A stretch of 64,000 nt of DNA, taken from Citrifermentans bremense. Its GTDB lineage: Bacteria > Desulfobacterota > Desulfuromonadia > Geobacterales > Geobacteraceae. Shown piece after piece: positions 1 to 64,000 of this stretch. The translations under genes were made by a program, and so were the position numbers. How positions within the stretch are numbered: the first letter of the stretch is position 1; each line of letters starts with the position of its first letter. The notes below the pieces were generated by a model that saw only the letters and a list, made by a program, of their open reading frames with translations, ran no database searches and was not told the origin of the DNA. The stretch covers positions 2,148,001 to 2,212,000 of the forward strand of contig NZ_AP023213.1 in the NCBI RefSeq assembly GCF_014218275.1, in the 5' to 3' direction.

Positions 1-3000
1 ACGAACGTTCCCAAGGGTTGCCCCACCTGCGCCGACAACAGCGAGGTGAAGATGGTCCCGGCGCTGGAGATGCCGGCTTACCCGAACTGGCCGGCCGACG
101 CGAGGGAGGGGGGAGTTCCCGACCCGGCCTTGCGCGGACCCGCCTTCATCCAGGTGGGTAGCGAGGGGGGGCTGCTCCCCGCGCCGGTGGTGCTTCCCAA
201 CCAGCCGGTCTCCTGGAACCTCGACCCGACCACCTTCAACTTCGGCAACGTGAACGGCGGCACCCTGATCATGGGACCGGCCGAGCGCGCCGACGTCATC
301 GTCGACTTCTCCAAGTACGCAGGGAAGACCCTGATCCTCTACAACGACGCCCCCACCGCCTTCCCGGCGCTGGTGCCGCAGTACAACTACTACACCGGCG
401 CTCCGGACCGCACCGACATGGGTGGCATCGCCGGAACCCCGATAGGCTTCGGCCCCAACATCCGCACCGTGATGCAGATCGTCGTCTCCGGCTCCGGCGG
501 CAGCGCCCCCCCCGACGACTACAACCCGGCCATGCTGACCGAGCTGCAGAACGCGTTCAAGACCACGCCGACCGAGGCCGGCGCGTTCTCGCTCTCCCAG
601 GACCCGATCATCGTGGGGCAGACCGCCTACAACGAGACCTACAACAAGCTCTTCCCGGCCACCTGGCCCAACTGGGGCGTTTCGAGGATCACCGACACCT
701 CGATCAGCTTCAAACAGCCCGACGGCACCCTGATGGAAAACTTCCCCATGATGCCCAAGGCGATCCACGACGAGATGGGGGCCTCCTTCGACGAGTTCGG
801 CCGCATGGCGGCGAAGCTCGGCCTGGAGCTTCCCTTCACCAACGCGGCGACCGCCAACTTCGTGCTGCAAAACTACGTCGATCCGGTAACCGAGCACCTG
901 ACGCCGGGGGGGATGCAGGTCTGGAAGATCTCCCATAACGGCGTCGATTCGCACCCGATCCACTTCCACCTGTTCGACGTGCAGATCCTGAACCGCGTCT
1001 CCTGGGACGGCATCATCAGGCTCCCCGACGCGAACGAACTCGGCTGGAAGGACACCATCAGGGTGAGCCCCCTGGAGGACACCATCGTCGCGCTGCGCCC
1101 GGTCACCCCGCAGGTGCCGTTCCCGCTTCCCGACAGCATCCGTCCGCTCAACCCGTCGGTTCCGATCGGCTCCGACATGGGCTTCTCGCAGTCCGATCCC
1201 AAAAACGGCGGCAACCTGGGCGGCGCCATGGTGAACCAGATGTACAACTTCGGGCACGAGTACGTCTGGCACTGCCACATCCTCTCCCACGAGGAAAACG
1301 ACATGATGCGCCCCATGTCCTTCCTGGTCCCCCCGGCGGCACCGGCGACACTCGCCGCCGTCAATAACGGCCCGAACGTCGACGTCTCCTTCAAGGACAA
1401 CTCGGCCAGCGAGACGAGCTTCGAGCTGCAGATCAGCAACGACCCCAGCTTCCAGGCGGGGGTATCCACCCAGCCGGTTGCCGCTAGCGTACCCGCGTCG
1501 AAGTTCGGCGAGACCATGCAGGTATCCGTTAACCCTGCGCTCGGCACCTACTACAGGGTGCAGGCGATCGACGACTACACCCCGGCCGCCCCGGCAAGCT
1601 ACACCCCGGACTGGAAGGCGGCCACCAGCCGCTCCTCCTGGTCCAACATCGCCACGGTGGCGGCCATCCCGATCGCCCTCACCTCGCCGGCCTCCCTTGC
1701 CTTCGGGAACCAGCCCTTCGGGACGGCCAGCGCGGAAAAGACCGTCACGCTCGAAAACGGCGGCAGGTCGGACCTCGCCATCGCCTCCGTCACTTTGGCC
1801 GGCGCGAACCCCGGCGAGTTCGCCGTGAGCGCCAACAACTGCGGCGCGACGCTTGCGCCCGCAGCTACCTGCAGCATAAGCGTCACCTTCAACCCGACCG
1901 TGGCGGCTGCAGCAAGCGCCTCGCTCACCGTCAACAGCGACGACCCCGCACGGCCGGCGCTTGCCGTCCCGGTCTCCGGCACCGGCATCGCCTCGGCGCT
2001 GGCGACGCTCTCACCGCTCCAGCTGGTTTTTGATCCGCAGCCGGTCGCGACCACGAGCGCCGCAAAGACGATCTCCCTGTCGAACACCGGCAACCAGGAC
2101 CTCGCCGTCTCGGCGATACGCCTGACCGGCGGAACCGTGGCCGACTTCAACGTCACCCACGACTGCCCGGTTACCCTCACACCGGCAGCGAGCTGCACCA
2201 TAAGCGTCACCGCCACCCCGAGCCGCGCCGGGACAGTCCTGGCCGACCTTGCCATCGACACCCAGAGCCCGGCGGCGGCAACCTCGGTCATACCGCTGAG
2301 CGTGACGGGGACCGCACCGATTGCTGTGGCCAACCCGGCAGCGCTTGACTTCGGCAGCCAGTTCGCCAAGAGCGCAAGCTTGCCCAAACAGGTGGTCATC
2401 TCCAACGCCGGCACGGCGCCGCTTACCGTAAGCGGCATCGGTTTCGCCGGGACCAACACGGGAGACTTCTCCCAGACCAGCAACTGCGGCAGCGCTCCCA
2501 TTGCTGTCGGAGCCTCCTGCAGCGTCGACGTCAGCTTCACCCCGCAGGGACTCGGCAGCCGCACCGCCGCACTCGCCGTAGCCACCAGCGACCCGGCAAC
2601 GCCGCTTGTAAGCGTGGCACTGGCCGGAACCGGCGTGGCGCCGGTTGCGAGCGTCACCCCGACAACGCTCTCCTACGGCAACGTCCTGGTCAACACGGCG
2701 AGCCTTTCCCAGACGGTGACCGTCTCCAACGCGAGCTCCACCACCGCGCTGCAGATAAGCGGCATCACCCTGACCGGCGCCGACCCGACCCACTTCACCC
2801 TGGCCAGCAGCTGCGGCGCCTCTGTCGCCCCGGGCGGCAGCTGCAGCGTCGCGGTCAGCTTCACACCGCTTGCCGAGGGTGCGAAGAGCGCTGCGCTCAC
2901 CGTGGTCAGCAACGATCCCTTCAACGGAACCCCGGCCGGCACCTTCTCGGTCCCCGTGACCGGTCTGGGCACCACCATAACGCTCAGTTCCCAGGCGCTT

Positions 3001-3630
3001 TACTTCGGGCCCCAGGTGCTGAACAACAGCAGCTCGTCGCAGGTGGTCTCCATTCTCAACACGAGCGATCTGCCGATGACCATAAGCAACATAGCTCTTA
3101 CCGGCGCGAACCCCGGCGACTTCACCCAGACCAACAACTGCCCGGCGAGCCTGAACGGCGGCCGTTCCTGCACCATCAACATCAGGTTCAGGCCGACGGC
3201 GCCGGGAGCGCGCTCCGCGTCTTTGTCCATCTTCGACAGCGCCGCGGGGAGCCCGCAGAGCATCCCCATCAGCGGCACCGGGCTCCTGGGACCCGCGGCC
3301 ACGCTGAACCCGACCTCGATCAACTTCGGCAACGTCACCCGGGGCTCGACCAGCCAGGCTCAGACCATCACGCTCACCTCCAGCGGTGGGGTGCCTCTCA
3401 AGATCAGCAGCATCTCGCTGGGCGGTGACTCCCCCGGCTCGTTCACCCTGGTCAACAACGACTGCCCGATCGGCGCCCTCGGCCTGGCCTCCGGGTCTAG
3501 CTGCACGGTGAGCGTAGCCTTTGCCCCCAACAGGGGGACCGGCAGCCGGCAGGCCACGGTGAATTTCACCGACAACGCCAACAACGGCACCAGCACCCAG
3601 CGCGTCACGCTGGTGGGCGTAGCACAGTAA
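1..3630 (+). CDS. Multicopper oxidase C-terminal part fused to Fn3-like and six ASH repeats (5' partial)
   Basis: The reading frame is open from base 1, so the true start lies upstream; about 1209 residues are visible. The first 430 residues are the C-terminal cupredoxin part of a multicopper oxidase. The copper ligand motifs HPIHFHLFDVQ (near 955-987) and HCHILSHEENDMM (near 1270-1308) supply type 1, 2 and 3 copper ligands. A fibronectin-like stretch (about 1345-1670) follows. Then come six repeats of about 105 residues of the ASPM-SPD2-Hydin/choice-of-anchor-D type, each with a Phe-Gly-Asn/Pro strand start, a conserved Cys pair and an S-G-T-G end. The oxidase family oxidises metals or phenolics at the cell surface; that activity here is inferred. 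The repeat tail suggests a secreted or surface-attached enzyme. The gene ends at TAA 3628-3630. Confidence 0.9.
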   Translation, partial: TNVPKGCPTCADNSEVKMVPALEMPAYPNWPADAREGGVPDPALRGPAFIQVGSEGGLLPAPVVLPNQPVSWNLDPTTFNFGNVNGGTLIMGPAERADVIVDFSKYAGKTLILYNDAPTAFPALVPQYNYYTGAPDRTDMGGIAGTPIGFGPNIRTVMQIVVSGSGGSAPPDDYNPAMLTELQNAFKTTPTEAGAFSLSQDPIIVGQTAYNETYNKLFPATWPNWGVSRITDTSISFKQPDGTLMENFPMMPKAIHDEMGASFDEFGRMAAKLGLELPFTNAATANFVLQNYVDPVTEHLTPGGMQVWKISHNGVDSHPIHFHLFDVQILNRVSWDGIIRLPDANELGWKDTIRVSPLEDTIVALRPVTPQVPFPLPDSIRPLNPSVPIGSDMGFSQSDPKNGGNLGGAMVNQMYNFGHEYVWHCHILSHEENDMMRPMSFLVPPAAPATLAAVNNGPNVDVSFKDNSASETSFELQISNDPSFQAGVSTQPVAASVPASKFGETMQVSVNPALGTYYRVQAIDDYTPAAPASYTPDWKAATSRSSWSNIATVAAIPIALTSPASLAFGNQPFGTASAEKTVTLENGGRSDLAIASVTLAGANPGEFAVSANNCGATLAPAATCSISVTFNPTVAAAASASLTVNSDDPARPALAVPVSGTGIASALATLSPLQLVFDPQPVATTSAAKTISLSNTGNQDLAVSAIRLTGGTVADFNVTHDCPVTLTPAASCTISVTATPSRAGTVLADLAIDTQSPAAATSVIPLSVTGTAPIAVANPAALDFGSQFAKSASLPKQVVISNAGTAPLTVSGIGFAGTNTGDFSQTSNCGSAPIAVGASCSVDVSFTPQGLGSRTAALAVATSDPATPLVSVALAGTGVAPVASVTPTTLSYGNVLVNTASLSQTVTVSNASSTTALQISGITLTGADPTHFTLASSCGASVAPGGSCSVAVSFTPLAEGAKSAALTVVSNDPFNGTPAGTFSVPVTGLGTTITLSSQALYFGPQVLNNSSSSQVVSILNTSDLPMTISNIALTGANPGDFTQTNNCPASLNGGRSCTINIRFRPTAPGARSASLSIFDSAAGSPQSIPISGTGLLGPAATLNPTSINFGNVTRGSTSQAQTITLTSSGGVPLKISSISLGGDSPGSFTLVNNDCPIGALGLASGSSCTVSVAFAPNRGTGSRQATVNFTDNANNGTSTQRVTLVGVAQ

Positions 3631-3645
3631 ACGCAGCAACCTGCA

Positions 3646-3671
3646 CCGGGGAGGGGGTTACCCCTCCCCGG
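3646..3671 (+). terminator. GC-rich stem-loop after the oxidase gene
   Basis: An 11-bp perfect inverted repeat (CCGGGGAGGGG / CCCCTCCCCGG) with a 4-base loop lies 16 bases after the stop codon. There is no U-run after it, so it may be a transcript-end stem or a Rho-dependent pause rather than a classical intrinsic terminator. Confidence 0.5.
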
Positions 3672-3719
3672 ACCGCACACCCCCGGCAACACCAGCATTC
3701 CTTTTCCTGCGAGGTCTCC

Positions 3720-5030
3720 ATGCGCCTGCGTCTTCTGTCACCAGACGGCTTTCCTTATCTATTCATACTTGCCCTTTTAACGCTCCTGCCGATTCCGTGC
3801 TTCGCCGCTTCGACCCTCTCGCTGATCCCCGCGGGAAACGGGTCGTTTTTCCTGCAGGGACTAGGCTTCGCCAACGTCGCCGGCATCGACCTCGCCATCA
3901 CCTACGACGGCTCCAGGCTTTCCAACCCGCGCTTCTCCCAGGGGCCGCTTGCCCGGGGCGCGGTCACCGCCATCAACCGCAGCGACCAGGGGACGATGCT
4001 GGTCTCGATCATCGGCGCCCCGGCCATTACCGGTACCGGCACCATCGCCACCATATCCTTCGACCAGCAGGGGGGAGGCGGTCAGGTCAGCGTGAGGGGG
4101 AGTGTCATCGACCGGCTGGGACAGAAGCAACCGGTGCTCCTGTCAGCAGGGAGCAGCGTCGATGCGCCGCAACCCGCCACTCCGGCCGTACCTGCTGCCG
4201 GGGAGAGTCCGGGCGCGGATCCCGGCTCAGCCGGCGGGGTCGAAAACGACCCGGTTGCCGGACCGGGGACTTCTGTTCCAACCGGCAGCGCCAGGGTTCT
4301 AGGGGGGAGCGTCGCTCTTCCCGCAGCCGAAGTGCCCGCCGCCCCGGCAGGGGAGGGGAGCGCGAGCGCGGGTCAGGAGGGGGAAGCGCCGCCTGCTGCC
4401 GCGGAGGTGCGCAAGAGCACGACTGTTGCGCCCGCGGAAAAGGCTCCATCGGATCCGGTCCCGCCTGCAGCGGCACCGGCAGTCGAACCCGCACCCGCTC
4501 CCCCCGTGCAGCCGACGAGCGTCCTTGAGCGCTTCCGCAGCTATGCCGGTGAAAAGAGCGCCGCGGGCTTCATCTCGCTCTTCAGCCAGGGGGGGAACTC
4601 CTGCTTCCGCCAGGAGCCTGCCATCGCCATCAGCAGCCCCGGCTCCGCCGTTTCCCTGACCATACCGCGCCAGGGGGACAAGGCACCCAACTTCGCCTTC
4701 CGGGGGTGCCAGGCGCTTTCCTTCCGCGCCGGACAGGAGGGATGGGTCCTTGAAGTGAAACCTGACCCCGGGACCCAGAGCGCCACGGTTTTCATGCTCC
4801 TGGACGCGGTGCAGCAATGCCCGCTCCTCGTGGCGCCCGCCGCCGACGTGGATTTCGACGGCTCCGGGAAGGTGACCGAGGCCGATTTCAAGGCCTACCT
4901 GAAACCCGTAAAAGGGAAGGGTTCGCTCAAAAGGCGCGACCTGAACGGCGACGGTCGTATGGATTACCAGGATGACTTCATCTTCACCGCCAATTACCTC
5001 GCCGCGGTGAAAAAAGGTGCCGGCAAATGA
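3720..5030 (+). CDS. Exported protein with cohesin-like domain and C-terminal dockerin
   Basis: 436 residues. The N-terminus is a signal peptide ending near FAAS (residue 30). Residues 31-140 resemble a cohesin fold (beta-rich, with the pattern GIDLAITYDG and IATISFDQ). Residues 145-270 are a Pro/Ala/Gly-rich linker. Residues 275-375 form an unrecognised globular part. The last 60 residues contain two calcium-binding dockerin loops, DVDFDGSGKVTEAD and DLNGDGRMDYQDD. Cohesin and dockerin normally pair to build surface complexes; finding both in one chain suggests self-association or docking with other cohesin-type proteins. It lies 90 bp after the ASH-repeat oxidase, on the same strand, so the two may be co-expressed surface proteins. 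The function is inferred from domains only. Confidence 0.75.
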   Translation: MRLRLLSPDGFPYLFILALLTLLPIPCFAASTLSLIPAGNGSFFLQGLGFANVAGIDLAITYDGSRLSNPRFSQGPLARGAVTAINRSDQGTMLVSIIGAPAITGTGTIATISFDQQGGGGQVSVRGSVIDRLGQKQPVLLSAGSSVDAPQPATPAVPAAGESPGADPGSAGGVENDPVAGPGTSVPTGSARVLGGSVALPAAEVPAAPAGEGSASAGQEGEAPPAAAEVRKSTTVAPAEKAPSDPVPPAAAPAVEPAPAPPVQPTSVLERFRSYAGEKSAAGFISLFSQGGNSCFRQEPAIAISSPGSAVSLTIPRQGDKAPNFAFRGCQALSFRAGQEGWVLEVKPDPGTQSATVFMLLDAVQQCPLLVAPAADVDFDGSGKVTEADFKAYLKPVKGKGSLKRRDLNGDGRMDYQDDFIFTANYLAAVKKGAGK

Positions 5031-5089
5031 TTGCTTTGCCTCCTGTCACTGGCGCCCTGCGTGCAGCGGGATGGGATGTTCCTAAATTT

Positions 5090-5118
5090 TTGACAACTTA
5101 CGGGACTGGCACTATACT
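5090..5118 (+). promoter_or_regulatory. Sigma70-type promoter for the diguanylate cyclase gene
   Basis: A consensus -35 TTGACA (5090-5095) and near-consensus -10 TATACT (5113-5118) are separated by exactly 17 bases. They lie 60 bases upstream of the start codon. This is one of the cleanest promoters in the window. Confidence 0.8.
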
Positions 5119-5177
5119 CATTAGCTAGTGGGCGCACCATTTCTAATCCCCCGCCGCCCGAGCAAGGAGTCCCCTCA

Positions 5178-6080
5178 GTGTACCTGAGCAAGCAGTCCTA
5201 CAAAAAGATCATCGACGATCTGCGAGACGGGCTCTACATCGTGGATCGTGAAGGGAAAATCGTCTTCTGGAACCGCGCTGCGGAGCGCATCTCGGGCTTC
5301 AGCGCCGAGGAGGTGGTCTCCAAGCGCTGCGCGGACAACATCCTTTGCCATGTGGACGACCAGGGGCAGAACCTCTGCAACAACTGTTGTCCGCTGGTGT
5401 CGACCATCTCTTCCGGAGCGGTCAATGACGCCGAACTCTACCTGCACCACAAGAACGGGCATCGGATCCCGGTTTCGGTGCGGGTGGTCCCTTTGACCGA
5501 CGACAAGGGAGAGGTGATCGGCGGCGTGGAGATGTTCTCGGACAGCAGCAACAAGACGGCAAACGAGCTTCGGTTGCAGGAATTGGAAAAGCTCGCCCTT
5601 CTGGATGAACTGACCCAGCTTGCCAACCGCCGCTACCTGGAACGAGAGCTCGAAGCCCGGCTCGAGGAGATGAGCCGCTACGACATCCCGTTCGGGGTGC
5701 TGTTCATGGATCTCGACGATTTCAAGAAGGTGAACGACGAGCTGGGCCACGACACCGGTGACCGCGTGCTGAGCTTCGTGGGAAGAACCTTGAGCGCGAA
5801 CTCCCGCCCCTTCGACCTCTATGGCCGCTGGGGCGGCGAGGAATTCGTGGGGATCGTGCGCAACGTCTCCGCCGGGAACCTGAAACACATGGGGCAGCGT
5901 CTGCGCAAGCTGGTGGAGAAATCGTTCCTGCTGGTGGGGGAGGAGAGGCTCAGGGTGACCATCTCCATCGGCGCCACCATGGCGCTTCCCGGCGACACGA
6001 TCCAGTCGCTTTTGCAGCGCGCCGACCTGTTGATGTACCAGAGCAAGGCCGCTGGGAAAAACCGCCTCACCATCGGTTGA
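5178..6080 (+). CDS. PAS-GGDEF diguanylate cyclase
   Basis: 300 residues, GTG start preceded by AAGGAG. Residues 5-125 are a PAS domain; residues 135-298 are a GGDEF domain that makes cyclic di-GMP from two GTP. The active-site motif is GGEEF (219-223), and an RPFD inhibitory-site motif (210-213) sits five residues ahead of it, so product feedback inhibition is likely. The PAS domain carries Cys51, Cys57, His58, Cys67, Cys70 and Cys71, a spacing that could bind a metal or Fe-S centre. No membrane segment is visible, so it should act in the cytoplasm. A strong promoter lies directly upstream. Catalytic function is secure; the PAS ligand is unknown. Confidence 0.92.
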   Translation: MYLSKQSYKKIIDDLRDGLYIVDREGKIVFWNRAAERISGFSAEEVVSKRCADNILCHVDDQGQNLCNNCCPLVSTISSGAVNDAELYLHHKNGHRIPVSVRVVPLTDDKGEVIGGVEMFSDSSNKTANELRLQELEKLALLDELTQLANRRYLERELEARLEEMSRYDIPFGVLFMDLDDFKKVNDELGHDTGDRVLSFVGRTLSANSRPFDLYGRWGGEEFVGIVRNVSAGNLKHMGQRLRKLVEKSFLLVGEERLRVTISIGATMALPGDTIQSLLQRADLLMYQSKAAGKNRLTIG

Positions 6081-6171
6081 CCAGCCGGGTGAGCGGAACC
6101 CGCTCCGCAGGCTGGTGTCGGTTGCCGGCCAGCCGCTATGACCTCCATCCTTACCACCAGGAACCTCGCCT

Positions 6172-9100
6172 ATGAAAAGCGGTTGGCATCAGCAGGCGTT
6201 TTTGAAGAGGGCTTTGCTGCCGCTGGCCGCCTGGACCGTTTTCGTTGCGGTCCTTGCTGGAAGCAGCATCTTCCTGCACCACCAGGGGACACTGAAGGAG
6301 GCGGAAAACGAGGCCCGCGACTACTTCCGGCTCAACCTGGCCTACCGGACCTGGGGCTCGACGTTGGGAGGGGTCTATGCCAGGAGGGACAGGGTCCTGC
6401 CCAACCCGTACCTCAAGGTCCCGCAGCGCGATGTCCACACCACCGAAGGGGTCCCTCTCACCCTGGTGAACCCCGCCTACATGACCCGGATGGTGTTCGA
6501 AGAAATAGCCAGCTCCTCGCCGGACCCCGTCCTCAGCCGCCTGGTCAGCCTGAAGCCCCTCAACCCAAAGAACGCGCCCGACCCCTGGGAGCGCGAGTCT
6601 CTGATGCAGTTCGAGCAGGGGACCGCGCTCGAACGCTCCCAGGTGACTGAGATCAACGGCAAGCCTTACCTGCGCTTCATCTCCGCCTTCGCTACCGAAG
6701 ATTCCTGCCTCAAATGCCATGCAGTCCAAGGGTACCGCAAGGGCGACCTGCGTGGCGGCATAGCCATATCCATTCCGCTCCAAGGGTATTTCCAGTCGGA
6801 TTCCAAGACCAGGAGCGGGTTTGCCGCCGGGTTCCTGCTGCTTTGGGCCGTGGGAGGCGGGGGGATCGTGACCTCGGCCAGGCGCCGGCACGTTTACGAG
6901 GAGGAACTGCGCGCAGGCGAGGAGATGTTTCGCACCGTCTGCGACTGGACCCAGGATTGGGAGTACTGGATAGACCAGGAGGGGAAGCTGCGTTACGTCT
7001 CCCCCTCCTGCGTCGATGTCACCGGCTACACACCCGAAGAGTTCGCGGGGGACCAGGAACTGACGCGGCGCCTGGTTCATCCTGAAGACAGGGAGGCTAT
7101 CTCAAACCACCTTGAATCTGGCGCGGCCGTCCCTCCCTGCTCCATCGAGTTCCGCATCGTCACCAAGAGCGGCGCCACCCGCTGGATCCACCACGCCTGC
7201 CGTCCGGTCTTTTCCGGCGGCAATTACCTTGGCCGCCGCGCCTCGAACCGCGACGTAACCGACCGAAAGATCGCGGAGCAGGAACTGGTCGTTCGAGCAC
7301 AGCTCCTAAATTGCGTCAGCGATTCCGTCTTCGTCGTGAGCCTTGACGGCGAGATCCTGGAGGTGAACGAGGCGGCGTGGCGCACCCGCGGCTACCGCCG
7401 CGAAGAGATCCTGGGGATGAATTTCGCCGACCTGGTGAGCCCGCAGTACGCCGGCTCGTTTCCGGAGTGCCTGAGGCTGGTCGAGCTGCATCGCGAGGGT
7501 TTCCTGGAGACCGAGCACCGTTTGAAGGACGGCCGTGTGATCTCCGTTGAGATCAACAGCCACATAATAGATTACCGCGGGGAAAGCGCCGTCCTGAGCA
7601 GCGTGCGCGACGTCACCGAACGCAAGGAGGCGGTGCAGATCCTGCGCCGTTCCGAGCGCTTCAACGTGTCGCTGAACCGGATCTCCCAGGCTTTTCTCAC
7701 CAGCAGCGACGAGCAGCAGATGTACCAGGAACTCCTGGTGGCGCTGCTCGAGGTGATGGACAGCCCTCATGGGCTGGTCGGGTGCCTGGACGATACCGGG
7801 GACCTGGTCCTCTCGGCCGCCTCCGTCGACGGCGACGGCCCGAAGCCTGCCCACGTCGTAATTCCCGAGTCCCGCTGGGGGGAGACGCTCTGGGGGGGCA
7901 CCCTGCGCAGCGGGATTGCACGCTACTCGAACCTGCCGCAAGACCCGCCCGCCTGGCACTTCCCAATAGAACGCCTCCTTATCGTCCCCCTGGTCTACCA
8001 GGGGAAACCGAGGGCGCTTCTGATGGTCGCCAACCGCAAGGAGGATTACACGGAAGAGGACCTGCAGATGCTGCAGGGGATCGGCGCCCAGATCGCGCCG
8101 GTATTGAAGGCGAACCTCGACCAGCAGCAGGCCGTGGCGGCGTTGCGGGAGAACGAGAGCAGGCTGCAGATCATCTTCGACGTGATCCAGGCAGGGGTGA
8201 TCGTGATCGACTATGCCGGAAAGGTGATCTTCGCCAACCAGCGCATGGCGGAGATGTTCGGCGTCACCATGCAGGAGCTCATCGGATCCGACTACTCCAG
8301 CCATGTGACTGCGGACCAGCGCCACTTGGCCGAGGCGTCGTTCAGGCTGCTTTTATCCGGAGAGCTTGAGTCCGCCCATTACGAGAGACATTACCTGCGC
8401 AAGGACGGCTCCCAGTTCTGGGGGTACCTGACCGGGCGCCGGCTGGTCGCCTCCGACGGCAGGCAAGCCGAACTGGTCGCCACCATCACCGACATGACCG
8501 AGCTTAAATCCGCCGAGGAGCAGCGCCACAGAAGCGAGCAGCAGATGCTGCACGTGCAAAAGCTGGAGAGCCTGGGTGTCCTGGCCGGCGGCATCGCCCA
8601 CGATTTCAACAACATCCTCCTTGCGATAATGGGTAACACTAGCCTCGCCTTGCAACATGTAGAGTCCGGCTCGCCGCTGGAGCTGCACCTGCTGCAGATC
8701 GAAAAGGCCAGCGAGAAGGCGGCAGACCTGGCGCGCCAGATGCTGGCCTACTCTGGCAAGGGGCGCTTCGTCCTGGAAGCGCTGGACCTGAACCGGCTGG
8801 TTCAGGAGATGACCTCCATGCTCGAGGTCTCGCTGAGCAAGAAGGCCGCGCTTCGCTTCCACCTGGCCAAAGAGTTGCCGGTCATCGTCGCCGATCCCAC
8901 CCAGATCCGGCAGATCATCATGAACCTCGCCATCAACGCCTCGGAGGCGATAGGCGACAAGCCCGGCGAGATCGCCATCGCCACCGGCTCACTTTTATGC
9001 GACCGCAGCTACCTTGCCGAGAACTGGATGGACGAGCATCTGCCAGAGGGGCGTTACGTCTATCTGGAGGTGACCGACAACGGTTGCGGCATGACCAGGG

Positions 9101-9684
9101 AGACGGTGGACAGGATCTTCGAACCTTTCTTCACCACCAAGTTCACCGGGCGCGGACTGGGGATGGCCGCGATACTGGGGATCGTGCGCGGGCACAAGGG
9201 GCTCATCAAGGTCTACAGCGAGCCTGGCAAGGGAAGCAGCTTCAAGATACTGCTCCCGGCCAGCGAGACCGTGGTGCAGCCCGCCCCCGCAGCCGGAACC
9301 TCTTTGGGATGGAAAGGGGCAGGTACGGTGCTTCTGGTCGACGACGAGGAGACTGTGCGCGACGTGGCGAGCGCGATGCTCAAGGAGCTCGGTTTCGAGG
9401 TCGTCGTGGCGGCGGACGGCCAGCAGGCGCTGGAGCTGTACCGCCTGCAAGGCGCTGGGATCGACCTGGTGCTGATGGATCTGAACATGCCAAACCTAAG
9501 CGGCGAAGAGGCCTTTCACGAGTTGCGCAAGATGGACGGGGGGGTGCAAGTGATCCTCTCCAGCGGTTTCAGCGAACAGGAGGTGACCCGCAAGTTTCTG
9601 GGGAAGGGGTTGAAGGGGTTCGTGCAGAAGCCTTACTCGCTGGCCGTACTGAGAACGGTGCTGAGCCAATCGATGTCGAAGTAG
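6172..9684 (+). CDS. Hybrid sensor histidine kinase with heme-binding DUF3365 sensor, PAS/GAF domains and receiver
   Basis: 1170 residues. An N-terminal membrane segment (about 12-32) is followed by a DUF3365/Tll0287-like periplasmic domain with a c-type heme motif CLKCH (179-183), then a second membrane segment (about 216-236). The cytoplasmic part has two PAS domains (about 245-500), a GAF-like domain (about 510-660), a further PAS (about 665-780), a HisKA domain with the His in AHDFNN (about 810), a HATPase domain ending near 1030, and a C-terminal receiver with phospho-Asp in LVLMDLNMP (about 1103). It probably senses redox state or a small ligand through the covalently bound heme. It lies just upstream of nrfA on the same strand, about 180 bp away, so a link with nitrite respiration is possible but unproven. 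Confidence 0.9.
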   Translation: MKSGWHQQAFLKRALLPLAAWTVFVAVLAGSSIFLHHQGTLKEAENEARDYFRLNLAYRTWGSTLGGVYARRDRVLPNPYLKVPQRDVHTTEGVPLTLVNPAYMTRMVFEEIASSSPDPVLSRLVSLKPLNPKNAPDPWERESLMQFEQGTALERSQVTEINGKPYLRFISAFATEDSCLKCHAVQGYRKGDLRGGIAISIPLQGYFQSDSKTRSGFAAGFLLLWAVGGGGIVTSARRRHVYEEELRAGEEMFRTVCDWTQDWEYWIDQEGKLRYVSPSCVDVTGYTPEEFAGDQELTRRLVHPEDREAISNHLESGAAVPPCSIEFRIVTKSGATRWIHHACRPVFSGGNYLGRRASNRDVTDRKIAEQELVVRAQLLNCVSDSVFVVSLDGEILEVNEAAWRTRGYRREEILGMNFADLVSPQYAGSFPECLRLVELHREGFLETEHRLKDGRVISVEINSHIIDYRGESAVLSSVRDVTERKEAVQILRRSERFNVSLNRISQAFLTSSDEQQMYQELLVALLEVMDSPHGLVGCLDDTGDLVLSAASVDGDGPKPAHVVIPESRWGETLWGGTLRSGIARYSNLPQDPPAWHFPIERLLIVPLVYQGKPRALLMVANRKEDYTEEDLQMLQGIGAQIAPVLKANLDQQQAVAALRENESRLQIIFDVIQAGVIVIDYAGKVIFANQRMAEMFGVTMQELIGSDYSSHVTADQRHLAEASFRLLLSGELESAHYERHYLRKDGSQFWGYLTGRRLVASDGRQAELVATITDMTELKSAEEQRHRSEQQMLHVQKLESLGVLAGGIAHDFNNILLAIMGNTSLALQHVESGSPLELHLLQIEKASEKAADLARQMLAYSGKGRFVLEALDLNRLVQEMTSMLEVSLSKKAALRFHLAKELPVIVADPTQIRQIIMNLAINASEAIGDKPGEIAIATGSLLCDRSYLAENWMDEHLPEGRYVYLEVTDNGCGMTRETVDRIFEPFFTTKFTGRGLGMAAILGIVRGHKGLIKVYSEPGKGSSFKILLPASETVVQPAPAAGTSLGWKGAGTVLLVDDEETVRDVASAMLKELGFEVVVAADGQQALELYRLQGAGIDLVLMDLNMPNLSGEEAFHELRKMDGGVQVILSSGFSEQEVTRKFLGKGLKGFVQKPYSLAVLRTVLSQSMSK

Positions 9685-9867
9685 GCGTCATCCTCCCCCC
9701 GCGGTGCATGGAACGGCCATCACCATGCCCAGCCGGGCTTGCCTCCCCCCTTTTAAAACTTCCTCGATTAATTCCATTGGAAAAAACAGGTGGTAGACTC
9801 GAAAAGTCCTGCCGTCGCCGGCAAGGATAGCGGCAACCAACTCCAGTTGAAAAAGGGGGGTATCGAC

Positions 9868-11346
9868 ATGCTTGCAGGGTATGCGAAGAGATTGGGCGGC
9901 GCTGTTTTGGTCCTTTTGGCAGCAACTGCGCTCTGGAGCGGCTGCAGTCACAACAATGCGGATTCCAGGCAACCGGCGCAGATGACAGAGGAGCCGTTAT
10001 CCCCCGCCGATGCCGCCATCGATCCGGCGCATTGGGGGAGGCTCTACCCGGTTCACTACCAGCAGTGGAAGCTCACCAGCGAGCCGACCCCGGCCGGCCT
10101 GAGCAAGTACAAAAGGGGGTTCGACGTCGGGGAGGAGCGCCGCGACAAACTGGACGAGTACCCTTTCCTGGCGCTTTTGTACAGCGGCTGGGGGTTCGGT
10201 GCCGAATACAACGAGCCGCGCGGGCATTACTACATGGTGCAGGACCAGCTTGAGGTCGATCCCGGCAGGCTCAAGGCCGGGGGCGCCTGTCTCACCTGTA
10301 AGACCCCGTATGCGCCGAAGCTGCAAAAGGAGATGGGGAGAGCCTACTTCGCGACTCCCTACAAGGAGGTGCTGGCCAGGCTCCCCAAGCAGAACCAGGC
10401 GCTTGGCGCTGCCTGCGTCGACTGCCATGACAACCAGGGGATGACCCTGAGGATCTCGCGCGACTTCACCCTGGGGAAGGCCCTCAGGCAGATCGGTATG
10501 GACCCCTCGAAGCTTACCCGGGAACAGAAGAAGACCCTGGTCTGCGCCCAGTGCCACGTGACCTACATGATCCCCAAGGACGAGGAGATGCACTCGACGG
10601 ACGTGGTGTTCCCCTGGGCCGGGAGCAGGGAAGGGGGGATCCCCGTCGAGAATGTCATCAAGAACATCAAGAGTTCTCCTGCCAACCTGGAGTGGACCCA
10701 GGCGGTAACAGGATTCAAGCTCGGTTTCATCAGACACCCGGAGTACGAGTTCTACTCCAACGACAGCCCTCACTGGTCGGCGGGGGTCACCTGCGCCGAC
10801 TGCCACATGCCGCTTATGAGCGTCAGCCACGAGACCCTGACCGACCACAGGATCATGAGCCCGCTTAAGGGGGCCATGACTGCGTGCGCGGGTTGCCACG
10901 AGGAGAAAGCGCCGGAGTTGAGGGCCAAGGTGATCGCGATACAGGACCGCTTCATCGCCAGCTACCTGAAGACCGGGTACGCGGTCGCCGCCGACGCGAA
11001 GCTCTTCGAGATGGCCAACAAGGCGAAGGCCGCCGGCAAACAGATCGACAGCCAGGTGTACGGCATAGCGCGGGAGAACTACGAGCAGGCTTTCTATCGC
11101 CTGATCTTCGTCGGCGCCGAGAACTCAACCGGTTTCCACAACCCCAAAGAGGGGATGAGGGTCGTAGAGGATGCCGCCCGCTACGCCGCCACCGCCGAGA
11201 TGCACCTGCGCCAGATGCTGGCCAAGGCAGGGGAGCGGGTACCCGAACAGGTCGACCTGGAGCTTTCGAAGTACACCGGCAACCGTGGACAAAAGCACCT
11301 GAAGTTCAGGCCGGAACACGAGATCAAGGCTCCCATCGTTAAATAG
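9868..11346 (+). CDS. nrfA: Pentaheme cytochrome c nitrite reductase (ammonia-forming)
   Basis: 492 residues from ATG 9868, chosen because AAAAAGGGGGG lies just upstream and a signal sequence begins there. NrfA reduces nitrite to ammonia with six electrons in the periplasm. The diagnostic catalytic heme motif with lysine, CLTCK, comes first, followed by CVDCH, CAQCH, CADCH and CAGCH, five hemes in the family order. The export signal ends in LWSGC, a near-lipobox, so the protein may be lipid-anchored. The usual NrfH quinol dehydrogenase gene is not adjacent. The calcium ligands of the classical enzyme appear replaced: CAQCH is followed by V-T-Y instead of V-E-Y, and FIRHPE stands where K-x-Q-H-P-E is usual. 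This resembles the calcium-free type described for Geobacter lovleyi. Confidence 0.95.
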   Translation: MLAGYAKRLGGAVLVLLAATALWSGCSHNNADSRQPAQMTEEPLSPADAAIDPAHWGRLYPVHYQQWKLTSEPTPAGLSKYKRGFDVGEERRDKLDEYPFLALLYSGWGFGAEYNEPRGHYYMVQDQLEVDPGRLKAGGACLTCKTPYAPKLQKEMGRAYFATPYKEVLARLPKQNQALGAACVDCHDNQGMTLRISRDFTLGKALRQIGMDPSKLTREQKKTLVCAQCHVTYMIPKDEEMHSTDVVFPWAGSREGGIPVENVIKNIKSSPANLEWTQAVTGFKLGFIRHPEYEFYSNDSPHWSAGVTCADCHMPLMSVSHETLTDHRIMSPLKGAMTACAGCHEEKAPELRAKVIAIQDRFIASYLKTGYAVAADAKLFEMANKAKAAGKQIDSQVYGIARENYEQAFYRLIFVGAENSTGFHNPKEGMRVVEDAARYAATAEMHLRQMLAKAGERVPEQVDLELSKYTGNRGQKHLKFRPEHEIKAPIVK

Positions 11347-11361
11347 GCTCTAAACGCTGAC

Positions 11362-11402
11362 GACGCCTTCGCGGAACTCCCCGCGAAGGCGTCTTTTCTT
11401 TC
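11362..11402 (+). terminator. Intrinsic terminator of nrfA
   Basis: A perfect 13-bp stem, GACGCCTTCGCGG (11362-11374) and its complement (11381-11393), with a 6-base loop is followed by TTTTCTTTC. It lies 15 bases after the nrfA stop codon. Confidence 0.92.
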
Positions 11403-11587
11403 AACCGCGCTCCATTCGCCCGCACTTCGTCAAGGCAAATCCCCTTGGACCCTTTCTCAAAAGTTCATCCCGGAATTGCGTGGTGTGACGTAGTTAACCA
11501 CGAAGCGCTACGTGCGGCCTAACGTTCCCCCCTTTGCGAAGGGGGGACAGGGGAGATTTCGTACTGCGACCAAAAAAAGGCTGAAGC
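11403..11587. other. Intergenic region with a C/G-run hairpin
   Basis: This gap separates nrfA from the convergent kinase gene. The only structure seen is CCCCCCTTTGCGAAGGGGGG (11526-11545), a short stem-loop that could end minus-strand transcription. No gene is visible. Confidence 0.4.
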
Positions 11588-12973
11588 CTACTCACGCGGC
11601 GCATCCCCCTGCTCGCGCAGGTAGGCCAGCGCCCGGCTCAGTTCCGCCTGAAAGTCTTCCAGGAGAAGCTCCGCATCGTCATCCCCCTTAAGGGCCGACT
11701 CCAGCCGCACCGCGGCCCCGTGCAGGGGAAACGCCGCCAGGACGCCGGCCACCCCCTTCACCGAATGCGCGAGCCGGGAGGCTTCCTGCCGGTTCCCCAG
11801 GGCCAGCTCCCGCCGCACTTCCTCGCCGCGCGCGCCGTACTCCTGCCGGAACCTGGCGAGGAGGTCCCGGTATAGCTCCGCGTTCCCACCGGTCAACCGC
11901 ACCCCCGCCTTGAAATCGACCGGGGTGACCCCAAGGGCAAATGCTGTAGCGCTCACCCCGGCGTCCCCCTTTTGAGCCGTTGTTTCCTCAGCCCCCTTCC
12001 CAAGCCACTGCGCGATGCAGCCGTAGAGGGAATCGGGGGTGAAAGGCTTGCAGAGGTGATCGTTCATCCCCGCGGCGAGGCTCGCCCTTACGTCGTGTCC
12101 CATCGCGTTGGCTGAGACCGCCAGTATGGGAAGTTCTGCCATCCCAGGCTTAGAGAGCTGGCGGATCTCGCGGGCCGCCGCCAGCCCGTCCATCACCGGC
12201 ATCTGCACGTCCATCAGGACGAGGTCGAAGTCGCATCGCGCCACCAGCTCGACCGCTTCCGCACCGTTTTGCGCCAGGGTGACCGACAGGCCGCTCCGCT
12301 CCAGGAGCGCGCAGGCCACCTGCTGGTTGAAAGGGTTGTCCTCGGCAAGAAGCACCCGTTCGCCGTTGAAGCCGGGATGCCTGCGGCCTGGTCCCTTGGC
12401 CGCCTCGCTCCCAGTTGCCGCCGCGTCGCCGAAGGGGAGCCTGAAGTTGAAGGTATTGCCGAGCCCCGGTACGCCGTCACACCAGATCTCCCCTCCCAAA
12501 AGCGTCACCAGCGCCTTGCAGAGGGCAAGGCCCAGCCCCGGGCTGCTGTTGATGGCCTCGGCATCTAGCGCCCCGAGGTCCAGCGCAAGTTGCGCCTCTC
12601 CCTCCGCAGGTTCCCCGCTTCCGCAATCCTGCACCGCGAATGCCAGCGAGACCCCCCCCCGGTAGCGCTGGTGCACCGCTGCCGAAAACCCGATGTAGCC
12701 GTGCAGGGTGAGGGCAAGAGCGTTTTTGAGCAGGTTGTCCAGTATCAGCGACAGGCGCTTTGCGTCGCCGATCAGCAGGTTGGGGAGTTCCGGAGCCAGT
12801 TGCGCGCGCAACTCGATCCCCTTTCGCTCAGCCTGGAGGTGGTGGCGTAACAGCAGGTTCTCTATCACCTGCTGCGGCGAGAAGGGGGCCAGTTCGGTCC
12901 TGGCTTTTCCGGCAGATATACTGGCGAGTTCGAGGATCTCGTCAACAATAATGTGATGCTTTTCAGTGTCCAT
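11588..12973 (-). CDS. Kinase-type ATPase/receiver/HPt protein lacking sensor and H-box
   Basis: 461 residues from ATG 12973. The first 35 residues match only the second helix of a HisKA domain (V-D-E-I-L-E-L-A-S-I-S-A-G-K). The first helix with the phospho-accepting His is absent. A HATPase domain follows (about 40-195, N-box LDNLLKNALAL, and a late glycine-rich GLGLALCKALV), then a receiver (about 215-335, Asp in LVLMDVQMPVMDG), and an HPt domain (about 370-455, His in AHSVKG). It lies about 100 bp after the chemoreceptor gene on the same strand. Either the gene lost its 5' part, or it works as an accessory phosphorelay module supplied by another kinase. Confidence 0.8.
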   Translation of the reverse strand: MDTEKHHIIVDEILELASISAGKARTELAPFSPQQVIENLLLRHHLQAERKGIELRAQLAPELPNLLIGDAKRLSLILDNLLKNALALTLHGYIGFSAAVHQRYRGGVSLAFAVQDCGSGEPAEGEAQLALDLGALDAEAINSSPGLGLALCKALVTLLGGEIWCDGVPGLGNTFNFRLPFGDAAATGSEAAKGPGRRHPGFNGERVLLAEDNPFNQQVACALLERSGLSVTLAQNGAEAVELVARCDFDLVLMDVQMPVMDGLAAAREIRQLSKPGMAELPILAVSANAMGHDVRASLAAGMNDHLCKPFTPDSLYGCIAQWLGKGAEETTAQKGDAGVSATAFALGVTPVDFKAGVRLTGGNAELYRDLLARFRQEYGARGEEVRRELALGNRQEASRLAHSVKGVAGVLAAFPLHGAAVRLESALKGDDDAELLLEDFQAELSRALAYLREQGDAPRE

Positions 12974-13072
12974 GGGCTTTTTCCTGTGCGGCGCTCTCTG
13001 CGGCCAACGCCCTCGCACTTTTCGGGTGGCAAAGGTCCCTGCTTGAGCAGAATGTGGTGTGGCGCTCTTACC

Positions 13073-14707
13073 CTAAGCCGCAAGCCTGAAGCGCCCGACC
13101 AGGGTCTGCAACTCCTCGGCCTGCCGGGCGAGCTGTGCGGCCGCACCGGCCGTTTCCTCGGCGCCGCTTGCAGTCTGCTGCACCACCTCGGTGATCTGCT
13201 GCAGGTTCGCGCTCACCTCCGTCGTGGTCGCCGTCTGCTGCTCGGCCGCGGTCGCGATCTGGCTCACCTGCAGCGACACCTCCTTGATGCATTCCAGGAT
13301 CTCTTCCAGCGCCTCGCCCGATCTCTGTGAGGAATGCGCCCCCTCTTCGGCGACCCGCACCCCTTGGTCCATGGCGGTTACCGCCTCGCGGGTCTCTCCC
13401 TGGATGGCCTTTATCATCGCGCCGATCTCCCTGGTCGCCTTCGAGGTCCGCTCCGCCAGTGCCCGCACCTCGTCGGCCACGACCGCGAAACCTCGTCCCT
13501 GCTCGCCGGCCCGCGCCGCCTCGATGGCGGCGTTGAGCGCCAGGAGGTTGGTCTGGTCCGCTATATCCTCTATGGTGCCTACGATATCCCCGATCTGCTC
13601 CGAGCGCGCTCCGAGCGTCTCCACCGTCTTCGAGGTGTGGCGCACCCGCTCGGCGATCTCCTGCATCCCGGTGATGGTCTCCTGGACCACGCGCGCCCCG
13701 GCGTGGGCCGATTCGGTGGACTGGGTCGAGGCCTGAGCCGCGAGGGCGCAGTTCTTCGCGATCTCGGCGCTGGTGGCGGCCATCTCTTCGCTGCCGGTCG
13801 CCACGGTGCCGGTCTGGCAGGCGACCTCTTCCGCTCCGGTGGCGATCTGGGTGGAGGTCGAGTGCAACTGGGAGGAAGCTGAGGCGATGCCCGCCGAGAT
13901 GTTCACCGTCTGCGACACGAGACCCCGCAGGCTTTGCACCATGTGCCCCATAGCCGCCAGGAGTTGCCCGGTTTCGTCGCTGGAAGCCGACTCAACTTCC
14001 ACGGTGAGATCGCCGTCGGCGAGGCTATTGGCCACCTGCACCGCCTCTGCCAGGGGTCTTGTGATCATCCTGGTGATGGTGAAGGCGAGCGCCGCCGCCA
14101 CCAGCACACCCAGGGCGAGGAGCGCCCCCATCAGGCGCATGGAGCTCTGCGCGATTTCCTGGTTCAGGTCAGCCGTGATCTGCCCCTGTTTTTCCTTGGA
14201 GGCGACCAGACGGTCCAGCAGCTCCTGTTCATGCAGAGCCGCCTTTCTGGCTTCTCCGTGCAAAAGGCGCGTGGCCTCGGCGCGACGGTTGGCTGCGTCC
14301 AGCTGTTGCACCTGGTCGATGAGCCCGGTGTACACGCTGCGCGCCTCCTTGAATTCCATGAAAAGCTCGCGCCCTTCGTCGCTGATGATATTTTTCTCGA
14401 ACTCTGCGGCATGCTCGGTGACGGTCTGGCGCATCTTCTTCACGTTGTCCAGGTAGGCCTGGCGCTCCGCGGGGTCGGTCGACTCCAGGGCGTCGCGCAG
14501 GTTGATCCTTACCCTCTGGAAAGCGACCGACATGGCCCCGATGTCCCCCATCGGGACCGTGACTTTCCGGTATTGCTTGTCGCTTGCCTGGTTCAGCTTG
14601 TTGATCTGGATCATCCCGAAGCAGCCGATCGCTGCGGCTATCACAGTCACCAGGGCGAAACCCGCCGCGAGCTTAAACCCCACCTTCAGATTCCTGATTC
14701 CTCTCAT
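13073..14707 (-). CDS. Methyl-accepting chemotaxis protein
   Basis: 544 residues from ATG 14707, which has AAGGAGAGG 3 bases upstream. It has a first membrane helix (about 9-31), a four-helix-bundle periplasmic sensor (about 35-185), a second membrane helix (about 190-210), a HAMP domain (about 212-265) and a long cytoplasmic coiled coil. The signalling hairpin ([20 protein letters not shown]) is typical of CheA/CheW-coupling receptors. Ala/Glu/Gln-rich helices provide methylation sites. No CheR/CheB pentapeptide tail is seen. The ligand is unknown. It may share an operon with the truncated kinase downstream. Confidence 0.95.
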
Positions 14708-14878
14708 TGTCCTCTCCTTGGCTGCCTTATTTAAAATCTCTCCCGGGTTCATCTCCATGACGCCGGGTGTCCCATGAGGGACAGTCCCGGCGGCTTCAAC
14801 CCATAAGGAGCAGGAGCAGTGCCAAAGAGCGCAGTGACGGAAAATCAGGTGGTTTTGACGACTGGCTGGAAGAGGGTT

Positions 14879-14893
14879 GTCCCTTTAAGGGAC
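14879..14893. repeat. Perfect GTCCCTT/AAGGGAC inverted repeat
   Basis: GTCCCTT-T-AAGGGAC lies in the 236-bp gap between the chemoreceptor start and the end of the NtrC-type gene. Related AGGGACAG-type half-sites lie nearby at about 14773-14785 and 14907-14915. It could be a repeat remnant or a protein-binding site; nothing decides between them. Confidence 0.4.
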
Positions 14894-14943
14894 ACCTTGG
14901 GCGCAAAAGGGACAGTGCGGCTGCAGCAGGGGCAAAGAAGGTA

Positions 14944-16308
14944 TCAGGAGCGGTAGAAGGCCTTTCGGTTCACCTTGAGGAGTTGCGCCGCCTTGGACTT
15001 GTTGCCGCCGCAGCGCTCCAGCGTCTGGGTGAGGATCAGCGTGGTGAGGGCGTCGAGAGAGAGCTCCTCCGGGGCAAGGGAGAGCCGGTAGCTGACCAGT
15101 CCCGGCGCCTCGGCCGCCGGGGTCGCCTCGCTGGAGGCCGCGCCGATCCCAAGGTGGGGGAGGGGGATAGGCCCGCCGTCGGTGAGGATGGCAGCGCGTT
15201 CCAGGCAGTTGCGCAGCTCACGCACGTTTCCGGGCCAGCGGTAGTTGAGCATCGCCTCCATCGCCTTGGGAGAGATCCCGGGAAGCTGTTTCCCAAGGTG
15301 CTGACGCAACTGCGCCAGGATGTGCTCGCAAAGAAGGGGAATGTCCTCCTTTCGCTCGCAAAGGGGTGGGATGCTGAGCGGGAAGACGTTCACCCTGTGG
15401 TAGAGGTCCTCGCGGAAGCGGCCGGCTGCGACCAGTTCGGCGAGGCTCTTGTTGGTGGCGACGATGACCCGGCAGTTCAGCGGGACCGGGCTGTTGCTCC
15501 CGATCCTCTCGAAGACCCGCTCCTGGAGGACGCGCAAGAGCTTGGCCTGGAGCGAAAGCGGCATGTCCCCGATCTCGTCGAGCAAGATGGTCCCGTTGCG
15601 GGCCAGGCTGAACTTGCCTTCGCGATCCCGGTCCGCCCCGGTGAACGCCCCGCGCACGTGACCGAAGAGCTCGCTTTCCATCAGATGCTCCGGGATGGCG
15701 GCGCAGTTCACGGCCACGAAGTCGGCGGGAAGCCCTTTGCCGGCGAAATGGATGGCACGGGCCAGGACCTCCTTGCCCGACCCGCTTTCGCCGTAGAGGG
15801 CCACGGTGGTCTTTCGGGCAGCGGCCACGCGGGAAGCGAGCTCCAGCATCTGCTTCATCTGCGGGTTCTCCGTGACGATGCTCTGGAAGGTGAAGCGCTC
15901 AGTGAGGAGCCCCTTTATCTGCTCGTTTTCCCTCACCATGTGGTGGTAGTCGAGAGCGCGCTGTATGGTCATGCGCAGGTCTTCAGGGTTGTAGGGCTTT
16001 TCCAGGTAGTCGTAGGCGCCGCGGCGCATCGCCTCCACCGCGCTTTCGACGCTGCCGTGCGCGGTGACCACGATGATGGGGACGCCGGGATGCCTTTTCC
16101 GCATCGCCTCTATCAGCTTCAGGCCGTCCATCTCGGGCATGACCAGGTCCGAAAGCACCAGGTCGACCTGGTGTTGCTCCAGTATGGAAAGCGCCTGCAC
16201 ACCGTCTGCTGCACTCAATGGGGAGAAGCCGGCTTCGGTCAGGTGTCGTTCCAGCAGGAAGCGGAAGAAGGCTTCGTCGTCGACGGCAAGTATTGTCGGG
16301 GTGGACAT
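14944..16308 (-). CDS. NtrC-family sigma54-dependent response regulator
   Basis: 454 residues from ATG 16308 (AAAGGA upstream). A receiver domain (1-120, phospho-Asp54 in VLSDLVMP) is followed by an AAA+ domain (about 140-375) with Walker A YGESGSGKE and the sigma54-contacting GAFTGA loop, and a Fis-type helix-turn-helix at the C-terminus (L-E-R-C-G-G-N-K-S-K-A-A-Q-L-L). The protein should activate sigma54 promoters after phosphorylation. No cognate full-length kinase is adjacent; the truncated HATPase-receiver-HPt protein two genes downstream is the nearest candidate partner. Confidence 0.95.
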   Translation of the reverse strand: MSTPTILAVDDEAFFRFLLERHLTEAGFSPLSAADGVQALSILEQHQVDLVLSDLVMPEMDGLKLIEAMRKRHPGVPIIVVTAHGSVESAVEAMRRGAYDYLEKPYNPEDLRMTIQRALDYHHMVRENEQIKGLLTERFTFQSIVTENPQMKQMLELASRVAAARKTTVALYGESGSGKEVLARAIHFAGKGLPADFVAVNCAAIPEHLMESELFGHVRGAFTGADRDREGKFSLARNGTILLDEIGDMPLSLQAKLLRVLQERVFERIGSNSPVPLNCRVIVATNKSLAELVAAGRFREDLYHRVNVFPLSIPPLCERKEDIPLLCEHILAQLRQHLGKQLPGISPKAMEAMLNYRWPGNVRELRNCLERAAILTDGGPIPLPHLGIGAASSEATPAAEAPGLVSYRLSLAPEELSLDALTTLILTQTLERCGGNKSKAAQLLKVNRKAFYRS

Positions 16309-16528
16309 GCAGCTCGATCCTTTATCAGATGGTATGGCGACTCTCACAACGTATCGACAGATCCAGCCCAATGTTTAACCCTCAGTTGCCGTGACTTGCG
16401 CGCCACGGTTACATGCTGTATTTCAGTTGTCATTACTGGATGTTACTCCCGAACTGCCTTGACGGAGCCTCGGCGGCCGGGTAGACTTGCGTGCGTCAAA
16501 CTTATTGATTTCTTTCGGGGAGGGAGTC

Positions 16529-17536
16529 GTGGAAAAAAAGAACTGGACCATAGCGGGACTTCTGGAGCTGTCAGGAAGCTACTGGAGCACCTGCGCGCTT
16601 CACGCGGGCGTCAAGCTCGACGTCTTCACCCAGCTGGACAACGGTCCCGTTCCCTCGGAAACCGTGGCTGCCAGGGTGAACTGCGACCGGCGCGGCCTTT
16701 CCATGCTGTTGCATGCACTGGTGGCGCTGGGACTTTTGGAAAAGCAGGGGGAGGCTTTCGCGGCCACACCCTTTGCCGCCAGCTATCTCTCCCGCAATTC
16801 ACATGAATACCTGGGGCACATCATCATGCACCACCATCACCTGATGACGAGCTGGGCCAACCTGGACCAGGCTGTACGCACAGGGAAACCGGTCCGCGAG
16901 AGGGTTTCGCACGAGGACGTGGAGTCGTCGCGCGAAAGCTTCCTGATGGGGATGTTCAACCTCGCGATGCAGCTCGCGCCGCGGGTGGTGCCGCAGATCG
17001 ACCTTTCCGGGCATCGCCGCCTGCTGGATATCGGAGGGGGACCCGGAACCTACGCCATCCATTTCTGCAGGCAAAATCCCGACCTCGAGGCCGTCATCTG
17101 CGACCTGCCGACCACCCGCAGTTTCGCCGAGAAGACGGTCGCGCACTTCGATCTCTCCGACCGTATCGGTTTCATTGACGTCGACTTCGAAAAGGAAGAA
17201 CTGCCCGAAGGTTTCGACGTGGCATGGCTGTCCCACGTACTGCACGGGATAGGTCCGGACGCCTGCGATACCCTGCTGAAGAAGGCTGTGAAGGTGCTTG
17301 AGCCGGGTGGGCTGCTCCTTGTGCAGGAGTTCATCCTCGATGACACGAGGGACGCCCCGCTCTTCCCCGCGCTCTTCTCCTTGAACATGCTGCTCGGCAC
17401 CCCCGAGGGGCAGTCGTACAGCGAGGGGGAGATCGTCGCCATGCTGCAAAAAGCCGGGGCCACCGACGTGCGCCGGCTGCAGATCCCGCTCCCCAACGGG
17501 GCCGGGATCATCGCGGGGACCAAAACCAGGGGCTAG
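16529..17536 (+). CDS. SAM-dependent O-methyltransferase-like protein
   Basis: 335 residues. GTG 16529 is preferred because GGGGAGGGAG precedes it by two bases. The N-terminal 100 residues form a winged-helix dimerisation domain. Residues about 165-330 are a Rossmann-type methyltransferase with the SAM-binding motif LLDIGGGPGTYA and the acidic strand-2 end VICDLP. This is the layout of the plant/bacterial O-methyltransferase 2 family (hydroxyindole or polyketide O-methyltransferases). The substrate cannot be read from the sequence. The gene stands alone and is followed by a 7-bp tandem repeat. Confidence 0.85.
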   Translation: MEKKNWTIAGLLELSGSYWSTCALHAGVKLDVFTQLDNGPVPSETVAARVNCDRRGLSMLLHALVALGLLEKQGEAFAATPFAASYLSRNSHEYLGHIIMHHHHLMTSWANLDQAVRTGKPVRERVSHEDVESSRESFLMGMFNLAMQLAPRVVPQIDLSGHRRLLDIGGGPGTYAIHFCRQNPDLEAVICDLPTTRSFAEKTVAHFDLSDRIGFIDVDFEKEELPEGFDVAWLSHVLHGIGPDACDTLLKKAVKVLEPGGLLLVQEFILDDTRDAPLFPALFSLNMLLGTPEGQSYSEGEIVAMLQKAGATDVRRLQIPLPNGAGIIAGTKTRG

Positions 17537-17539
17537 GGG

Positions 17540-17574
17540 CTGGGGACTGGGGACTGGGGACTGGGGACTGGGGG
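17540..17574 (+). repeat. 7-bp tandem repeat (CTGGGGA), five copies
   Basis: Four exact CTGGGGA units and one CTGGGGG follow the methyltransferase stop codon immediately. It is a simple-sequence array likely to vary in copy number among strains. Confidence 0.9.
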
Positions 17575-17680
17575 CCATAGGGCCAAGGGCCAAGGGGCTG
17601 GAGGAGAACCCCTTGCCCTATGGGATTGGGGCAGGGGTGATGGAAACGCAGGGGTAGTGGGCTTTCACCGGGAGGGTTCC

Positions 17681-18469
17681 ATGGAATACCAGGGGCATTC
17701 AAAGGACCAGATGCATCAGCCGATTCATTCCGCCCGCAGCACCTGGCTCGTGTTACCGCTTTTCGCCGCAGCCAGCGCCGTCATAGCCGTGATCCTGCTT
17801 TTGAGCTCCGGGCTCGGCTCCCGGGTCCATCTCTGGAACTTCCGGACCGGATTCGCGCTGATCAAGGCCTCCGGCTACATCGGTCTTGGCTGCGCCTTGC
17901 TGGCGCTTGTGTCCGGGTTCATCTCGATCCGGAAACGGCACGCCAAGGGAATCTTCCTTTCCCTGCTCGCCTTGATCCTTTCGCTTGCGGCCTTCGGGGT
18001 GCCGCTGTACTGGCAGACGCAGGCTAAGATCTATCCCCGCATCCACGACATCTCCACCGACCTGCAGCATCCTCCCACCTTCGTCGCCATCAGCACTGCC
18101 CGCGGCGCAGGGGTCCGCTACGAAGGGGCGGCGGTGGCGGCGCAGCAGCAAAAGGCGTATCCAGACCTGAAGACCGTGGTGCTCCCATATCCCAAGGAAG
18201 AGGCGTACAAGCTGGCGTTGCTGGCGGCGCGGGAGATGGGGTGGGACATCGTGGCGGAGCTGCCGGCCGAGGGGAAGATAGAGGCGACCGACACCACTAG
18301 GTGGTTCGGCTTCAAGGACGATATCGTGGTCCGGGTCCAGGCCGCGGGGAACCGTTCCCTGCTGGATGTGCGTTCCGTTTCCCGTGTGGGCATCAGCGAC
18401 GTGGGCACCAATGCCAGGAGAATCCGGGTTTACCTGTCGAAGCTGGTCCCCGGAGGGGTGAAACCGTAA
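17681..18469 (+). CDS. DUF1499 membrane protein
   Basis: 262 residues from ATG 17681, preceded by GGGAGGG. Three hydrophobic helices (about 20-45, 60-80 and 88-108) are followed by an exported-side or cytoplasmic DUF1499 domain (about 125-260). The family signature is clear in Y-P-D-L-K-T-V-V-L-P, T-R-W-F-G-F-K-D-D-I-V-V-R-V and D-V-R-S-V-S-R-V-G. DUF1499 proteins have no established biochemical role. The gene appears monocistronic. Confidence 0.85.
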   Translation: MEYQGHSKDQMHQPIHSARSTWLVLPLFAAASAVIAVILLLSSGLGSRVHLWNFRTGFALIKASGYIGLGCALLALVSGFISIRKRHAKGIFLSLLALILSLAAFGVPLYWQTQAKIYPRIHDISTDLQHPPTFVAISTARGAGVRYEGAAVAAQQQKAYPDLKTVVLPYPKEEAYKLALLAAREMGWDIVAELPAEGKIEATDTTRWFGFKDDIVVRVQAAGNRSLLDVRSVSRVGISDVGTNARRIRVYLSKLVPGGVKP

Positions 18470-18481
18470 AAAAAAGGGGAC

Positions 18482-19392
18482 TCAGTATCTGCCCAGGCGC
18501 AGATCCTTGTGGTAGCCCAGCTCATTCCACTTGATCCTGCCTTTTTCATGGCAGTCGATGCATCTCAAGGCCTGCTCCTTGGGCGCCACCATGTGGTTCA
18601 AGGACCAGACCATCGTCGTGTCGACCCATCCGTACTTCCCGCTGTACGGCTGCCCGGCAGCCTTCATCCCCGCCTCGATCGCCTTGTTCCAGTCGAAGTT
18701 CACCCAGTAGGCGCTCTCGCTGGTTGAGGGGCCGTAGAAGTTGACCACCGCGAGGGTGTTGTTTTCCACATCGTACGGCTGCTTCGCCTTCAGCACCTTG
18801 AACGGGTAGATCTTCGCCTCTGCGTCGTTCCGGCTCCCCCTGGGGTGGAAAGCCTCACCACTTCGGTCGGGTTGATCTTGTCGCCAATCAGGGCGCGCTC
18901 GACCGAGCCGTTGTACGACATGTAGGTGGGGACGAGGTTGTTGCCGAAGGTGAGATCGCCCTTCGTCTTGTCGTAGATCTTCTCGCCGCTTGCGTCCTTC
19001 TTCATTTCCTCGGGCTTGAGATCCCTGCCGGCCGTGGACCAGTCCCAGGAGATAACGGTCGGCTTCCCTTTGGCGTAGAACGGGATGTGGCAGGCCTGGC
19101 AGGCGACTCTGCCCCCGGGACCCTTTTTGTAGGTCAGGGTGGTTTCGTGGCAGACCAGGCAGTCGACGTTTTCAGGTTTGTAGAAATCGAAGGCGGCTCC
19201 CGACCAGCCGTAGCCTGCATGGCAGGTGGTGCATCCTTGCCAGTTGGAGGGGAGGGCGAAGCAGCCGTTGCTCCCTATGCCCTGTCCGGAGTTGAACGTG
19301 CCGGTGATAAACATGTGGGTTCCATCCAGCGCCAAGGCACGGGAGGCGTGAAAGGACAGCAGGGCAGCCAGCAAAAGAAGTCGCATCTTCAT
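18482..19392 (-). pseudogene. Broken octaheme tetrathionate-reductase-family cytochrome
   Basis: A signal peptide (M-K-M-R-L-L-L-L-A-A-L-L-S-F) is followed by cytochrome segments in two frames. The first frame (19392 to about 18830) holds CTTCHAGYGW, CLVCH and CQACHIPFYA. Within a run of C/G near 18835-18845 the frame shifts, and the rest (to 18482, ending with CIDCH) continues in another frame. Compared with the octaheme tetrathionate reductase family, the N-terminal heme segment is missing. The stretch between CLVCH and CQACHIP, which normally holds several hemes, is also missing; only four heme motifs remain. Deletions plus a frameshift indicate a decayed gene. Confidence 0.8.
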
Positions 19393-19545
19393 CGAAAAAG
19401 ACCTCAGGATCGTTTGGTTAAGGTCTGACAGGACCCGGCGTCACCGGGCAGACGGGCAACCCGCGCACGACGTGCAACATTATAATTGATCAGAGGTATA
19501 GTTAATGAATTTTCGCCGTCACTACCCAGTTTTAGCTCTCATTAG

Positions 19546-20439
19546 TTACTCGCCGGGGAGGGGAGCGTGGGGCCTTGGGTTCCTTTCCTCCATCCAATTC
19601 ATGACCGAAAAGGCCTGGTCCTCGCACAGGTACTGGTTCGAGTAGAGGTACACAGCCTTGGTCTCTGGGTGCACCAGCTTTCGTATGTCACTGAACTCCG
19701 GATGGTTCAGGACCCGCATGATGCATGGTTGCAGTGAAGCGGGGGGAATGCCGAAGACCCGGCTGGTGAAGGCGGTGACGTTGATCGGCCTGGGGTAGAT
19801 TCTCGACTCCTCCCTCACCGTGTGCGCGATGGTGGTGCAGGTGTCGTTGACTGCAGTGCGGGCCAGCAGTACGGCGTATTTCTCCGTTATGTGCCGGTCG
19901 CAGTAGAGGTAGAGCGCGCCGCTGCAGGCCGAAACGGATTTTATGTCACCGAAACAGTCCTGGGCGTGCATCTCGTTCAGGATGGAGCAGATCTTGACCG
20001 TGCGCATATCAGGCCACAGCGCGTAGATCGTATGCAGCGGCGTGAGGGCGATGGTAAGTCGGGAGTCGCGACGTATTTTCTCAGCGATGACGTGCTTCAT
20101 CTCTTCGATGCGTCCCTTGGCCTCGGCGTCGCTTGCCGACATGTGCGCCAGGGAGTAGAAAAAAATCTGGCGTGAAGAGGTCACGATGGACTTGATGTCC
20201 CGGTAGCCGTCGTCAAAGGGGAGCCCCGACTGCAAGGTTTTCAGGACTCGGTCAGGGAGGTCTTTTGTCAATACAGTTAATGCCTGGCCTGGAGTCAAGG
20301 AGCGATGCCTTTTCGAATTGCTTCTGACAGTTTGGGCGAACCTGGCAGCTACTTCGGCAATCTCCACCGCGTCCGCGGCGTCACTTGCAGTCATTGCCTC
20401 CGGCTGTTCTGTCGCAGCCGTCTCAAATCCCTGGTGCAT
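19546..20439 (-). CDS. Unknown protein with three internal repeats
   Basis: About 297 residues; ATG 20439 is chosen (GAGG 11 bases upstream), with GTG 20445 or 20451 as alternatives. I recognise no family. After about 40 low-complexity residues the chain consists of three related units of about 85-90 residues. Each has a short leading helix region (L-T-P-x-Q-A-L, L-T-P-L-H-T-I, V-T-A-F-T-S-R) and then the core D-I-K/R-x-[VL]-x(5)-[QA]-[IV]-[FY]-[FL]-Y (DIKSIVTSSRQIFFYS, DIKSVSACSGALYLYC, DIRKLVHPETKAVYLYS). The pattern suggests repeated winged-helix-like modules. There is no signal peptide or membrane helix. The gene flanks the island-split endonuclease and is divergent from it. Confidence 0.7.
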   Translation of the reverse strand: MHQGFETAATEQPEAMTASDAADAVEIAEVAARFAQTVRSNSKRHRSLTPGQALTVLTKDLPDRVLKTLQSGLPFDDGYRDIKSIVTSSRQIFFYSLAHMSASDAEAKGRIEEMKHVIAEKIRRDSRLTIALTPLHTIYALWPDMRTVKICSILNEMHAQDCFGDIKSVSACSGALYLYCDRHITEKYAVLLARTAVNDTCTTIAHTVREESRIYPRPINVTAFTSRVFGIPPASLQPCIMRVLNHPEFSDIRKLVHPETKAVYLYSNQYLCEDQAFSVMNWMEERNPRPHAPLPGE

Positions 20440-20647
20440 AGTCACGATCACCTCGTGTCATAGTATTAGAAATCACCAACCAAAGATCCTATGATAGTGC
20501 ATTTTTCATCTATGTAAACCTCCCTCGTTTTTTTTGGAGGCTGATCCACACCGACCAGATAATGTTGCACCGCTCATGCTACTCCTGCTACACTGCGCGC
20601 CTCTCAGCACCCGGCTTGGGCCGGCACACCCTTTCCCTGGTGGTTTC

Positions 20648-20968
20648 ATGCGTCGTCTATGTCTTCACTCCCTGTTGCTGGTATTTTTCACTGCTGCTTC
20701 CGTCCTCGCAGGTCCCCTCGAAGACTGCCGGGAGTACACCGTTTTCGGCGTTCCTGGAACCTCGGGGGATCTGCTCTGTCGCAAGGGATTCCTGCTTTCG
20801 CACGACGCAACGCGCAAGACCCCGGCCTGGGTTGTTGAGCGCATGACGAGGGAGCGGCTCAAGTCGGTCCTGAAGCGTTCCGACCGTTTCAAGCCGGACG
20901 CGGAGCTTCCCAAAGGGGCGCGGGCTGAACTCTCGGATTACAAGGGGTCGGGGTACGACAGGGGACAT
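20648..20968 (+). pseudogene. DNA/RNA non-specific endonuclease, N-terminal half (split by island)
   Basis: ATG 20648 begins a signal peptide (M-R-R-L-C-L-H-S-L-L-L-V-F-F) ending near VLAG. The following residues match the NUC1/NucA-type exported endonuclease family up to S-G-Y-D-R-G-H, the catalytic His motif. The codon after His (20966-20968) enters foreign sequence and a stop follows at 21053-21055. The missing second half, beginning H-M-A-P-A-A-D-M, lies at 38025-38471. Joined, the two parts give a normal protein of about 254 residues. The fragment lacks the Asn/Glu metal-site residues, so it should be inactive. Confidence 0.92.
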
Positions 20969-20997
20969 GTCGAAAACCCGGTTCAAAATATACTTTT
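20966..20997 (+). repeat. Left terminal inverted repeat of the island
   Basis: The blocks CATGT, GAAA, ACCCGGT and ATATACT occur here in order. They occur in the same order on the opposite strand at the right end, with one-base gaps and a variable 5-6 base middle. About 26 of 34 aligned positions match. Confidence 0.85.
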
Positions 20998-21396
20998 ATT
21001 TCAATCACGGGCTTTTCACTTGAGTTGCTATACTCCTCGCGACATACTCATGTGATAGAGGACGTTATAAGGCTGATAAAGGGTAAGTGAAGGATGTAGC
21101 GACTCCCATTCCGCGCATTTGGGTAAAACCCATAAAACCATCCAAATCGGATCACGGAAAATCACGTGGTTATGGTCACTGTAGGGGAGAGGTTTTGACC
21201 GCTAGAAAAAGCAAAAATCCTTGTTTAATCTACTAGAGGAACCAAAATCTTGGGGGGCGGGGACAACGCGGCAGGAGTGGCGTCTACAAGAGTTGAAGAC
21301 ATCCAGGATACTTTGTTGTAGGACCAGCGATATACCGTAAGGGGTGAGGCGCACCCGCGTACCCGCCGCGTTACCGGCTGGTTGTGTCGCCGAATG
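20969..21396. other. Left-end region of the island with a short WVKPI open frame
   Basis: No convincing gene fills this stretch. A 49-codon frame (GTG 21087 to TAG 21236) encodes R-I-W-V-K-P-I-K-P-S-K. The 16-base string GGGTAAAACCCATAAA inside it (21121-21136) recurs inverted at 24045-24060, where it also encodes M-W-V-K-P-I. The right part (21323-21402) holds a GC-rich palindromic spacer described separately. Confidence 0.4.
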
Positions 21397-21402
21397 TTAG
21401 GC
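21323..21402 (-). repeat. attC-like palindromic spacer A
   Basis: On the minus strand the HEPN gene stop codon TAA lies inside GCCTAAC, a match to the integron RYYYAAC core. It is followed by GCGACACAACCAGC and, 50 bases on, by the complementary GCTGGT. Spacer C shares GCGACAYAACCAGC. There is no clear distal GTTRRRY core, so this is only attC-like. Confidence 0.4.
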
Positions 21403-22143
21403 ATCTGATTTTTTCTTTGCCACTTCACGATATGCATCAGCAACCTCTTTTGGCAGAAAAACAAATTTTAATATTTCTTCAAGAATTTCAGGATGTAGAT
21501 ACAATGGAGAATTCACGGCCTGGAATGCAGTAGGTACACTGACCTGTTTACGTGTGACCTTACCAAAAAAGGCATTTTGCCAGATCAATGCACTTCTTGA
21601 TGAATTGTTTTTATTTTCAACTATTTTTTCTAGAAGCCCCCCAGATATTCTGAAAGTATGTGGTGGGTGTTTCTCGCTTTCCTTTATTTTTTGTATCTCT
21701 AGCTGAAGCATGTTTTTAATTTCACCATCTTGTTTGATGTCATAGTTAACTACTGTGCAGTAACGTCTAATCTCCCATATTGCTTTATCGAGCTCTACAA
21801 TCTTAGGCCCATGAATGAAATACGATGATTCAAGGTATCTGAATCGACCGAAGTTGGAAATGTGATTAATAAATTCGTCTGTGGATTTGCTGCGACGAAT
21901 TCTAAACGGAAGTTTTTTGGTATGCTTAAGTGCACACTCAAGATTGTGGTTAATATCACTCGCTTTTATCCTGTTGTATAGCAGGATAGCTTTAAGATAC
22001 TTCTCAATTGCCTGTAGCGATTGCCAATGAAATTGCGAGTATAGGCCATAGCGATATGAAAGGCGTGCAGCAATATAGTCTTGATCAGCTATATCTCTAA
22101 AACTTCTTGTTGCAAAATCATTCATCAGCGCTTCGATTTTCAT
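21397..22143 (-). CDS. HEPN-like domain protein
   Basis: 248 residues from ATG 22143 (AGGA upstream). Residues about 10-110 look like a HEPN helical bundle: D-Y-I-A-A-R-L-S-Y-R followed by H-W-Q-S-L-Q-A-I-E-K-Y-L-K-A-I-L-L is the typical A-x-Q-A-x-E-K-x-x-K-A-L helix. A possible R-x(6-9)-H ribonuclease-type pair occurs at R-Y-L-E-S-S-Y-F-I-H, but the canonical RxxxxH spacing is not clear. The C-terminal 140 residues are unrecognised. HEPN proteins are common RNA-cutting effectors or substrate-binding partners in toxin and defence loci. The gene is AT-rich and ends inside palindromic spacer A, like an integron cassette. Confidence 0.65.
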   Translation of the reverse strand: MKIEALMNDFATRSFRDIADQDYIAARLSYRYGLYSQFHWQSLQAIEKYLKAILLYNRIKASDINHNLECALKHTKKLPFRIRRSKSTDEFINHISNFGRFRYLESSYFIHGPKIVELDKAIWEIRRYCTVVNYDIKQDGEIKNMLQLEIQKIKESEKHPPHTFRISGGLLEKIVENKNNSSRSALIWQNAFFGKVTRKQVSVPTAFQAVNSPLYLHPEILEEILKFVFLPKEVADAYREVAKKKSDA

Positions 22144-22157
22144 ACATTTTCCTAATT

Positions 22158-22208
22158 GGCTAACGGCTGAGAGCACAGCGGGTTCACCGCTGCTGCGCTT
22201 GGTTGAAC
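22158..22208 (-). repeat. attC-like palindromic spacer B
   Basis: On the plus strand it runs from GGCTAAC to GTTGAAC and contains AGCGGGTTCACCGCT, a short stem-loop, in the middle. It sits between the HEPN gene start and the end of the next minus-strand gene, in the position expected of a cassette junction. Confidence 0.4.
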
Positions 22209-22268
22209 ATTCATGCAGTGTGCAGAGAATCTTTTGACAATTGGAGCCGCGCGCCCACTACATTGGGG

Positions 22269-23009
22269 TTAATTAACAAAGGCGGCATTGTTCTGGTCAA
22301 GTATAATAATGGTCTCACTGTTCTGTGTATCAACCTTATAATTCCACAAAGCCCCTGTCCCCTTTCCCGCTGTTTTGCAAACACCCATTAGATAATAAGC
22401 GCCAGGCTTAATATTTTCGAACTTTAGTGTTCCAGAAAAACTAGTCGTTCCCTTATAAACAATATGTGGTGCAATGGCTTGTATTGCCTTTCTATAATTA
22501 TATTTCATTTCTTTTACACCCCTATTCTCATCCTGTAGCTCATCATAGCCATTATGTACTGCTGAAAATTCGAATAAAATTGACGTTGGGTCATTAGGGT
22601 CATCCACACTCAACGTTGATATTATGTTTTCTTTTTTGAATATTTCAATAAGACTTTCATCTAGCAAATAAAACTCAGTCCTGGCTACAGGTTTAACATC
22701 ACCTGACTTGTAGACTAAACCAGCCTCAACTGAAATTACTCTGTCTGCTTTTACTTGGCCATCAACGATGGGCTGAACTTTCTCCTGTACAATAGGTGCT
22801 TTTTTCGTAACAACGACCGATTTCTCAGGTTCAATGGCTGCTTTATTTACTTCAGCGGCACTTTGTTTTGTAGCTGAATCGTAGCAAGCAAGACGTTTTT
22901 TGGAGTCTTTTATTGATGAACAATTCACAGATGTAGGCTGTGACGCTGCACTAGAAACCAATGGTATACTGAAAAGCAGTAACGCTACAGCAATAGTTTT
23001 TTTGATCAC
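22269..23009 (-). CDS. Exported protein of unknown function
   Basis: 246 residues from GTG 23009, which AAAAGGAG precedes at 9-base spacing. The N-terminus I-K-K-T-I-A-V-A-L-L-L-F-S-I-P is a signal peptide, cut near SSAAS. Just after it comes N-C-S-S-I-K-D-S-K-K-R-L-A-C-Y-D, a short Cys-pair motif (C-x(9,11)-R-L-x-C-Y-D) seen at the mature N-terminus of several small secreted bacterial proteins. The last 130 residues look beta-rich. The gene is low-GC and in the same orientation as its neighbours, each separated by a palindromic spacer. I cannot assign a function. Confidence 0.65.
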   Translation of the reverse strand: MIKKTIAVALLLFSIPLVSSAASQPTSVNCSSIKDSKKRLACYDSATKQSAAEVNKAAIEPEKSVVVTKKAPIVQEKVQPIVDGQVKADRVISVEAGLVYKSGDVKPVARTEFYLLDESLIEIFKKENIISTLSVDDPNDPTSILFEFSAVHNGYDELQDENRGVKEMKYNYRKAIQAIAPHIVYKGTTSFSGTLKFENIKPGAYYLMGVCKTAGKGTGALWNYKVDTQNSETIIILDQNNAAFVN

Positions 23010-23050
23010 GATAAAAATCTCCTTTTGACTCTTGGTTTTTAGTTTTGCCT

Positions 23051-23206
23051 TCATATACCGTAGCGGCTTATTGCTGCCCTGTCTCCGCACAGTTGATCGA
23101 GCGCAGCCCGACGAAGTCTTCCAAGAGGGTCAATACCACCACCTAGGAACGCCTGAGATATACGAAACTCACGATCGGTGTCGAAATTTTCAACAATTCT
23201 TTCCAT
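23051..23206 (-). CDS. Possible small protein (51 aa)
   Basis: A short frame beginning M-E-R-I-V-E-N-F with a weak GAGAG upstream ends just before the exported-protein gene. It is acidic at the start and basic at the end. It matches nothing I know and could be chance; it is listed because the interval otherwise has no gene. Confidence 0.25.
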   Translation of the reverse strand: MERIVENFDTDREFRISQAFLGGGIDPLGRLRRAALDQLCGDRAAISRYGI

Positions 23207-23248
23207 TTCGTCTTCTCTCACAAATAAATCCTCCCAGGTGGTTTCGTG

Positions 23249-23306
23249 GTTCAACGTCTCAAGGCTGACCAGCGGCGTCACCCGTCTCTAGCGCTGGTTA
23301 TGTCGC
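23249..23306 (-). repeat. attC-like palindromic spacer C
   Basis: On the minus strand GCGACATAACCAGCG (containing the TAA stop of the preceding gene) is answered by CGCTGGTC 18 bases later, and the element ends in GTTGAAC, which fits the integron GTTRRRY core. The start shares 13 of 14 bases with spacer A. Confidence 0.45.
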
Positions 23307-23653
23307 TTTTCTATGAGTAACTTTGTCAGCATGTTTTTCGAGAACAATCATCACTTTGTCAATTTCTTCTAGTTTGCCTTGAATGTTTGTTGTATCTAAT
23401 TTATTGTTAAGAATTAAGTCACACATCTTAGCAGTGTGAACAATGTAGTCAGTTAGTGGTGGCATTCTAGCTGCACTTGAGATTTGGGAAACATTCCGCC
23501 AGTGTTCAGCGGCAGTCCTAACAACTAGCTCACGGAAATGCTTTTCTCTTCGGTACGTTTGTTTATTAGTGCAACGGCAGCAGTAGATAAGCCGCCGACC
23601 AGCGCACCACCAAGAGTTCCAAAAACTGCTAATTCTGCGGGGGAAAGGGGCAA
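23298..23653 (-). pseudogene. Small single-helix membrane protein gene with a frameshift
   Basis: TTG 23653 follows AGGAGG at 5-base spacing. The first frame encodes a membrane helix (A-V-F-G-T-L-G-G-A-L-V-G-G-L-S) and then N-K-R-T-E-E-K, and stops soon after. From the A-run near 23540 the next frame continues H-F-R-E-L-V-V-R-T-A-A-E-H-W and on to a Lys/Glu-rich coiled coil ending in K-A-T. The span is one base short of 119 codons, so a single-base deletion in GAGAAAAG (or a read error) explains it. The stop codon lies in spacer C. Confidence 0.6.
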
Positions 23654-23772
23654 GGCATCCTCCTGTGGAACGATTATTAAGCCCAATACTTCATATGGCC
23701 TTTTTTGGGTGCATCCTTATGCATATTACAGATTTGTCTCATTGCTATACGGTGACATAACTACCTATTGAC

Positions 23773-23796
23773 CGGTTCACGCGCGCGCGTGAACCG
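23773..23796. repeat. 24-bp perfect palindrome with alternating CG core
   Basis: CGGTTCACGCGC is followed directly by its reverse complement. The alternating purine-pyrimidine core could extrude as a hairpin or adopt Z-form. It may be a bidirectional stop between the small membrane gene and its neighbour, or a protein-binding site. Confidence 0.7.
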
Positions 23797-23818
23797 ATTA
23801 TCTTCCTAGAGGTGATAT

Positions 23819-24103
23819 TTAATCTGTGCACATTTGGCTCCATTTATAAACTAGACCTCGCTCCTGGACAAGCAGAAAAAAAATCCATTTCTCGGTTGGA
23901 AAGCGAAACCAACTTACGGGCCAAAGTCGAGATTCGCCTTTGCTATCTTGATTAGTCAAATGGTCGCTGCCAGCCTCCGTGTCGGAGCCGTTTTTGATCT
24001 GGATTTTCAATTGTTTTGGATTCTCTTGTATCCCGTGTGATCCATTTATGGGTTTTACCCACATTTGAGCAGACACCTTCTCTCGCAGAAAATAACTGTC
24101 CAC
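23819..24103 (-). CDS. Hypothetical protein (94 aa)
   Basis: GTG 24103 with AGAGG upstream opens a 94-codon frame containing M-W-V-K-P-I-N-G-S, related to the W-V-K-P-I frame at the left end of the island. The composition is mixed, with many Trp and Phe near the end. It could be a remnant of a repeated element rather than an expressed gene. Confidence 0.3.
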   Translation of the reverse strand: MDSYFLREKVSAQMWVKPINGSHGIQENPKQLKIQIKNGSDTEAGSDHLTNQDSKGESRLWPVSWFRFPTEKWIFFLLVQERGLVYKWSQMCTD

Positions 24104-24306
24104 AAAGAACCTCTATAATACCAGTGGTTTAATGTCGATAGAAGAGCCTTGTTTAACGGATTTTGGCATTCTCTTGTAAATTATCTAGCCTATATGGGCA
24201 TTGAATAGGCCGATGAAAGGTTAAAAAACTGGATTTGAGACTAACAATGTGGCATAAGAGGCACCTAACTCCACAATGAGCACACAAGTCTGCCGGGAAG
24301 GAAGCC

Positions 24307-24762
24307 ATGCAAACACTTGGTATTCGGTGCACCCCGAGCGAGGTCGTTTTTGCAGTCTATGACTCTGAAGAACGAGCCATCGTGAACAACGAGAAGATTA
24401 AGATTCCTGCCGCAATGGAAATCCCGACCGCTTTGAAATTCGTCCGCAGCAACCTTTTGGATGTTTTGCGTGAGTACGACATTCAGCGTGCCGGCATCAG
24501 GGTAACCGAGCCAAATGCACAGCAGTTTAATGTCCCCAGAATACAGATTGAAGGCGTCATTCAGGAAGCTTTTGCAAGCAGTAGTGTAGAAGGGTATTAC
24601 GTCGGCCAGATTTCTTCAATTTCGGCGCGGCTTGGAATCCAGCGTGCAGATTTCAAAAAGTACATTAGCGGCGAACTGGAGTATGAAGTTGAAGGGTGGG
24701 GAGACCTTTCTGCACATGAAAGAGAGGCGCTTCTATGTGCAATAGGAGCGGCAAATGATTAA
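24307..24762 (+). CDS. RuvC/RNase H-fold-like protein of a kinase operon
   Basis: 151 residues, ATG preceded by GGAAGGA. The start T-L-G-I-R-C-T-P-S-E-V-V-F-A-V-Y-D resembles the first hairpin of RuvC/RNase H-fold proteins. A later strand and helix (A-G-I-R-V-T-E-P, I-E-G-V-I-Q-E-A-F) and the closing helix (H-E-R-E-A-L-L-C-A-I-G-A) fit the same fold. The first catalytic Asp of RuvC is replaced (G-I-R rather than G-I-D), so it may bind rather than cut nucleic acid. The gene overlaps the kinase gene by 8 bp, so the two are translated together. The fold call is my reading and not certain; no function can be fixed. Confidence 0.65.
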   Translation: MQTLGIRCTPSEVVFAVYDSEERAIVNNEKIKIPAAMEIPTALKFVRSNLLDVLREYDIQRAGIRVTEPNAQQFNVPRIQIEGVIQEAFASSSVEGYYVGQISSISARLGIQRADFKKYISGELEYEVEGWGDLSAHEREALLCAIGAAND

Positions 24763-25795
24763 ACCGTACAACAAGGCGGAAGTCACTTTTGACATTATTC
24801 GGGAAATTGGTGAAGACGGTTACAACTCTACCGTGTACCTAGCCCATGACCATAATCTCGACGCCGAGTTGGTCGTTAAGAAGATGGAAAAGGCCAAGCT
24901 ACGTGACCCAAACGAATACTTCCGAGAGTCCAGAATCCTGTACATGAGTGCACATCCGAATGTAGTGCCGGTCCACTATGCGTGTGAGGATGTCGACTCC
25001 GTGTACATCGCCATGCCGTACTACCAGAATGGGTCGCTTAACTCACTCTTGAACGCCCGTTTTCTGACAGTCCGCGAAATCCTAGTCTATGCCTGTCAGT
25101 TTCTTTCAGGCGTGCACAATGTCCATTCCAAAAAACTCATTCATTTCGATATAAAACCTGCAAATGTGCTTATTTCCAACACGAACGAAGCTGTTCTTTC
25201 AGACTTTGGGATTGCAAAGCAGGCTAACTTAGTGGGCGTTGCAGGACAGGACGTTTTTTATTTCAGCATTCGGCCGCCTGAAGCCCTGGACAATGACCAC
25301 TTCACAACTGCTTGTGATATCTACCAAATCGGATTGACGCTTTATCGTATGTGCAATGGCAATGAAAACTACTATGCGCAGCTTGAGCGATATGGTGAGC
25401 CGCCGAACTTCGATAGAGATGCGTTCCGCTATGACTTGAGAAACGGCAGGTTCCCGGACCGGAACCACTTCCTGCCGCACATTCCTGAGAAGCTCAGGAG
25501 AATCGTAAAGAAGTGTCTCGATACCAATCCGGACAGGCGCTATGAGGCTGTTTTGGACATTTCCAACGCACTTGCTGAAGTCGACGGAAATGAGCTAGAC
25601 TGGCAGCACAGCGTGGAAGATGGTAAACTTATATGGAAGAAGCGGGCTAACGGAAACCATTACACGCTAGAGGTGGATGAAAACCAGAAGTCCGTCGCTA
25701 AAAAGCGCACCACAAAACAAGAATCTCGAATCAAAGACTATTGCGTGGATGCCATTCCACAGAAAACGATACGAGAATTCTTGAAGGTGACCTGA
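24755..25795 (+). CDS. Eukaryotic-type Ser/Thr protein kinase
   Basis: 346 residues. The kinase domain covers about 10-275: glycine loop I-G-E-D-G-Y-N-S-T-V-Y, Lys42/43 in ELVVKK, the catalytic loop HFDIKPAN with Asp132, Lys134 and Asn137 (Phe replaces the usual Arg of HRD), DFG at 150-152, and P-P-E for the APE motif. All residues needed for phosphotransfer are present. The C-terminal 70 residues are Lys-rich with no membrane helix, so the protein is cytoplasmic, unlike PknB-type receptors. Soluble kinases of this kind occur in phage-defence loci such as Stk2 and PD-T4-6. The gene is the middle of a tight three-gene operon; substrates are unknown. Confidence 0.9.
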   Translation: MIKPYNKAEVTFDIIREIGEDGYNSTVYLAHDHNLDAELVVKKMEKAKLRDPNEYFRESRILYMSAHPNVVPVHYACEDVDSVYIAMPYYQNGSLNSLLNARFLTVREILVYACQFLSGVHNVHSKKLIHFDIKPANVLISNTNEAVLSDFGIAKQANLVGVAGQDVFYFSIRPPEALDNDHFTTACDIYQIGLTLYRMCNGNENYYAQLERYGEPPNFDRDAFRYDLRNGRFPDRNHFLPHIPEKLRRIVKKCLDTNPDRRYEAVLDISNALAEVDGNELDWQHSVEDGKLIWKKRANGNHYTLEVDENQKSVAKKRTTKQESRIKDYCVDAIPQKTIREFLKVT

Positions 25796-25796
25796 G

Positions 25797-25991
25797 ATGA
25801 AAGCCAAAATTACGAACAACCGCGAACGGTACGTTACAAGAGCAAAAAAAGCCACTCATGGTGCGGGTCTATCCTACCAGGAAAAACTTGCAGCATCTGG
25901 CGTTCGGACCCCCATCATTGCCAATGAATTCGAAGAGCGCATGGAAGGGCGATTTGTCGTCAGAAGAAAGAAATGCGTAGCATGTAAGTAG
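25797..25991 (+). CDS. Small basic protein with C-terminal CxxC
   Basis: 64 residues, starting one base after the kinase stop codon (TGA-G-ATG), so almost surely translated by coupling. It is rich in Lys and Arg, with Arg-Lys-Lys-Cys-Val-Ala-Cys-Lys at the very end. The T-R-A-K-K-A-T and S-Y-Q-E-K-L-A-A-S-G regions are potential kinase targets. It resembles no family I recognise. It may be the substrate or toxin component of the operon; this is inference from position only. Confidence 0.6.
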   Translation: MKAKITNNRERYVTRAKKATHGAGLSYQEKLAASGVRTPIIANEFEERMEGRFVVRRKKCVACK

Positions 25992-26316
25992 GTTTTATTG
26001 CCTACCACAGCCGGCGTCTCGTCCATTTCGCCGCTTTTGCAGGACAACTTCGAAAGATGTCGGCTCTGTTTTCTTGCCTCTTTGACCGCTCGATCTTCTT
26101 TTCCCACCACTGGACAATTCTTCTTTACGCAATGAAGGCACTGGCTTCATCTGAGCCAAAGACCCTGCTGTCGCTTAAAAGCGACATCGAGCTGGTCACG
26201 CTGAAGCAACTCAACGAGTGTTTACGAGGCGTTCACGCCACTCACTAATTCGAGGCCTTGATATATCTTTTTTGACGGGTGCAAGAGGGAATTGATTCGG
26301 AGCCAGGCTACGGAAT
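25992..26316. other. Gap between kinase operon and XRE gene
   Basis: Nothing firm is visible. A 63-codon frame (26057-26248) has no ribosome-binding site and a weak composition. The region ends with the stop of the convergent XRE gene. Confidence 0.4.
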
Positions 26317-26550
26317 TCATGCTTCTTTTGTCATCTCAGCTTCTGCTAACTCAATTAAATAGGCAGCTTTAACTCCAAGAACCTTCGAGAGTTCCAAAAT
26401 GGTCTTTAAGGATGGTTGCCTCAAACCCCGCTCTAGCAGGGATATAAAGGTCCTATCCAGGTTCGCCTCCAAGGCCAGCTTCTCCTGAGAAAGACCCTTT
26501 TTCCCGCGAAGTTCGCACAACACTCTACCAAACGCCTCTTCAGGTCTCAC
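26317..26550 (-). CDS. XRE-family transcriptional regulator
   Basis: 77 residues. This is a single Cro/C1-type helix-turn-helix: L-R-G-K-K-G-L-S-Q-E-K-L-A (helix 2), D-R-T-F-I-S-L-L-E-R-G (recognition helix) and P-S-L-K-T-I-L-E-L-S-K-V-L-G. It lacks any extra domain. Such small XRE proteins often silence defence or mobile-element promoters. It is convergent with the kinase operon and divergent from the 76-aa gene at 26718; the AT-rich 170-bp divergent region is the likely operator area. Confidence 0.9.
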   Translation of the reverse strand: MRPEEAFGRVLCELRGKKGLSQEKLALEANLDRTFISLLERGLRQPSLKTILELSKVLGVKAAYLIELAEAEMTKEA

Positions 26551-26717
26551 GTGCTGCCCTCCCGGGAAGGCACGGTACCTATAAAACTCTAATTAGTCTT
26601 CGGACTATAGTCTTCAAAAAATTAGGATTACATGTTATTGTCGCTGCGATGTGACAATTAAGTATAAAAATGTCAGCCATAGCGGCATAGACTGGACATC
26701 CCTTTCAGGAGCCAACA

Positions 26718-26948
26718 ATGAAACCTTCATGTTGTGGTAGCTGCCTGGAGCAGCAGTATTTTACAACCGAGCAGTTATCAGCCATGATCGACCACCATGT
26801 TGCCTACTGGACTGCTCCAGGCGGGAAAAGTGATATTGAGGCTGAAGCAGCAAAGCTTTTAAACCAGAATTGCCTCCAGATCGCACAGCAGTTGCTGTTC
26901 TTGCTCAAGCTAAGAAGCACACCTTTGGTTGCTGATACTAGGGAGTGA
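26718..26948 (+). CDS. Hypothetical small Cys-containing protein
   Basis: 76 residues with a good ribosome-binding site (TCAGGAG, 7 bases before ATG). The N-terminus reads M-K-P-S-C-C-G-S-C-L-E-Q-Q-Y-F-T-T-E-Q-L. The rest is helical, with L-L-N-Q-N-C-L-Q-I-A-Q-Q-L-L-F-L-L-K. I recognise no family. It is divergent from the XRE gene and may be its regulatory target. Confidence 0.5.
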   Translation: MKPSCCGSCLEQQYFTTEQLSAMIDHHVAYWTAPGGKSDIEAEAAKLLNQNCLQIAQQLLFLLKLRSTPLVADTRE

Positions 26949-27317
26949 CGAACACAGGTGTTGTGCGGCTAACTCTTGGCGGGGAGAGTAAAAGGATCAC
27001 TCCAGCAAGGAGACCCTTTTAAACTGGGGTGAGGCAACGTCTGATTTTAAAAAATGAAAGAAGCCAGCTTATGGCGTCTCGTCTTAAGTGGGTTACAGGC
27101 CCCACTTAGACCCTTCGACCTCTTATTGCCCCCTGCAGATCCGAGGTTTCTCGACCATAAACCGGCTCCTGCGCATAATAACACATCCATGCGACGTCGT
27201 GCAAAGATGAAATGCCTCGCAGCTTGACGCCAGCCTACTTCTGTAAGGTGGGAGGCTGTAAACTAAATATGAGTTTATAAATCCACGTGTTAAAGTTGGT
27301 GCAAAGCTTCAAAAGAT
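26949..27317. other. Intergenic region with one stem-loop
   Basis: No gene is seen in these 369 bases. TAAGTGGG (27085-27092) and CCCACTTA (27101-27108) form an 8-bp stem with an 8-base loop, possibly a terminator-like or RNA structure. Confidence 0.45.
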
Positions 27318-28070
27318 ATGGCAATTATCGCGACTGACATACATGGTGACCCCGCTGTAGCCAAAGCTTTCCTCAGTTTTCGGCCCACCGAGTTGCATAT
27401 CTGCCTTGGGGACCTTGTTGACAGCAAAGGCCGCCCACCATCTTTTGAAAAGGAGGCAGAATGCCTCAACCTCCTGCTCCAATCCGATTCTATTCTGTTG
27501 TGGGGCAATCACGACCTAGCTTATCTTCCAGAGCGTCCATGGAAGTGTTATGGTGATTTCGGGGAAATTGCATTTCGGAAACAGTTCGACGAAGCTCGGG
27601 ATCAATTCCTCGCCGCCTATTCCGTCGATGGCTGGCTGTGTACTCATGCGGGCATCTCACCAAAAGTGGAGCGCATTCTCACGAAGGAGGTGGCGATATC
27701 CGACCAAACTGCAGTTGCGGCTTGGCTCAATTCGGAATTCAAAAAAGAACTCAGGATCAAGCTCCCTCACAATGATCCAGATGAATTGCGCCATGGGTAT
27801 GGGCCATTGTTCAAAATCCACGTATGTCGTGGCGGAACTGATGAGTATGGTGGGATTTTCTGGTTTGATGCGTTTGGTGAACAGGCCCAACCAAGTCCTG
27901 CAGCTGGTCGGCAAATCTTCGGACACACTCCTGTACCCTATCCAGAGAGAGGAACCAGCCATGACATACTCGGCGGCCCTGCGATTTCTTGGATTAACCT
28001 CAACGCCATTGAGGGGCATTGGGTGTACGATACTCAACGTGACGAACTAAGCGAACTGCTCATCCTCTAA
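27318..28070 (+). CDS. Calcineurin-like metallophosphoesterase
   Basis: 250 residues. The dinuclear metal-site motifs of the PPP/bis(5'-nucleosyl)-tetraphosphatase-like group are all present: D7-I-H9, G-D32-L-V-D35, G-N64-H65-D66, then H-A-G near 113 and G-H-T-P-V near 200. The protein may remove phosphate from proteins or nucleotides. It sits alone between the XRE/small-protein pair and the DUF2971 gene. A kinase and a phosphatase in the same island suggest opposed activities, but there is no operon link. No signal peptide is present. Confidence 0.85.
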   Translation: MAIIATDIHGDPAVAKAFLSFRPTELHICLGDLVDSKGRPPSFEKEAECLNLLLQSDSILLWGNHDLAYLPERPWKCYGDFGEIAFRKQFDEARDQFLAAYSVDGWLCTHAGISPKVERILTKEVAISDQTAVAAWLNSEFKKELRIKLPHNDPDELRHGYGPLFKIHVCRGGTDEYGGIFWFDAFGEQAQPSPAAGRQIFGHTPVPYPERGTSHDILGGPAISWINLNAIEGHWVYDTQRDELSELLIL

Positions 28071-28214
28071 TGCTCAAGACCTGCCTTATGTTCGCCTACA
28101 GCGCAATTTCCTTCTTTGGATCAGGCGCTGCCAGTGCATCATTGCTGATCAGGGGAGGGCAGCAAGATCACCTGAAGCTGCTGGTTGATAAATTATGGAA
28201 GGAAAACGTTAAAA

Positions 28215-29162
28215 ATGGAATTATACAGGTACAGTCGATTAAGTGATAACATCATAAAGTACTTAAGAGACAGAAAGCTCTACTTTCAAAATCCACTCTA
28301 TTTCAATGACCCATTTGATTGCGATTTGACAGCTGTTAGCCTCGGTCCTGAAGATAATTTTGACGAAAAATATGAGCTATATATTCAACTTTTGGCTAAA
28401 CGACTAAAATTTGTAGCAGGGAAGCTGCGGCTTATTGATGCAAGGATTACCGACTACGCCTCAGATGACACTCCCATAAAAGATCGTTTTTACTTTGCGG
28501 AACAGTGGCATTTGTATTTGACTGAGAATAACGCTCTTCTTGCTGAAATCAGAATGCTAACTGAATGTCCTACTTCGAAGCGACGAGAAACCCTATTAGA
28601 AGCTTGGAATAAGAAAAAAAACCAAGTAATCCATGGACTTGGTGTTGTTTGCTTTAGTGAAAGCAACTCTAACCTGTTGATGTGGTCACATTACGCAGAC
28701 TCGCATAAGGGGATATGTCTTATTTATGAATCTGAAGAAAGGCCTGTAGTCGGATGGAAACAATATTCATTTCATAAAGTTAAATACAATAAGAATAGGA
28801 ATATCGATGTTTTAAGTGTTGGTTTTGAAAAGGCTTTTTTTGACTTGTTGACTATAAAATCTCCTGAATGGGAGTACGAAAAAGAGCAGAGGCTAATAAC
28901 TATTAAGGGACCTGGAACCCAGAAGTCTAGGATGGCAAGCTTACGAGGCATTGTATTTGGATCTAGAATAAAAGATAACCCTGGCACGTCCTTGGTCGGA
29001 TTGTACGGTGCCTTAAAGGACATGCATCAGACCCGTCCCAATTGCCCAAGGTTTAGATATTATAAAGCTGTGAAACATCCGAGCGATTTTGCAGTTGAAA
29101 TCAAGGAGTTATTCGGAATACAAGCTGTGCCTGATGCCTTAGGGGTGGTGCCATTCACCTAA
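28215..29162 (+). CDS. DUF2971 family protein
   Basis: 315 residues from ATG 28215 (AAGGAAAA upstream). The start E-L-Y-R-Y-S-R-L-S-D-N, then R-K-L-Y-F-Q-N-P-L-Y-F-N-D-P-F-D, is the DUF2971 signature. The middle has C-F-S-E-S-N-S-N-L-L-M-W-S-H-Y-A, and later E-W-E-Y-E-K-E-Q-R follows the family pattern. DUF2971 proteins have no proven activity but recur on genomic islands beside defence genes. The base composition is clearly AT-rich compared with the flanking chromosome, supporting acquisition by transfer. Confidence 0.85.
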   Translation: MELYRYSRLSDNIIKYLRDRKLYFQNPLYFNDPFDCDLTAVSLGPEDNFDEKYELYIQLLAKRLKFVAGKLRLIDARITDYASDDTPIKDRFYFAEQWHLYLTENNALLAEIRMLTECPTSKRRETLLEAWNKKKNQVIHGLGVVCFSESNSNLLMWSHYADSHKGICLIYESEERPVVGWKQYSFHKVKYNKNRNIDVLSVGFEKAFFDLLTIKSPEWEYEKEQRLITIKGPGTQKSRMASLRGIVFGSRIKDNPGTSLVGLYGALKDMHQTRPNCPRFRYYKAVKHPSDFAVEIKELFGIQAVPDALGVVPFT

Positions 29163-29242
29163 GGTGAGAACGAAAGCCTTTTTACGACTTAGACATAAGG
29201 GCTTTTGGCCTTCGTCATCTTCTGTTTTTAGGGGAGATTACG

Positions 29243-29572
29243 ATGCCAATGAAGCAAGTGAAGGGTGGCGTTGCCATTCTAATTACGGATTCGGATCCGT
29301 CCCCCTCTTCACGCTCTCTACTCAGGCCGTCTGTCTCTGCGCTCGGGAGGAAGTGGGGCATGACGACGGGATCTCCCCCTTATAGACCAGAAGTCAACTA
29401 TTCACCACCATCACCCCCCAAGGTCCCCAGAGGGCCATGGACTCTTTCCGATCGAGGATGCAAATGTTGTACGCACTGCGTCGTCTGCATCTCCATCGAA
29501 AGTATGAGCGGCAAGGAGAATATGCTTTCTCCCTTGCACTCTGCGGTAGCCAAAAAGCCAGCAGCCGTTTAG
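29243..29572 (+). CDS. Possible protein of 109 aa
   Basis: ATG follows GGGGAGATTACG, a fair ribosome-binding site. The sequence is Ser/Pro-rich with G-C-K-C-C-T-H-C-V-V-C, a cysteine cluster, near residue 73. It has no known match and lies opposite no strong gene, between DUF2971 and the convergent DUF4062 gene. It could equally be noncoding. Confidence 0.3.
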   Translation: MPMKQVKGGVAILITDSDPSPSSRSLLRPSVSALGRKWGMTTGSPPYRPEVNYSPPSPPKVPRGPWTLSDRGCKCCTHCVVCISIESMSGKENMLSPLHSAVAKKPAAV

Positions 29573-29598
29573 AGCCACCTGCCCATATACAGTTGTGT

Positions 29599-32052
29599 TT
29601 AGTGGTTCCACTCGCCGGTCAGGACCCTCTGCGCTCCGCTGACTGCGCGTTCTCTGGGGACAGAGATTCCAAAGTCAAGCCAATGGATAACGTTGTAATG
29701 TAGCGGGGAAGCACCCGCCAGGTATTGGCGGAACAGCTTTTCTAAGCGCTTTTTGGGTAAAGACTTGATTGCCTTTAGCGCGGTTGTCTTGCGAACACTC
29801 TCGTCCTCCGAGCGCAGCAGACTCTCGATGTATGAGTCACTTAGCTGTGCAAAAACTTTGTCATGGATCTCTTTGAGGACTAGAACCAATAGTTCCTTCG
29901 GCTTTTCTATGCCCAACAAGTCGACTACCCTCTGACGCCCCAGAGCATAGATCGCTTGTGCTGCATATTTTGCTTTTGTCTGGTCAATGGCAGATATTGT
30001 TAACAGCGTCCTCTCGCCAATCTGACGTGTCAACATGTCTATGACCAGTTTGATGTCTTCCCATTCCCCGTGTTTTCCAAGATATTGGATATCCTCAACA
30101 CTGTATTCGATTGAGCCATTTTTCAATAGTCGTCGAATTCGTTCCAGATCACAGTGATCGCCTCTCTCACGAATTACATCCAATGCCTTCCGCATGAGCG
30201 TTTTTCGAATAAATCCCTCAAGTTCCTTCGCTTTCTCATAGTTAGGATGCCCAGCAAACTGCGAAAGCCATGCGGAAACTTCAGTCTCAAAATTATTATC
30301 GATTGAGCTTCGCAATGAGTCTCCCAAACGCTTAAAACTTCGTTGCACCAAAATGAAATAGGCGTCATTATCGACAATCGAATCCTTGGCTGCGGCTGCT
30401 TCCAACTCTTTATACTTCAAAGCCCTTTGCCGTTGCTTCAGGAACTTCTTGAAGCAAGCTTCTCCATGAGGATCGGACCCTATAAGCCCGCGTGCGATTC
30501 CTGTGGCAGTTGGCTTTACAAGTATATTTTTTGCCTCATCGTCGGAATAAACCCGTTCGTGATCAACGAGATAGCTCAATGCTGAGTGCCTTACCGTTGC
30601 TTCAGTATCACTAAGCAACTCCTCCGCAAGGTTAATTGGCAGAGCGGTACGCTCACAAAGAAGACTGATAACCTTCCGGCGCACAGCAGGCGATTGATGT
30701 GATGCGCCGCGTAGCAGTACTTCTGTGCTAAGAGTCGCCGGGTTACTGAAAAGGGCAGCAAGAAGTTTGTCGTCTACGCTGCCAGGCTGAAGTTCATATA
30801 GATGCTCAAATGCGCCTTCCCGACTCTCTCGAAGACTAATCGAGATAAACGCATTAGCTGCAGCTGGTAGAGTCTGGTTGTCCTTTCTATCAATTTCCCC
30901 ACGAATAGTGTCCAAGTCTGAGGGTGTACCGCAAGCTGCAAGATACTTTAGCGCTGCAAGCCTTACCGGAACTGGTGTGTTGTCATGAAACCACGATGAT
31001 GGGAACAAATTCGCAATCCACCTCTCGGTTTTAGGGATAGGCTGTAATATCAATTGCAGTGCGGCGAAAGTGTTAATTTGCTTCTGAGCTGGGGCAGACA
31101 AGGTGTGGAGGAAAAGTGTAATGTCATCAAAGCCATTGACACCATGGATCCATTGCCATAGAGGAACATTCTCATGCAGGAAGTTTTGAAGCCCTGTACT
31201 TATTAGTCCGTGAAGCTCACTTCGGCCTAGATTAAAATTACCGCCCTTAAAAAAAATAAGGTTTGTATCGTGTGTGCCAAGAAAAACCTCATCATTACCC
31301 TGCGCACCGACTATAGAAGTCAACAACCGAAACCGAGCGATGTCAACAGCTTCGACTGCTTCCCCTGTACGTCCCTCAGTTTTCGCAACAAAATGCCGCA
31401 AGAAGTCAGCTCCCTCTAGAGAGAGAGGTGTTTCAACTGCATTACTTGCAGGTCTATTCTGCTGTTGTTCGCCCTCGTTTGATGAGACCTGAGTTTCTTC
31501 AGGCAATGTTGCCTGTTCCTCTATGCGTAGGTGTTTGACGAACGAGGATAAACAACGCATTAGCTTCTTTTCAAAGTCACGACAGTCGTTAAAATTCTCG
31601 AAGTAGATCCTCTTTTCAGAAATAAGTTGTTCTTTAAAGGCGAGAACTTTTTTGAGATCTGCGCCTGGATCACGCAGGAGCTCTGGGTCGATCTCTTTGA
31701 AAAACAGACTTATCTCGGGGCGACCTTCAGTCAGCCGACGCTGAACAGACCTCGAGTATTCTTCTTCGAAGCCGGAGGTGTGTTTTCCCACATTATCAGG
31801 AGGTGTTCCCCACCGTCTCCACATCAGTCCCACAAACAACTCGCAGCGGTCCAGATCGCGATTTATCATTTCCTGAGGACGACCAAAAACAGCAACTGTA
31901 TCTTCCCAGCCGACAAGCTCAACTTGGTAGCCAAATTCCTCTGCCCACAAATCATTGAAGTCGGTAACCACTGTTTTCGCTGCTTTTCGTTCTTCCGTGA
32001 GGTCTCCTGGGGATGCCAGAAATACCTTTACGAGTCTCCTGCTGTCGGCCAT
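29599..32052 (-). CDS. DUF4062 (TIR-like) protein with HEAT-like repeats
   Basis: 817 residues. The N-terminus V-K-V-F-L-A-S-P-G-D-L-T-E-E-R is the DUF4062 signature, a domain related to TIR folds. The domain runs to about residue 100 (C-E-L-F-V-G-L-M-W-R-R-W-G). Residues 190-280 are an alpha-beta region of unclear type. Residues about 330-800 look like helical HEAT/ARM-type repeats (A-L-K-Y-L-A-A-C-G, P-A-V-R-R-K-V-I-S-L-L, A-T-V-R-H-S-A-L-S-Y-L). A TIR-like effector joined to a repeat sensor is a common layout of single-gene anti-phage systems, in which binding of a phage product triggers the effector. There is no NTPase core. The function is inferred. Confidence 0.8.
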   Translation of the reverse strand: MADSRRLVKVFLASPGDLTEERKAAKTVVTDFNDLWAEEFGYQVELVGWEDTVAVFGRPQEMINRDLDRCELFVGLMWRRWGTPPDNVGKHTSGFEEEYSRSVQRRLTEGRPEISLFFKEIDPELLRDPGADLKKVLAFKEQLISEKRIYFENFNDCRDFEKKLMRCLSSFVKHLRIEEQATLPEETQVSSNEGEQQQNRPASNAVETPLSLEGADFLRHFVAKTEGRTGEAVEAVDIARFRLLTSIVGAQGNDEVFLGTHDTNLIFFKGGNFNLGRSELHGLISTGLQNFLHENVPLWQWIHGVNGFDDITLFLHTLSAPAQKQINTFAALQLILQPIPKTERWIANLFPSSWFHDNTPVPVRLAALKYLAACGTPSDLDTIRGEIDRKDNQTLPAAANAFISISLRESREGAFEHLYELQPGSVDDKLLAALFSNPATLSTEVLLRGASHQSPAVRRKVISLLCERTALPINLAEELLSDTEATVRHSALSYLVDHERVYSDDEAKNILVKPTATGIARGLIGSDPHGEACFKKFLKQRQRALKYKELEAAAAKDSIVDNDAYFILVQRSFKRLGDSLRSSIDNNFETEVSAWLSQFAGHPNYEKAKELEGFIRKTLMRKALDVIRERGDHCDLERIRRLLKNGSIEYSVEDIQYLGKHGEWEDIKLVIDMLTRQIGERTLLTISAIDQTKAKYAAQAIYALGRQRVVDLLGIEKPKELLVLVLKEIHDKVFAQLSDSYIESLLRSEDESVRKTTALKAIKSLPKKRLEKLFRQYLAGASPLHYNVIHWLDFGISVPRERAVSGAQRVLTGEWNH

Positions 32053-32792
32053 CTTACTCTCACCTAAAATTGGTATATATGCCTAGGTGGCAATTTATAG
32101 CATTTTATTATCTGTTGCAAGGTGATTGACGGAAGACTCTTTTACTGCGTTCTGTCCAATCATCTGACTCTGAGATAGAAGCAAGAGCGTTGCGATTCAT
32201 CCGCTGTTGTTGCTCTGACTGGGAGAATCTGGGAATCTGGGAGGACGATGGTGACTTGTTGACTTATGACGAAGGGGGGACATAAGAGGCGATGCCCCCA
32301 GGGGGGCTTAAAGATTGACTTCTCGAGGCTGGTCTAAACCTGCCACACTAGCTCTCTAAAAATGCACCTAGGTGTCTTTTCTTTTATTTAACCGCTGCAG
32401 GGCACTTCTCTAGGCGCATCCAGTTCTTCTCAGTCGCAACAATTTTTACTATTATCTGTCAATATTTTATCTCATATGAAAGAAATAATTGGTCGGTGAT
32501 AAATAACAATTATTTCTAAATATCATTTTTGTTATTATAATATCACTAAACGATAATATCAAATTATTTAGTTCAGAAAAAACCATGTCTTCTACTTTTT
32601 TTCATTGACACTAACGCGAATCATATTAAGCTTTTGAGCGTTTGGACTAACACAAGTTGTGATGCCTATATTAAAACACCTACCGGAAACCGTTATATCT
32701 ACTATAAATATATCAGATAAAAAGGCCATCAGAGTTCAGCTAATCGCAATTACCAATGCAAAGCGAAAATTTAAATAAGCAGAGCGCCTGGA
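32053..32792. other. AT-rich noncoding region upstream of the recombinase operon
   Basis: 740 bases without a credible gene separate the DUF4062 start from the recombinase trio. The right half is strongly AT-rich and contains an 11-bp inverted repeat (32481-32517) and a direct repeat, ATAATATCA at 32537-32545 and 32553-32561. It also has TTGACA at 32605-32610 without a clear -10. Operator or recombinase-binding functions are plausible. Confidence 0.5.
32481..32517. repeat. 11-bp inverted repeat upstream of recombinases
   Basis: AGAAATAATTG (32481-32491) and CAATTATTTCT (32507-32517) are perfect complements, 15 bases apart. They lie about 275 bases before the first recombinase gene. Confidence 0.75.
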
Positions 32793-34181
32793 ATGCAAAT
32801 TTATACTGAATCAGTCATTGTCCGCGACACCATCCGTGCAGGACGCCCTACGGTTTTGCTACTCGTGGGCATTGAACCCTTGGAAGCGCTGCTGGCCTTC
32901 TTCAGAGAAAGGTGTGCATCGTTGGTGGCCGAAAGGAGCTATGTTCAGGCTGTAGGCCGATTCATCGAATGGCTATCGGTGCGTGCAGAGGAGTTCTATA
33001 GCCAAGACCAGCGGTACCTACTTTACACGGCTTTCCTCCACGATTTACGCTTTGGTACCTATCGTCAAGGCATCGACAAGTATGGTCTTAATTGGCGGCC
33101 TACAAGTGACAGCAATCTGAGACGGCTTACCCGCTGCCTTTTCGAATTTAGCGATTGGCTCAGTAAACGGCAGGGGACAATAGCTATTAGCCCAATTCGA
33201 CAAAATGCTTCATATTCTGATCAGATAGTGTTCTGGCGGTACTGGAATAAACGCAAAGCAACATCTCTGCTGGGGCATATAAAACGCCGCCGTCACGGTG
33301 TAGAAATTGAAAGGACCCCCACCCGTATTGTACCCCGTCAACGGAACAAACATCTTGCTGAGGCCAAAGCGTTCCCTATTAAATATATCGACGCTTTATT
33401 GTGGCAAGGGTTCGCAAGACCAGGAAATCATGCCTATACTCCGCCCTGGCAAAAATTTAACCTCAGAGACATCCTTATAACGCTACTCTGTCTCTACGGC
33501 GGCTGTCGCGAAAGTGAGCCGATGCACTTATGGGTTGATGATGTCTTTGTGGACCCAGACGATCCTGATGTAGCTCTGGTACTGATTCACGAACCTGAAA
33601 CGGGTATTGTGAATTTTACCGATCCACTCACGGGCACCAAACGTAAGACCACGCGTTCTGATTTTCTGCAACGTCACTGTGGAGGCCGCATACCGCTGAC
33701 TCAAGAAACCGGTCGGCGACATGCTGGATGGAAAGGAGCATTGCTCACTCATAGGGAGCGTAATGCGTTCCAGGTATTTTGGATCGACCGTGGGGCAGGG
33801 CGTCTGTTCCTTGAATTGTGGCGGATGTACCTACACCACATCCGTCCAGTGACACTTCAAATGCCGTGGGCCTTCCTTACCAGAGACGGGCAACCTCTTG
33901 GAACTGAAGGCTTTAACGATTCATTCAATGCTGCGGTTCAACGAATAGGATTGTTCCCGTCCAAACATGCAGGGACAACGACCCATGGGCTTCGACACCG
34001 CTACGGCCAGTGGCTTAACGACCTGGGGCTTGGAGAAAAGGAAGGGCAAGTCGCGATGCATCATCTAAACGCCAAAAGCCAGGATTTTTATCGACAACTC
34101 GGAGTGGCCCAGGTTGCTGCTGTCGTCGGGGCCGCTACTGACATTGCATCATTACCATCTTTCATAAAGGGCTGCACTTAA
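32793..34181 (+). CDS. gmtY: Tyrosine recombinase, GmtY-like (first of trio)
   Basis: 462 residues. An N-terminal core-binding part (about 30-130) is followed by the catalytic domain. The catalytic tetrad is visible: Arg239 in GGCRESEP, His398-x-x-Arg401 in THGLRHRYG, His423/424 in AMHHLNA and the nucleophile Tyr433 in DFYRQL. It should cut and rejoin the island ends. Order, lengths and motifs match the gamma-mobile-trio operon, in which the shorter recombinase comes first. The stop overlaps the next start (TAATG), so translation is coupled. Confidence 0.85.
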   Translation: MQIYTESVIVRDTIRAGRPTVLLLVGIEPLEALLAFFRERCASLVAERSYVQAVGRFIEWLSVRAEEFYSQDQRYLLYTAFLHDLRFGTYRQGIDKYGLNWRPTSDSNLRRLTRCLFEFSDWLSKRQGTIAISPIRQNASYSDQIVFWRYWNKRKATSLLGHIKRRRHGVEIERTPTRIVPRQRNKHLAEAKAFPIKYIDALLWQGFARPGNHAYTPPWQKFNLRDILITLLCLYGGCRESEPMHLWVDDVFVDPDDPDVALVLIHEPETGIVNFTDPLTGTKRKTTRSDFLQRHCGGRIPLTQETGRRHAGWKGALLTHRERNAFQVFWIDRGAGRLFLELWRMYLHHIRPVTLQMPWAFLTRDGQPLGTEGFNDSFNAAVQRIGLFPSKHAGTTTHGLRHRYGQWLNDLGLGEKEGQVAMHHLNAKSQDFYRQLGVAQVAAVVGAATDIASLPSFIKGCT

Positions 34182-37100
34182 TGACCTCTACGATTACCCA
34201 AATCGACGATTTCATCGCCATTAAAAGTTGTCTTACAGGGCGGACGATTTATGTGAATCAGAAACCTGACCGCTACCTAATTTCCCCTGAGTTTTCGCAA
34301 GAGGAAGTCCGCCGTGTGGTGGCAATCTGGGAGAACCACGTATGTGCACGAAAGCTTGTACATCGCCCACCTCCCCCTTTGCGAAAAGCCATTGTTGCTC
34401 TAGGCAATGAAAATACGCCTCTGGGATTATCGAAGGCCTTGGACCGGGTCCTCTTGACCGAGTACCTACACAAATTTTCGACTACAAGCATCCAGCAGAA
34501 ACAAAATTTTGTCATCGAATTGATGTTAGCGCTATGGTCTGTTGGCGCAGTGGCTTGGCCGACACACGAGCAAGTGCCGTTTACTCAGAGGAACAGCATA
34601 CAAGTTAACAATTTAGGTTTTATTGGCCCTCAGCGGGAATGGCTTGCACGAGTCCGCAACTACGTTGCAAGAGGTGTAGGTGATGACGCAAGTAATTTCC
34701 GGTTTATCCTGGACACCTCTCTTAGCCGCGCAGGTATCACTGAAATTGGGGATATAACACCTCAAACTTTCAAATTAAGCAAAGACACAGTGCGGGGAAA
34801 ACTCCGTGGTCCAGGCATAAATGCAGTGCTGCAGTGCTTGCGAGAGGATTACAAAGAACAGAGATTAACTTGGATACCAGATGATTTTGGTTTTTTTAAA
34901 GATAAAATGGGACACCTCGCACGCGATGATGACTTCAACTGGCTGTTAAAACAGGCTCCAGATATGGAGCAATGGGTTAGGCTCGCCAAAGAACATATTG
35001 CTACCAAACCGGCAAATTGGAAGAAGCGAAAGTCGGTTATGAATGTTTTCCTTCAACATATTATGGAAAACGAAGACATTTCAAGGGACCCATCAGCTTA
35101 TTTCAACATCTATGATAGGCCCAAGGTTCTCTTTAATGCACCTGGTAATGAGGGCAGGAAAACTATGTCAGTTCTGCATGAATTCCTCAACGAGACGCTG
35201 TTTAAGACATGTACACTGTCGACCGATCTTGACATACCGGTTCTCAAGCCTGGTTTCGCCGTTCCTATCCCTCGCCAAGCATACAGAAATGTCAACAAGG
35301 GAGAAACCCATCGTGAAACCATGCCTATGCGGCTCATTCGGCAAGCGATGGGGATTCTAACTGAAAACGATTTTGCATGGGCGCGCAATGTCGACAGACA
35401 CCACGACAGTTTCCGCAGCCGCAACCCGGAAACCGGAAATTATGAAACTGTGTGGAGTCCTGTCCGCACTTATGCCCTAATGATAAAGTTGCTTCTCCCT
35501 GCCCGAACGTTCCAGGTAAGGTGTATTGACAGCGGTGAAGGTGACACTTGGCGTTATCACTCGGATGGCCGATGGGTCACCAATGAGGGGCCACATAAAC
35601 CCGCGAGTCCCAAGATTGTTCAGCGGGGCATTTTTCGTAAATACCTCAGAAAGGACGGATCAGAGGGAGCTATCTTCTATTTTAACACCAATAAGACTGC
35701 TGACATCGATAGCATGGTCAAGGGCTACGTCATGCCTTGGGAGAAACCTGACGCCCTTCAGATATTCGCCGCGATGCGCGATTGGCAGGAACGTTTTAAT
35801 CCCGTTAACGGTGCTACACCATGGTCAGAAATCCCTGAGATGAAGGATATGAAACACGAGGAAGACCTTACTAAGTTGGGTGAAAACTTCTTCTTATTCC
35901 GTGACCCTTGCCATCGGCATCGTCCTGATCTGCCAGTAAGCGACGTCCGGATCCGACGGATGTGGTTCAAGCTCCTAGAGGAATTGGAGGTGCGATTAGC
36001 AAGGGCCGGTGAAAAAATGCCCAATGGAGAGCCGATAAAACTAATTTTGTCGAGAAATAACAAAGGAGGACGTGCGTCTTCTGCCGTTTTTGACCTTCAC
36101 ACCCTGCGAGTGACCCTCATAACTGCTATGTACGAAGAGGGGGTCCCGCCGGAATATCTGATGAAGATAGTTGGTCATGCAACGGTGCTGATGACGCTCT
36201 ATTACACTAAAATCAATATTGAGACGCTTAGCCTGCGAATGAACGAGGCCCTTCTTGAACGGCAAAGGAAGGCGCAGATCGAGATGGCAGGTTTCCTCCA
36301 AAAGGCAAGTCGTAAGGAGCTTGATAGCTTCGCCGCCTACCGGAACCCGGCCGGGCTCGATGCGCTGTATACCAGCACTGGCTCCGGCATGGTGGTGATG
36401 GACCACGGCATTTGTCCTGTATCGACTCGCCGTTGCCATGAAGGCCTTGTATTCAATGACCCCACCAATGGTACTTCACGGTACCAACCCGTCCCTGGAG
36501 GGGCAACAAACTGCGTCCGTTGCCGGTTCTTTATCACTGGGCCGGCGTTCCTTCTTGGCCTTGAAGCCCACGTGAACGACCTATCTTATCGACTGAAGAA
36601 GAGGTCTTACGCATTCGAAAAGGCACAGGACCTCTTCGATACTATTTCGGACGAATACGCCGCAGCTTTGGACTCTGGCGAGCCATTTCATCGTCAGCGG
36701 GATTTGGAGGTTGCGGAAACAGCCTTCGAGGCTGCAACTGCCGAGGTAGACGCTATCGCTCTTAGCCTGCAAGCGGCCTACTCGCTTACGGAACTATCTA
36801 TCCGTATTACTTCCCAGCAATCGAAAAGTGACGAGCTGGTTTTGGTTGCGGCGGGAGGGCTCGACCATGTAGAGGCAGTCCTGTCGGAATCCCACGAATT
36901 TGAACAGGTTCAACGAATTTGCATGGGAGCCACTTTTTACGATGGGCTCAACATAAATTGGCAACTGGCTAATCTGGAGCGGGCAAGGTTCTTTGATCGG
37001 ATGTTACGGGCTAACGGGCTTGAACCGCGGTTTTCGCTGCTAAATGATGATGACGCTCTAAAGATTGCCAATGCAATGGGGCAGTTCTTGTACGCACGAA

Positions 37101-37255
37101 TTGAAAAGGATTCAGTACACGCGCTGATTGATGGAGATATCTCTCTCTGCGATCTCGGCTTAGATAAGCAATTCGTTTCTCAGCTTGACAATCTGGTGCC
37201 TAGAACCCTGCAAACTACTTTATCGAAACAGCAACTACTGGAGGTAGTTTCATAG
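34181..37255 (+). CDS. gmtZ: Large tyrosine-recombinase-like protein, GmtZ-like (second of trio)
   Basis: 1024 residues. The recombinase motifs lie in the middle: Arg in LLLPARTFQVRC (about 440), HTLRVTL (about 640-646), GHATVLMTLYY with the likely Tyr nucleophile (about 664-677). They are followed by a Cys-rich module of the VPA1269/GmtZ type: G-I-C-P-V-S-T-R-R-C-H-E-G and, about 35 residues on, C-V-R-C-R-F-F-I-T-G-P (about 743-790). That module probably binds zinc. Residues 800-1024 form long helices. The protein is far longer than ordinary integrases (300-450). It is co-transcribed with its neighbours and probably forms a complex with the shorter recombinase. Confidence 0.85.
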   Translation: MTSTITQIDDFIAIKSCLTGRTIYVNQKPDRYLISPEFSQEEVRRVVAIWENHVCARKLVHRPPPPLRKAIVALGNENTPLGLSKALDRVLLTEYLHKFSTTSIQQKQNFVIELMLALWSVGAVAWPTHEQVPFTQRNSIQVNNLGFIGPQREWLARVRNYVARGVGDDASNFRFILDTSLSRAGITEIGDITPQTFKLSKDTVRGKLRGPGINAVLQCLREDYKEQRLTWIPDDFGFFKDKMGHLARDDDFNWLLKQAPDMEQWVRLAKEHIATKPANWKKRKSVMNVFLQHIMENEDISRDPSAYFNIYDRPKVLFNAPGNEGRKTMSVLHEFLNETLFKTCTLSTDLDIPVLKPGFAVPIPRQAYRNVNKGETHRETMPMRLIRQAMGILTENDFAWARNVDRHHDSFRSRNPETGNYETVWSPVRTYALMIKLLLPARTFQVRCIDSGEGDTWRYHSDGRWVTNEGPHKPASPKIVQRGIFRKYLRKDGSEGAIFYFNTNKTADIDSMVKGYVMPWEKPDALQIFAAMRDWQERFNPVNGATPWSEIPEMKDMKHEEDLTKLGENFFLFRDPCHRHRPDLPVSDVRIRRMWFKLLEELEVRLARAGEKMPNGEPIKLILSRNNKGGRASSAVFDLHTLRVTLITAMYEEGVPPEYLMKIVGHATVLMTLYYTKINIETLSLRMNEALLERQRKAQIEMAGFLQKASRKELDSFAAYRNPAGLDALYTSTGSGMVVMDHGICPVSTRRCHEGLVFNDPTNGTSRYQPVPGGATNCVRCRFFITGPAFLLGLEAHVNDLSYRLKKRSYAFEKAQDLFDTISDEYAAALDSGEPFHRQRDLEVAETAFEAATAEVDAIALSLQAAYSLTELSIRITSQQSKSDELVLVAAGGLDHVEAVLSESHEFEQVQRICMGATFYDGLNINWQLANLERARFFDRMLRANGLEPRFSLLNDDDALKIANAMGQFLYARIEKDSVHALIDGDISLCDLGLDKQFVSQLDNLVPRTLQTTLSKQQLLEVVS

Positions 37256-37954
37256 GTGACCAAAGTCATACCCACAACCACAGCTCCCGATGTTGTGAAG
37301 GATGCTAGGCAACTTTACCGGCTTTATAGGGATGCGGCTAACCGACCTTCGAAGGTGGACAATCTTGATCGTCTATGGGAGGTCCTTGACTCAATCCGTA
37401 ACGAGGGCGGCAGGGACTACTCCATTGCCGAGATTGGGCGTCGCCTTGAATCCATAGGCGGGCCGAAAACGCAAAGCATGCGTAACGCCCAAGGTGCGTA
37501 CTTCCGCGAGATAATAACGGCTTACGCCAATGCAGTGAACGGCTCAACACGCTACATTGCAGCCAGCAAGTCTAGGGTTGAACAAGCTCTCGACCTAGTT
37601 TCCGATCCTAGCGTTCGCGCTACTCTCCGAATGGCAATTGAGGAAGGACGACGGCTGAAGATTGTTAATGATAACCTGCACGCTGCTTTCAAGAATCTCC
37701 ACGTTGGAGTTTCACTCTCGACAACGTCCGAAGAAGCTGGGATAAAGCAAAATTCTCCTGGCCAGCAACTGCCGCAGAGATTCCGAGCAGCGCTGGCTAA
37801 AGGCATCGATGAAACCCGACTCGCCCAACAGGGACTCGTCGTGGAGGCTGACGGCAGTATTTGCAATGAAGTCGGCGACCGCCTGTTCCCTCCCTCTTTC
37901 GTCACTGCAATTTTGGCTGTGCTGATACCCGGCATTCCCGGGGGGGGCTGTTGA
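37256..37954 (+). CDS. gmtX: GmtX-like accessory protein (third of trio)
   Basis: 232 residues, GTG directly following the TAG stop of the large recombinase gene. The segment R-D-Y-S-I-A-E-I-G-R-R-L-E-S-I-G-G-P-K-T-Q-S-M-R-N (about 55-85) reads like the pattern in GmtX proteins (D-[FY]-S-I-x-x-I-G ... G-G-P-x-x-Q-x-[IM]-R-N), likely a DNA-binding helix-turn-helix. Helical middle and a short hydrophobic C-terminus follow. No catalytic motif is seen. It ends 44 bases before the right terminal inverted repeat, as expected for an end-binding accessory factor; that role is inference. Confidence 0.75.
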   Translation: MTKVIPTTTAPDVVKDARQLYRLYRDAANRPSKVDNLDRLWEVLDSIRNEGGRDYSIAEIGRRLESIGGPKTQSMRNAQGAYFREIITAYANAVNGSTRYIAASKSRVEQALDLVSDPSVRATLRMAIEEGRRLKIVNDNLHAAFKNLHVGVSLSTTSEEAGIKQNSPGQQLPQRFRAALAKGIDETRLAQQGLVVEADGSICNEVGDRLFPPSFVTAILAVLIPGIPGGGC

Positions 37955-37997
37955 CTAACCGAAGTCCCAAAGAGAAGAACACAAAACACAAAAGCCG

Positions 37998-38030
37998 AAG
38001 AGTATATTCCTCCACCGGGTATTTCACATG
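37998..38030 (-). repeat. Right terminal inverted repeat of the island
   Basis: Read on the minus strand it gives CATGT, GAAA, ACCCGGT and ATATACT in the same order as the left end. Its last bases, CACATG, also belong to the restored endonuclease frame (His-Met). Confidence 0.85.
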
Positions 38031-38471
38031 GCACCTGCCGCAGACATGGCGTGGGATGCAGCAGCCATGTCGGAGAGCTTTTACCTCTCGAACATGGTCC
38101 CGCAGGCCGGTGAAGGGATGAATCGCGGCATCTGGGCCGTGCTGGAAAAGAAGGCGCGCCAGTGGGTGGAGAAACGCGGGGAACTGTACATCTACAGCGG
38201 GCCGATCTACCGGGAAGGGGACGTGAAGACCATCGGTCGCAACAAGGTGGCGGTCCCGGACGCTCTATTCAAGGTGGTCCTAGATCCGGCAAGGCATGAG
38301 GCAATTGCGGTGATCATGCCCAACCGGCGGCTCGACACCCGGGACATGCCGAAATACCTGGTCCCGGTGCGCGAAGTGGAAAGGCTTACGGGCCTTGAGT
38401 TCTTCTCCACCCTTCCCCAGGAAGAGCAGGACCGGATCGAGGTGCCCAAACCAGAGGACCTCTGGCAATGA
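38025..38471 (+). pseudogene. DNA/RNA non-specific endonuclease, C-terminal half (split by island)
   Basis: The frame H-M-A-P-A-A-D-M continues the D-R-G-H motif lost at 20968. Downstream are family residues A-M-S-E-S-F-Y-L-S-N-M-V-P-Q and N-R-G-I-W-A-V-L-E, which place the metal-binding Asn and the helix after it. The fragment encodes 147 residues from ATG 38028 and ends at TGA 38469-38471. It has no ribosome-binding site of its own and no signal peptide, so it should not be functional unless the island excises. It converges with the S10 peptidase gene. Confidence 0.92.
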
Positions 38472-38477
38472 AAAAAG

Positions 38478-40022
38478 CTACCTGACGGCAGTACTTCTCC
38501 TCGCCGCGGCGCCAATGAAGTCGGCCGCATCCTTTTTCAGCTGGGCAAGCGATTCCTTTTCCAGGTACATCATGTGCCCCGAGCGGTACCGGCGCACGGT
38601 GATGTTCTTCTTCAACTCTTGCATTATGCCCAGGTGCGCCACTGTGTAGTCGGTGGCGGAATGCGGGGTCGCCATGTCGAACAACCCGGAGGCGATGAAC
38701 ACGCCGAGGTAGGGGTTCTTCGACATGGCGTTACGGAGGTTCTCGCTGGTGTCGGCATAGCTGTTCTTAGCTTCCCAGTCCCAGCGCCCGATGCCTCCGC
38801 CCAGGACGAAGTATTCCTGGTCGCTTTGGTACTTCAGCTCGTCCCGAAGATAGAGGTTCACCGTGGCGGTGAAGGGCGAGCGTATGGTGCTCACCGTCGG
38901 GTCGAAGGGGAACCCCTTGGCGGGTTCCGTGTTCGGGGCGCTGAAGCGGGTATCCATTACGCCGGTGATCTTGCCGTCGCCCCGCAAGAGCTCGGTCGCG
39001 AAGTCCCGGCTTTCGACGCGCAGGTTGCGGTTTTCCACGAAGGCTGCACTGAGCCCTGTGAAGAGGGCGAGCTTTTCCGCCACCGCGCGGCGTGCCACCG
39101 GATCCAGCCGGTCCCCCTGATTGAGCGCCGCCAGGTATTCGGTGGAGGCCCATCTCTCGGCAGCTGACAGCGTCTGTTCCAGGTCCCCTTGCAGCTCGGT
39201 CGGAAGTTTCTTGTGATACCATGCGGTTGCCGTGTAGCTGGGGAGGAATAGGGGGTAGGGCAGGTCGTTTCCGAAGTCGAAGGAGACCGTCTGCAGGTTG
39301 AGGATGGAGGATATCAGCAACACGCCGTTCAAGGCGATGCCGTGCTCCAGAAGGGATTCGGAAAGTGCCGCGCAGCGGAAGCTCCCGTAGCTCTCGCCGG
39401 CCAGGAAAAGGGGGCTGCCCCAACGCTCGGTCTTGCCGAGGTAGAGCCTGATGAACCGGGTCAGGGAGTCGATGTCGCCCTGGACGGCGGTGAATTTTTT
39501 GGCAAGCTCCGGCTTCGCTGCCCGGCTGTAGCCGGTGCCGACGGGGTCGACGAAGACGAGATCTGCCAGGTCGAGCCACCCCTGCTCGTTGTCGATCAGC
39601 CGGAAGGGGGGGGAAGGCATGTTGCCGTCAGGGAGCATCTGCACCCGCCGCGGCCCCATGGCCCCCAGGTGCAGCCACACCGAGGCCGCCCCCGGCCCGC
39701 CGTTGAAAACGAAGAGCAAGGGGCGACCGGGCTCTGGCTTTTCGGCGCTGTAGGAGACGTAGAAGATCTGCGCCTCGGTCTCGCCGGCGTCGTTTAAGAC
39801 CGGGAGTTCACCGGCGGTGGCGAGGTATCTGATCTCCTTGCCGTCGACGCGGGTGGCGTGTTTCGTGGTGACCGTGAAGCCGCGTGTAGTGGAAGGCGGT
39901 ACGGAGCCAGCCTTGTCCCCGCTTTCCACTGTCTTTGCGGCTGCCGTTTCGGCGCAAGGCGCTGTCACAGGGAGCAGGGTTGGCATCGATAAAACGAGGA
40001 ACAGCAGCAAAGATTTAATCAA
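38478..40022 (-). CDS. S10-type serine carboxypeptidase-like protein
   Basis: 514 residues from TTG 40022, chosen because GGGAGGGG lies 5 bases upstream and a signal peptide (I-K-S-L-L-L-F-L-V-L-S-M-P) starts there. The peptidase S10 fold is shown by F-V-F-N-G-G-P-G-A-A-S-V-W-L (oxyanion region), the nucleophile motif G-E-S-Y-G-S-F and late Asp/His segments (G-L-F-D-M-A-T-P and S-G-H-M-M-Y). It should remove C-terminal residues from peptides outside the cytoplasm. The family is better known in eukaryotes, but exported bacterial members occur. The gene is alone between the endonuclease fragment and the DUF3443 pair. Confidence 0.88.
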   Translation of the reverse strand: MIKSLLLFLVLSMPTLLPVTAPCAETAAAKTVESGDKAGSVPPSTTRGFTVTTKHATRVDGKEIRYLATAGELPVLNDAGETEAQIFYVSYSAEKPEPGRPLLFVFNGGPGAASVWLHLGAMGPRRVQMLPDGNMPSPPFRLIDNEQGWLDLADLVFVDPVGTGYSRAAKPELAKKFTAVQGDIDSLTRFIRLYLGKTERWGSPLFLAGESYGSFRCAALSESLLEHGIALNGVLLISSILNLQTVSFDFGNDLPYPLFLPSYTATAWYHKKLPTELQGDLEQTLSAAERWASTEYLAALNQGDRLDPVARRAVAEKLALFTGLSAAFVENRNLRVESRDFATELLRGDGKITGVMDTRFSAPNTEPAKGFPFDPTVSTIRSPFTATVNLYLRDELKYQSDQEYFVLGGGIGRWDWEAKNSYADTSENLRNAMSKNPYLGVFIASGLFDMATPHSATDYTVAHLGIMQELKKNITVRRYRSGHMMYLEKESLAQLKKDAADFIGAAARRSTAVR

Positions 40023-40135
40023 GATATCCCCTCCCGTACGCGGTTCCGGCCCAAAGTCCGCTTCCATTAGATACCGAATTTCGCTCCCATGAATCTACCA
40101 CAGGAACCCTTCTAACGAAAGGATGGCCTCCGACG

Positions 40136-40174
40136 AAACAAAAGCACCTTGCCCCGCTGCAGGCGGCAAGGTGC
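40136..40174 (-). terminator. Terminator of the DUF2844/DUF3443 pair
   Basis: On the minus strand GCACCTTGCC (40165-40174) and its complement (40144-40153) form a 10-bp stem, followed by TTTTGTTTC. It lies 28 bases after the DUF3443 stop codon. Confidence 0.88.
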
Positions 40175-40201
40175 GGGTGGGGCGATGAAGGGATGGTTCG
40201 A

Positions 40202-41668
40202 TCAGTACGCCATGTAGGGGCCGGTGCCGATGGTGGAGTTCTTCTGCTCGATCCCAAAATAGACGCTGCGTCCCAGGAAGAACGGCAAGCCCCAGTCGAA
40301 GCCGAAGGTGGAGGGGCCTCCGATGTCGCGGAAGACGTTGTTGGGGGAACCGGTCAGGGTGAGGAAGTTGGAGATGTTGAACCCCACCGTGTTGGTCGGG
40401 GTGCCGCCTATGCCTACGTTGGTCGCGAACAGGGCGCGGGTGGCGGGCGGGCAGTACCACTCCTGGTTCGGTGACGCACAGACAGGGAGCACCGCGGGGT
40501 CCGCGTTCGGGAAGAACAGGCCGTTGGAGCCGGTATCGAAGAAGCCGATCGTGTTGACGCCGTTGAATATGGTCCTGGTGTCGCCGTTTGCGTCGGTCGG
40601 GAAGACGGCCGGCTGGCTCGGAGTGTTGTTGGAGCGTGTGCCGACGCCGAAGATCACCGAGCCGTCGACGGACGGTGCCCCGACACCTAACGGAACCGAC
40701 GGCAACTGCACGATCAGGCCGTTGTTGTCCACCGGCAGGCGGGCTACCGGGTTCTGCACCTGGTCTGCCAGGGGGACTGTGGTTCCGACGCAGGTGGTGC
40801 CGGTGCAGCGGTAATAGACCCCGTTGTTCGCGCTAACCACGCACCCCGGGCCGCAGTCCTCGGTGAGAACGCCGACGCCCAGGATACCGGAGAAACCTGA
40901 GGAGACCGGCGTTGGGTCGGCATTGGCGCAGGGTAGGGGTAGGGAGCCGAAACTCGAATCGATGACCTGGATCGGGATCGGTATCGGGGGCTCGTTGCCA
41001 AGTTTCACCGCTGCGGTCGCCACCGGCCCCCACAGGGAGCTTCCGTCGGCAAACTGGACGCAGCTGGTCAACGAACCTGCGCCGCTTGCCACGGCAGGAA
41101 GGGCCAGGTTCGAGATCGCCTGCCGGAATACCCGCAATCCGTAGCTCCCGGTGTCGAGCAGCACGTCGTTCACAGTCTGACAGACGGAGAGGTCGGGGTT
41201 GCACACGGTTACGCTAACGCATGGCTTGTTCAGGTAGCTCCCCGCCGAGCATAGCCCGCCGTTGACCGAGACCGCCATCACGTTGGCCGGGGTGCCGGAC
41301 GGGGAGGCGGTAACCGTCGTGGAGCCGGTAAGGCCTCCGAAAGAGGCAGTGATGAGCGAACTTCCCGCTGCGACAGCGGTCACCGTCCCCTTGGCCCCGT
41401 TGGCGTCGCTCACCGTGGCGACAGCAGGGGCGGAGGAGGTCCAGGTGGCCAGAGTGGTAACGTTCTGTGTCGTACCGTTGGAAAAGGTCGCCGTGGCGGT
41501 GAAATGAATGGAAGAGCCGATATCCTGCGAGGAGTTGGCCGGCGTGACGGCAAGTGAAGTCAGTGTCGGAGGCTGCGCCGGAGCGCCGCCGCCTCCACCG
41601 CCGCAGCCGGGCATGATGATGAACGACAGCAAGAGGGTCCAAATCGCCAGTAGGTTAATGGATCTCAT
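40202..41668 (-). CDS. DUF3443 lipoprotein with bacterial Ig-like domain
   Basis: 488 residues. The N-terminus ends in a lipobox-like I-M-P-G-C followed by a Gly run, so it is likely lipid-anchored. Residues 35-120 resemble a Big_2 immunoglobulin-like domain (T-A-T-A-T-F-S-N-G-T-T-Q-N-V-T). Residues about 130-485 are DUF3443 (V-N-D-V-L-L-D-T-G-S-Y-G-L-R-V-F, then F-F-D-T-G-S-N-G-L-F-F). The two D-T-G-S triplets are reminiscent of aspartyl-protease folds, but this activity is not shown for the family. It overlaps the preceding DUF2844 gene by 14 bp, the usual pairing for these two families. Confidence 0.88.
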   Translation of the reverse strand: MRSINLLAIWTLLLSFIIMPGCGGGGGGAPAQPPTLTSLAVTPANSSQDIGSSIHFTATATFSNGTTQNVTTLATWTSSAPAVATVSDANGAKGTVTAVAAGSSLITASFGGLTGSTTVTASPSGTPANVMAVSVNGGLCSAGSYLNKPCVSVTVCNPDLSVCQTVNDVLLDTGSYGLRVFRQAISNLALPAVASGAGSLTSCVQFADGSSLWGPVATAAVKLGNEPPIPIPIQVIDSSFGSLPLPCANADPTPVSSGFSGILGVGVLTEDCGPGCVVSANNGVYYRCTGTTCVGTTVPLADQVQNPVARLPVDNNGLIVQLPSVPLGVGAPSVDGSVIFGVGTRSNNTPSQPAVFPTDANGDTRTIFNGVNTIGFFDTGSNGLFFPNADPAVLPVCASPNQEWYCPPATRALFATNVGIGGTPTNTVGFNISNFLTLTGSPNNVFRDIGGPSTFGFDWGLPFFLGRSVYFGIEQKNSTIGTGPYMAY

Positions 41669-42119
41669 CGAGGTTCACTCCTTGAGGGACCAGTCCCGGC
41701 AGGTAGGCCCTCCCCTGTAGATTTCGCATATGCCCCCAGGTCTCGACCACGACCCTGTTCGCTCTCACCTGCGTCTGCCGGTGCCCCCTTTTGCGCTGTT
41801 GCTTGGAGAGCGCCGTCCGATACTCCTGATCGTAGGAGCCGAGCAACTGGCTGAGATCAGGATGAACCAGCCCGTTCCAAGCGACTGCGAAGACGACCCC
41901 TTCCGGCGTCAGGAACTCCCTGACTGCCGTTGTTTCCGAGGTCATTTCCTGCATTGCGTACCTGTCACGTTGCACCGTTTTGCAGGTAGCCGTGGAAAGG
42001 GCCTTGCTGTCTTTCGCAATGGAGTCGGCCCTTTCTCCCAGTGTTGCCTGCGCCTGCGGCACTGGCAATAGCAGCGCCAGGGCCAGCCCGAATGCTGTGA
42101 TGCCGCGTCTGACTTCCAT
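41655..42119 (-). CDS. DUF2844 exported protein
   Basis: 154 residues from ATG 42119 (GGGGGCGG upstream). A signal peptide (I-T-A-F-G-L-A-L-A-L-L-L-P-V) is cut near AQAT. The mature part has the DUF2844 pattern E-F-L-T-P-E-G-V-V-F-A-V-A-W-N-G and P-D-L-S-Q-L-L-G-S-Y. The family is of unknown function and is usually encoded beside DUF3443, as here, with overlapping genes. Its role is inferred to be linked to the lipoprotein. Confidence 0.85.
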   Translation of the reverse strand: MEVRRGITAFGLALALLLPVPQAQATLGERADSIAKDSKALSTATCKTVQRDRYAMQEMTSETTAVREFLTPEGVVFAVAWNGLVHPDLSQLLGSYDQEYRTALSKQQRKRGHRQTQVRANRVVVETWGHMRNLQGRAYLPGLVPQGVNLDEIH

Positions 42120-42295
42120 TTCCGCCCCCGAGACTGAAACTGGATTTAGCTCCCCGAAAAAAATATTTTCCCATTGTACCATGCAGGATTAAATTTCCTT
42201 TATCCTGCCTGATTTTATGCATGGAGCTTTTGCGGTCGCAGCAGACCGGGGACCTGGCGGGGATCAGTGGGTAACTGGGGGGAGAAAACTGGGGG

Positions 42296-42329
42296 AGAAA
42301 AAAGAACAGGGGCCTTGAGGCCCCTGTTC
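42296..42329 (-). terminator. Intrinsic terminator of the OmpH-like gene
   Basis: On the minus strand GAACAGGGGCC (42319-42329) pairs with GGCCCCTGTTC (42304-42314), loop of four bases, followed by TTTTTTC. It lies 26 bases after the stop codon of the OmpH-like gene. Confidence 0.92.
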
Positions 42330-42354
42330 AGGTGCAGCATATGCTGGAGGGATA

Positions 42355-43041
42355 TTATTTCGCCTGCTTGCTGTCCATGTACTTTATGATCTCCTCGGAG
42401 AGATCCTTCGGCTTCAGTTCTTCGGTCACGTAAAGCACCGCCTTTTCCTCGGCCACAACGGCAAATCCATTGGCCTTGGCGTAAGCGGTAGCTGCCTCCT
42501 TAATCTTGGCGTAAATCTCGGCGGTCAGTTTGTCCTGCATTTTCGACATTTCCAGCTCGCTTGCCCGTATCATCTTCTGGAGATCTTCGACCTTTTTCTG
42601 GAATTCGGAAGCCTTCAGCTGGCGTTCCTTGGGGGACATGGTGGGAAGCTTGGACTCTATGGCGGCTTTATGCTTCTCAAGCTGCTTCTGCTTGGCCTCG
42701 ATCTTTTCGCGCAGCTTGCCGGAGCGCGCGCTCAACTGGGAGGTGGCTGCCTTCCCCTCCGTCGTTTCCGCGGCAACCTTGCTCATGCTGATGAAGCCGA
42801 TCTTGACCTCTTTCCCGGCAGAGACAACTTGGGCAGCTTTCTCGTCTTTGGCTGCAGGCTGCGCGGCGGGGGGCGCCGGGGTTGCGGGAGCGGAAGCCGC
42901 CGCAGGTTCGGCAGGCGTCGCGGGTGCTGCGGCTGCGTCTACCGGCCGGGCAGCTTCCGGTTGGGCATCGGCGGCAAAGCCGTGGCTGGCGATCAGGGAG
43001 GTGAGGGCGGAACCGATGAGCAATGCGGCGAACCTGTTCAT
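42355..43041 (-). CDS. ompH: OmpH/Skp-family periplasmic chaperone-like protein
   Basis: 228 residues. A signal peptide (A-A-L-L-I-G-S-A-L-T-S-L-I-A-S) ends near GFAAD. Residues 25-70 are a Pro/Ala-rich linker. Residues 75-225 are the OmpH/Skp domain: K-I-G-F-I-S-M-S-K-V-A, then a long Lys/Glu-rich coiled coil (K-I-E-A-K-Q-K-Q-L-E-K-H) and the closing E-I-I-K-Y. Skp holds unfolded outer-membrane proteins in the periplasm. The extra Ala/Pro linker is longer than in the enterobacterial protein. The gene stands alone with its own terminator. Confidence 0.85.
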   Translation of the reverse strand: MNRFAALLIGSALTSLIASHGFAADAQPEAARPVDAAAAPATPAEPAAASAPATPAPPAAQPAAKDEKAAQVVSAGKEVKIGFISMSKVAAETTEGKAATSQLSARSGKLREKIEAKQKQLEKHKAAIESKLPTMSPKERQLKASEFQKKVEDLQKMIRASELEMSKMQDKLTAEIYAKIKEAATAYAKANGFAVVAEEKAVLYVTEELKPKDLSEEIIKYMDSKQAK

Positions 43042-43210
43042 GTATGGGTCCTCTTGGTTTTAGTGATGACTGCAGGGGACAGAGCATAGTTCCTTTGTCT
43101 TCATTTGGCAACAAGAAGTGAACTGAAATCAATTTCCCAGTCACAGGGCGATGATTGTTGACTCAATTAATAGCCGCTGTTACCATTCACCCCTCAAGGA
43201 GGAGCATGCT

Positions 43211-43501
43211 ATGTCCGATATAACACAAAAGCTTAAGAGCTCCATAGAAGCTGGTGCCGCCGGAAATGATCTTCTGGCAGAGGCGCTTACTGAGATAACA
43301 GAGCTTAGAAAGAAAAGCGACGCGCTGGAGGAGATCCTGATCGTGCTGGTGCGCACCCAGTTGCCGTTCGATGCCGAGGAAAACAGGGAAGAAGCGATAG
43401 CACATTTCAGCGAGCGTTACCGCAGCCTCATGCGCGAGGCATCGGACCTGCTCGGGCTGAACCTGCGCAGCACCATCACCAGGACCGAGCCGAGGACGTA
43501 G
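43211..43501 (+). CDS. Small conserved-looking helical protein
   Basis: 96 residues from ATG 43211 (AAGGAGGAG upstream). It is predicted all helical with heptad-like L-L-A-E-A-L-T-E-I-T-E-L-R-K-K-S and a C-terminal L-G-L-N-L-R-S-T-I-T. No family is recognised. It starts a run of four same-strand genes leading to a YhaV toxin; the spacing to the next gene is 19 bp. Confidence 0.65.
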   Translation: MSDITQKLKSSIEAGAAGNDLLAEALTEITELRKKSDALEEILIVLVRTQLPFDAEENREEAIAHFSERYRSLMREASDLLGLNLRSTITRTEPRT

Positions 43502-43520
43502 CGGCACTTACGGAGGATGC

Positions 43521-43787
43521 ATGACGGACGACATTCGCGGGTGGATCTTCATAGCTGTTTTCTTCCTGCTCCCGGGGCTGATCGGCGCCTGGATCGCCTG
43601 GTCCAAGGGGCGCAACCCCTTCACCTGGTTCCTGCTCAACTTCGTTTTCCCCCCCACATTGATGGTGACCCTTTTCCAGAAACCCTTGCGGGCGGTCCAC
43701 GGACATTACCGTCAGTGCCCGAAATGCAGGGAGTTCGTCAAGTGGCGTGAAGCGGTGTGTAAGTACTGCCAGACCGAGCTTCTCTGA
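43521..43787 (+). CDS. Small membrane protein with zinc ribbon
   Basis: 88 residues. Two hydrophobic stretches (I-F-I-A-V-F-F-L-L-P-G-L-I and F-T-W-F-L-L-N-F-V-F) are followed by C-P-K-C-R-E-F-V and C-K-Y-C, four cysteines in zinc-ribbon spacing. The zinc end is likely cytoplasmic. The function is unknown. It is 7 bp before the next gene and probably in the same operon. Confidence 0.7.
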   Translation: MTDDIRGWIFIAVFFLLPGLIGAWIAWSKGRNPFTWFLLNFVFPPTLMVTLFQKPLRAVHGHYRQCPKCREFVKWREAVCKYCQTELL

Positions 43788-43794
43788 GTTGGCC

Positions 43795-44664
43795 ATGTTC
43801 TGGAAGAAAAAACCCGATTTCCTGAAGCTTTGGACCGAGCTCTCCCTTTTTACACGCAGGGACGTGACCCAGGGGATCCTGCTTGCCAAGTACAAGAAGG
43901 CCGCCGGCTCCCTGATGAAAAGCGACCCCGTCTCCGCGCACGCGCTATTGGGGCTGGTGGCCTGCCTGGAGCACGACCTCTCCTCCATGCATGCCGAACA
44001 CAAGAAGGCGATCGAGCTTTCCGTGTCGTGCCTGTCCCTTATGTACTACGCCCTGTCCCTGGAAAAGGCCTGCCTATGGAACGAATGCGCGAAGTACACG
44101 CTGCTCGCCCTAGACCTCGCCCCCCAGGACCCTAAGCTTTTGAACGCGGCACTGCGCATTGCACCCCTGACCGGAAGGTTATCGCTTCAGAAAAGGCTTT
44201 TGGCTCAATGGCAGCAAAGCCACGAAGGGGTGCGGCACCCGGACCAGGGGCATTGCGAGATGCTGAACGAAAGCCTCGTCAAGCACGAGCTCCTGGAGCA
44301 GGACCTGAAGCTGGTCATCGCCGCCGTTGGGGACGCCCTCTGCGAGAGTGACGCGATCATCCTGAAGCACCGCTACGAGCTGATTCCCCTGGTAGACTCC
44401 TGCTGTTTCATTCATTACCGCTTCCTGCTGCCGGAGAACCTGGTCGCGACTTACTACGAGGACCTGATATCTGCGAAGCTCGACAGTGTTGCCTGCCACC
44501 CGCGCATCTTCGACGTATTTTCCTTCTCCGTCGAAAACGAGACGATGTACGAACTGTACGACTACATGGACAGGGAACTGGGGGCAAGCGCCGACACCAT
44601 CAAGGTCCCTGACCCCAAGCAGATAGAACTGATCGAGGAACTGGTGGCAGGCGTGGAGGTCTGA
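43795..44664 (+). CDS. TPR-like protein upstream of YhaV toxin
   Basis: 289 residues from ATG 43795. Residues about 25-140 look like two to three TPR-type helical hairpins (A-H-A-L-L-G-L-V-A-C-L-E-H-D, Y-Y-A-L-S-L-E-K-A-C-L-W-N-E-C-A-K-Y). The rest is an acidic alpha/beta region I do not recognise. It ends three bases before the YhaV-family gene, so the two are translationally coupled. It occupies the place of the expected PrlF antitoxin but does not resemble it; it may be an unrelated regulator or a different type of antitoxin. Confidence 0.65.
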   Translation: MFWKKKPDFLKLWTELSLFTRRDVTQGILLAKYKKAAGSLMKSDPVSAHALLGLVACLEHDLSSMHAEHKKAIELSVSCLSLMYYALSLEKACLWNECAKYTLLALDLAPQDPKLLNAALRIAPLTGRLSLQKRLLAQWQQSHEGVRHPDQGHCEMLNESLVKHELLEQDLKLVIAAVGDALCESDAIILKHRYELIPLVDSCCFIHYRFLLPENLVATYYEDLISAKLDSVACHPRIFDVFSFSVENETMYELYDYMDRELGASADTIKVPDPKQIELIEELVAGVEV

Positions 44665-44667
44665 TCG

Positions 44668-45054
44668 ATGTTGAACGAGGAATCCCACATCCGCTTTCAC
44701 GCGGCTTTTCAGCAGGTTCTTGACGAACTGGTAGCCGCCGTGGCGAAGGAGCGTGAAAGGGATCCCGACAATTACCGGAAGTCGCCCCAGGCCAGGCTTT
44801 TGGCGCGCATCTACAAGACCATCAAGTCCGAGATACCCGCTCACCCCCAGCACCCGAGCTACTACCAGGGGGAGGCGCCGGGACACCTCTACCAGCAGTG
44901 GAGGCGGGCCAAGCTGGACCAGCACCATCGCCTTTTCTTCAAGTGGGACAAGGAGAGCAACGCGATCATCTACGCCTGGTTGAACAGCGAGGTGAGTCTC
45001 GTCAAATACCGCAGTCACATGGACGCCTACCGGGCCTTCCGCGTGAAGAAGTGA
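44668..45054 (+). CDS. yhaV: YhaV-family type II toxin (RNase)
   Basis: 128 residues. Family motifs are in order: F-Q-Q-V-L-D-E-L-V-A-A-V near the start, D-P-D-N-Y, then R-L-F-F-K-W, I-Y-A-W-L-N and Y-R-S-H-M-D-A-Y-R-A-F near the end. In E. coli, YhaV is a ribosome-dependent ribonuclease neutralised by the antitoxin PrlF. No PrlF-like gene is adjacent here; the nearest gene is a TPR-like protein three bases upstream. The gene is in the GC-rich backbone, not the island, and a possible stem-loop region follows. Confidence 0.85.
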   Translation: MLNEESHIRFHAAFQQVLDELVAAVAKERERDPDNYRKSPQARLLARIYKTIKSEIPAHPQHPSYYQGEAPGHLYQQWRRAKLDQHHRLFFKWDKESNAIIYAWLNSEVSLVKYRSHMDAYRAFRVKK

Positions 45055-45217
45055 AGGGGCACAGCGATGTGCCGTTTCCGTTGCTGGACGTAGGGGCGGA
45101 TAGTTGATTCCATCCCTCTCAGACAGGGAGAGGTGTACGATTAGCGGTGACTTGGCTTGTCTCCCCCCGCCCGCAGGGAGAGGGGTGGGGTGTGGGATGT
45201 AGTTCGTTGCCGGTGGC
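45055..45217. other. Convergent intergenic stem-loops
   Basis: Between the YhaV gene and the convergent PPTase gene lie the stems CCCTCTC/GAGAGG (about 45114-45132) and a C-rich/G-rich pair (about 45161-45189). They may end transcription in both directions. Confidence 0.4.
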
Positions 45218-45898
45218 TCAGGTGTTGCGGATGGCTATCGCGGCGCAGTAGCCGGATGGGACGGGGAGATCGTGCAAGCGCCACCGGTCGACGTCATCCG
45301 GCGTGATGCGGTGCGCCAGGAGCGCGGGTTTTTCCCCTGGAAGCAAAGAGACGTCGAAGCAGGTGGAGGGTTGCGAAAAGCCGGCGCCGATTCCCTTGAG
45401 ATAAGCTTCCTTGCGGGTCCAGCAGCGGTAAAAAGCGGGGAGTTGCTCCTCCCAGGGGAGGCTGAACAGTTCCTGCTGTTCGCGGGGAGAGAAGTAGCGC
45501 CGGGCCATGGGTGCGAAGTCGAGATCCAGCCTGAGCTCCTCCAGGTCCACCCCCACCTCGCCGCCGAAGACGACTCCAACCAGAAGCTGCGTGCCGGAAT
45601 GGGAGGCGTTGAACCCTATGGAACCGGTTGTTGAGGCTTGCTGCAGCGACGGTTTGCCGTATTCCCCGTAACAGAAGCTGATCTCCCGCGCTTTCTCCCC
45701 GGTAACACCCCCCAGCAGCCCTCGCAATATCCCGCGCCCCACCAGGAAGCGCTCCCTCTTCACCGGATCCAGGAGGCGATCGCCTCGCAGCAGCTCGTCG
45801 GGAGAGAGGCTGGTGTAAAGCCGCTCCCTTTCCACTTCGGTTTGTTCCAGCGAAGCCAGCTCGAAGAAAGCTCCTTCCTCCCCCGGAACCGCTATCAA
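45218..45898 (-). CDS. 4'-phosphopantetheinyl transferase
   Basis: 226 residues. The Sfp-type signature G-V-D-L-E-E-L (metal-binding Asp/Glu) and W-T-R-K-E-A-Y-L-K-G-I-G are both present, about 45 residues apart. The enzyme moves the phosphopantetheine arm of CoA onto a Ser of acyl carrier domains in the cytoplasm. It ends the Pfa/Ole gene run, overlapping oleD by 4 bp (ATGA). The natural substrate is therefore likely to be the five ACP domains of the PfaA-like synthase in the same cluster. Confidence 0.92.
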   Translation of the reverse strand: MIAVPGEEGAFFELASLEQTEVERERLYTSLSPDELLRGDRLLDPVKRERFLVGRGILRGLLGGVTGEKAREISFCYGEYGKPSLQQASTTGSIGFNASHSGTQLLVGVVFGGEVGVDLEELRLDLDFAPMARRYFSPREQQELFSLPWEEQLPAFYRCWTRKEAYLKGIGAGFSQPSTCFDVSLLPGEKPALLAHRITPDDVDRWRLHDLPVPSGYCAAIAIRNT

Positions 45899-46887
45899 CG
45901 CCCTTGCCCCAGGGATTCTTGCAGCAGCTTAAGCCCTTCCTCGATGGATACGCGGGGATGGTAGCCGAGGTCGGCGCGCGCAGCCGAGATGTCGAACCAG
46001 TGCGCAGTGGCCAGCTCCTTGGCGACGAACCGGGTCATCGGTGGCTCACCGGAGAGGCGCAGCACCCTCCAGAGGGCCTCGCAGACAACTCCTGCGCCGT
46101 AGGCAATGCCGGGAGAAACCCGGCGCATCACCGGTGGTAGTCCTGCCGCTGCGAGGATACGGTTCACCATATCCCAGAGCGGGACCGGCTCACCGTTGGA
46201 GATGAAGTAGGCCTTTCCCGCCGGCGTGCTTCCCGATTTCAGCCGGTCGGCCGCGTTCAGGTGAGCCTCCGCGGCATTTTCGACGTACACCGTGTCCACG
46301 AGGCAGGGGCGGTTGCCGATCCGTTTCAAGGCACCGGCGCGTGCCTTCGCCACGATGCGCGGCACCAGGTGGTTGTCGCCGGGGCCCCAGATCAGGTGGG
46401 GGCGGAGCGACACGGTCGCAAGCGTGGGACTATTCGCCGCGAGCACCGCCTGCTCGGCCAGGGCTTTGGTGTGGGGGTAGTGCGCCTCGAAATGCGCGGG
46501 ATAGGGGAGCGACTCGTCCCCTCCCTCGACGTCGGAGCCGTCGAAAACCACGCTGGGGGAGCCGGTATAGACGAGCCTTTTGATGCCGAGCCTGCGGCAG
46601 GCTTCGATGACGTTTTCGGTGCCGGTGACGTTGGCGCGGTAGTACTCCTCGTATTCACCCCATATCCCGGCTTTCGCCGCGACGTGGAAAACGACGTCGC
46701 AGCCGCGGGCCGCCTCCACCACCGCTTCCAGGTCCGACAGGTCGCCGCGGCGCTGTTCCACGCCGAGCGCGGCCAATTCCTGGTACTCGCAGCGCGAGAA
46801 ACTGATCGCCTGGTCTCCCCGGGCCAGCAGTTGGCGCACTATGGCGGAGCCCAGGAAACCTCCCCCGCCGGTCACGAGAGCTTTCAT
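45895..46887 (-). CDS. oleD: OleD 2-alkyl-3-oxoacid reductase
   Basis: 330 residues. This short-chain dehydrogenase/epimerase has an NAD(P)-binding G-G-G-G-F-L-G-S, a catalytic Y-P-H-T-K (Tyr-x-x-x-Lys) and a 3-beta-HSD-like C-terminal half. OleD reduces the beta-keto acid made by OleA to the beta-hydroxy acid in head-to-head hydrocarbon synthesis. The gene order oleA-B-C-D and overlaps of 4 bp on both sides support the assignment. Confidence 0.9.
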   Translation of the reverse strand: MKALVTGGGGFLGSAIVRQLLARGDQAISFSRCEYQELAALGVEQRRGDLSDLEAVVEAARGCDVVFHVAAKAGIWGEYEEYYRANVTGTENVIEACRRLGIKRLVYTGSPSVVFDGSDVEGGDESLPYPAHFEAHYPHTKALAEQAVLAANSPTLATVSLRPHLIWGPGDNHLVPRIVAKARAGALKRIGNRPCLVDTVYVENAAEAHLNAADRLKSGSTPAGKAYFISNGEPVPLWDMVNRILAAAGLPPVMRRVSPGIAYGAGVVCEALWRVLRLSGEPPMTRFVAKELATAHWFDISAARADLGYHPRVSIEEGLKLLQESLGQGR

Positions 46888-48524
46888 TTGAGCCTCGCAG
46901 CCGCCCAGACTGACAGCTTTTCACGGAAGATCTTGGCGTTGTGACGGATGTCCACCGGGAAAGCGGGGTGGAACAGGATGGTGTCGATCGACTTCGTGTG
47001 GATATGGTCCTGCGCCAGCGCAAGGAGTTCGACCCGCACCTGCTCGGGGTCAGCCTTGACGTCCTTTTCCAGCTCCACGCAGAGGACGGGCTTTACTTCG
47101 CCCGGCGCGCCCACCCCCACCAGCGCCGTGCGGAACACTGCCGGGTGCGTGTTGAAAACCGCCTCGCACGGGATGGTGTAAAACGGCCCCGATTCGGTCT
47201 CCACGCGGTGTGATTTGCGTCCGCAGAACCAGATCCTTCCTTCCTCGTCACGCCCGCCCAAGTCTCCCATACGGTGGAAAAAGGAGCCGGTCTCGGGGTC
47301 GGCGATCTTCGATAAGTGGTCAGATTCGGGGCGGTTGTAGTACCCCTTGGTGACTTGCTCTCCCTGCACTACGATCTCGCCGATCTTCCCGGTCGGCACC
47401 CTGAGCGATTCGTGCCAGCAGCAGATGGGGTCGTCGCTGATCTGGATGATCTCCAGCCGGATCCCCTCGACCGGTCTCCCCACGCAGACGCCGCCGCCGG
47501 CATCGGTGATCTTCCTGGTGGTCTCCAGGATTTCGGTGCTGCCGATGGAGCAGACGGGAAGCGCCTCTGTGGCGCCGTAGGGGGTGAAGACCTGCACCCC
47601 CGGGTTTAGCAGCGAGGTGAAACGCTCCAGTACCGCGGCCGAGACCGGAGCCCCGGCCGAGATGGCGCGCCTCAAGGTGGGGAGTTTCACCTGATGTTTC
47701 ACGCCGTAGCGCCCGACCCGGTTGATGAGGGCAGGGGAGCCGAACATGGTGGTGACGCCGTATTTCTGGATGGCGCCGATGATCTTCCTCGGGTCCACCG
47801 AGCCGGGGCGGGTGAAGTCCATCTCCGGGATTACGGCGGTCATGCCGAGGGCGGGGGCGAAGAGGGCGAAGAGCGGGAAGGTGGGGAGGTCGATCTCGCC
47901 CGGCTCGATGCCGTACACCTGTTTCAGCGCCTGCACCTGTGCTGCGAAATTGCCGTGGCTGTAGACTGCCCCCTTCGGGACCCCGGTGCTGCCGCTGGTG
48001 AAGAGGATGGCGGCCACGTCCTCGGAGCTCGTCGGGGCGGGGACGAAGGGGGAGGCGTCGGTGTGCTCGTCGATGATCCTTTTGAGGGTGGTTCCTTCCC
48101 AGAAAAGGCGCGAGCCGACGGTGATGCAGGTCCTGATGGTCTCCTTGCCCCAGCCGAAGATGAGCCGCGCCAGATGCGCCTTGGGAATGCCGATGAAGGC
48201 GTGCGGCTGAGCCTCGGAGAAGCACTGCTTCAGGTTCTTGATCCCCAGCCCCGGGTCGATCAGCACCGGCACCGCGCCCACCTTGAAGAGTGCGAAGGTG
48301 AGGGCGAAAAACTCCGGGCTCGGCGTCACCATCAGCACGGTGCGCACCCCGCGGCAGATGCCGTTGGCGATTAGCCCCCGCGCGATCCGGTCGCTCAGCG
48401 TGTTCAGTTCGGAGAAGCTAAGGCTCCGGTTCTGCTTTGGGAAGATGATGGCCCTGGTGTCGGGCTGGCGCTTCGCCATCTCCGGCAGATGTGCGGCAAT
48501 GTTGACCAGTTCGCTCTCTAGCAT
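46884..48524 (-). CDS. oleC: OleC beta-lactone synthetase
   Basis: 546 residues. It belongs to the acyl-adenylate/AMP-ligase superfamily, with the P-loop A-I-L-F-T-S-G-S-T-G-V-P-K-G-A and the late hinge G-D-L-G-G-R-D-E-E-G-R-I-W-F. OleC activates the 2-alkyl-3-hydroxy acid with ATP and closes it to a beta-lactone, releasing AMP. No acyl-CoA ligase role is implied; the position between oleB and oleD decides. It overlaps oleD by 4 bp and follows oleB by 4 bp. Confidence 0.92.
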   Translation of the reverse strand: MLESELVNIAAHLPEMAKRQPDTRAIIFPKQNRSLSFSELNTLSDRIARGLIANGICRGVRTVLMVTPSPEFFALTFALFKVGAVPVLIDPGLGIKNLKQCFSEAQPHAFIGIPKAHLARLIFGWGKETIRTCITVGSRLFWEGTTLKRIIDEHTDASPFVPAPTSSEDVAAILFTSGSTGVPKGAVYSHGNFAAQVQALKQVYGIEPGEIDLPTFPLFALFAPALGMTAVIPEMDFTRPGSVDPRKIIGAIQKYGVTTMFGSPALINRVGRYGVKHQVKLPTLRRAISAGAPVSAAVLERFTSLLNPGVQVFTPYGATEALPVCSIGSTEILETTRKITDAGGGVCVGRPVEGIRLEIIQISDDPICCWHESLRVPTGKIGEIVVQGEQVTKGYYNRPESDHLSKIADPETGSFFHRMGDLGGRDEEGRIWFCGRKSHRVETESGPFYTIPCEAVFNTHPAVFRTALVGVGAPGEVKPVLCVELEKDVKADPEQVRVELLALAQDHIHTKSIDTILFHPAFPVDIRHNAKIFREKLSVWAAARLK

Positions 48525-48528
48525 GGAC

Positions 48529-49431
48529 TCAGCGGATCTCCCCGGGTGTGGTCTCTCGCAGGAATTCGGCGATCATAGGCACCACCTCGTGCTTCATGTC
48601 TTCCAGGATGTAATGCCCGGCGTCGGGGTAGCTTTTCACTCTTGCCTTGGGGAAGCGGCGCTGCCACTCAGCGAGGAAGGTGCGGTCGAACACGAAGTCG
48701 AGCTCCCCCCAGAAGATGGCGATGGGGAGATCGGCAAAGCGCTCCAGCCCCGCGGCTATCTCGCTGACCAGGTCGTAGTTGCGGTCGCCGGGGGCAAGAG
48801 GGATGTCCTGGACGAAGCGCAGCGTGGCGATCCTGTTCGCCCAGGAATTGTAGGGGGAGCGGTAGGCCTGCTGCAGCTCGCAGGGCATCGGGTGCTTCTT
48901 GCAGCCGACGATGGAGGCACCCACGCTGAAGGCATTGAAGCCGCGCACAAGGAGCGTCCCCAGTGCCGTTTCCCGGCAGATCTTCAGCCCGAGCGGGAAG
49001 GGCTTCTCCTTCGGGAGATGGAAGGCCGCGGTATTCAAAAGCACGATGCGCCCGATCCGCTCCGGGTGCCGGCTGGCGTACCCCATACCGATCATCCCGC
49101 CCCAGTCGTGCAGCACCAGGGTGATCTTCCCCTCCGGGTGCAGGTGGTCGATCAGGCGCTCCAGGTCGTCGATGCGGCGCGGCAGAGTGTAGTCGTAGCG
49201 GTCGTCGCCGGGCTTGTCCGAATAGCCGCAGCCGATGTGGTCCGGGACGATGCAGCGGAAATTGTCGCGCAGCGCCAGCACCAAGTTCCGGTAATAGAAG
49301 GACCAGGAAGGGTTTCCGTGCACCATGACCACCGGGTCTCCCGCGCCCTCGTCGAGGTAGTGGTAGGAGAGGCCGTCCAGGTCAAGGGTGCGTCCGGTGA
49401 AGGGGTAGTGCGCTTTTATGTCGAAAGTCAT
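48529..49431 (-). CDS. oleB: OleB beta-lactone decarboxylase
   Basis: 300 residues. This alpha/beta hydrolase of the haloalkane-dehalogenase type has the nucleophile Asp109 in L-V-L-H-D-W-G-G, an oxyanion H-G-N-P-S-W at 39-44 and a late His in D-A-G-H-Y-I-L-E-D. OleB turns the beta-lactone into a cis-olefin plus carbon dioxide. It follows oleA by 36 bp. Without the neighbours it would be called a dehalogenase; the cluster makes OleB the better call. Confidence 0.92.
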   Translation of the reverse strand: MTFDIKAHYPFTGRTLDLDGLSYHYLDEGAGDPVVMVHGNPSWSFYYRNLVLALRDNFRCIVPDHIGCGYSDKPGDDRYDYTLPRRIDDLERLIDHLHPEGKITLVLHDWGGMIGMGYASRHPERIGRIVLLNTAAFHLPKEKPFPLGLKICRETALGTLLVRGFNAFSVGASIVGCKKHPMPCELQQAYRSPYNSWANRIATLRFVQDIPLAPGDRNYDLVSEIAAGLERFADLPIAIFWGELDFVFDRTFLAEWQRRFPKARVKSYPDAGHYILEDMKHEVVPMIAEFLRETTPGEIR

Positions 49432-49467
49432 TAGATACTTACCTGTGCCTGTGTATTCGTCGTCTCG

Positions 49468-50511
49468 TTACCAATCGACCCCGAGCATTAAGCAGTTGAG
49501 CCCGCTGCCGATCCCCAGAAGCGCCACGTGGTCCCCCTCGGAGAGGACCTCCCTCTCGTCGGCAAGCGCCGCGGTCAAGGGGAGAGATACCGTCCCCATG
49601 TTGCCCAGGAACTCGTAGCTGGTGAAGTCCTTCTGCAGCGGGATACCAAGGGTTTTCAGGATGGCGCTCTGGTGCGCGCTACCGACCTGGTGGCAGATGA
49701 CGCGGTCGACGTCGTGCTCGCTCCAGCCCACCTCGGGAAGAAACTCCTCCCAGGTGCGCCGCCCCAGCTCCACGCCGTAGTTCATCACGCTCACCGCGTC
49801 GGTGCTCATCGACTGCTCAAAACCTCCCTTGCCGTCGGGGGTTATCCCCCAAAGACAAAGGGCGTGGTGTTCGGGGGCCGCCTGGGTCATTCCGCCGCGC
49901 AGGCGCCGCCTGCCGGAGTTGGAAAAGGAGCCGTCGGTGAGAAGTACCGCCACTGCCCCGGAGCCGCCGGTGAGGGTGGCGAGCGAGCTGGCGAAGTTCT
50001 CCATGCTCCTGTCTTCCAGCATGCGGGCGATCATGATGTCGTTGATGTCCCGGGCGCTCTCGCAGGAAACAACCAGTCCCGCCCGGATCTGTCCCAGTTC
50101 GATGCGGTTTGCCACCTCGAGGATGCCGTTCAGGACGCCGAGGCAGGCGTTGGAGAGATCGAACACTGCGGTGTTACCCGAGATGCCGAGCCCCGCTGCC
50201 ACGCGGCAGGCTGTGGCGGGTTCGAAACGCTCCCGGCAGACGCCGGTGTAAAGGAGAGCCCCGATCTCGGAGGCAGGGATGCCGGCCGCCGAGAGCGCCT
50301 TCTTGCCTGCGGCGACGGCCCCCTTGGAAAGCTGAAAGCCGGGCTCCCACCAGCGCCTCTCGCGGATGCCGGTCAGCGCCTGGAGCTGTCCGGGGGTAAA
50401 GTGCAGGGTCTTGTATAGCGGCTCCAGCCGCGCCTCCAGCTCGTCTGAAGTGACGACCACCGGGGCCAGCTCATAGCCGAAAGATTCGATAAATACCTTG
50501 GAATACTTCAT
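49468..50511 (-). CDS. oleA: OleA thiolase-like condensing enzyme
   Basis: 347 residues. This thiolase/KAS III-type protein has the nucleophile Cys123 in F-D-L-S-N-A-C-L-G and Glu97 in F-E-P-A-T, 26 residues apart. That is the same spacing as the Cys143/Glu117 pair known from the Xanthomonas campestris OleA structure. The late His motif C-H-Q-V-G-S is also present. OleA condenses two acyl-CoAs head-to-head to a 2-alkyl-3-keto acid. It is the first ole gene, 185 bp downstream of the PfaC-like gene. Confidence 0.92.
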   Translation of the reverse strand: MKYSKVFIESFGYELAPVVVTSDELEARLEPLYKTLHFTPGQLQALTGIRERRWWEPGFQLSKGAVAAGKKALSAAGIPASEIGALLYTGVCRERFEPATACRVAAGLGISGNTAVFDLSNACLGVLNGILEVANRIELGQIRAGLVVSCESARDINDIMIARMLEDRSMENFASSLATLTGGSGAVAVLLTDGSFSNSGRRRLRGGMTQAAPEHHALCLWGITPDGKGGFEQSMSTDAVSVMNYGVELGRRTWEEFLPEVGWSEHDVDRVICHQVGSAHQSAILKTLGIPLQKDFTSYEFLGNMGTVSLPLTAALADEREVLSEGDHVALLGIGSGLNCLMLGVDW

Positions 50512-50696
50512 TCATCACCTTAAAAACTGAACCTTGGAATCTAAACAGCATGACCACAGAGGACGCGGAGGTTCACGGAGGCCACGGAGAAAAATCAAAA
50601 ACTTACTGCCTCACAACAAAGGCCGGTAAACAGAGAAAACCAAAACCTTAAAAGCACTCACCACAGAGGAGCACCCAGGAACACAGAGGAGTCAGC
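50512..50696. other. Intergenic region with ACCACAGAGG repeats
   Basis: The motif (AC)CACAGAGG recurs near 50552, 50659 and 50681 with variants between. Such C-A-C-A-G-A-G-G strings look like a simple dispersed repeat. No gene or promoter is obvious between the PfaC-like and oleA genes. Confidence 0.5.
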
Positions 50697-53600
50697 CTAC
50701 CCCCGCTCCAACTGCAGGGTGAAGTCGTTCATCTGGTAGATGGCGCGCCCGTCCACATACAGGAACCCGGCGGCGGTGAGTATCCTGTTGGCTTCGTCGA
50801 CGGCGGTGATCCAGGCGATGACGGTGACTTCCTTGTTGGTCGGCACCACCTGCCCGCGGTAGAGCCAGCGGTGCTCCCGCTCCAGCGCCACTGCCGCCAG
50901 GGTGTCGCCCTCCTGCCAGCCCCAACGCTCGACTGCTGCGAACTTCACCAATTGCATGAAGGACTCGAGCCCCAGCGAGCCCGGGGTCACCGGGTCTTCA
51001 TAGAAGTGAGCCTTGAAGTACCACTCGTCCGGGTCGACCTGCTTGGTCCCCTTCAGGTAACCGAGACCTGCCGGGCCGCCGTCGGCGACGTAGAGCTCGA
51101 TCTGGTCGATCATCCTCAGCTTTTTCTCCGGGTACGGGCGGCTCTCGGGGTAGGGGAGCTTCTTCCCGCGCGCGATTTCATCAGCCGTCGGCTGGTGCGG
51201 GGCTGCGTCCCTGATGCCGACCTGGTTCGCCAGCGCCTCCTTGGCGAAGAAGCCGAACATGGTCTCTCCCTCGTAAAGGACGCCCTGGCGGTCGGCCACG
51301 CTGAAGGTGAACTCCTGGATGATCATGCCGCCGCTCGTCGCCGCCTTGGTGAGGGTGGCGGTCGCGGTGAGCGTGCCGGTTCCAGGCGTCACTGCCCTAT
51401 GTTGCACCGCCGTTCCTCCCAGGTTCCTGAAGGAGATGTCGTTGGGGGTGGTGAGCGCGGAGCCCACGTAGGCGGCCAGCCAGCCGCAGGGCTGCAGTGC
51501 CGCTTCGAGCAGTACGGAGAAGGGCATGCGCGGCTGACGGTCCGCGGCGAAATACCACTCGTCGACCGGGATGTCGTATTGCGCCTCGGCCATCGCCCCC
51601 GGGACCATCTGCCACGGTTCGCCCCGCACCGCGGTCACCCGGTCCATGAACTGGAAGGGAGGGCCGGGGAGCCGGGCGATCTTTCTCCCGCTGTCGAAGA
51701 TCCGGTATCTGTCGCCGAACCCTTCGGACGGCTTGCCGTTGCTGTAGGCGAGGATCTGCTCCTTGGTGTAGACCGCCGGCTTCACGTCGTAGCTGCCGCT
51801 GATCGGAGCCGAAACGGTTGCTGCAGAAATTTCCACACCTTTACCGCCCCAAAGTTCAAGCAGCGCTTGATGGTTGGTCCCGGTCAGCTGGGCCGACATG
51901 TTGGTGATCTCTACGATCGGTTTGCCGTCGGCGTACATCAGCGCGTCCACGATGGCGTAAGGCTCAGGGCGGTACCCCAGCTCACGCACCGTCACCTCGT
52001 AGGTGACCACCTTGGTCGTCTCCAGCACCTGGCCGCGGCAGCAAAGCTGGCTGGCGACGCCGGGAACGGGCTGCCAGGTGGCGCCTTCGGCCTCTGCCAC
52101 CCAGCCCAGGCGCAGCAGGAAGATGCGCAGCGTGTGCATGCAGCATTCGTACATGAGCGTGCCGGGCATGACGCGGTCGTCGACGAAGTGGCAGGTAATG
52201 AACCAGTCGTCGGGGTGGATGTCTGCCTCGGCGCGGATGAAGCCCAGGCCACAGCGCCCGCCGTCGGGCACAAGCTCCATGACGCGGTGCACCAGTTCCA
52301 TTCTTCCGCCCGGTATGGTGAGCGGGCGACGTACGCTAAGCCCGGCGAAGAGGGGGCCGAAGCAGGACGCGAGATCACCGTTGCGCAGCGCGTTCAACTG
52401 CCCGGCGCCGTATGCGGCAGGCTGCATCGGCACCAGGTACTTCCAATCCGCCGGAAGCTTTCCGGTTTTGGGGCGCAGGTCGATGGCGCCGCGCACGATC
52501 CCCTTGCCGGCGTCGAGTTCCTCCTGGGTGAAGAACCCGGCGCAGCCGTTGCGCATGGAGAGAAGCGGCTCCCCGTTCACCGTCGCCTCGAAGTGGAAAC
52601 GGAACAGGTAGGTCTCCCCCTGGCGGAAGAAGCGCTCGATGCGGATGTCGTAGTTGATGGTCTCGCCCGGCCCGGGAAGCTCGCGGTGGAAGGTGACCAC
52701 TGCGTCCAGAAGGCGGTACACGGCCAGCCCTTTGGTGATGAAGTCGATCCCCAGGTAACCGGAAAGGAAGAGGTCGGCCTGCCCTGCCTCGACGGCGATG
52801 CAGGTCGGGATGCGGCCGCCGTCAAGGTACCAGGCGCCCGGGTGCACGTCGTGCTGGGTCACCACGCGGCCGCTAGTCATGGACTTGGGCTCTCCCTCCA
52901 GCGCCACGATGCGGTGCACCAGTTGCAGCGGCGCGTCGGGGAGCCTGACGCGGGTCGGGAAGGTGTCCGCCTCGGCAAACTCGGGTCCCAGCATCTTGGC
53001 AACAGACCCGATGGCGAACTCGAAGCACATCTGCTCGTCGTAGAGCGCCGGAAGGGCGCCAGGATAGGGTGCAGCCACGGCTGAGGGCTGCGCTGCCACC
53101 TGGGGCGCAGCGTGTGTTGCCGCAGCCGGTTCCGGGGACCATGCCGCGTTGCTTGCCGTTGCCTGGAAAGCAGGCGCCGTTTCGATGGGGATACCAGCCT
53201 GCAGCATCTGCTGTTGCAGGGATATCTGCAGCGCAAGCGTTTCCGCGATGGAGCGGGAGAGGTCATTGGCGACGCGCAGGTATGCCTCATGAGCCTGCTG
53301 GGAGGCCTCCTGTGCGGCTGCGAACTCGCGCAGCAAAGGTTCCTGGACCGCACCCTCTATGGGGAGCGGCGCAACGGCCTGTAGCGGCGCTGGGTTCACC
53401 TGCGGCTGCCCCATCAGGGGCGAGGCCGCCTTAGGCTGCGCTTGGGATGGGGTATGCTGCGCCGCAGGTTGTGTCGGTGCAGGTGCTTGATCTGTAACCG
53501 GAATCCGCATCGCACTTACCGGCGCATCTGTGGACCGCCTTATTTGCGTAGACTGCGGTGCCGCTGCCGCGGCAGGTACAGAGGAAGCCGGTGCCATCGG

Positions 53601-56600
53601 CTTGACTTGCGCCGCTACCGGTGCCGAAACTTCCTTCCCCGGGCGCGACGGTGCGAATGCCTCGCCGCCGGTGGTGAAGCGGATGGAATTGCCATCGCCG
53701 GTGGCTATGGTGGCGGGGACCCGCGCCGGTGTCAGGGCGAAAAGCGGTTCGAAGTCGACGGGAACCCGCTCCGAGGTGAGCTGGGCCAAGAGCCGCAGCA
53801 ATGCCGAGTTGGCATCCACCCCGGGGAGGCAGACGGAGCGCGCCATGTGGGGGCGTCCGGCGAGGATGCGTCCGATCATACGGCTGCAGGAGCCGCCCGG
53901 TCCCATCTCGATGAAATACTTCACCCCCTCGGCGTAGGCCGTCTCGATCACCTTGGGATAGTCGATCCCTTCGATGGCTTGGGAGAGGATCGAGTCGGCG
54001 GCGGAGCGGCGGTGCACCTGATACGCCGCGCCGGCAGCGCCGCTGTAGAAGGTGACCCCTGCGGGAGGGGTGGTGTTGAAGTTGTGCAAGTCGCGGTAGG
54101 GCGTTGCCACCTGGCGCGCCACCTCGCAGTGCACCGTGGTGACTCCCTGGAGCGGGAAGAATCGGCAGTCCAGCATGGCGACCAGGTGCTTAACCCATTT
54201 CACGTCTCCGCCGATGACGCACTCGTCCGGGGTGTTGACGATGAGCAGATAGACGCGCGAGGTTTTCTTCAGCGCGCGTCGCACCTCGCGGGCCGGAGCG
54301 TCGATGACGCCGATGCTCCAGTGGATCTCTTTTCCCTCGGTTTCACCCCATGCCTCCCTGGCGGCGCGGCACTCTCCTGCCAGGTCGCGGGTGAAGAGTG
54401 TGGAGGCTTTCATGCGCGACAGCATGAGGTCGCGCTCGACCCAGGTGCGGGTGCCGAAGAGACCGGCGGATTCCCCAAGGCTGTAGCCGATCACGGCGTT
54501 GGGGTCGATCCCGAACTGCCGCACCACGTCGGTCACGGCGCAGCCAGTAGCCACCTGGCCGAAGATAACCGCCAGGTGGTTCTCGTTGACGTTCTCCACC
54601 GGGGCGCCGTTCCAGAACTGCTCCGGCTGGAACTGGTCGCGCAGGTAGAGGTTCTCGCTGTCCTGGCGGCGGTAGACCTGCGGCCAGCGTGCGGAAAGCT
54701 CCATCCCCATCCCGGCGAAGTGGTTGCCGGAACCGGGGTAGACGAAGCCGATCTTCCCTGATTTGCCCATTGGCTCGGCGCTAAAGAAGATGCGGTCGCG
54801 CAGCGACGGGTGTAGCACCGCCTCGGCGTAGGCCGGGTCGGACTGGACCATCCGCTCCCCCTGCAGGCAGAGCGCAGCGAGCTCTTCGAGGCTGCGCGCC
54901 ACAAGGGCTATCGCCAGCGGCTCAGCGGCAAGACCCCTCTGGCTGTCGAGCAGTTCGTGCGAGAGCGCAGACAGGGAGGGAGCCGGTGTTTTCTCAGCCT
55001 GCAGTTTCAACTGCTGCAGGCGTTCGGCCAGCTGTTGCCGGTCGCTTCCTGCGATGCAGAAGAGGTACTCGTCCCAGCCGCCCAAAGGCGCGACTTTCTC
55101 CGCCGTGGCTTTTTGCTGCTCCTTGTCGTACCCCTGAAGCACGACGTGGCTGCAGCTGCCGTCCACCCCGAAGACGCTGACGCCGGCGTGGCGCGGTCCT
55201 TCGCAGCGGTTCCTGAGCCAGAAGCGCGAGGCCTCCGGGAGGAAGAGGGCGCCGTTTCCGGATACCTTGCCGAGCGGCCGCTCGCCGGAGCGCGCCCCCG
55301 GGATGATCTCCTGGTAAAGCGCCAGGCAGCCGCGGACCAGCGAGGCAAGGCCGCTCGCGGCGCCGGCGTGCCCTATGTCGGCCTTGACGCTGGCGACGGC
55401 ACAGCGCCTTTGGGAAGCTGCGGCGCCGGCGGGGTCGTCGAAGAAGTCGGCCAGTGCGGCCGCTTCCATGCGGTCCTCGGCGGCGTGTCCGCTGCCATGG
55501 GCCTCAAGGTAGCCGACCTTTTCCGGCGCGACTCCGGCCTCGCCGTAGGCGCGCTCCAGCGCGTGGCGGTAGGCGGCCGCGCCGGGAAGGAGCAGGTCGC
55601 CGCTGGCAGTACCAACGCCGCCGATCACGGCGTAGATCCTGTCCCCGTCGCGCTCCGCGTCTTCCAGGCGCTTCAAAATAACGGTGGCAGCACCTTCACC
55701 CACAATGGCGCCGTCGGCAGACTGGTCGAACGGGGTAGCGCTGCCGAAACGGGAGTAGGGGCGTCCCAGGTGCTGGCCGATGGCCGCTCTCAGGTCGCCG
55801 CCAAGGTCGACGGCCCCGACGACGGCGCGGTCGATCTCCTCGCCCTGGAGCTGGCGCACCGCGGTCTCCAAGGCCCGCAGTCCGGAGCTTTCCTCGCTGG
55901 ATACGGTGAAGCTGGGGCCGCCGCAGCGGAATTCGCGGGCGACGCGGCTTGCCACGACGCTTCCCAGGGCGCCCATGGTCCGGTTAGCGCTCAAGGCCGG
56001 GCCCGCAGCTTCGCGAAGCTCTGCTACCCACTGCTCAAATTCCTGATCGTTGAGGTTAAGGCCCAGCTCCTTGGCCCACTCACGCGCCTTTTCGGCAATG
56101 GACCAGCGGAAGGCGAAGTTGGTGCTGTTCAGGTCGAGCGCGATACCGATGAAGACCCCGGCACGCAGGTTCTCCTTCTTGTCCATCCCCGCGTCCGCGA
56201 TGGCTGCGGCGGCCGACTGCAGCATGAGGAGCTGCTGGGGAAGCATCTCTTCCAGTTCCTTGGGTGGGATGCGGAACTGCGCCGGGCTCTGGGCGAACTG
56301 GTCCAGGTAGAAACCGGCGAAGGGAGTGTCTTTCAGCTTTTCCTTGGCGAACCAGGCGCTCTTCTCGGCGCCCCACCAGTCCTTGGGCTGGGTCGGGCGC
56401 GCCGGCGCGCCTCCGCCCAGGACGCGCGCCTGAAAGGAGGGGAGGTCCTGCCACTGCCCGAAGCGGGCATCGAGGCCGACGACGGCGATGGGGCAACCCT
56501 TCTCCGGCACAGGGGAGGCTGCGGCCTCGCTCTCAGGGAGCCATTCCTCGACCAGCAGGTGACCGTTGATGCCGCCAAAGCCGAAGGCGGAAACGGCGGC

Positions 56601-57884
56601 GCGGCGCGGGACATTGTCGGCGCGTCTTTTCCACGGGGTGGCGCTTTGCAGCACCCGGAAGGGGCTTTCTTCCAGCTGGAAGTTTGCCGGCGCCTGGTTG
56701 AAGTTGGCGGTGGGGGGAAGGGTCTCCTCCGCCATGGCGAGGAGCACCTTGGTGAGCGCAGCGGAACCTGCCGCGGTCAAAAGGTGGCCGATGTTGGACT
56801 TCACCGAGCCGATGACGCACCCTTTCCCGGCTTTTCCCTTCTCGCCCCAAAGCTCCCTGAGGCTCGCCACTTCTGTGGCGTCCCCTACGGGGGTGCCGGT
56901 TGCGTGGCACTCGATCAGGTCGACGTCCTGCGGGTTCCACCCAGCTTTCACGTAGGCGGCGCGCATGGCGCGCAGCTGCCCGTCGGAAAGGGGGGCCAAA
57001 AGGCTTCCTCCCACGTCGTTGGAAAGACCGATCCCCTTGATCACGCCGTAGATCTTGTCCCCTTGCGCCACGGCGTCAGCGAGCCTTTTCAGCACGAAGA
57101 TACCCGCGCCCTCGCCGACGACGAGACCGTCGCCGCTGGCGTCGAAGGGGGAGCAGATGCCGCGGCGCGACAGCGCGCGCAGCTGGGAGAAGCCCATCTG
57201 GGTGTAGAGCGGATCGGGGCGGGAGAGCCCGCCGGTGAGCATGGCGTCGGCACGGCCGGAGAGAAGCTCGTCGCAGGCAAGTTTGATGGCGTAGATGGAG
57301 GAGGCGCAGGCGGCGTCGAGGGTGCAGCACCCCCCGCCCAGGCCGAGCGCGGCGGCGAGAAGGCCCGCGGGGAGCCCGGCCACGTAGCGGTTCAGCCCCT
57401 GCGGGATCGGTTCGTCCCCGGCGTGGCCAAGGAGCTTTTCCTCGAAGCTCCGCCCTAGGAGAGCGCGGGAGAGTTCTGCGGATTTCTCGCTGGGAAGCGC
57501 CAGATTGCCGATGATGACGCCGATGCGGGAGCGGTCAACCCCGGTGGTGACGGCGGAGTCGAAGGCCCTTTTGCCGGCGTGCAGCAGCAGGTGGAACAGG
57601 GGATCGAGCCCGGAGGCGAGCTCCGGGTCGACGTTCAGCCCCGACAGGCTCGCCAGGGGAGGTATGGAGTCGATGAAGCAGCCGCGCTTGGAGTAGACGT
57701 GGTCGGGCTTTCCAGCTTCCGGGTGGAAGGCGGTGTCGGCCGGAAGCTGCCATCTTCCGGCCGGGACCTCGCGGGCGGCACTTTTCGCGTTGCGGATGTT
57801 ATTCCAGAAAGTTGTCAGTTCCGGCGCGTCGGGAAAGATCCCGCCGATGCCGACGATTGCCACGGAAGGCGACTGCTGCTTCAT
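50697..57884 (-). CDS. pfaC: PfaC-like PUFA synthase: KS-CLF-AT-DH-DH
   Basis: 2395 residues. KS (about 1-455) has the catalytic Cys in D-A-A-C-A-S-S (about 191) and the His motifs E-C-H-A-T-G-T and N-I-G-H. The second KS-like domain (about 470-930) has V-S-S-E-E-S-S instead of a Cys, so it is a chain-length-factor type. AT (about 1080-1400) has G-Y-S-L-G-E-S-A-G at about 1131. A Pro/Ala/Gln-rich linker runs from 1420 to 1640. Four hot-dog halves (about 1690, 1908, 2111, 2295) give two dehydratase pairs, shown by H-F-V-D-D-R-V-M-P-G and H-F-Y-E-D-P-V-T-P-G. The layout resembles myxobacterial Pfa3 without the acyltransferase tail. It should extend and dehydrate polyunsaturated chains. Confidence 0.9.
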   Translation of the reverse strand: MKQQSPSVAIVGIGGIFPDAPELTTFWNNIRNAKSAAREVPAGRWQLPADTAFHPEAGKPDHVYSKRGCFIDSIPPLASLSGLNVDPELASGLDPLFHLLLHAGKRAFDSAVTTGVDRSRIGVIIGNLALPSEKSAELSRALLGRSFEEKLLGHAGDEPIPQGLNRYVAGLPAGLLAAALGLGGGCCTLDAACASSIYAIKLACDELLSGRADAMLTGGLSRPDPLYTQMGFSQLRALSRRGICSPFDASGDGLVVGEGAGIFVLKRLADAVAQGDKIYGVIKGIGLSNDVGGSLLAPLSDGQLRAMRAAYVKAGWNPQDVDLIECHATGTPVGDATEVASLRELWGEKGKAGKGCVIGSVKSNIGHLLTAAGSAALTKVLLAMAEETLPPTANFNQAPANFQLEESPFRVLQSATPWKRRADNVPRRAAVSAFGFGGINGHLLVEEWLPESEAAASPVPEKGCPIAVVGLDARFGQWQDLPSFQARVLGGGAPARPTQPKDWWGAEKSAWFAKEKLKDTPFAGFYLDQFAQSPAQFRIPPKELEEMLPQQLLMLQSAAAAIADAGMDKKENLRAGVFIGIALDLNSTNFAFRWSIAEKAREWAKELGLNLNDQEFEQWVAELREAAGPALSANRTMGALGSVVASRVAREFRCGGPSFTVSSEESSGLRALETAVRQLQGEEIDRAVVGAVDLGGDLRAAIGQHLGRPYSRFGSATPFDQSADGAIVGEGAATVILKRLEDAERDGDRIYAVIGGVGTASGDLLLPGAAAYRHALERAYGEAGVAPEKVGYLEAHGSGHAAEDRMEAAALADFFDDPAGAAASQRRCAVASVKADIGHAGAASGLASLVRGCLALYQEIIPGARSGERPLGKVSGNGALFLPEASRFWLRNRCEGPRHAGVSVFGVDGSCSHVVLQGYDKEQQKATAEKVAPLGGWDEYLFCIAGSDRQQLAERLQQLKLQAEKTPAPSLSALSHELLDSQRGLAAEPLAIALVARSLEELAALCLQGERMVQSDPAYAEAVLHPSLRDRIFFSAEPMGKSGKIGFVYPGSGNHFAGMGMELSARWPQVYRRQDSENLYLRDQFQPEQFWNGAPVENVNENHLAVIFGQVATGCAVTDVVRQFGIDPNAVIGYSLGESAGLFGTRTWVERDLMLSRMKASTLFTRDLAGECRAAREAWGETEGKEIHWSIGVIDAPAREVRRALKKTSRVYLLIVNTPDECVIGGDVKWVKHLVAMLDCRFFPLQGVTTVHCEVARQVATPYRDLHNFNTTPPAGVTFYSGAAGAAYQVHRRSAADSILSQAIEGIDYPKVIETAYAEGVKYFIEMGPGGSCSRMIGRILAGRPHMARSVCLPGVDANSALLRLLAQLTSERVPVDFEPLFALTPARVPATIATGDGNSIRFTTGGEAFAPSRPGKEVSAPVAAQVKPMAPASSVPAAAAAPQSTQIRRSTDAPVSAMRIPVTDQAPAPTQPAAQHTPSQAQPKAASPLMGQPQVNPAPLQAVAPLPIEGAVQEPLLREFAAAQEASQQAHEAYLRVANDLSRSIAETLALQISLQQQMLQAGIPIETAPAFQATASNAAWSPEPAAATHAAPQVAAQPSAVAAPYPGALPALYDEQMCFEFAIGSVAKMLGPEFAEADTFPTRVRLPDAPLQLVHRIVALEGEPKSMTSGRVVTQHDVHPGAWYLDGGRIPTCIAVEAGQADLFLSGYLGIDFITKGLAVYRLLDAVVTFHRELPGPGETINYDIRIERFFRQGETYLFRFHFEATVNGEPLLSMRNGCAGFFTQEELDAGKGIVRGAIDLRPKTGKLPADWKYLVPMQPAAYGAGQLNALRNGDLASCFGPLFAGLSVRRPLTIPGGRMELVHRVMELVPDGGRCGLGFIRAEADIHPDDWFITCHFVDDRVMPGTLMYECCMHTLRIFLLRLGWVAEAEGATWQPVPGVASQLCCRGQVLETTKVVTYEVTVRELGYRPEPYAIVDALMYADGKPIVEITNMSAQLTGTNHQALLELWGGKGVEISAATVSAPISGSYDVKPAVYTKEQILAYSNGKPSEGFGDRYRIFDSGRKIARLPGPPFQFMDRVTAVRGEPWQMVPGAMAEAQYDIPVDEWYFAADRQPRMPFSVLLEAALQPCGWLAAYVGSALTTPNDISFRNLGGTAVQHRAVTPGTGTLTATATLTKAATSGGMIIQEFTFSVADRQGVLYEGETMFGFFAKEALANQVGIRDAAPHQPTADEIARGKKLPYPESRPYPEKKLRMIDQIELYVADGGPAGLGYLKGTKQVDPDEWYFKAHFYEDPVTPGSLGLESFMQLVKFAAVERWGWQEGDTLAAVALEREHRWLYRGQVVPTNKEVTVIAWITAVDEANRILTAAGFLYVDGRAIYQMNDFTLQLERG

Positions 57885-57886
57885 GC

Positions 57887-60800
57887 CTATGCCGCCCCCA
57901 GTGCAACGGAGACGGTCCGCAGCTTGTTACGCTGGAAAGCCTGCTTGAGAGACGGGTCGATGACGCACTCGTATCCCTCAAGGCGCGCTACGAGCTTTCC
58001 TGTGTTGCGATCCAGGAACTCCATATCGGCGCTGGCGCCGCGCGGGTTCTCCGAGGTGACGCGGATGACCACCTGGGCCCCATCTTTCGGGAAGGTTTCC
58101 TGGAACTGGCGGTAGCGGCCGGCGAAGCAGGGGAGCGACCCGGCGCCGAAGCGCTCGAAGCTCCAGAGGATCATCATCTGGAAGGCGCTGTCGAGAACCA
58201 GCGGGTCGGTGAGCCAAGCGCTCCTCAAGGGGCGGCGGATCCACTTGCCCGGTGCGGGCGCGCCCTTAACGGAGGCGGCGATCCCTTTGGCGGAGCAGCC
58301 GTCGACGTGCTCGATCCCGTGCAGGTCGGGGCCATGGAAGAGTCGCTCGTTGTTGTAGATCACCCCGTCGTGAGGGGCGTAGGCTGTGGCCGGTATCTCC
58401 GTGATGGAGCGGATACCTTCGACGTGCTTGGTGGCGAGCACGATTTCGGCGCGGGCGTGGAGGATGGTCTTGCCGTTGACGCCGGGGCTGGAAAGCTCGA
58501 CCGGCACCAGCCAGAAGGACTCCTTCTTGACAGCGCGCCCGGCGAGGACGCTCAGGGGGAACGAGGTGTTGTCCTCGAAGACCACACCTTTGCAGATCCT
58601 CAGGTCGTTGAAGCCGTGGAAGCGGAAGCCGGGGTTGCCGTGGAGCGCGCCGTGGGCGAGCCATTCCACGATGACGGCCATGGGGACCACGGCCTTGCCG
58701 TCCAGGACGTGCGAGCGCAGGAACGGGAACTCCGGGACGGTCAGGGTCAGCGCGAACGCCTCGGAGAGACTTTCACTCTTCGCCGCGGAGGGGGCCGGGG
58801 CGGCAGCGCCCTTCTGCTCGGGGAGCTGGGCGATGGCCACGATCTCGACCGGCGAGCCGGCGGCGGAGATCTCCCTGGCGAGGAAGTCGCCACCCTCGGT
58901 GAGGTCGATCACGCCGATCCCCTCGGCTGCGAACACCTTCTTGAGGGCCGGGGTGACCATGCCGCCGTCCCAGGGACCCCAGTTGATGCTGACGCTGCGG
59001 CAGTCGCCGCGGCGGCGCGCTTCGGCCTGGGCTACCTTGTTGAGTACCTCGTTGGCGACCGCGTAATCCACCTGTCCCACGCGGCCGAAGCGGCCGGTGG
59101 AGGAGGAGAAGAGGGCGATGAAGCTCAGTTCGTCGTTGCGGGTCGCGTGCAGGAGCGCGCGTAGCCCTTCGACCTTGGTGCTGTAGACCTGCCCGAACTG
59201 CTCGGGGGTCTTGTCGACGATGAGCCGGTCCGCGAGGACCCCGGCGCCGTGCACCACGCCGCGGATAGGCCCATGGGCGCGGCGCACCTCGCCAAGGAGT
59301 AGATCCATGGCGCTGCGGTCTCGAATATCGACCGAACGGTAGATCGCCTCGGCGCCAACTGCAGAGATCTTCTGCAGGGTGTCACGCAGCTCGCGCCCGG
59401 CCATGACCGCCCGGAAGCGTTCTTCGATTTCGCGCGGGTGGAGTTTACCTGGCGCGTTCTGCATGATGGTGCGCTTGATCTCGGCCTCTCCGGAGACGCC
59501 GGCAAGCCAGGCGGGCTCATCCTCGGGCTCGGAGCTGCGCCCCAAAAGCACCAGAAACGGCTTGTACTCCTTGGCAAGCGCGATGGCGGATACCGCGGTC
59601 ACGCCGCGCCCGCCGCCGGTGATGACCACCACGTCCCCCGCCTTGATAGCGGGTTCGGCCGGAGCCGGTGCGGAGGGGAGCACAACGGTTTGCAGGGCGC
59701 AGCGTCCCTCACCTGAAAGGCCGACTTCCACCGGGCCGCGGCGCAGCATCTCTATGGCGACGGCGCTGGCGGCGGCTGACGCATGCGGGAAGTCGCCGAG
59801 ATCGATCGCCTTGCAGGAGACTTCGGGCCATTCCAAGGCCGCCGTCTTAGCCAGCCCGGCCAGACCGCCGGAAAGCGGGTCCTTGATGCTCTTGCCGGAA
59901 CCAAAGCCAAAGGCCCCGTCCAGGCGCGAGACGGTGACGCAGACGGCCCCTTCGGTGCGGGCCGACTCATTGAGAGCGCCGGCTGCGTTCTTCACCAGCT
60001 GGAAGGCGTTTTCCAGGAAGGTATCGTCGGTGCCCGCTGTGGGCGCGCAGATCACAAGGCCGGAGAGTTTCCCGGCGGGTGCGGTCTGCTGTGCCTGTGC
60101 GGCGTTCACCTTGCGGACCGAGCAGCCGTGCTCCAGGAGGATGCTGCAGAGCTCGGCGGCGAAGGCCGAGCCGTCGTCGGTGACCCAGATCTCGCCGTCG
60201 TTGGCGAGCACGATGGCCTCGCCCTCGTCGTCGGCGGAAAGCTCGACCGGAGTGACGCTGCTGCGCTGGATCGCCTGGACCGGTGCCAGAGCCGGTTCCG
60301 GCGCAGCCGCAGGGGTTGCCGTAGGGGTTGCCTCAGCGGCAGACACCTGGGCGGCCGGTGCTGACGCGCTCGACACTCCGGCGAGGAAATCAGCGATGTC
60401 CCCGAGGGTGCGCAGGGTGCCCAATTGTTCCGGGCCTATGGCCGGGGTCTCCGGGAGCCGCTCCTGCAGCGTGGATAGGATCTCCACACGCTTGATGGAG
60501 TCGATGCCGAGGTCGCTGTCCATCCCCATTCCCGGCTCCAGCATCTCCACCGGGTAGCCGGTCTTGTCGGCGACCACTTCAAGAAGGGTCTGCATGACGC
60601 GGGCGGGGTCGCCGGATGCGGCGGCAGGGGGTGCCGCGGGCTGAGCCGGTGCGTCTACCGGGGCGGCGCTGGCAGGCGCAGCCGAGGCCGAGCCGGAAGC
60701 GAGGTAAGTAGCTATGTCCCCGAGGGTGCGCAGGGTGCCGAGATGCTCGGGGCCTATCACCGGGGTTCCGGGGAGGCGCTCCTGCAGCGTGGAGAGGATC

Positions 60801-63800
60801 TCGACGCGTTTGATGGAGTCGATGCCGAGGTCGCTGTCCATCCCCATCTCAAGCTCGAGCATTTCAACCGGATAACCGGTTTTCTCGGCGACCACGGAAA
60901 GAAGGGTGGCGGTGATCTCTTGAGCGGGGACTGCAGCGGGATTTGCGGACGCGACGGGCGCGCTCACGGCGGCAGCCGCAGCCGAACCGGCAGCGAGGTA
61001 GTTAGCGATGTCCCCCAGGGTGCGCAGCGTCCCCAGGTGCTCGGGGCCGATGGCTGGGGTGCCGGGGAGGCGCTCCTGCAGGGTGGAGAGGATCTCGACG
61101 CGTTTGATGGAGTCGATGCCGAGGTCGCTGTCCATACCCATTTCAAGCTCCAGCATCTCCACGGGGTAGCCGGTCTTTTCGGCGACTACGGCCAAAAGGG
61201 TGCTGGTGACCTCGCCTGCGGCAATTCCGGAAGCCGCGGCGACGGCAGGCGAGGCTGCTGCGGACGGGGCGGAGACTGCCGAGGCGGAAAGGAACCCGGC
61301 GATGTCCCCCAGGGTGCGCAGGGTTCCCAGGTGTTCGGGGCCTATCGCGGGAGACCCGGGAAGGCGCTCCTGCAAGGTGGAGAGGATCTCGACCCGCTTG
61401 ATGGAATCTATACCCAGATCTGAGTCCATACCCATGTCGAATTCAAGCATCTCCACGGGATAGCCGGTTTTTTCGGCGACCACGGCCAAAAGGGTGCCCG
61501 TGATCTGCTCGGCCGCGAGCCCGGAAGGCGCGGCGGCGGGCGCTGCGGTCGCTGCCGTGACTGCTGCCGCAGCCGGGGCCGCGGAACCTGCCGAGACGCA
61601 GAGGTGCCCGGCGATGTCGCCCAGGGTGCGCAGCGTGCCCAGGTGCTCGGGGCCGATGGCTGGGGTGCCCGGGAGGCGCTCCTGCAGCGTGGAGAGGATC
61701 TCGACGCGCTTGATGGAATCGATGCCCAGATCCGAGTCCATCCCCATGTCGAGCTCCAGCATCTCGACCGGATACCCGGTCTTCTCGGCGATCACCGCCA
61801 GGAGCACCTGGGTGATGCGCGCAGAGTCGGCTCCAGCGGGAGCTGCGGTTGCTGCCGGAGCGGGGGCTGGGGCTGCTACCGGCGCAGCCGGAGCGACGGC
61901 GGGTGCTGCCTTGGCCGCCGGGGCAGCCACAGCAGGCGCAACGGCTGCAGCAACCGGAGCCGGGGCGACGTACGAGGGGGCCTGGGGTTGAACCGGCACG
62001 GCCACCGGGGCCAACGCTGCTGGAGAGATGGGGGCGCCCAGGATCAACTGTTGCTGCTGCTGGAGCAGGGTCTGGAAGGTCCTCGTTGCGACCTCTTGCC
62101 CTTCGAGGAAGCGGCGGTGCAGTTGTGCCGTATCCTCCTGCATCCGCTGCAGGACCGCCATCCCTTCACGCGCCAGGCGCAGCGATTCCCCGAGTGCAGC
62201 CTGTGGCGCCGCGGCTGCGGCCGGAGCGGGCTGGTGAACAGGTTGCTGGGGCGTAGCAGGCGCGGCCTGGTAGGCGGGCTGCGGTGCTTGCGCGGTTGCC
62301 GCTTGCGGAGCGGCGGGTGCAGCCACGGCGGCCGGTTTTGGCTGAACGGGCGGCTTCTTCGGTTTGGGTTTGCTGTAGTTGGCGCCGCAGATGGGAATGC
62401 TCAAAAGCGGTTTTTTCCCTGCGGGAGCCGGGCGGTACTCCTCGTCCCAGGCGGCGAGCTTGACGCCATACCCAAGCACGGCCAGTTGCGCGAGGCAACG
62501 GCCAAGGTCGGCCACGCCGACGCGCTTGCCCGAGGAAGAGTCGAGGGCGACGGCCGTGTGGGGGCGGTCGGCGAGGATGGCGGAGACAAGCCCGGTCAAC
62601 CTGTTGCCGGGGCCTGCTTCGACGAAGCTGCTGATGCCGGCCGCGTACATGGCCTCGATCTCGGCTACGAATTCAACCGGCATCGCGAGCTGGGAGGCGA
62701 GCTGCGCCTTGGCGGCTGCGGAGTCCTCGGGGTAGACCGCGGCCGTGGTGTTGGCGTAGACCGGTATCTTCGCCTTAGGCATCTCGATCTTGTCTAGTGC
62801 GGCCAGGAACGGGGTGGCGGCGTCAGCGACGAGTTGGCTGTGGAAAGCGGCTGCGACCGGAAGTTCCTTGCAGGTAAGGCCACGACCCTTGAAGACCTCG
62901 ACGGCGCGCTTGATCTCGGCGCTGGCGCCGGAAAGGACCGCCTGGGTGGGGGCGTTCTTGTTGGCGATCACCAGGTCCAGCTTCTCGGCAGCGACCACCT
63001 CGGCGATCTTTTCCAACGGCGCGGAGACGGCCAGCATGCTCCCCTTGTCCCCTTTTCCCGCGCCCATCAACTCACCGCGCAGACGCGACAGGGCGTGCAG
63101 GGCGTTTTCGTCCAGCCTTCCTGCGGCGCAAAGTGCGGTCAGCTCGCCGTAGCTGTGGCCGGCGACTCCTTGAGGCTCCAGGCCGAAGGATTGCAAGAGG
63201 TGCAGCGCGCCGAGGCTCACGGCGCCGATGGCGGGTTGAGCCGCCTGGGTCGCCCGCAGGGCCTCTTCCTGCTTGGTGCGGCTCTCTTCGTCGAAGGCGG
63301 AAGGGGGGTAGATGAGGTCGGAAAGCCTCCTGCCGTCGGTGGAGGTGAACCCTTCGTTGGCATCGGAGATTGCGTCCAAAAGCTGCGGGAAGCGGCAGGC
63401 GAGGTCGTTCAGCATGCCGGTGTACTGCGAGCCCTGTCCCGGGAAGAGCATGCCGAGCTTGCCGGCGGCGCCGCAGCCGAAGAAGGCCCCGTCGGGGGTC
63501 TGCCAGGCCGATTTGGAGTTCTTTTCCAGCATGGCCTTGGCGTTCTTCACCAGCGAGGCGATGTTGGTTTTGCCGCGCTCGACCACCAGGGCGAGGCGCA
63601 TGGCCCCTTTGGGATCGAAGCTCGCGCGGGAGTGGTAAGCGAGCTCCCTGACGGCGCTCCAGGTTGCGTCTGTGGGCACCCGGTCCAGCGCGGCGGCAAG
63701 CGCTGCGGCGTCGGCGCCGGAAAAGGCGAGTACCTGGCTGTTGCCGTCCCAGTCGGCGGCCTTTTTCTCGGGGCGGTATTCCTCCAGTACCACGTGGAAG

Positions 63801-64000
63801 TTAGAGCCGCCGAAACCGAAGGCGCTGACCGCTGCGCGGCGCGGGACATCGGGGCGCGGGAACCAGGGGCGCTTCTCCCTGGCGAGGTAGAAGGGGGATT
63901 TCTCTCCGACCACCTCTTTTTGCGGGGTCTGCACCTTGATGGTCGGGGGGATCACCTTGTGGTGCAGCGCGAGCGCCGCCTTGATGAGACCAGCGGAACC
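57887..64000 (-). CDS. pfaA: PfaA-like PUFA synthase: KS-AT-5xACP-KR-DH (5' partial)
   Basis: The frame is open to the window edge (2037 visible residues), so the KS N-terminus is missing; what remains of KS ends with A-F-G-F-G-G-S-N. The malonyl-type AT shows F-P-G-Q-G-S-Q and G-H-S-Y-G-E (about 187 and 283). Five tandem ACP domains each contain D-S-D-L-G-I-D-S-I-K-R, with the phosphopantetheine Ser (DNA about 60400-61790). KR follows with I-T-G-G-G-R-G and S-S-S-T-G-R-F-G (about 1458 and 1640), then a C-terminal DH-like hot-dog (about 1773). The stop is two bases before the PfaC-like start. No enoyl reductase (PfaD) is inside the window; it is probably to the right. Confidence 0.92.
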   Translation of the reverse strand, partial: GSAGLIKAALALHHKVIPPTIKVQTPQKEVVGEKSPFYLAREKRPWFPRPDVPRRAAVSAFGFGGSNFHVVLEEYRPEKKAADWDGNSQVLAFSGADAAALAAALDRVPTDATWSAVRELAYHSRASFDPKGAMRLALVVERGKTNIASLVKNAKAMLEKNSKSAWQTPDGAFFGCGAAGKLGMLFPGQGSQYTGMLNDLACRFPQLLDAISDANEGFTSTDGRRLSDLIYPPSAFDEESRTKQEEALRATQAAQPAIGAVSLGALHLLQSFGLEPQGVAGHSYGELTALCAAGRLDENALHALSRLRGELMGAGKGDKGSMLAVSAPLEKIAEVVAAEKLDLVIANKNAPTQAVLSGASAEIKRAVEVFKGRGLTCKELPVAAAFHSQLVADAATPFLAALDKIEMPKAKIPVYANTTAAVYPEDSAAAKAQLASQLAMPVEFVAEIEAMYAAGISSFVEAGPGNRLTGLVSAILADRPHTAVALDSSSGKRVGVADLGRCLAQLAVLGYGVKLAAWDEEYRPAPAGKKPLLSIPICGANYSKPKPKKPPVQPKPAAVAAPAAPQAATAQAPQPAYQAAPATPQQPVHQPAPAAAAAPQAALGESLRLAREGMAVLQRMQEDTAQLHRRFLEGQEVATRTFQTLLQQQQQLILGAPISPAALAPVAVPVQPQAPSYVAPAPVAAAVAPAVAAPAAKAAPAVAPAAPVAAPAPAPAATAAPAGADSARITQVLLAVIAEKTGYPVEMLELDMGMDSDLGIDSIKRVEILSTLQERLPGTPAIGPEHLGTLRTLGDIAGHLCVSAGSAAPAAAAVTAATAAPAAAPSGLAAEQITGTLLAVVAEKTGYPVEMLEFDMGMDSDLGIDSIKRVEILSTLQERLPGSPAIGPEHLGTLRTLGDIAGFLSASAVSAPSAAASPAVAAASGIAAGEVTSTLLAVVAEKTGYPVEMLELEMGMDSDLGIDSIKRVEILSTLQERLPGTPAIGPEHLGTLRTLGDIANYLAAGSAAAAAVSAPVASANPAAVPAQEITATLLSVVAEKTGYPVEMLELEMGMDSDLGIDSIKRVEILSTLQERLPGTPVIGPEHLGTLRTLGDIATYLASGSASAAPASAAPVDAPAQPAAPPAAASGDPARVMQTLLEVVADKTGYPVEMLEPGMGMDSDLGIDSIKRVEILSTLQERLPETPAIGPEQLGTLRTLGDIADFLAGVSSASAPAAQVSAAEATPTATPAAAPEPALAPVQAIQRSSVTPVELSADDEGEAIVLANDGEIWVTDDGSAFAAELCSILLEHGCSVRKVNAAQAQQTAPAGKLSGLVICAPTAGTDDTFLENAFQLVKNAAGALNESARTEGAVCVTVSRLDGAFGFGSGKSIKDPLSGGLAGLAKTAALEWPEVSCKAIDLGDFPHASAAASAVAIEMLRRGPVEVGLSGEGRCALQTVVLPSAPAPAEPAIKAGDVVVITGGGRGVTAVSAIALAKEYKPFLVLLGRSSEPEDEPAWLAGVSGEAEIKRTIMQNAPGKLHPREIEERFRAVMAGRELRDTLQKISAVGAEAIYRSVDIRDRSAMDLLLGEVRRAHGPIRGVVHGAGVLADRLIVDKTPEQFGQVYSTKVEGLRALLHATRNDELSFIALFSSSTGRFGRVGQVDYAVANEVLNKVAQAEARRRGDCRSVSINWGPWDGGMVTPALKKVFAAEGIGVIDLTEGGDFLAREISAAGSPVEIVAIAQLPEQKGAAAPAPSAAKSESLSEAFALTLTVPEFPFLRSHVLDGKAVVPMAVIVEWLAHGALHGNPGFRFHGFNDLRICKGVVFEDNTSFPLSVLAGRAVKKESFWLVPVELSSPGVNGKTILHARAEIVLATKHVEGIRSITEIPATAYAPHDGVIYNNERLFHGPDLHGIEHVDGCSAKGIAASVKGAPAPGKWIRRPLRSAWLTDPLVLDSAFQMMILWSFERFGAGSLPCFAGRYRQFQETFPKDGAQVVIRVTSENPRGASADMEFLDRNTGKLVARLEGYECVIDPSLKQAFQRNKLRTVSVALGAA
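60370..61830 (-). repeat. Five tandem ACP-coding repeats of about 300 bp
   Basis: The ACP core D-S-D-L-G-I-D-S-I-K-R is encoded five times, near 60510, 60825, 61110, 61410 and 61720, at spacings of about 285-320 bp. The DNA is almost identical over the core and diverges in Ala/Pro-rich linkers. Confidence 0.9.

Follow-up and report, generated by a model that had tools for sequence, protein, structure and literature searches.

A gamma-mobile-trio island interrupting an exported nuclease gene of Citrifermentans bremense at the codon of its active-site histidine

In the 64,000-nucleotide stretch of DNA that was analysed here (the window), an exported NS-type nuclease gene is interrupted by 17,059 bp at D-R-G-H, the active-site histidine codon. 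This block is a gamma-mobile-trio (GMT) island, and it very probably entered the DNA encoding the active-site motif D-R-G-H-x-x-P through conservative recombination by a tyrosine recombinase. The branch of GMT elements formed by the island of the window and those of a Polaromonas plasmid and a Rubrivivax metagenome-assembled genome (MAG) appears to target this motif in nuclease genes. GMT elements are a known kind; the choice of target is the new part. The split gene and its neighbours, both of which adjoin the nuclease gene in relatives too, are laid out as follows.

19546..20451, minus strand: left neighbour gene (ORF 74-973 of L006)
20648..20965, plus strand: N-terminal half of the nuclease, 106 host codons from the ATG at 20648, signal peptide to D-R-G
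38025..38471, plus strand: C-terminal half of the nuclease, 148 codons from the active-site His, opening with H-M-A-P-A-A-D-M, the stop ending at 38471
38478..40067, minus strand: right neighbour gene (ORF 1975-3153 of L006)

The left reading frame passes through G-Y-D-R-G-H and enters foreign sequence after 20965. Both halves separately matched the Pfam profile PF01223 (Endonuclease_NS), the left one over profile positions 8-85 (52 bits) and the right one over positions 85-222 (137.8 bits), and their host codons add up to 254 (106 + 148). The sequence-only reading, which had described a nuclease gene cut at D-R-G-H by an island of about 17 kb and a joined frame of about 254 residues, was thus confirmed on both points. 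The split at this motif is not due to chance. The target gene classifies as an NS endonuclease by its PF01223 domain with the D-R-G-H motif, and we take its family to be that of NucA and the Serratia nuclease. Its orthologue in L006 matched chains named Endonuclease G, EXOG, "Nuclease" and extracellular endonuclease. The signal peptide is our own reading of the sequence.

The island is absent at the corresponding place in the two closest same-genus relatives, L005 and L006. Window positions 19584-20967 and 38025-39875 aligned head to tail on L005, and 19584-20967 and 38025-39957 on L006, with a 2-base overlap in each case. We recovered a nuclease homologue in 16 of the 18 other genomes of the genus, the best match of each lying in an open frame of 258-293 aa, and no stop occurred across the motif in any of these 16 loci. 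The proposal that the gene was split by an insertion thus survived the check for uninterrupted homologues in close relatives. In 1-kb bins, the G+C content was 56-64% in the flanks and 40-53% in the island interior.

The identification as a GMT element follows from the presence of GmtY, GmtZ and GmtX, all three above the curated NCBIfam cut-offs and encoded by adjacent genes in the order Y-Z-X.

32793..34181, plus strand: GmtY tyrosine recombinase (NF040693, 472.1 bits, cut-off 340)
34181..37255, plus strand: GmtZ large integrase (NF047926, 676.3 bits, cut-off 600; PF13009, 247.9 bits)
37256..37954, plus strand: GmtX (NF040692, 110.6 bits, cut-off 40)

Residues R239, R401, H402, H424 and Y433 are invariant across the four GmtY sequences aligned. 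The sequence-only reading had left the element unnamed. We considered an ICE, a prophage and a DDE transposon and rejected all three, their hallmark genes being absent from the scanned island ORFs: no relaxase or T4SS, phage structural or DDE transposase gene was found among the Pfam, NCBIfam and PADLOC matches of these ORFs, which include part of the small ones. There was no tRNA gene in the whole window, no Rfam match in 19000-40000 and no tandem repeat in the island.

The remaining genes recognised in the island are cargo.

21397..22176, minus strand: HEPN-domain protein (PF05168, 26 bits, cut-off 22)
22269..23090, minus strand: protein with a hydrophobic stretch that we read as resembling a signal peptide (VasI PF11319, 18.4 bits, under the cut-off of 26.5)
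24307..24762, plus strand: ORF of 151 aa overlapping the kinase start, without family match (NCBIfam, Pfam, PADLOC)
24755..25795, plus strand: Ser/Thr protein kinase resembling defence kinases (PF00069, 141.6 bits)
26317..26550, minus strand: Cro/C1-type HTH regulator (PF01381, 52 bits)
27318..28070, plus strand: calcineurin-like phosphoesterase (PF00149, 37.4 bits)
28185..29162, plus strand: DUF2971 protein, candidate defence family PDC-S31 (PF11185, 31.6 bits; PADLOC, 143.2 bits)
29599..32052, minus strand: DUF4062 plus HEAT repeats (PF13271, 31.9 bits)

In PADLOC, the kinase scored 178.7 bits with mad6 and 135.9 bits with PD-T4-6, partly through generic kinase similarity, and the N-terminus of the DUF4062 protein (residues 5-186) resembled the candidate defence family PDC-S60 (102.2 bits). 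The matches of the window cargo to defence families (PDC-S31, PDC-S60, defence kinases) are partial or generic. No secreted nuclease gene was recognised in this island.

The two closest GMT relatives that we found, in the Rubrivivax MAG and on the Polaromonas plasmid pPNAP01 (GmtY 65% identical), each interrupt a nuclease gene of their host at this same His codon. In pPNAP01, the nuclease N-half reaches profile position 86 and the C-half starts at 85, with a GMT island of 8,107 bp between them; in the Rubrivivax MAG, an island of 23,174 bp lies between the C-half (G457:C15 45587-45955) and the N-half (69043-69369). The Rubrivivax C-half has homologues in four of the 15 other genomes of its genus (80-93% identity, open frames of 331-350 aa), and the alignments of these relatives break within the core. 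In two of the three islands, a nuclease gene lies directly behind the truncated gene, of NS type in Rubrivivax, where 13 bases separate the two, and of endonuclease I type in Polaromonas. In the GmtY tree, the window, Polaromonas and Rubrivivax sequences formed one clade with maximal support (100/100), within which two of the three were sisters (96/88). The three islands also share their terminal organisation, given here for the window.

20966..20971, plus strand: foreign hexamer CATGTC (His-Val) at the N-side junction, its length being inferred
20972..21050, plus strand: end A terminal repeat, GAAAACCCGG-9nt-TACTT, then two more TACTC motifs; common to the Polaromonas and Rubrivivax islands
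37995..38024, minus strand: end B terminal repeat, AAATACCCGG-10nt-TACTC, inverted relative to end A
38025..38030, plus strand: native hexamer CACATG (His-Met) at the C-side junction, the same in 13 of 16 same-genus orthologues

The motif NAATACCCGG-9/10nt-TACTC was recovered at all six ends of the three islands with at most one change per half. The terminal inverted repeats of the window island are imperfect, and the repeat scores, modest singly, were reached by mononucleotide shuffles in 1/2000 (window), 0/2000 (Polaromonas) and 3/2000 (Rubrivivax) cases. With up to three mismatches allowed, a consensus modelled on end B had end B as its sole match in the window; a looser terminal motif had one further match there, at 10733. 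End A, with its 9-nt spacing, is on the N-side of the gene and end B (10 nt) on the C-side in all three insertions. The trio of the window is reversed relative to the other two islands; insertion of the element in both orientations was rejected as an explanation, since it is the trio that is reversed and not the ends.

In each of the three insertions, the native-type hexamer is on the C-side and a foreign one, encoding His-Val or His-Met, on the N-side, with a core length of 6 bp as read from the three alignments. The same-genus orthologues that differ from the window in the native hexamer have CATATG (two) or CACCTG (one). The four Rubrivivax relatives gave CACTTG, CACCTG, CATCTC and CACCTC as native hexamers. 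For Polaromonas, the homologue in pH8NP2 has CACCTA; for pPNAP01 itself, the native hexamer is less certain, as a second homologue of this type, in Rhodoferax antarcticus, has CACATG. The foreign hexamers look as if they had been carried over from an earlier nuclease target. That of the window, CATGTC, was absent from the 32 nuclease sites tallied, among which His-Val was present; that shared by the Polaromonas and Rubrivivax islands, CACATG, may be no more than a constant component of end A.

Outside this clade, split nucleases were found at none of 22 more distant GMT loci in the DNA examined, several of which have short contigs or flanks. These comprise 15 loci (G005, G013, G456, G1202, G1009, G1020, G1088, G1103, G912, G973, G614:C12, G625 and the three plasmids L053-L055) and seven others (G1728, G1712, G1733, G1716, G1706, G1731 and G614:C3), two loci sharing one genome. 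G013 lies near a contig end, the contigs of G456, G1020 and G1728 are of 12.6, 8 and 16.6 kb, G625 has a short flank on one side and the three plasmids have about 12 kb per side; plasmid loci number only these three, against 145 plasmid records matched. A decayed nuclease fragment near the G1009 locus (L071 2346-2681) was rejected as a target, as it starts well after D-R-G-H. The Chromobacterium element, sister to the clade (44%), was kept out of the 22; it has a frameshifted but unsplit nuclease copy beside gmtY.

Searches with GmtY, which used differing queries and cut-offs on overlapping sets that included the centre genomes and, for the larger ones, sampled their group, gave one match at E 1e-30 among 395 genomes of the phylum (the window's own), 4 in 48 genomes of the window's family and 3 in 141 of its order, 3 in 399 of the Rubrivivax order, 8 in 399 of its family and 1 in 369 of its class (G457 itself), and 8 in 61 of the Chromobacterium family. 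These genome searches added no other member to the 65% GmtY clade. The viral contigs held no relative by GmtY query, junction pattern or four-row GmtY alignment, and the phage records no GmtY match.

The earlier suggestion that the element targets a conserved nuclease codon run is thus supported by the same-codon insertions in Polaromonas and Rubrivivax, together with the absence of split nucleases at the 22 distant loci, the inference resting on three insertions. An ordinary GMT insertion with little site preference, the three nuclease cases being coincidental or due to genes common on mobile DNA, would accord with a pair of identical GMT islands in a single Vibrio isolate, which PMC12039261 describes from different syntenic regions, and plasmids often carry NS nucleases (the Polaromonas C-half had matches at E 1e-5 in 230 of 72,556 plasmid records). 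We nevertheless consider it very improbable, given three junctions at one codon, with ends of equal polarity to the gene, whether on the plasmid or on the two chromosomal or MAG contigs, and the lack of split nucleases in the DNA examined around the 22 distant loci. That the window combines two separate genes or an assembly artefact is hardly conceivable: the host genome is a single contig of 4,458,493 bases, uninterrupted homologues have the same neighbours in relatives and the same arrangement is present in the Polaromonas and Rubrivivax records.

Two other explanations accept the insertion and differ on its role. Disabling of the nuclease might itself have been selected, incoming or extracellular DNA then being degraded less, instead of being a by-product of a conserved site; there are reports of mobile elements that disrupt transformation genes and of mobile elements whose DNases lower transformation (PMC4774983 and PMC11472951). 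This seems unlikely to us, since two of the three islands supply their own nuclease gene at the same place, the opposite of mere removal. The island might also be a regulated switch that excises under some condition and restores the nuclease, like elements interrupting developmental genes. The host coding sequence is intact on either side of the core in all three islands and either hexamer would encode His plus a hydrophobic residue, but any conservative site-specific element should give junctions of this precision, and we regard a programmed switch as quite improbable.

For targeted insertion by the GMT recombinases, the junctions suggest that the cuts made by GmtY and GmtZ would flank a core of about 6 bp, located at the His-X codons, and that the mismatched donor hexamer would be retained at end A, in a coupling resembling that of Tn554 or Tn916. 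A near-universal codon run as target could give a wide choice of hosts, and the nuclease would probably be readable again after excision. In two of the three islands, the nuclease genes situated behind the truncated gene may replace the lost activity or exploit its loss. A tentative extension, which we think somewhat more likely to be wrong than right, is that the lineage hops from nuclease to nuclease via the DNA of the catalytic His, that end A would keep a six-base record of the previous His-X site and that a replacement secreted nuclease would be expressed behind the victim's promoter.

The GMT literature surveyed, a scope outside which the founding paper lies, gives no account of how GMT elements choose their insertion sites. 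A clade with one codon-level target makes this choice testable and suggests that recombinase clades within GMT may differ in target. It also provides a naturally occurring system of three recombinases whose target motif is conserved across a large nuclease family and, in the nuclease genes carried at the junction, an example of an element repaying, or exploiting, the function that it destroyed.

Elements of the Tn916/CTnDOT type are conjugative and have coupling sequences, short runs of foreign bases retained at a junction from the site occupied before. The window island likewise has foreign bases at its junction but no conjugation genes recognised among its scanned ORFs. The Tn554/Tn6188 family, with tnpABC, shows a strong preference for one highly conserved radC site across diverged hosts, in the part of PMC3788773 considered here; three consecutive recombinase genes and a conserved site inside a protein gene are common to both systems. 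The target is radC there and an Endonuclease_NS gene here, Tn6188 is reportedly without flanking inverted repeats (PMC3788773) whereas the GMT clade has them, and the trio of the window scores as GmtY/Z/X, with no Tnp model among the listed NCBIfam matches. GMT islands (GmtY/GmtZ/GmtX) were introduced by Mahata et al. (2024), as cited in PMC12715929 and PMC12039261, and those of Vibrio are described as mobile armouries of antibacterial and anti-phage genes (PMC12039261). As far as these excerpts describe them, the window island resembles them in its Y-Z-X trio above cut-offs and in the matches, partial or generic, of its cargo to candidate anti-phage families; it differs in that the members of its clade share a single insertion target, one codon motif in the NS nuclease genes of three hosts, whereas identical Vibrio islands occupy different sites (PMC12039261).

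The sequence-only reading had a nuclease gene split at its D-R-G-H motif, and this was borne out. The two fragments held complementary parts of the Endonuclease_NS profile (Pfam), positions 8-85 in the left half and 85-222 in the right half:

start at 20648, N-terminal half of the nuclease gene, 106 host codons, with the break inside D-R-G-H
38025..38471 (stop), C-terminal half of the nuclease gene, 148 codons, the same His being the first

The orthologue at L006, a same-genus locus with an uninterrupted gene, matched solved chains named Endonuclease G, EXOG, "Nuclease" and extracellular endonuclease, the last two of which we take to be NucA and Serratia nuclease. The His of D-R-G-H is presumably the general base of the NS nuclease.

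The search of related genomes for an intact gene without the insert was successful. The right half as query found a match in 25 of 58 genomes, the window's own counted among the 58, and within the genus in 16 of the 18 other genomes, the best match in each of these 16 falling within an open reading frame 258-293 aa long. Alignments spanning the junction were made for six loci (L005-L010), and in all six the neighbouring genes on both sides aligned at the DNA level with their order kept. In L005 and L006, the closest of the aligned loci (protein 92-93% identical to that of the window), the left-flank alignment ended at 20967 and that of the right flank began at 38025, with two bases of the relative covered by both; in L007-L010 the left alignment ended at 20958-20972 and the right one started at 38024 or 38025. 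Because the flank alignments meet at 20967 and 38025 in the relatives, the length of the island was set at 17,059 bp.

In 1-kb bins, the G+C content of the island was 40-53%, versus 56-64% outside. Its final three genes before the right end were those of the gamma-mobile-trio (GMT), GmtY (472.1 bits), GmtZ (676.3) and GmtX (110.6), each above its curated cut-off. Residues R239, R401, H402, H424 and Y433 of GmtY, invariant in four aligned GmtYs including the window's, are presumably those of a tyrosine recombinase. The cargo consisted of a HEPN protein, a phosphoesterase, a Ser/Thr kinase and DUF2971 (PDC-S31) and DUF4062 (PDC-S60) proteins; of the island ORFs scanned, none was recognisable as a relaxase, a phage structural gene or a DDE transposase. 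The stop codon of the HEPN gene lies within GCCTAAC (minus strand, 21396-21402), the core-site form found at integron cassette ends, and this gene may be a captured cassette. Elsewhere in the window, the minus strand of 50700-64000 holds two frames of great length, one of 2409 codons and one of at least 2037 codons that runs off the window, which could at a guess encode a multidomain synthase.

The larger genome searches were samples of named groups in which only the best candidates per genome were scored; the GmtY scan of genome contigs yielded two loci, in a Rubrivivax MAG (65%) and in Chromobacterium (44%). GmtY matched 145 plasmid records, of which Polaromonas pPNAP01 alone exceeded 60% (65%). 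In the GmtY tree (19 rows), the window, Rubrivivax and Polaromonas formed a clade with support of 100/100, Chromobacterium coming next (100/98). In pPNAP01, an 8,107-bp island with the trio is bordered by the two nuclease halves, the N-half with D-R-G-H and the C-half with H-L-A-P, and split nuclease halves likewise flank a 23,174-bp island with the trio in the Rubrivivax MAG. Homologues of the Rubrivivax C-half were present in 4 of 15 other genomes of its genus (80-93% identity, open frames of 331-350 aa), and alignments of the island flanks to these four break within the core. The proposal that the element targets a conserved nuclease codon run was thus supported by the same codon being used in all three clade members found, a sample of three insertions that includes one pair of sister elements and one MAG record, and by a split NS nuclease being seen in none of 22 more distant GMT loci (15 + 7) in the DNA examined, several of these loci having short contigs or flanks.

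A decayed nuclease fragment at one distant locus (G1009) was rejected as a target, as it begins well downstream of D-R-G-H. Another distant locus, on Caballeronia plasmid pSBC1_4 (L054), has a second integrase-type gene set (2842-7476) about 5 kb upstream of the trio, and one genome of the Chromobacterium family set has two distinct GMT loci (G614:C12, L099, and G614:C3, L102). In the Polaromonas strain that harbours pPNAP01, a second plasmid, pPNAP05, carries a decayed nuclease homologue (L056, ~1295-2025) that is not annotated and has 67% identity over the C-half. Its frame is broken at several points; at one of them, two extra bases lie exactly at the island target core, which may be the scar of an excision or no more than decay.

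From the outside inward, all six ends of the three islands showed NAATACCCGG and TACTC separated by 9 or 10 nt, neither part carrying more than one change. In all three, end A (9-nt form) was at the junction with the N-terminal half (N-side) and end B (10-nt form) at that with the C-terminal half (C-side), and end A extended into additional TACTC motifs common to the three islands. Taken singly, the repeat pair of the window island was reached in 1 of 2000 mononucleotide shuffles, that of Polaromonas in 0 and that of Rubrivivax in 3. Across the window, with up to two mismatches allowed, the two-part motif had one further match outside the ends, at 10733 and with another spacing; the sole match of a stricter consensus built from end B was end B itself. 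Compared with Rubrivivax and Polaromonas, the trio of the window (32793-37954) has the opposite orientation with respect to the element ends, the polarity of the ends to the target gene being kept in all three islands; it seems that the trio can change place or orientation within its own element.

A hexamer beginning at the His codon separates the island end from the gene. The C-side hexamers, CACATG (window), CACCTA (Polaromonas) and CACCTC (Rubrivivax), fit those of uninterrupted relatives: the same-genus orthologues of the window had CACATG (13/16), CATATG (2/16) or CACCTG (1/16), CACCTA was present in the uninterrupted Polaromonas-type homologue pH8NP2, and four Rubrivivax relatives had CACTTG, CACCTG, CATCTC and CACCTC. 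There is less certainty about the native hexamer of pPNAP01, since another Polaromonas-type homologue, in Rhodoferax antarcticus, has CACATG. The N-side hexamers were CATGTC in the window (His-Val) and CACATG in both Polaromonas and Rubrivivax (His-Met). We infer that they are coupling sequences kept from the previous target; alternatively, the N-side hexamer could be a fixed end-A sequence, common to the two sister islands. Across the loci retrieved as relatives of these genes, a pattern admitting only Met, Leu, Ile or Val gave 32 distinct D-R/Q-G-H sites, with His-Met at 19, His-Leu at 7, His-Val at 5, His-Ile at 1 and CATGTC at none.

Two of the islands also carry nucleases. In Rubrivivax, an intact NS nuclease gene begins 13 bases past the frame end of the truncated gene, in the same direction, and shares 39-47% identity with the broken gene over the parts that align; at the equivalent place in pPNAP01, 70 bases on and in the same direction, there is an endonuclease I gene. 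No carried nuclease gene was recognised in the window island. In Chromobacterium haemolyticum (L032, ~9080-9625), a frameshifted, unsplit NS nuclease copy lies directly upstream of gmtY. Because mobile elements are reported to carry DNases lowering transformation and to disrupt transformation genes (PMC4774983, PMC11472951), we keep both replacement of the lost activity and exploitation as readings of the carried nucleases.

GMT islands have already been described (PMC12715929, PMC12039261; cited in PMC11888443); their insertion into nuclease genes was not reported in the retrieved portions of the literature searched and may still be in print. On the model of Tn554-like elements, strand exchange by GmtY and GmtZ would most likely take place around a short core at the His-X codons, and a nearly invariant protein motif would provide DNA conserved enough for recognition across many hosts. 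Tn554-like elements encode three transposases and favour a single conserved site within radC (PMC3788773), and to these features we liken the trio and the nuclease codon of this GMT clade.
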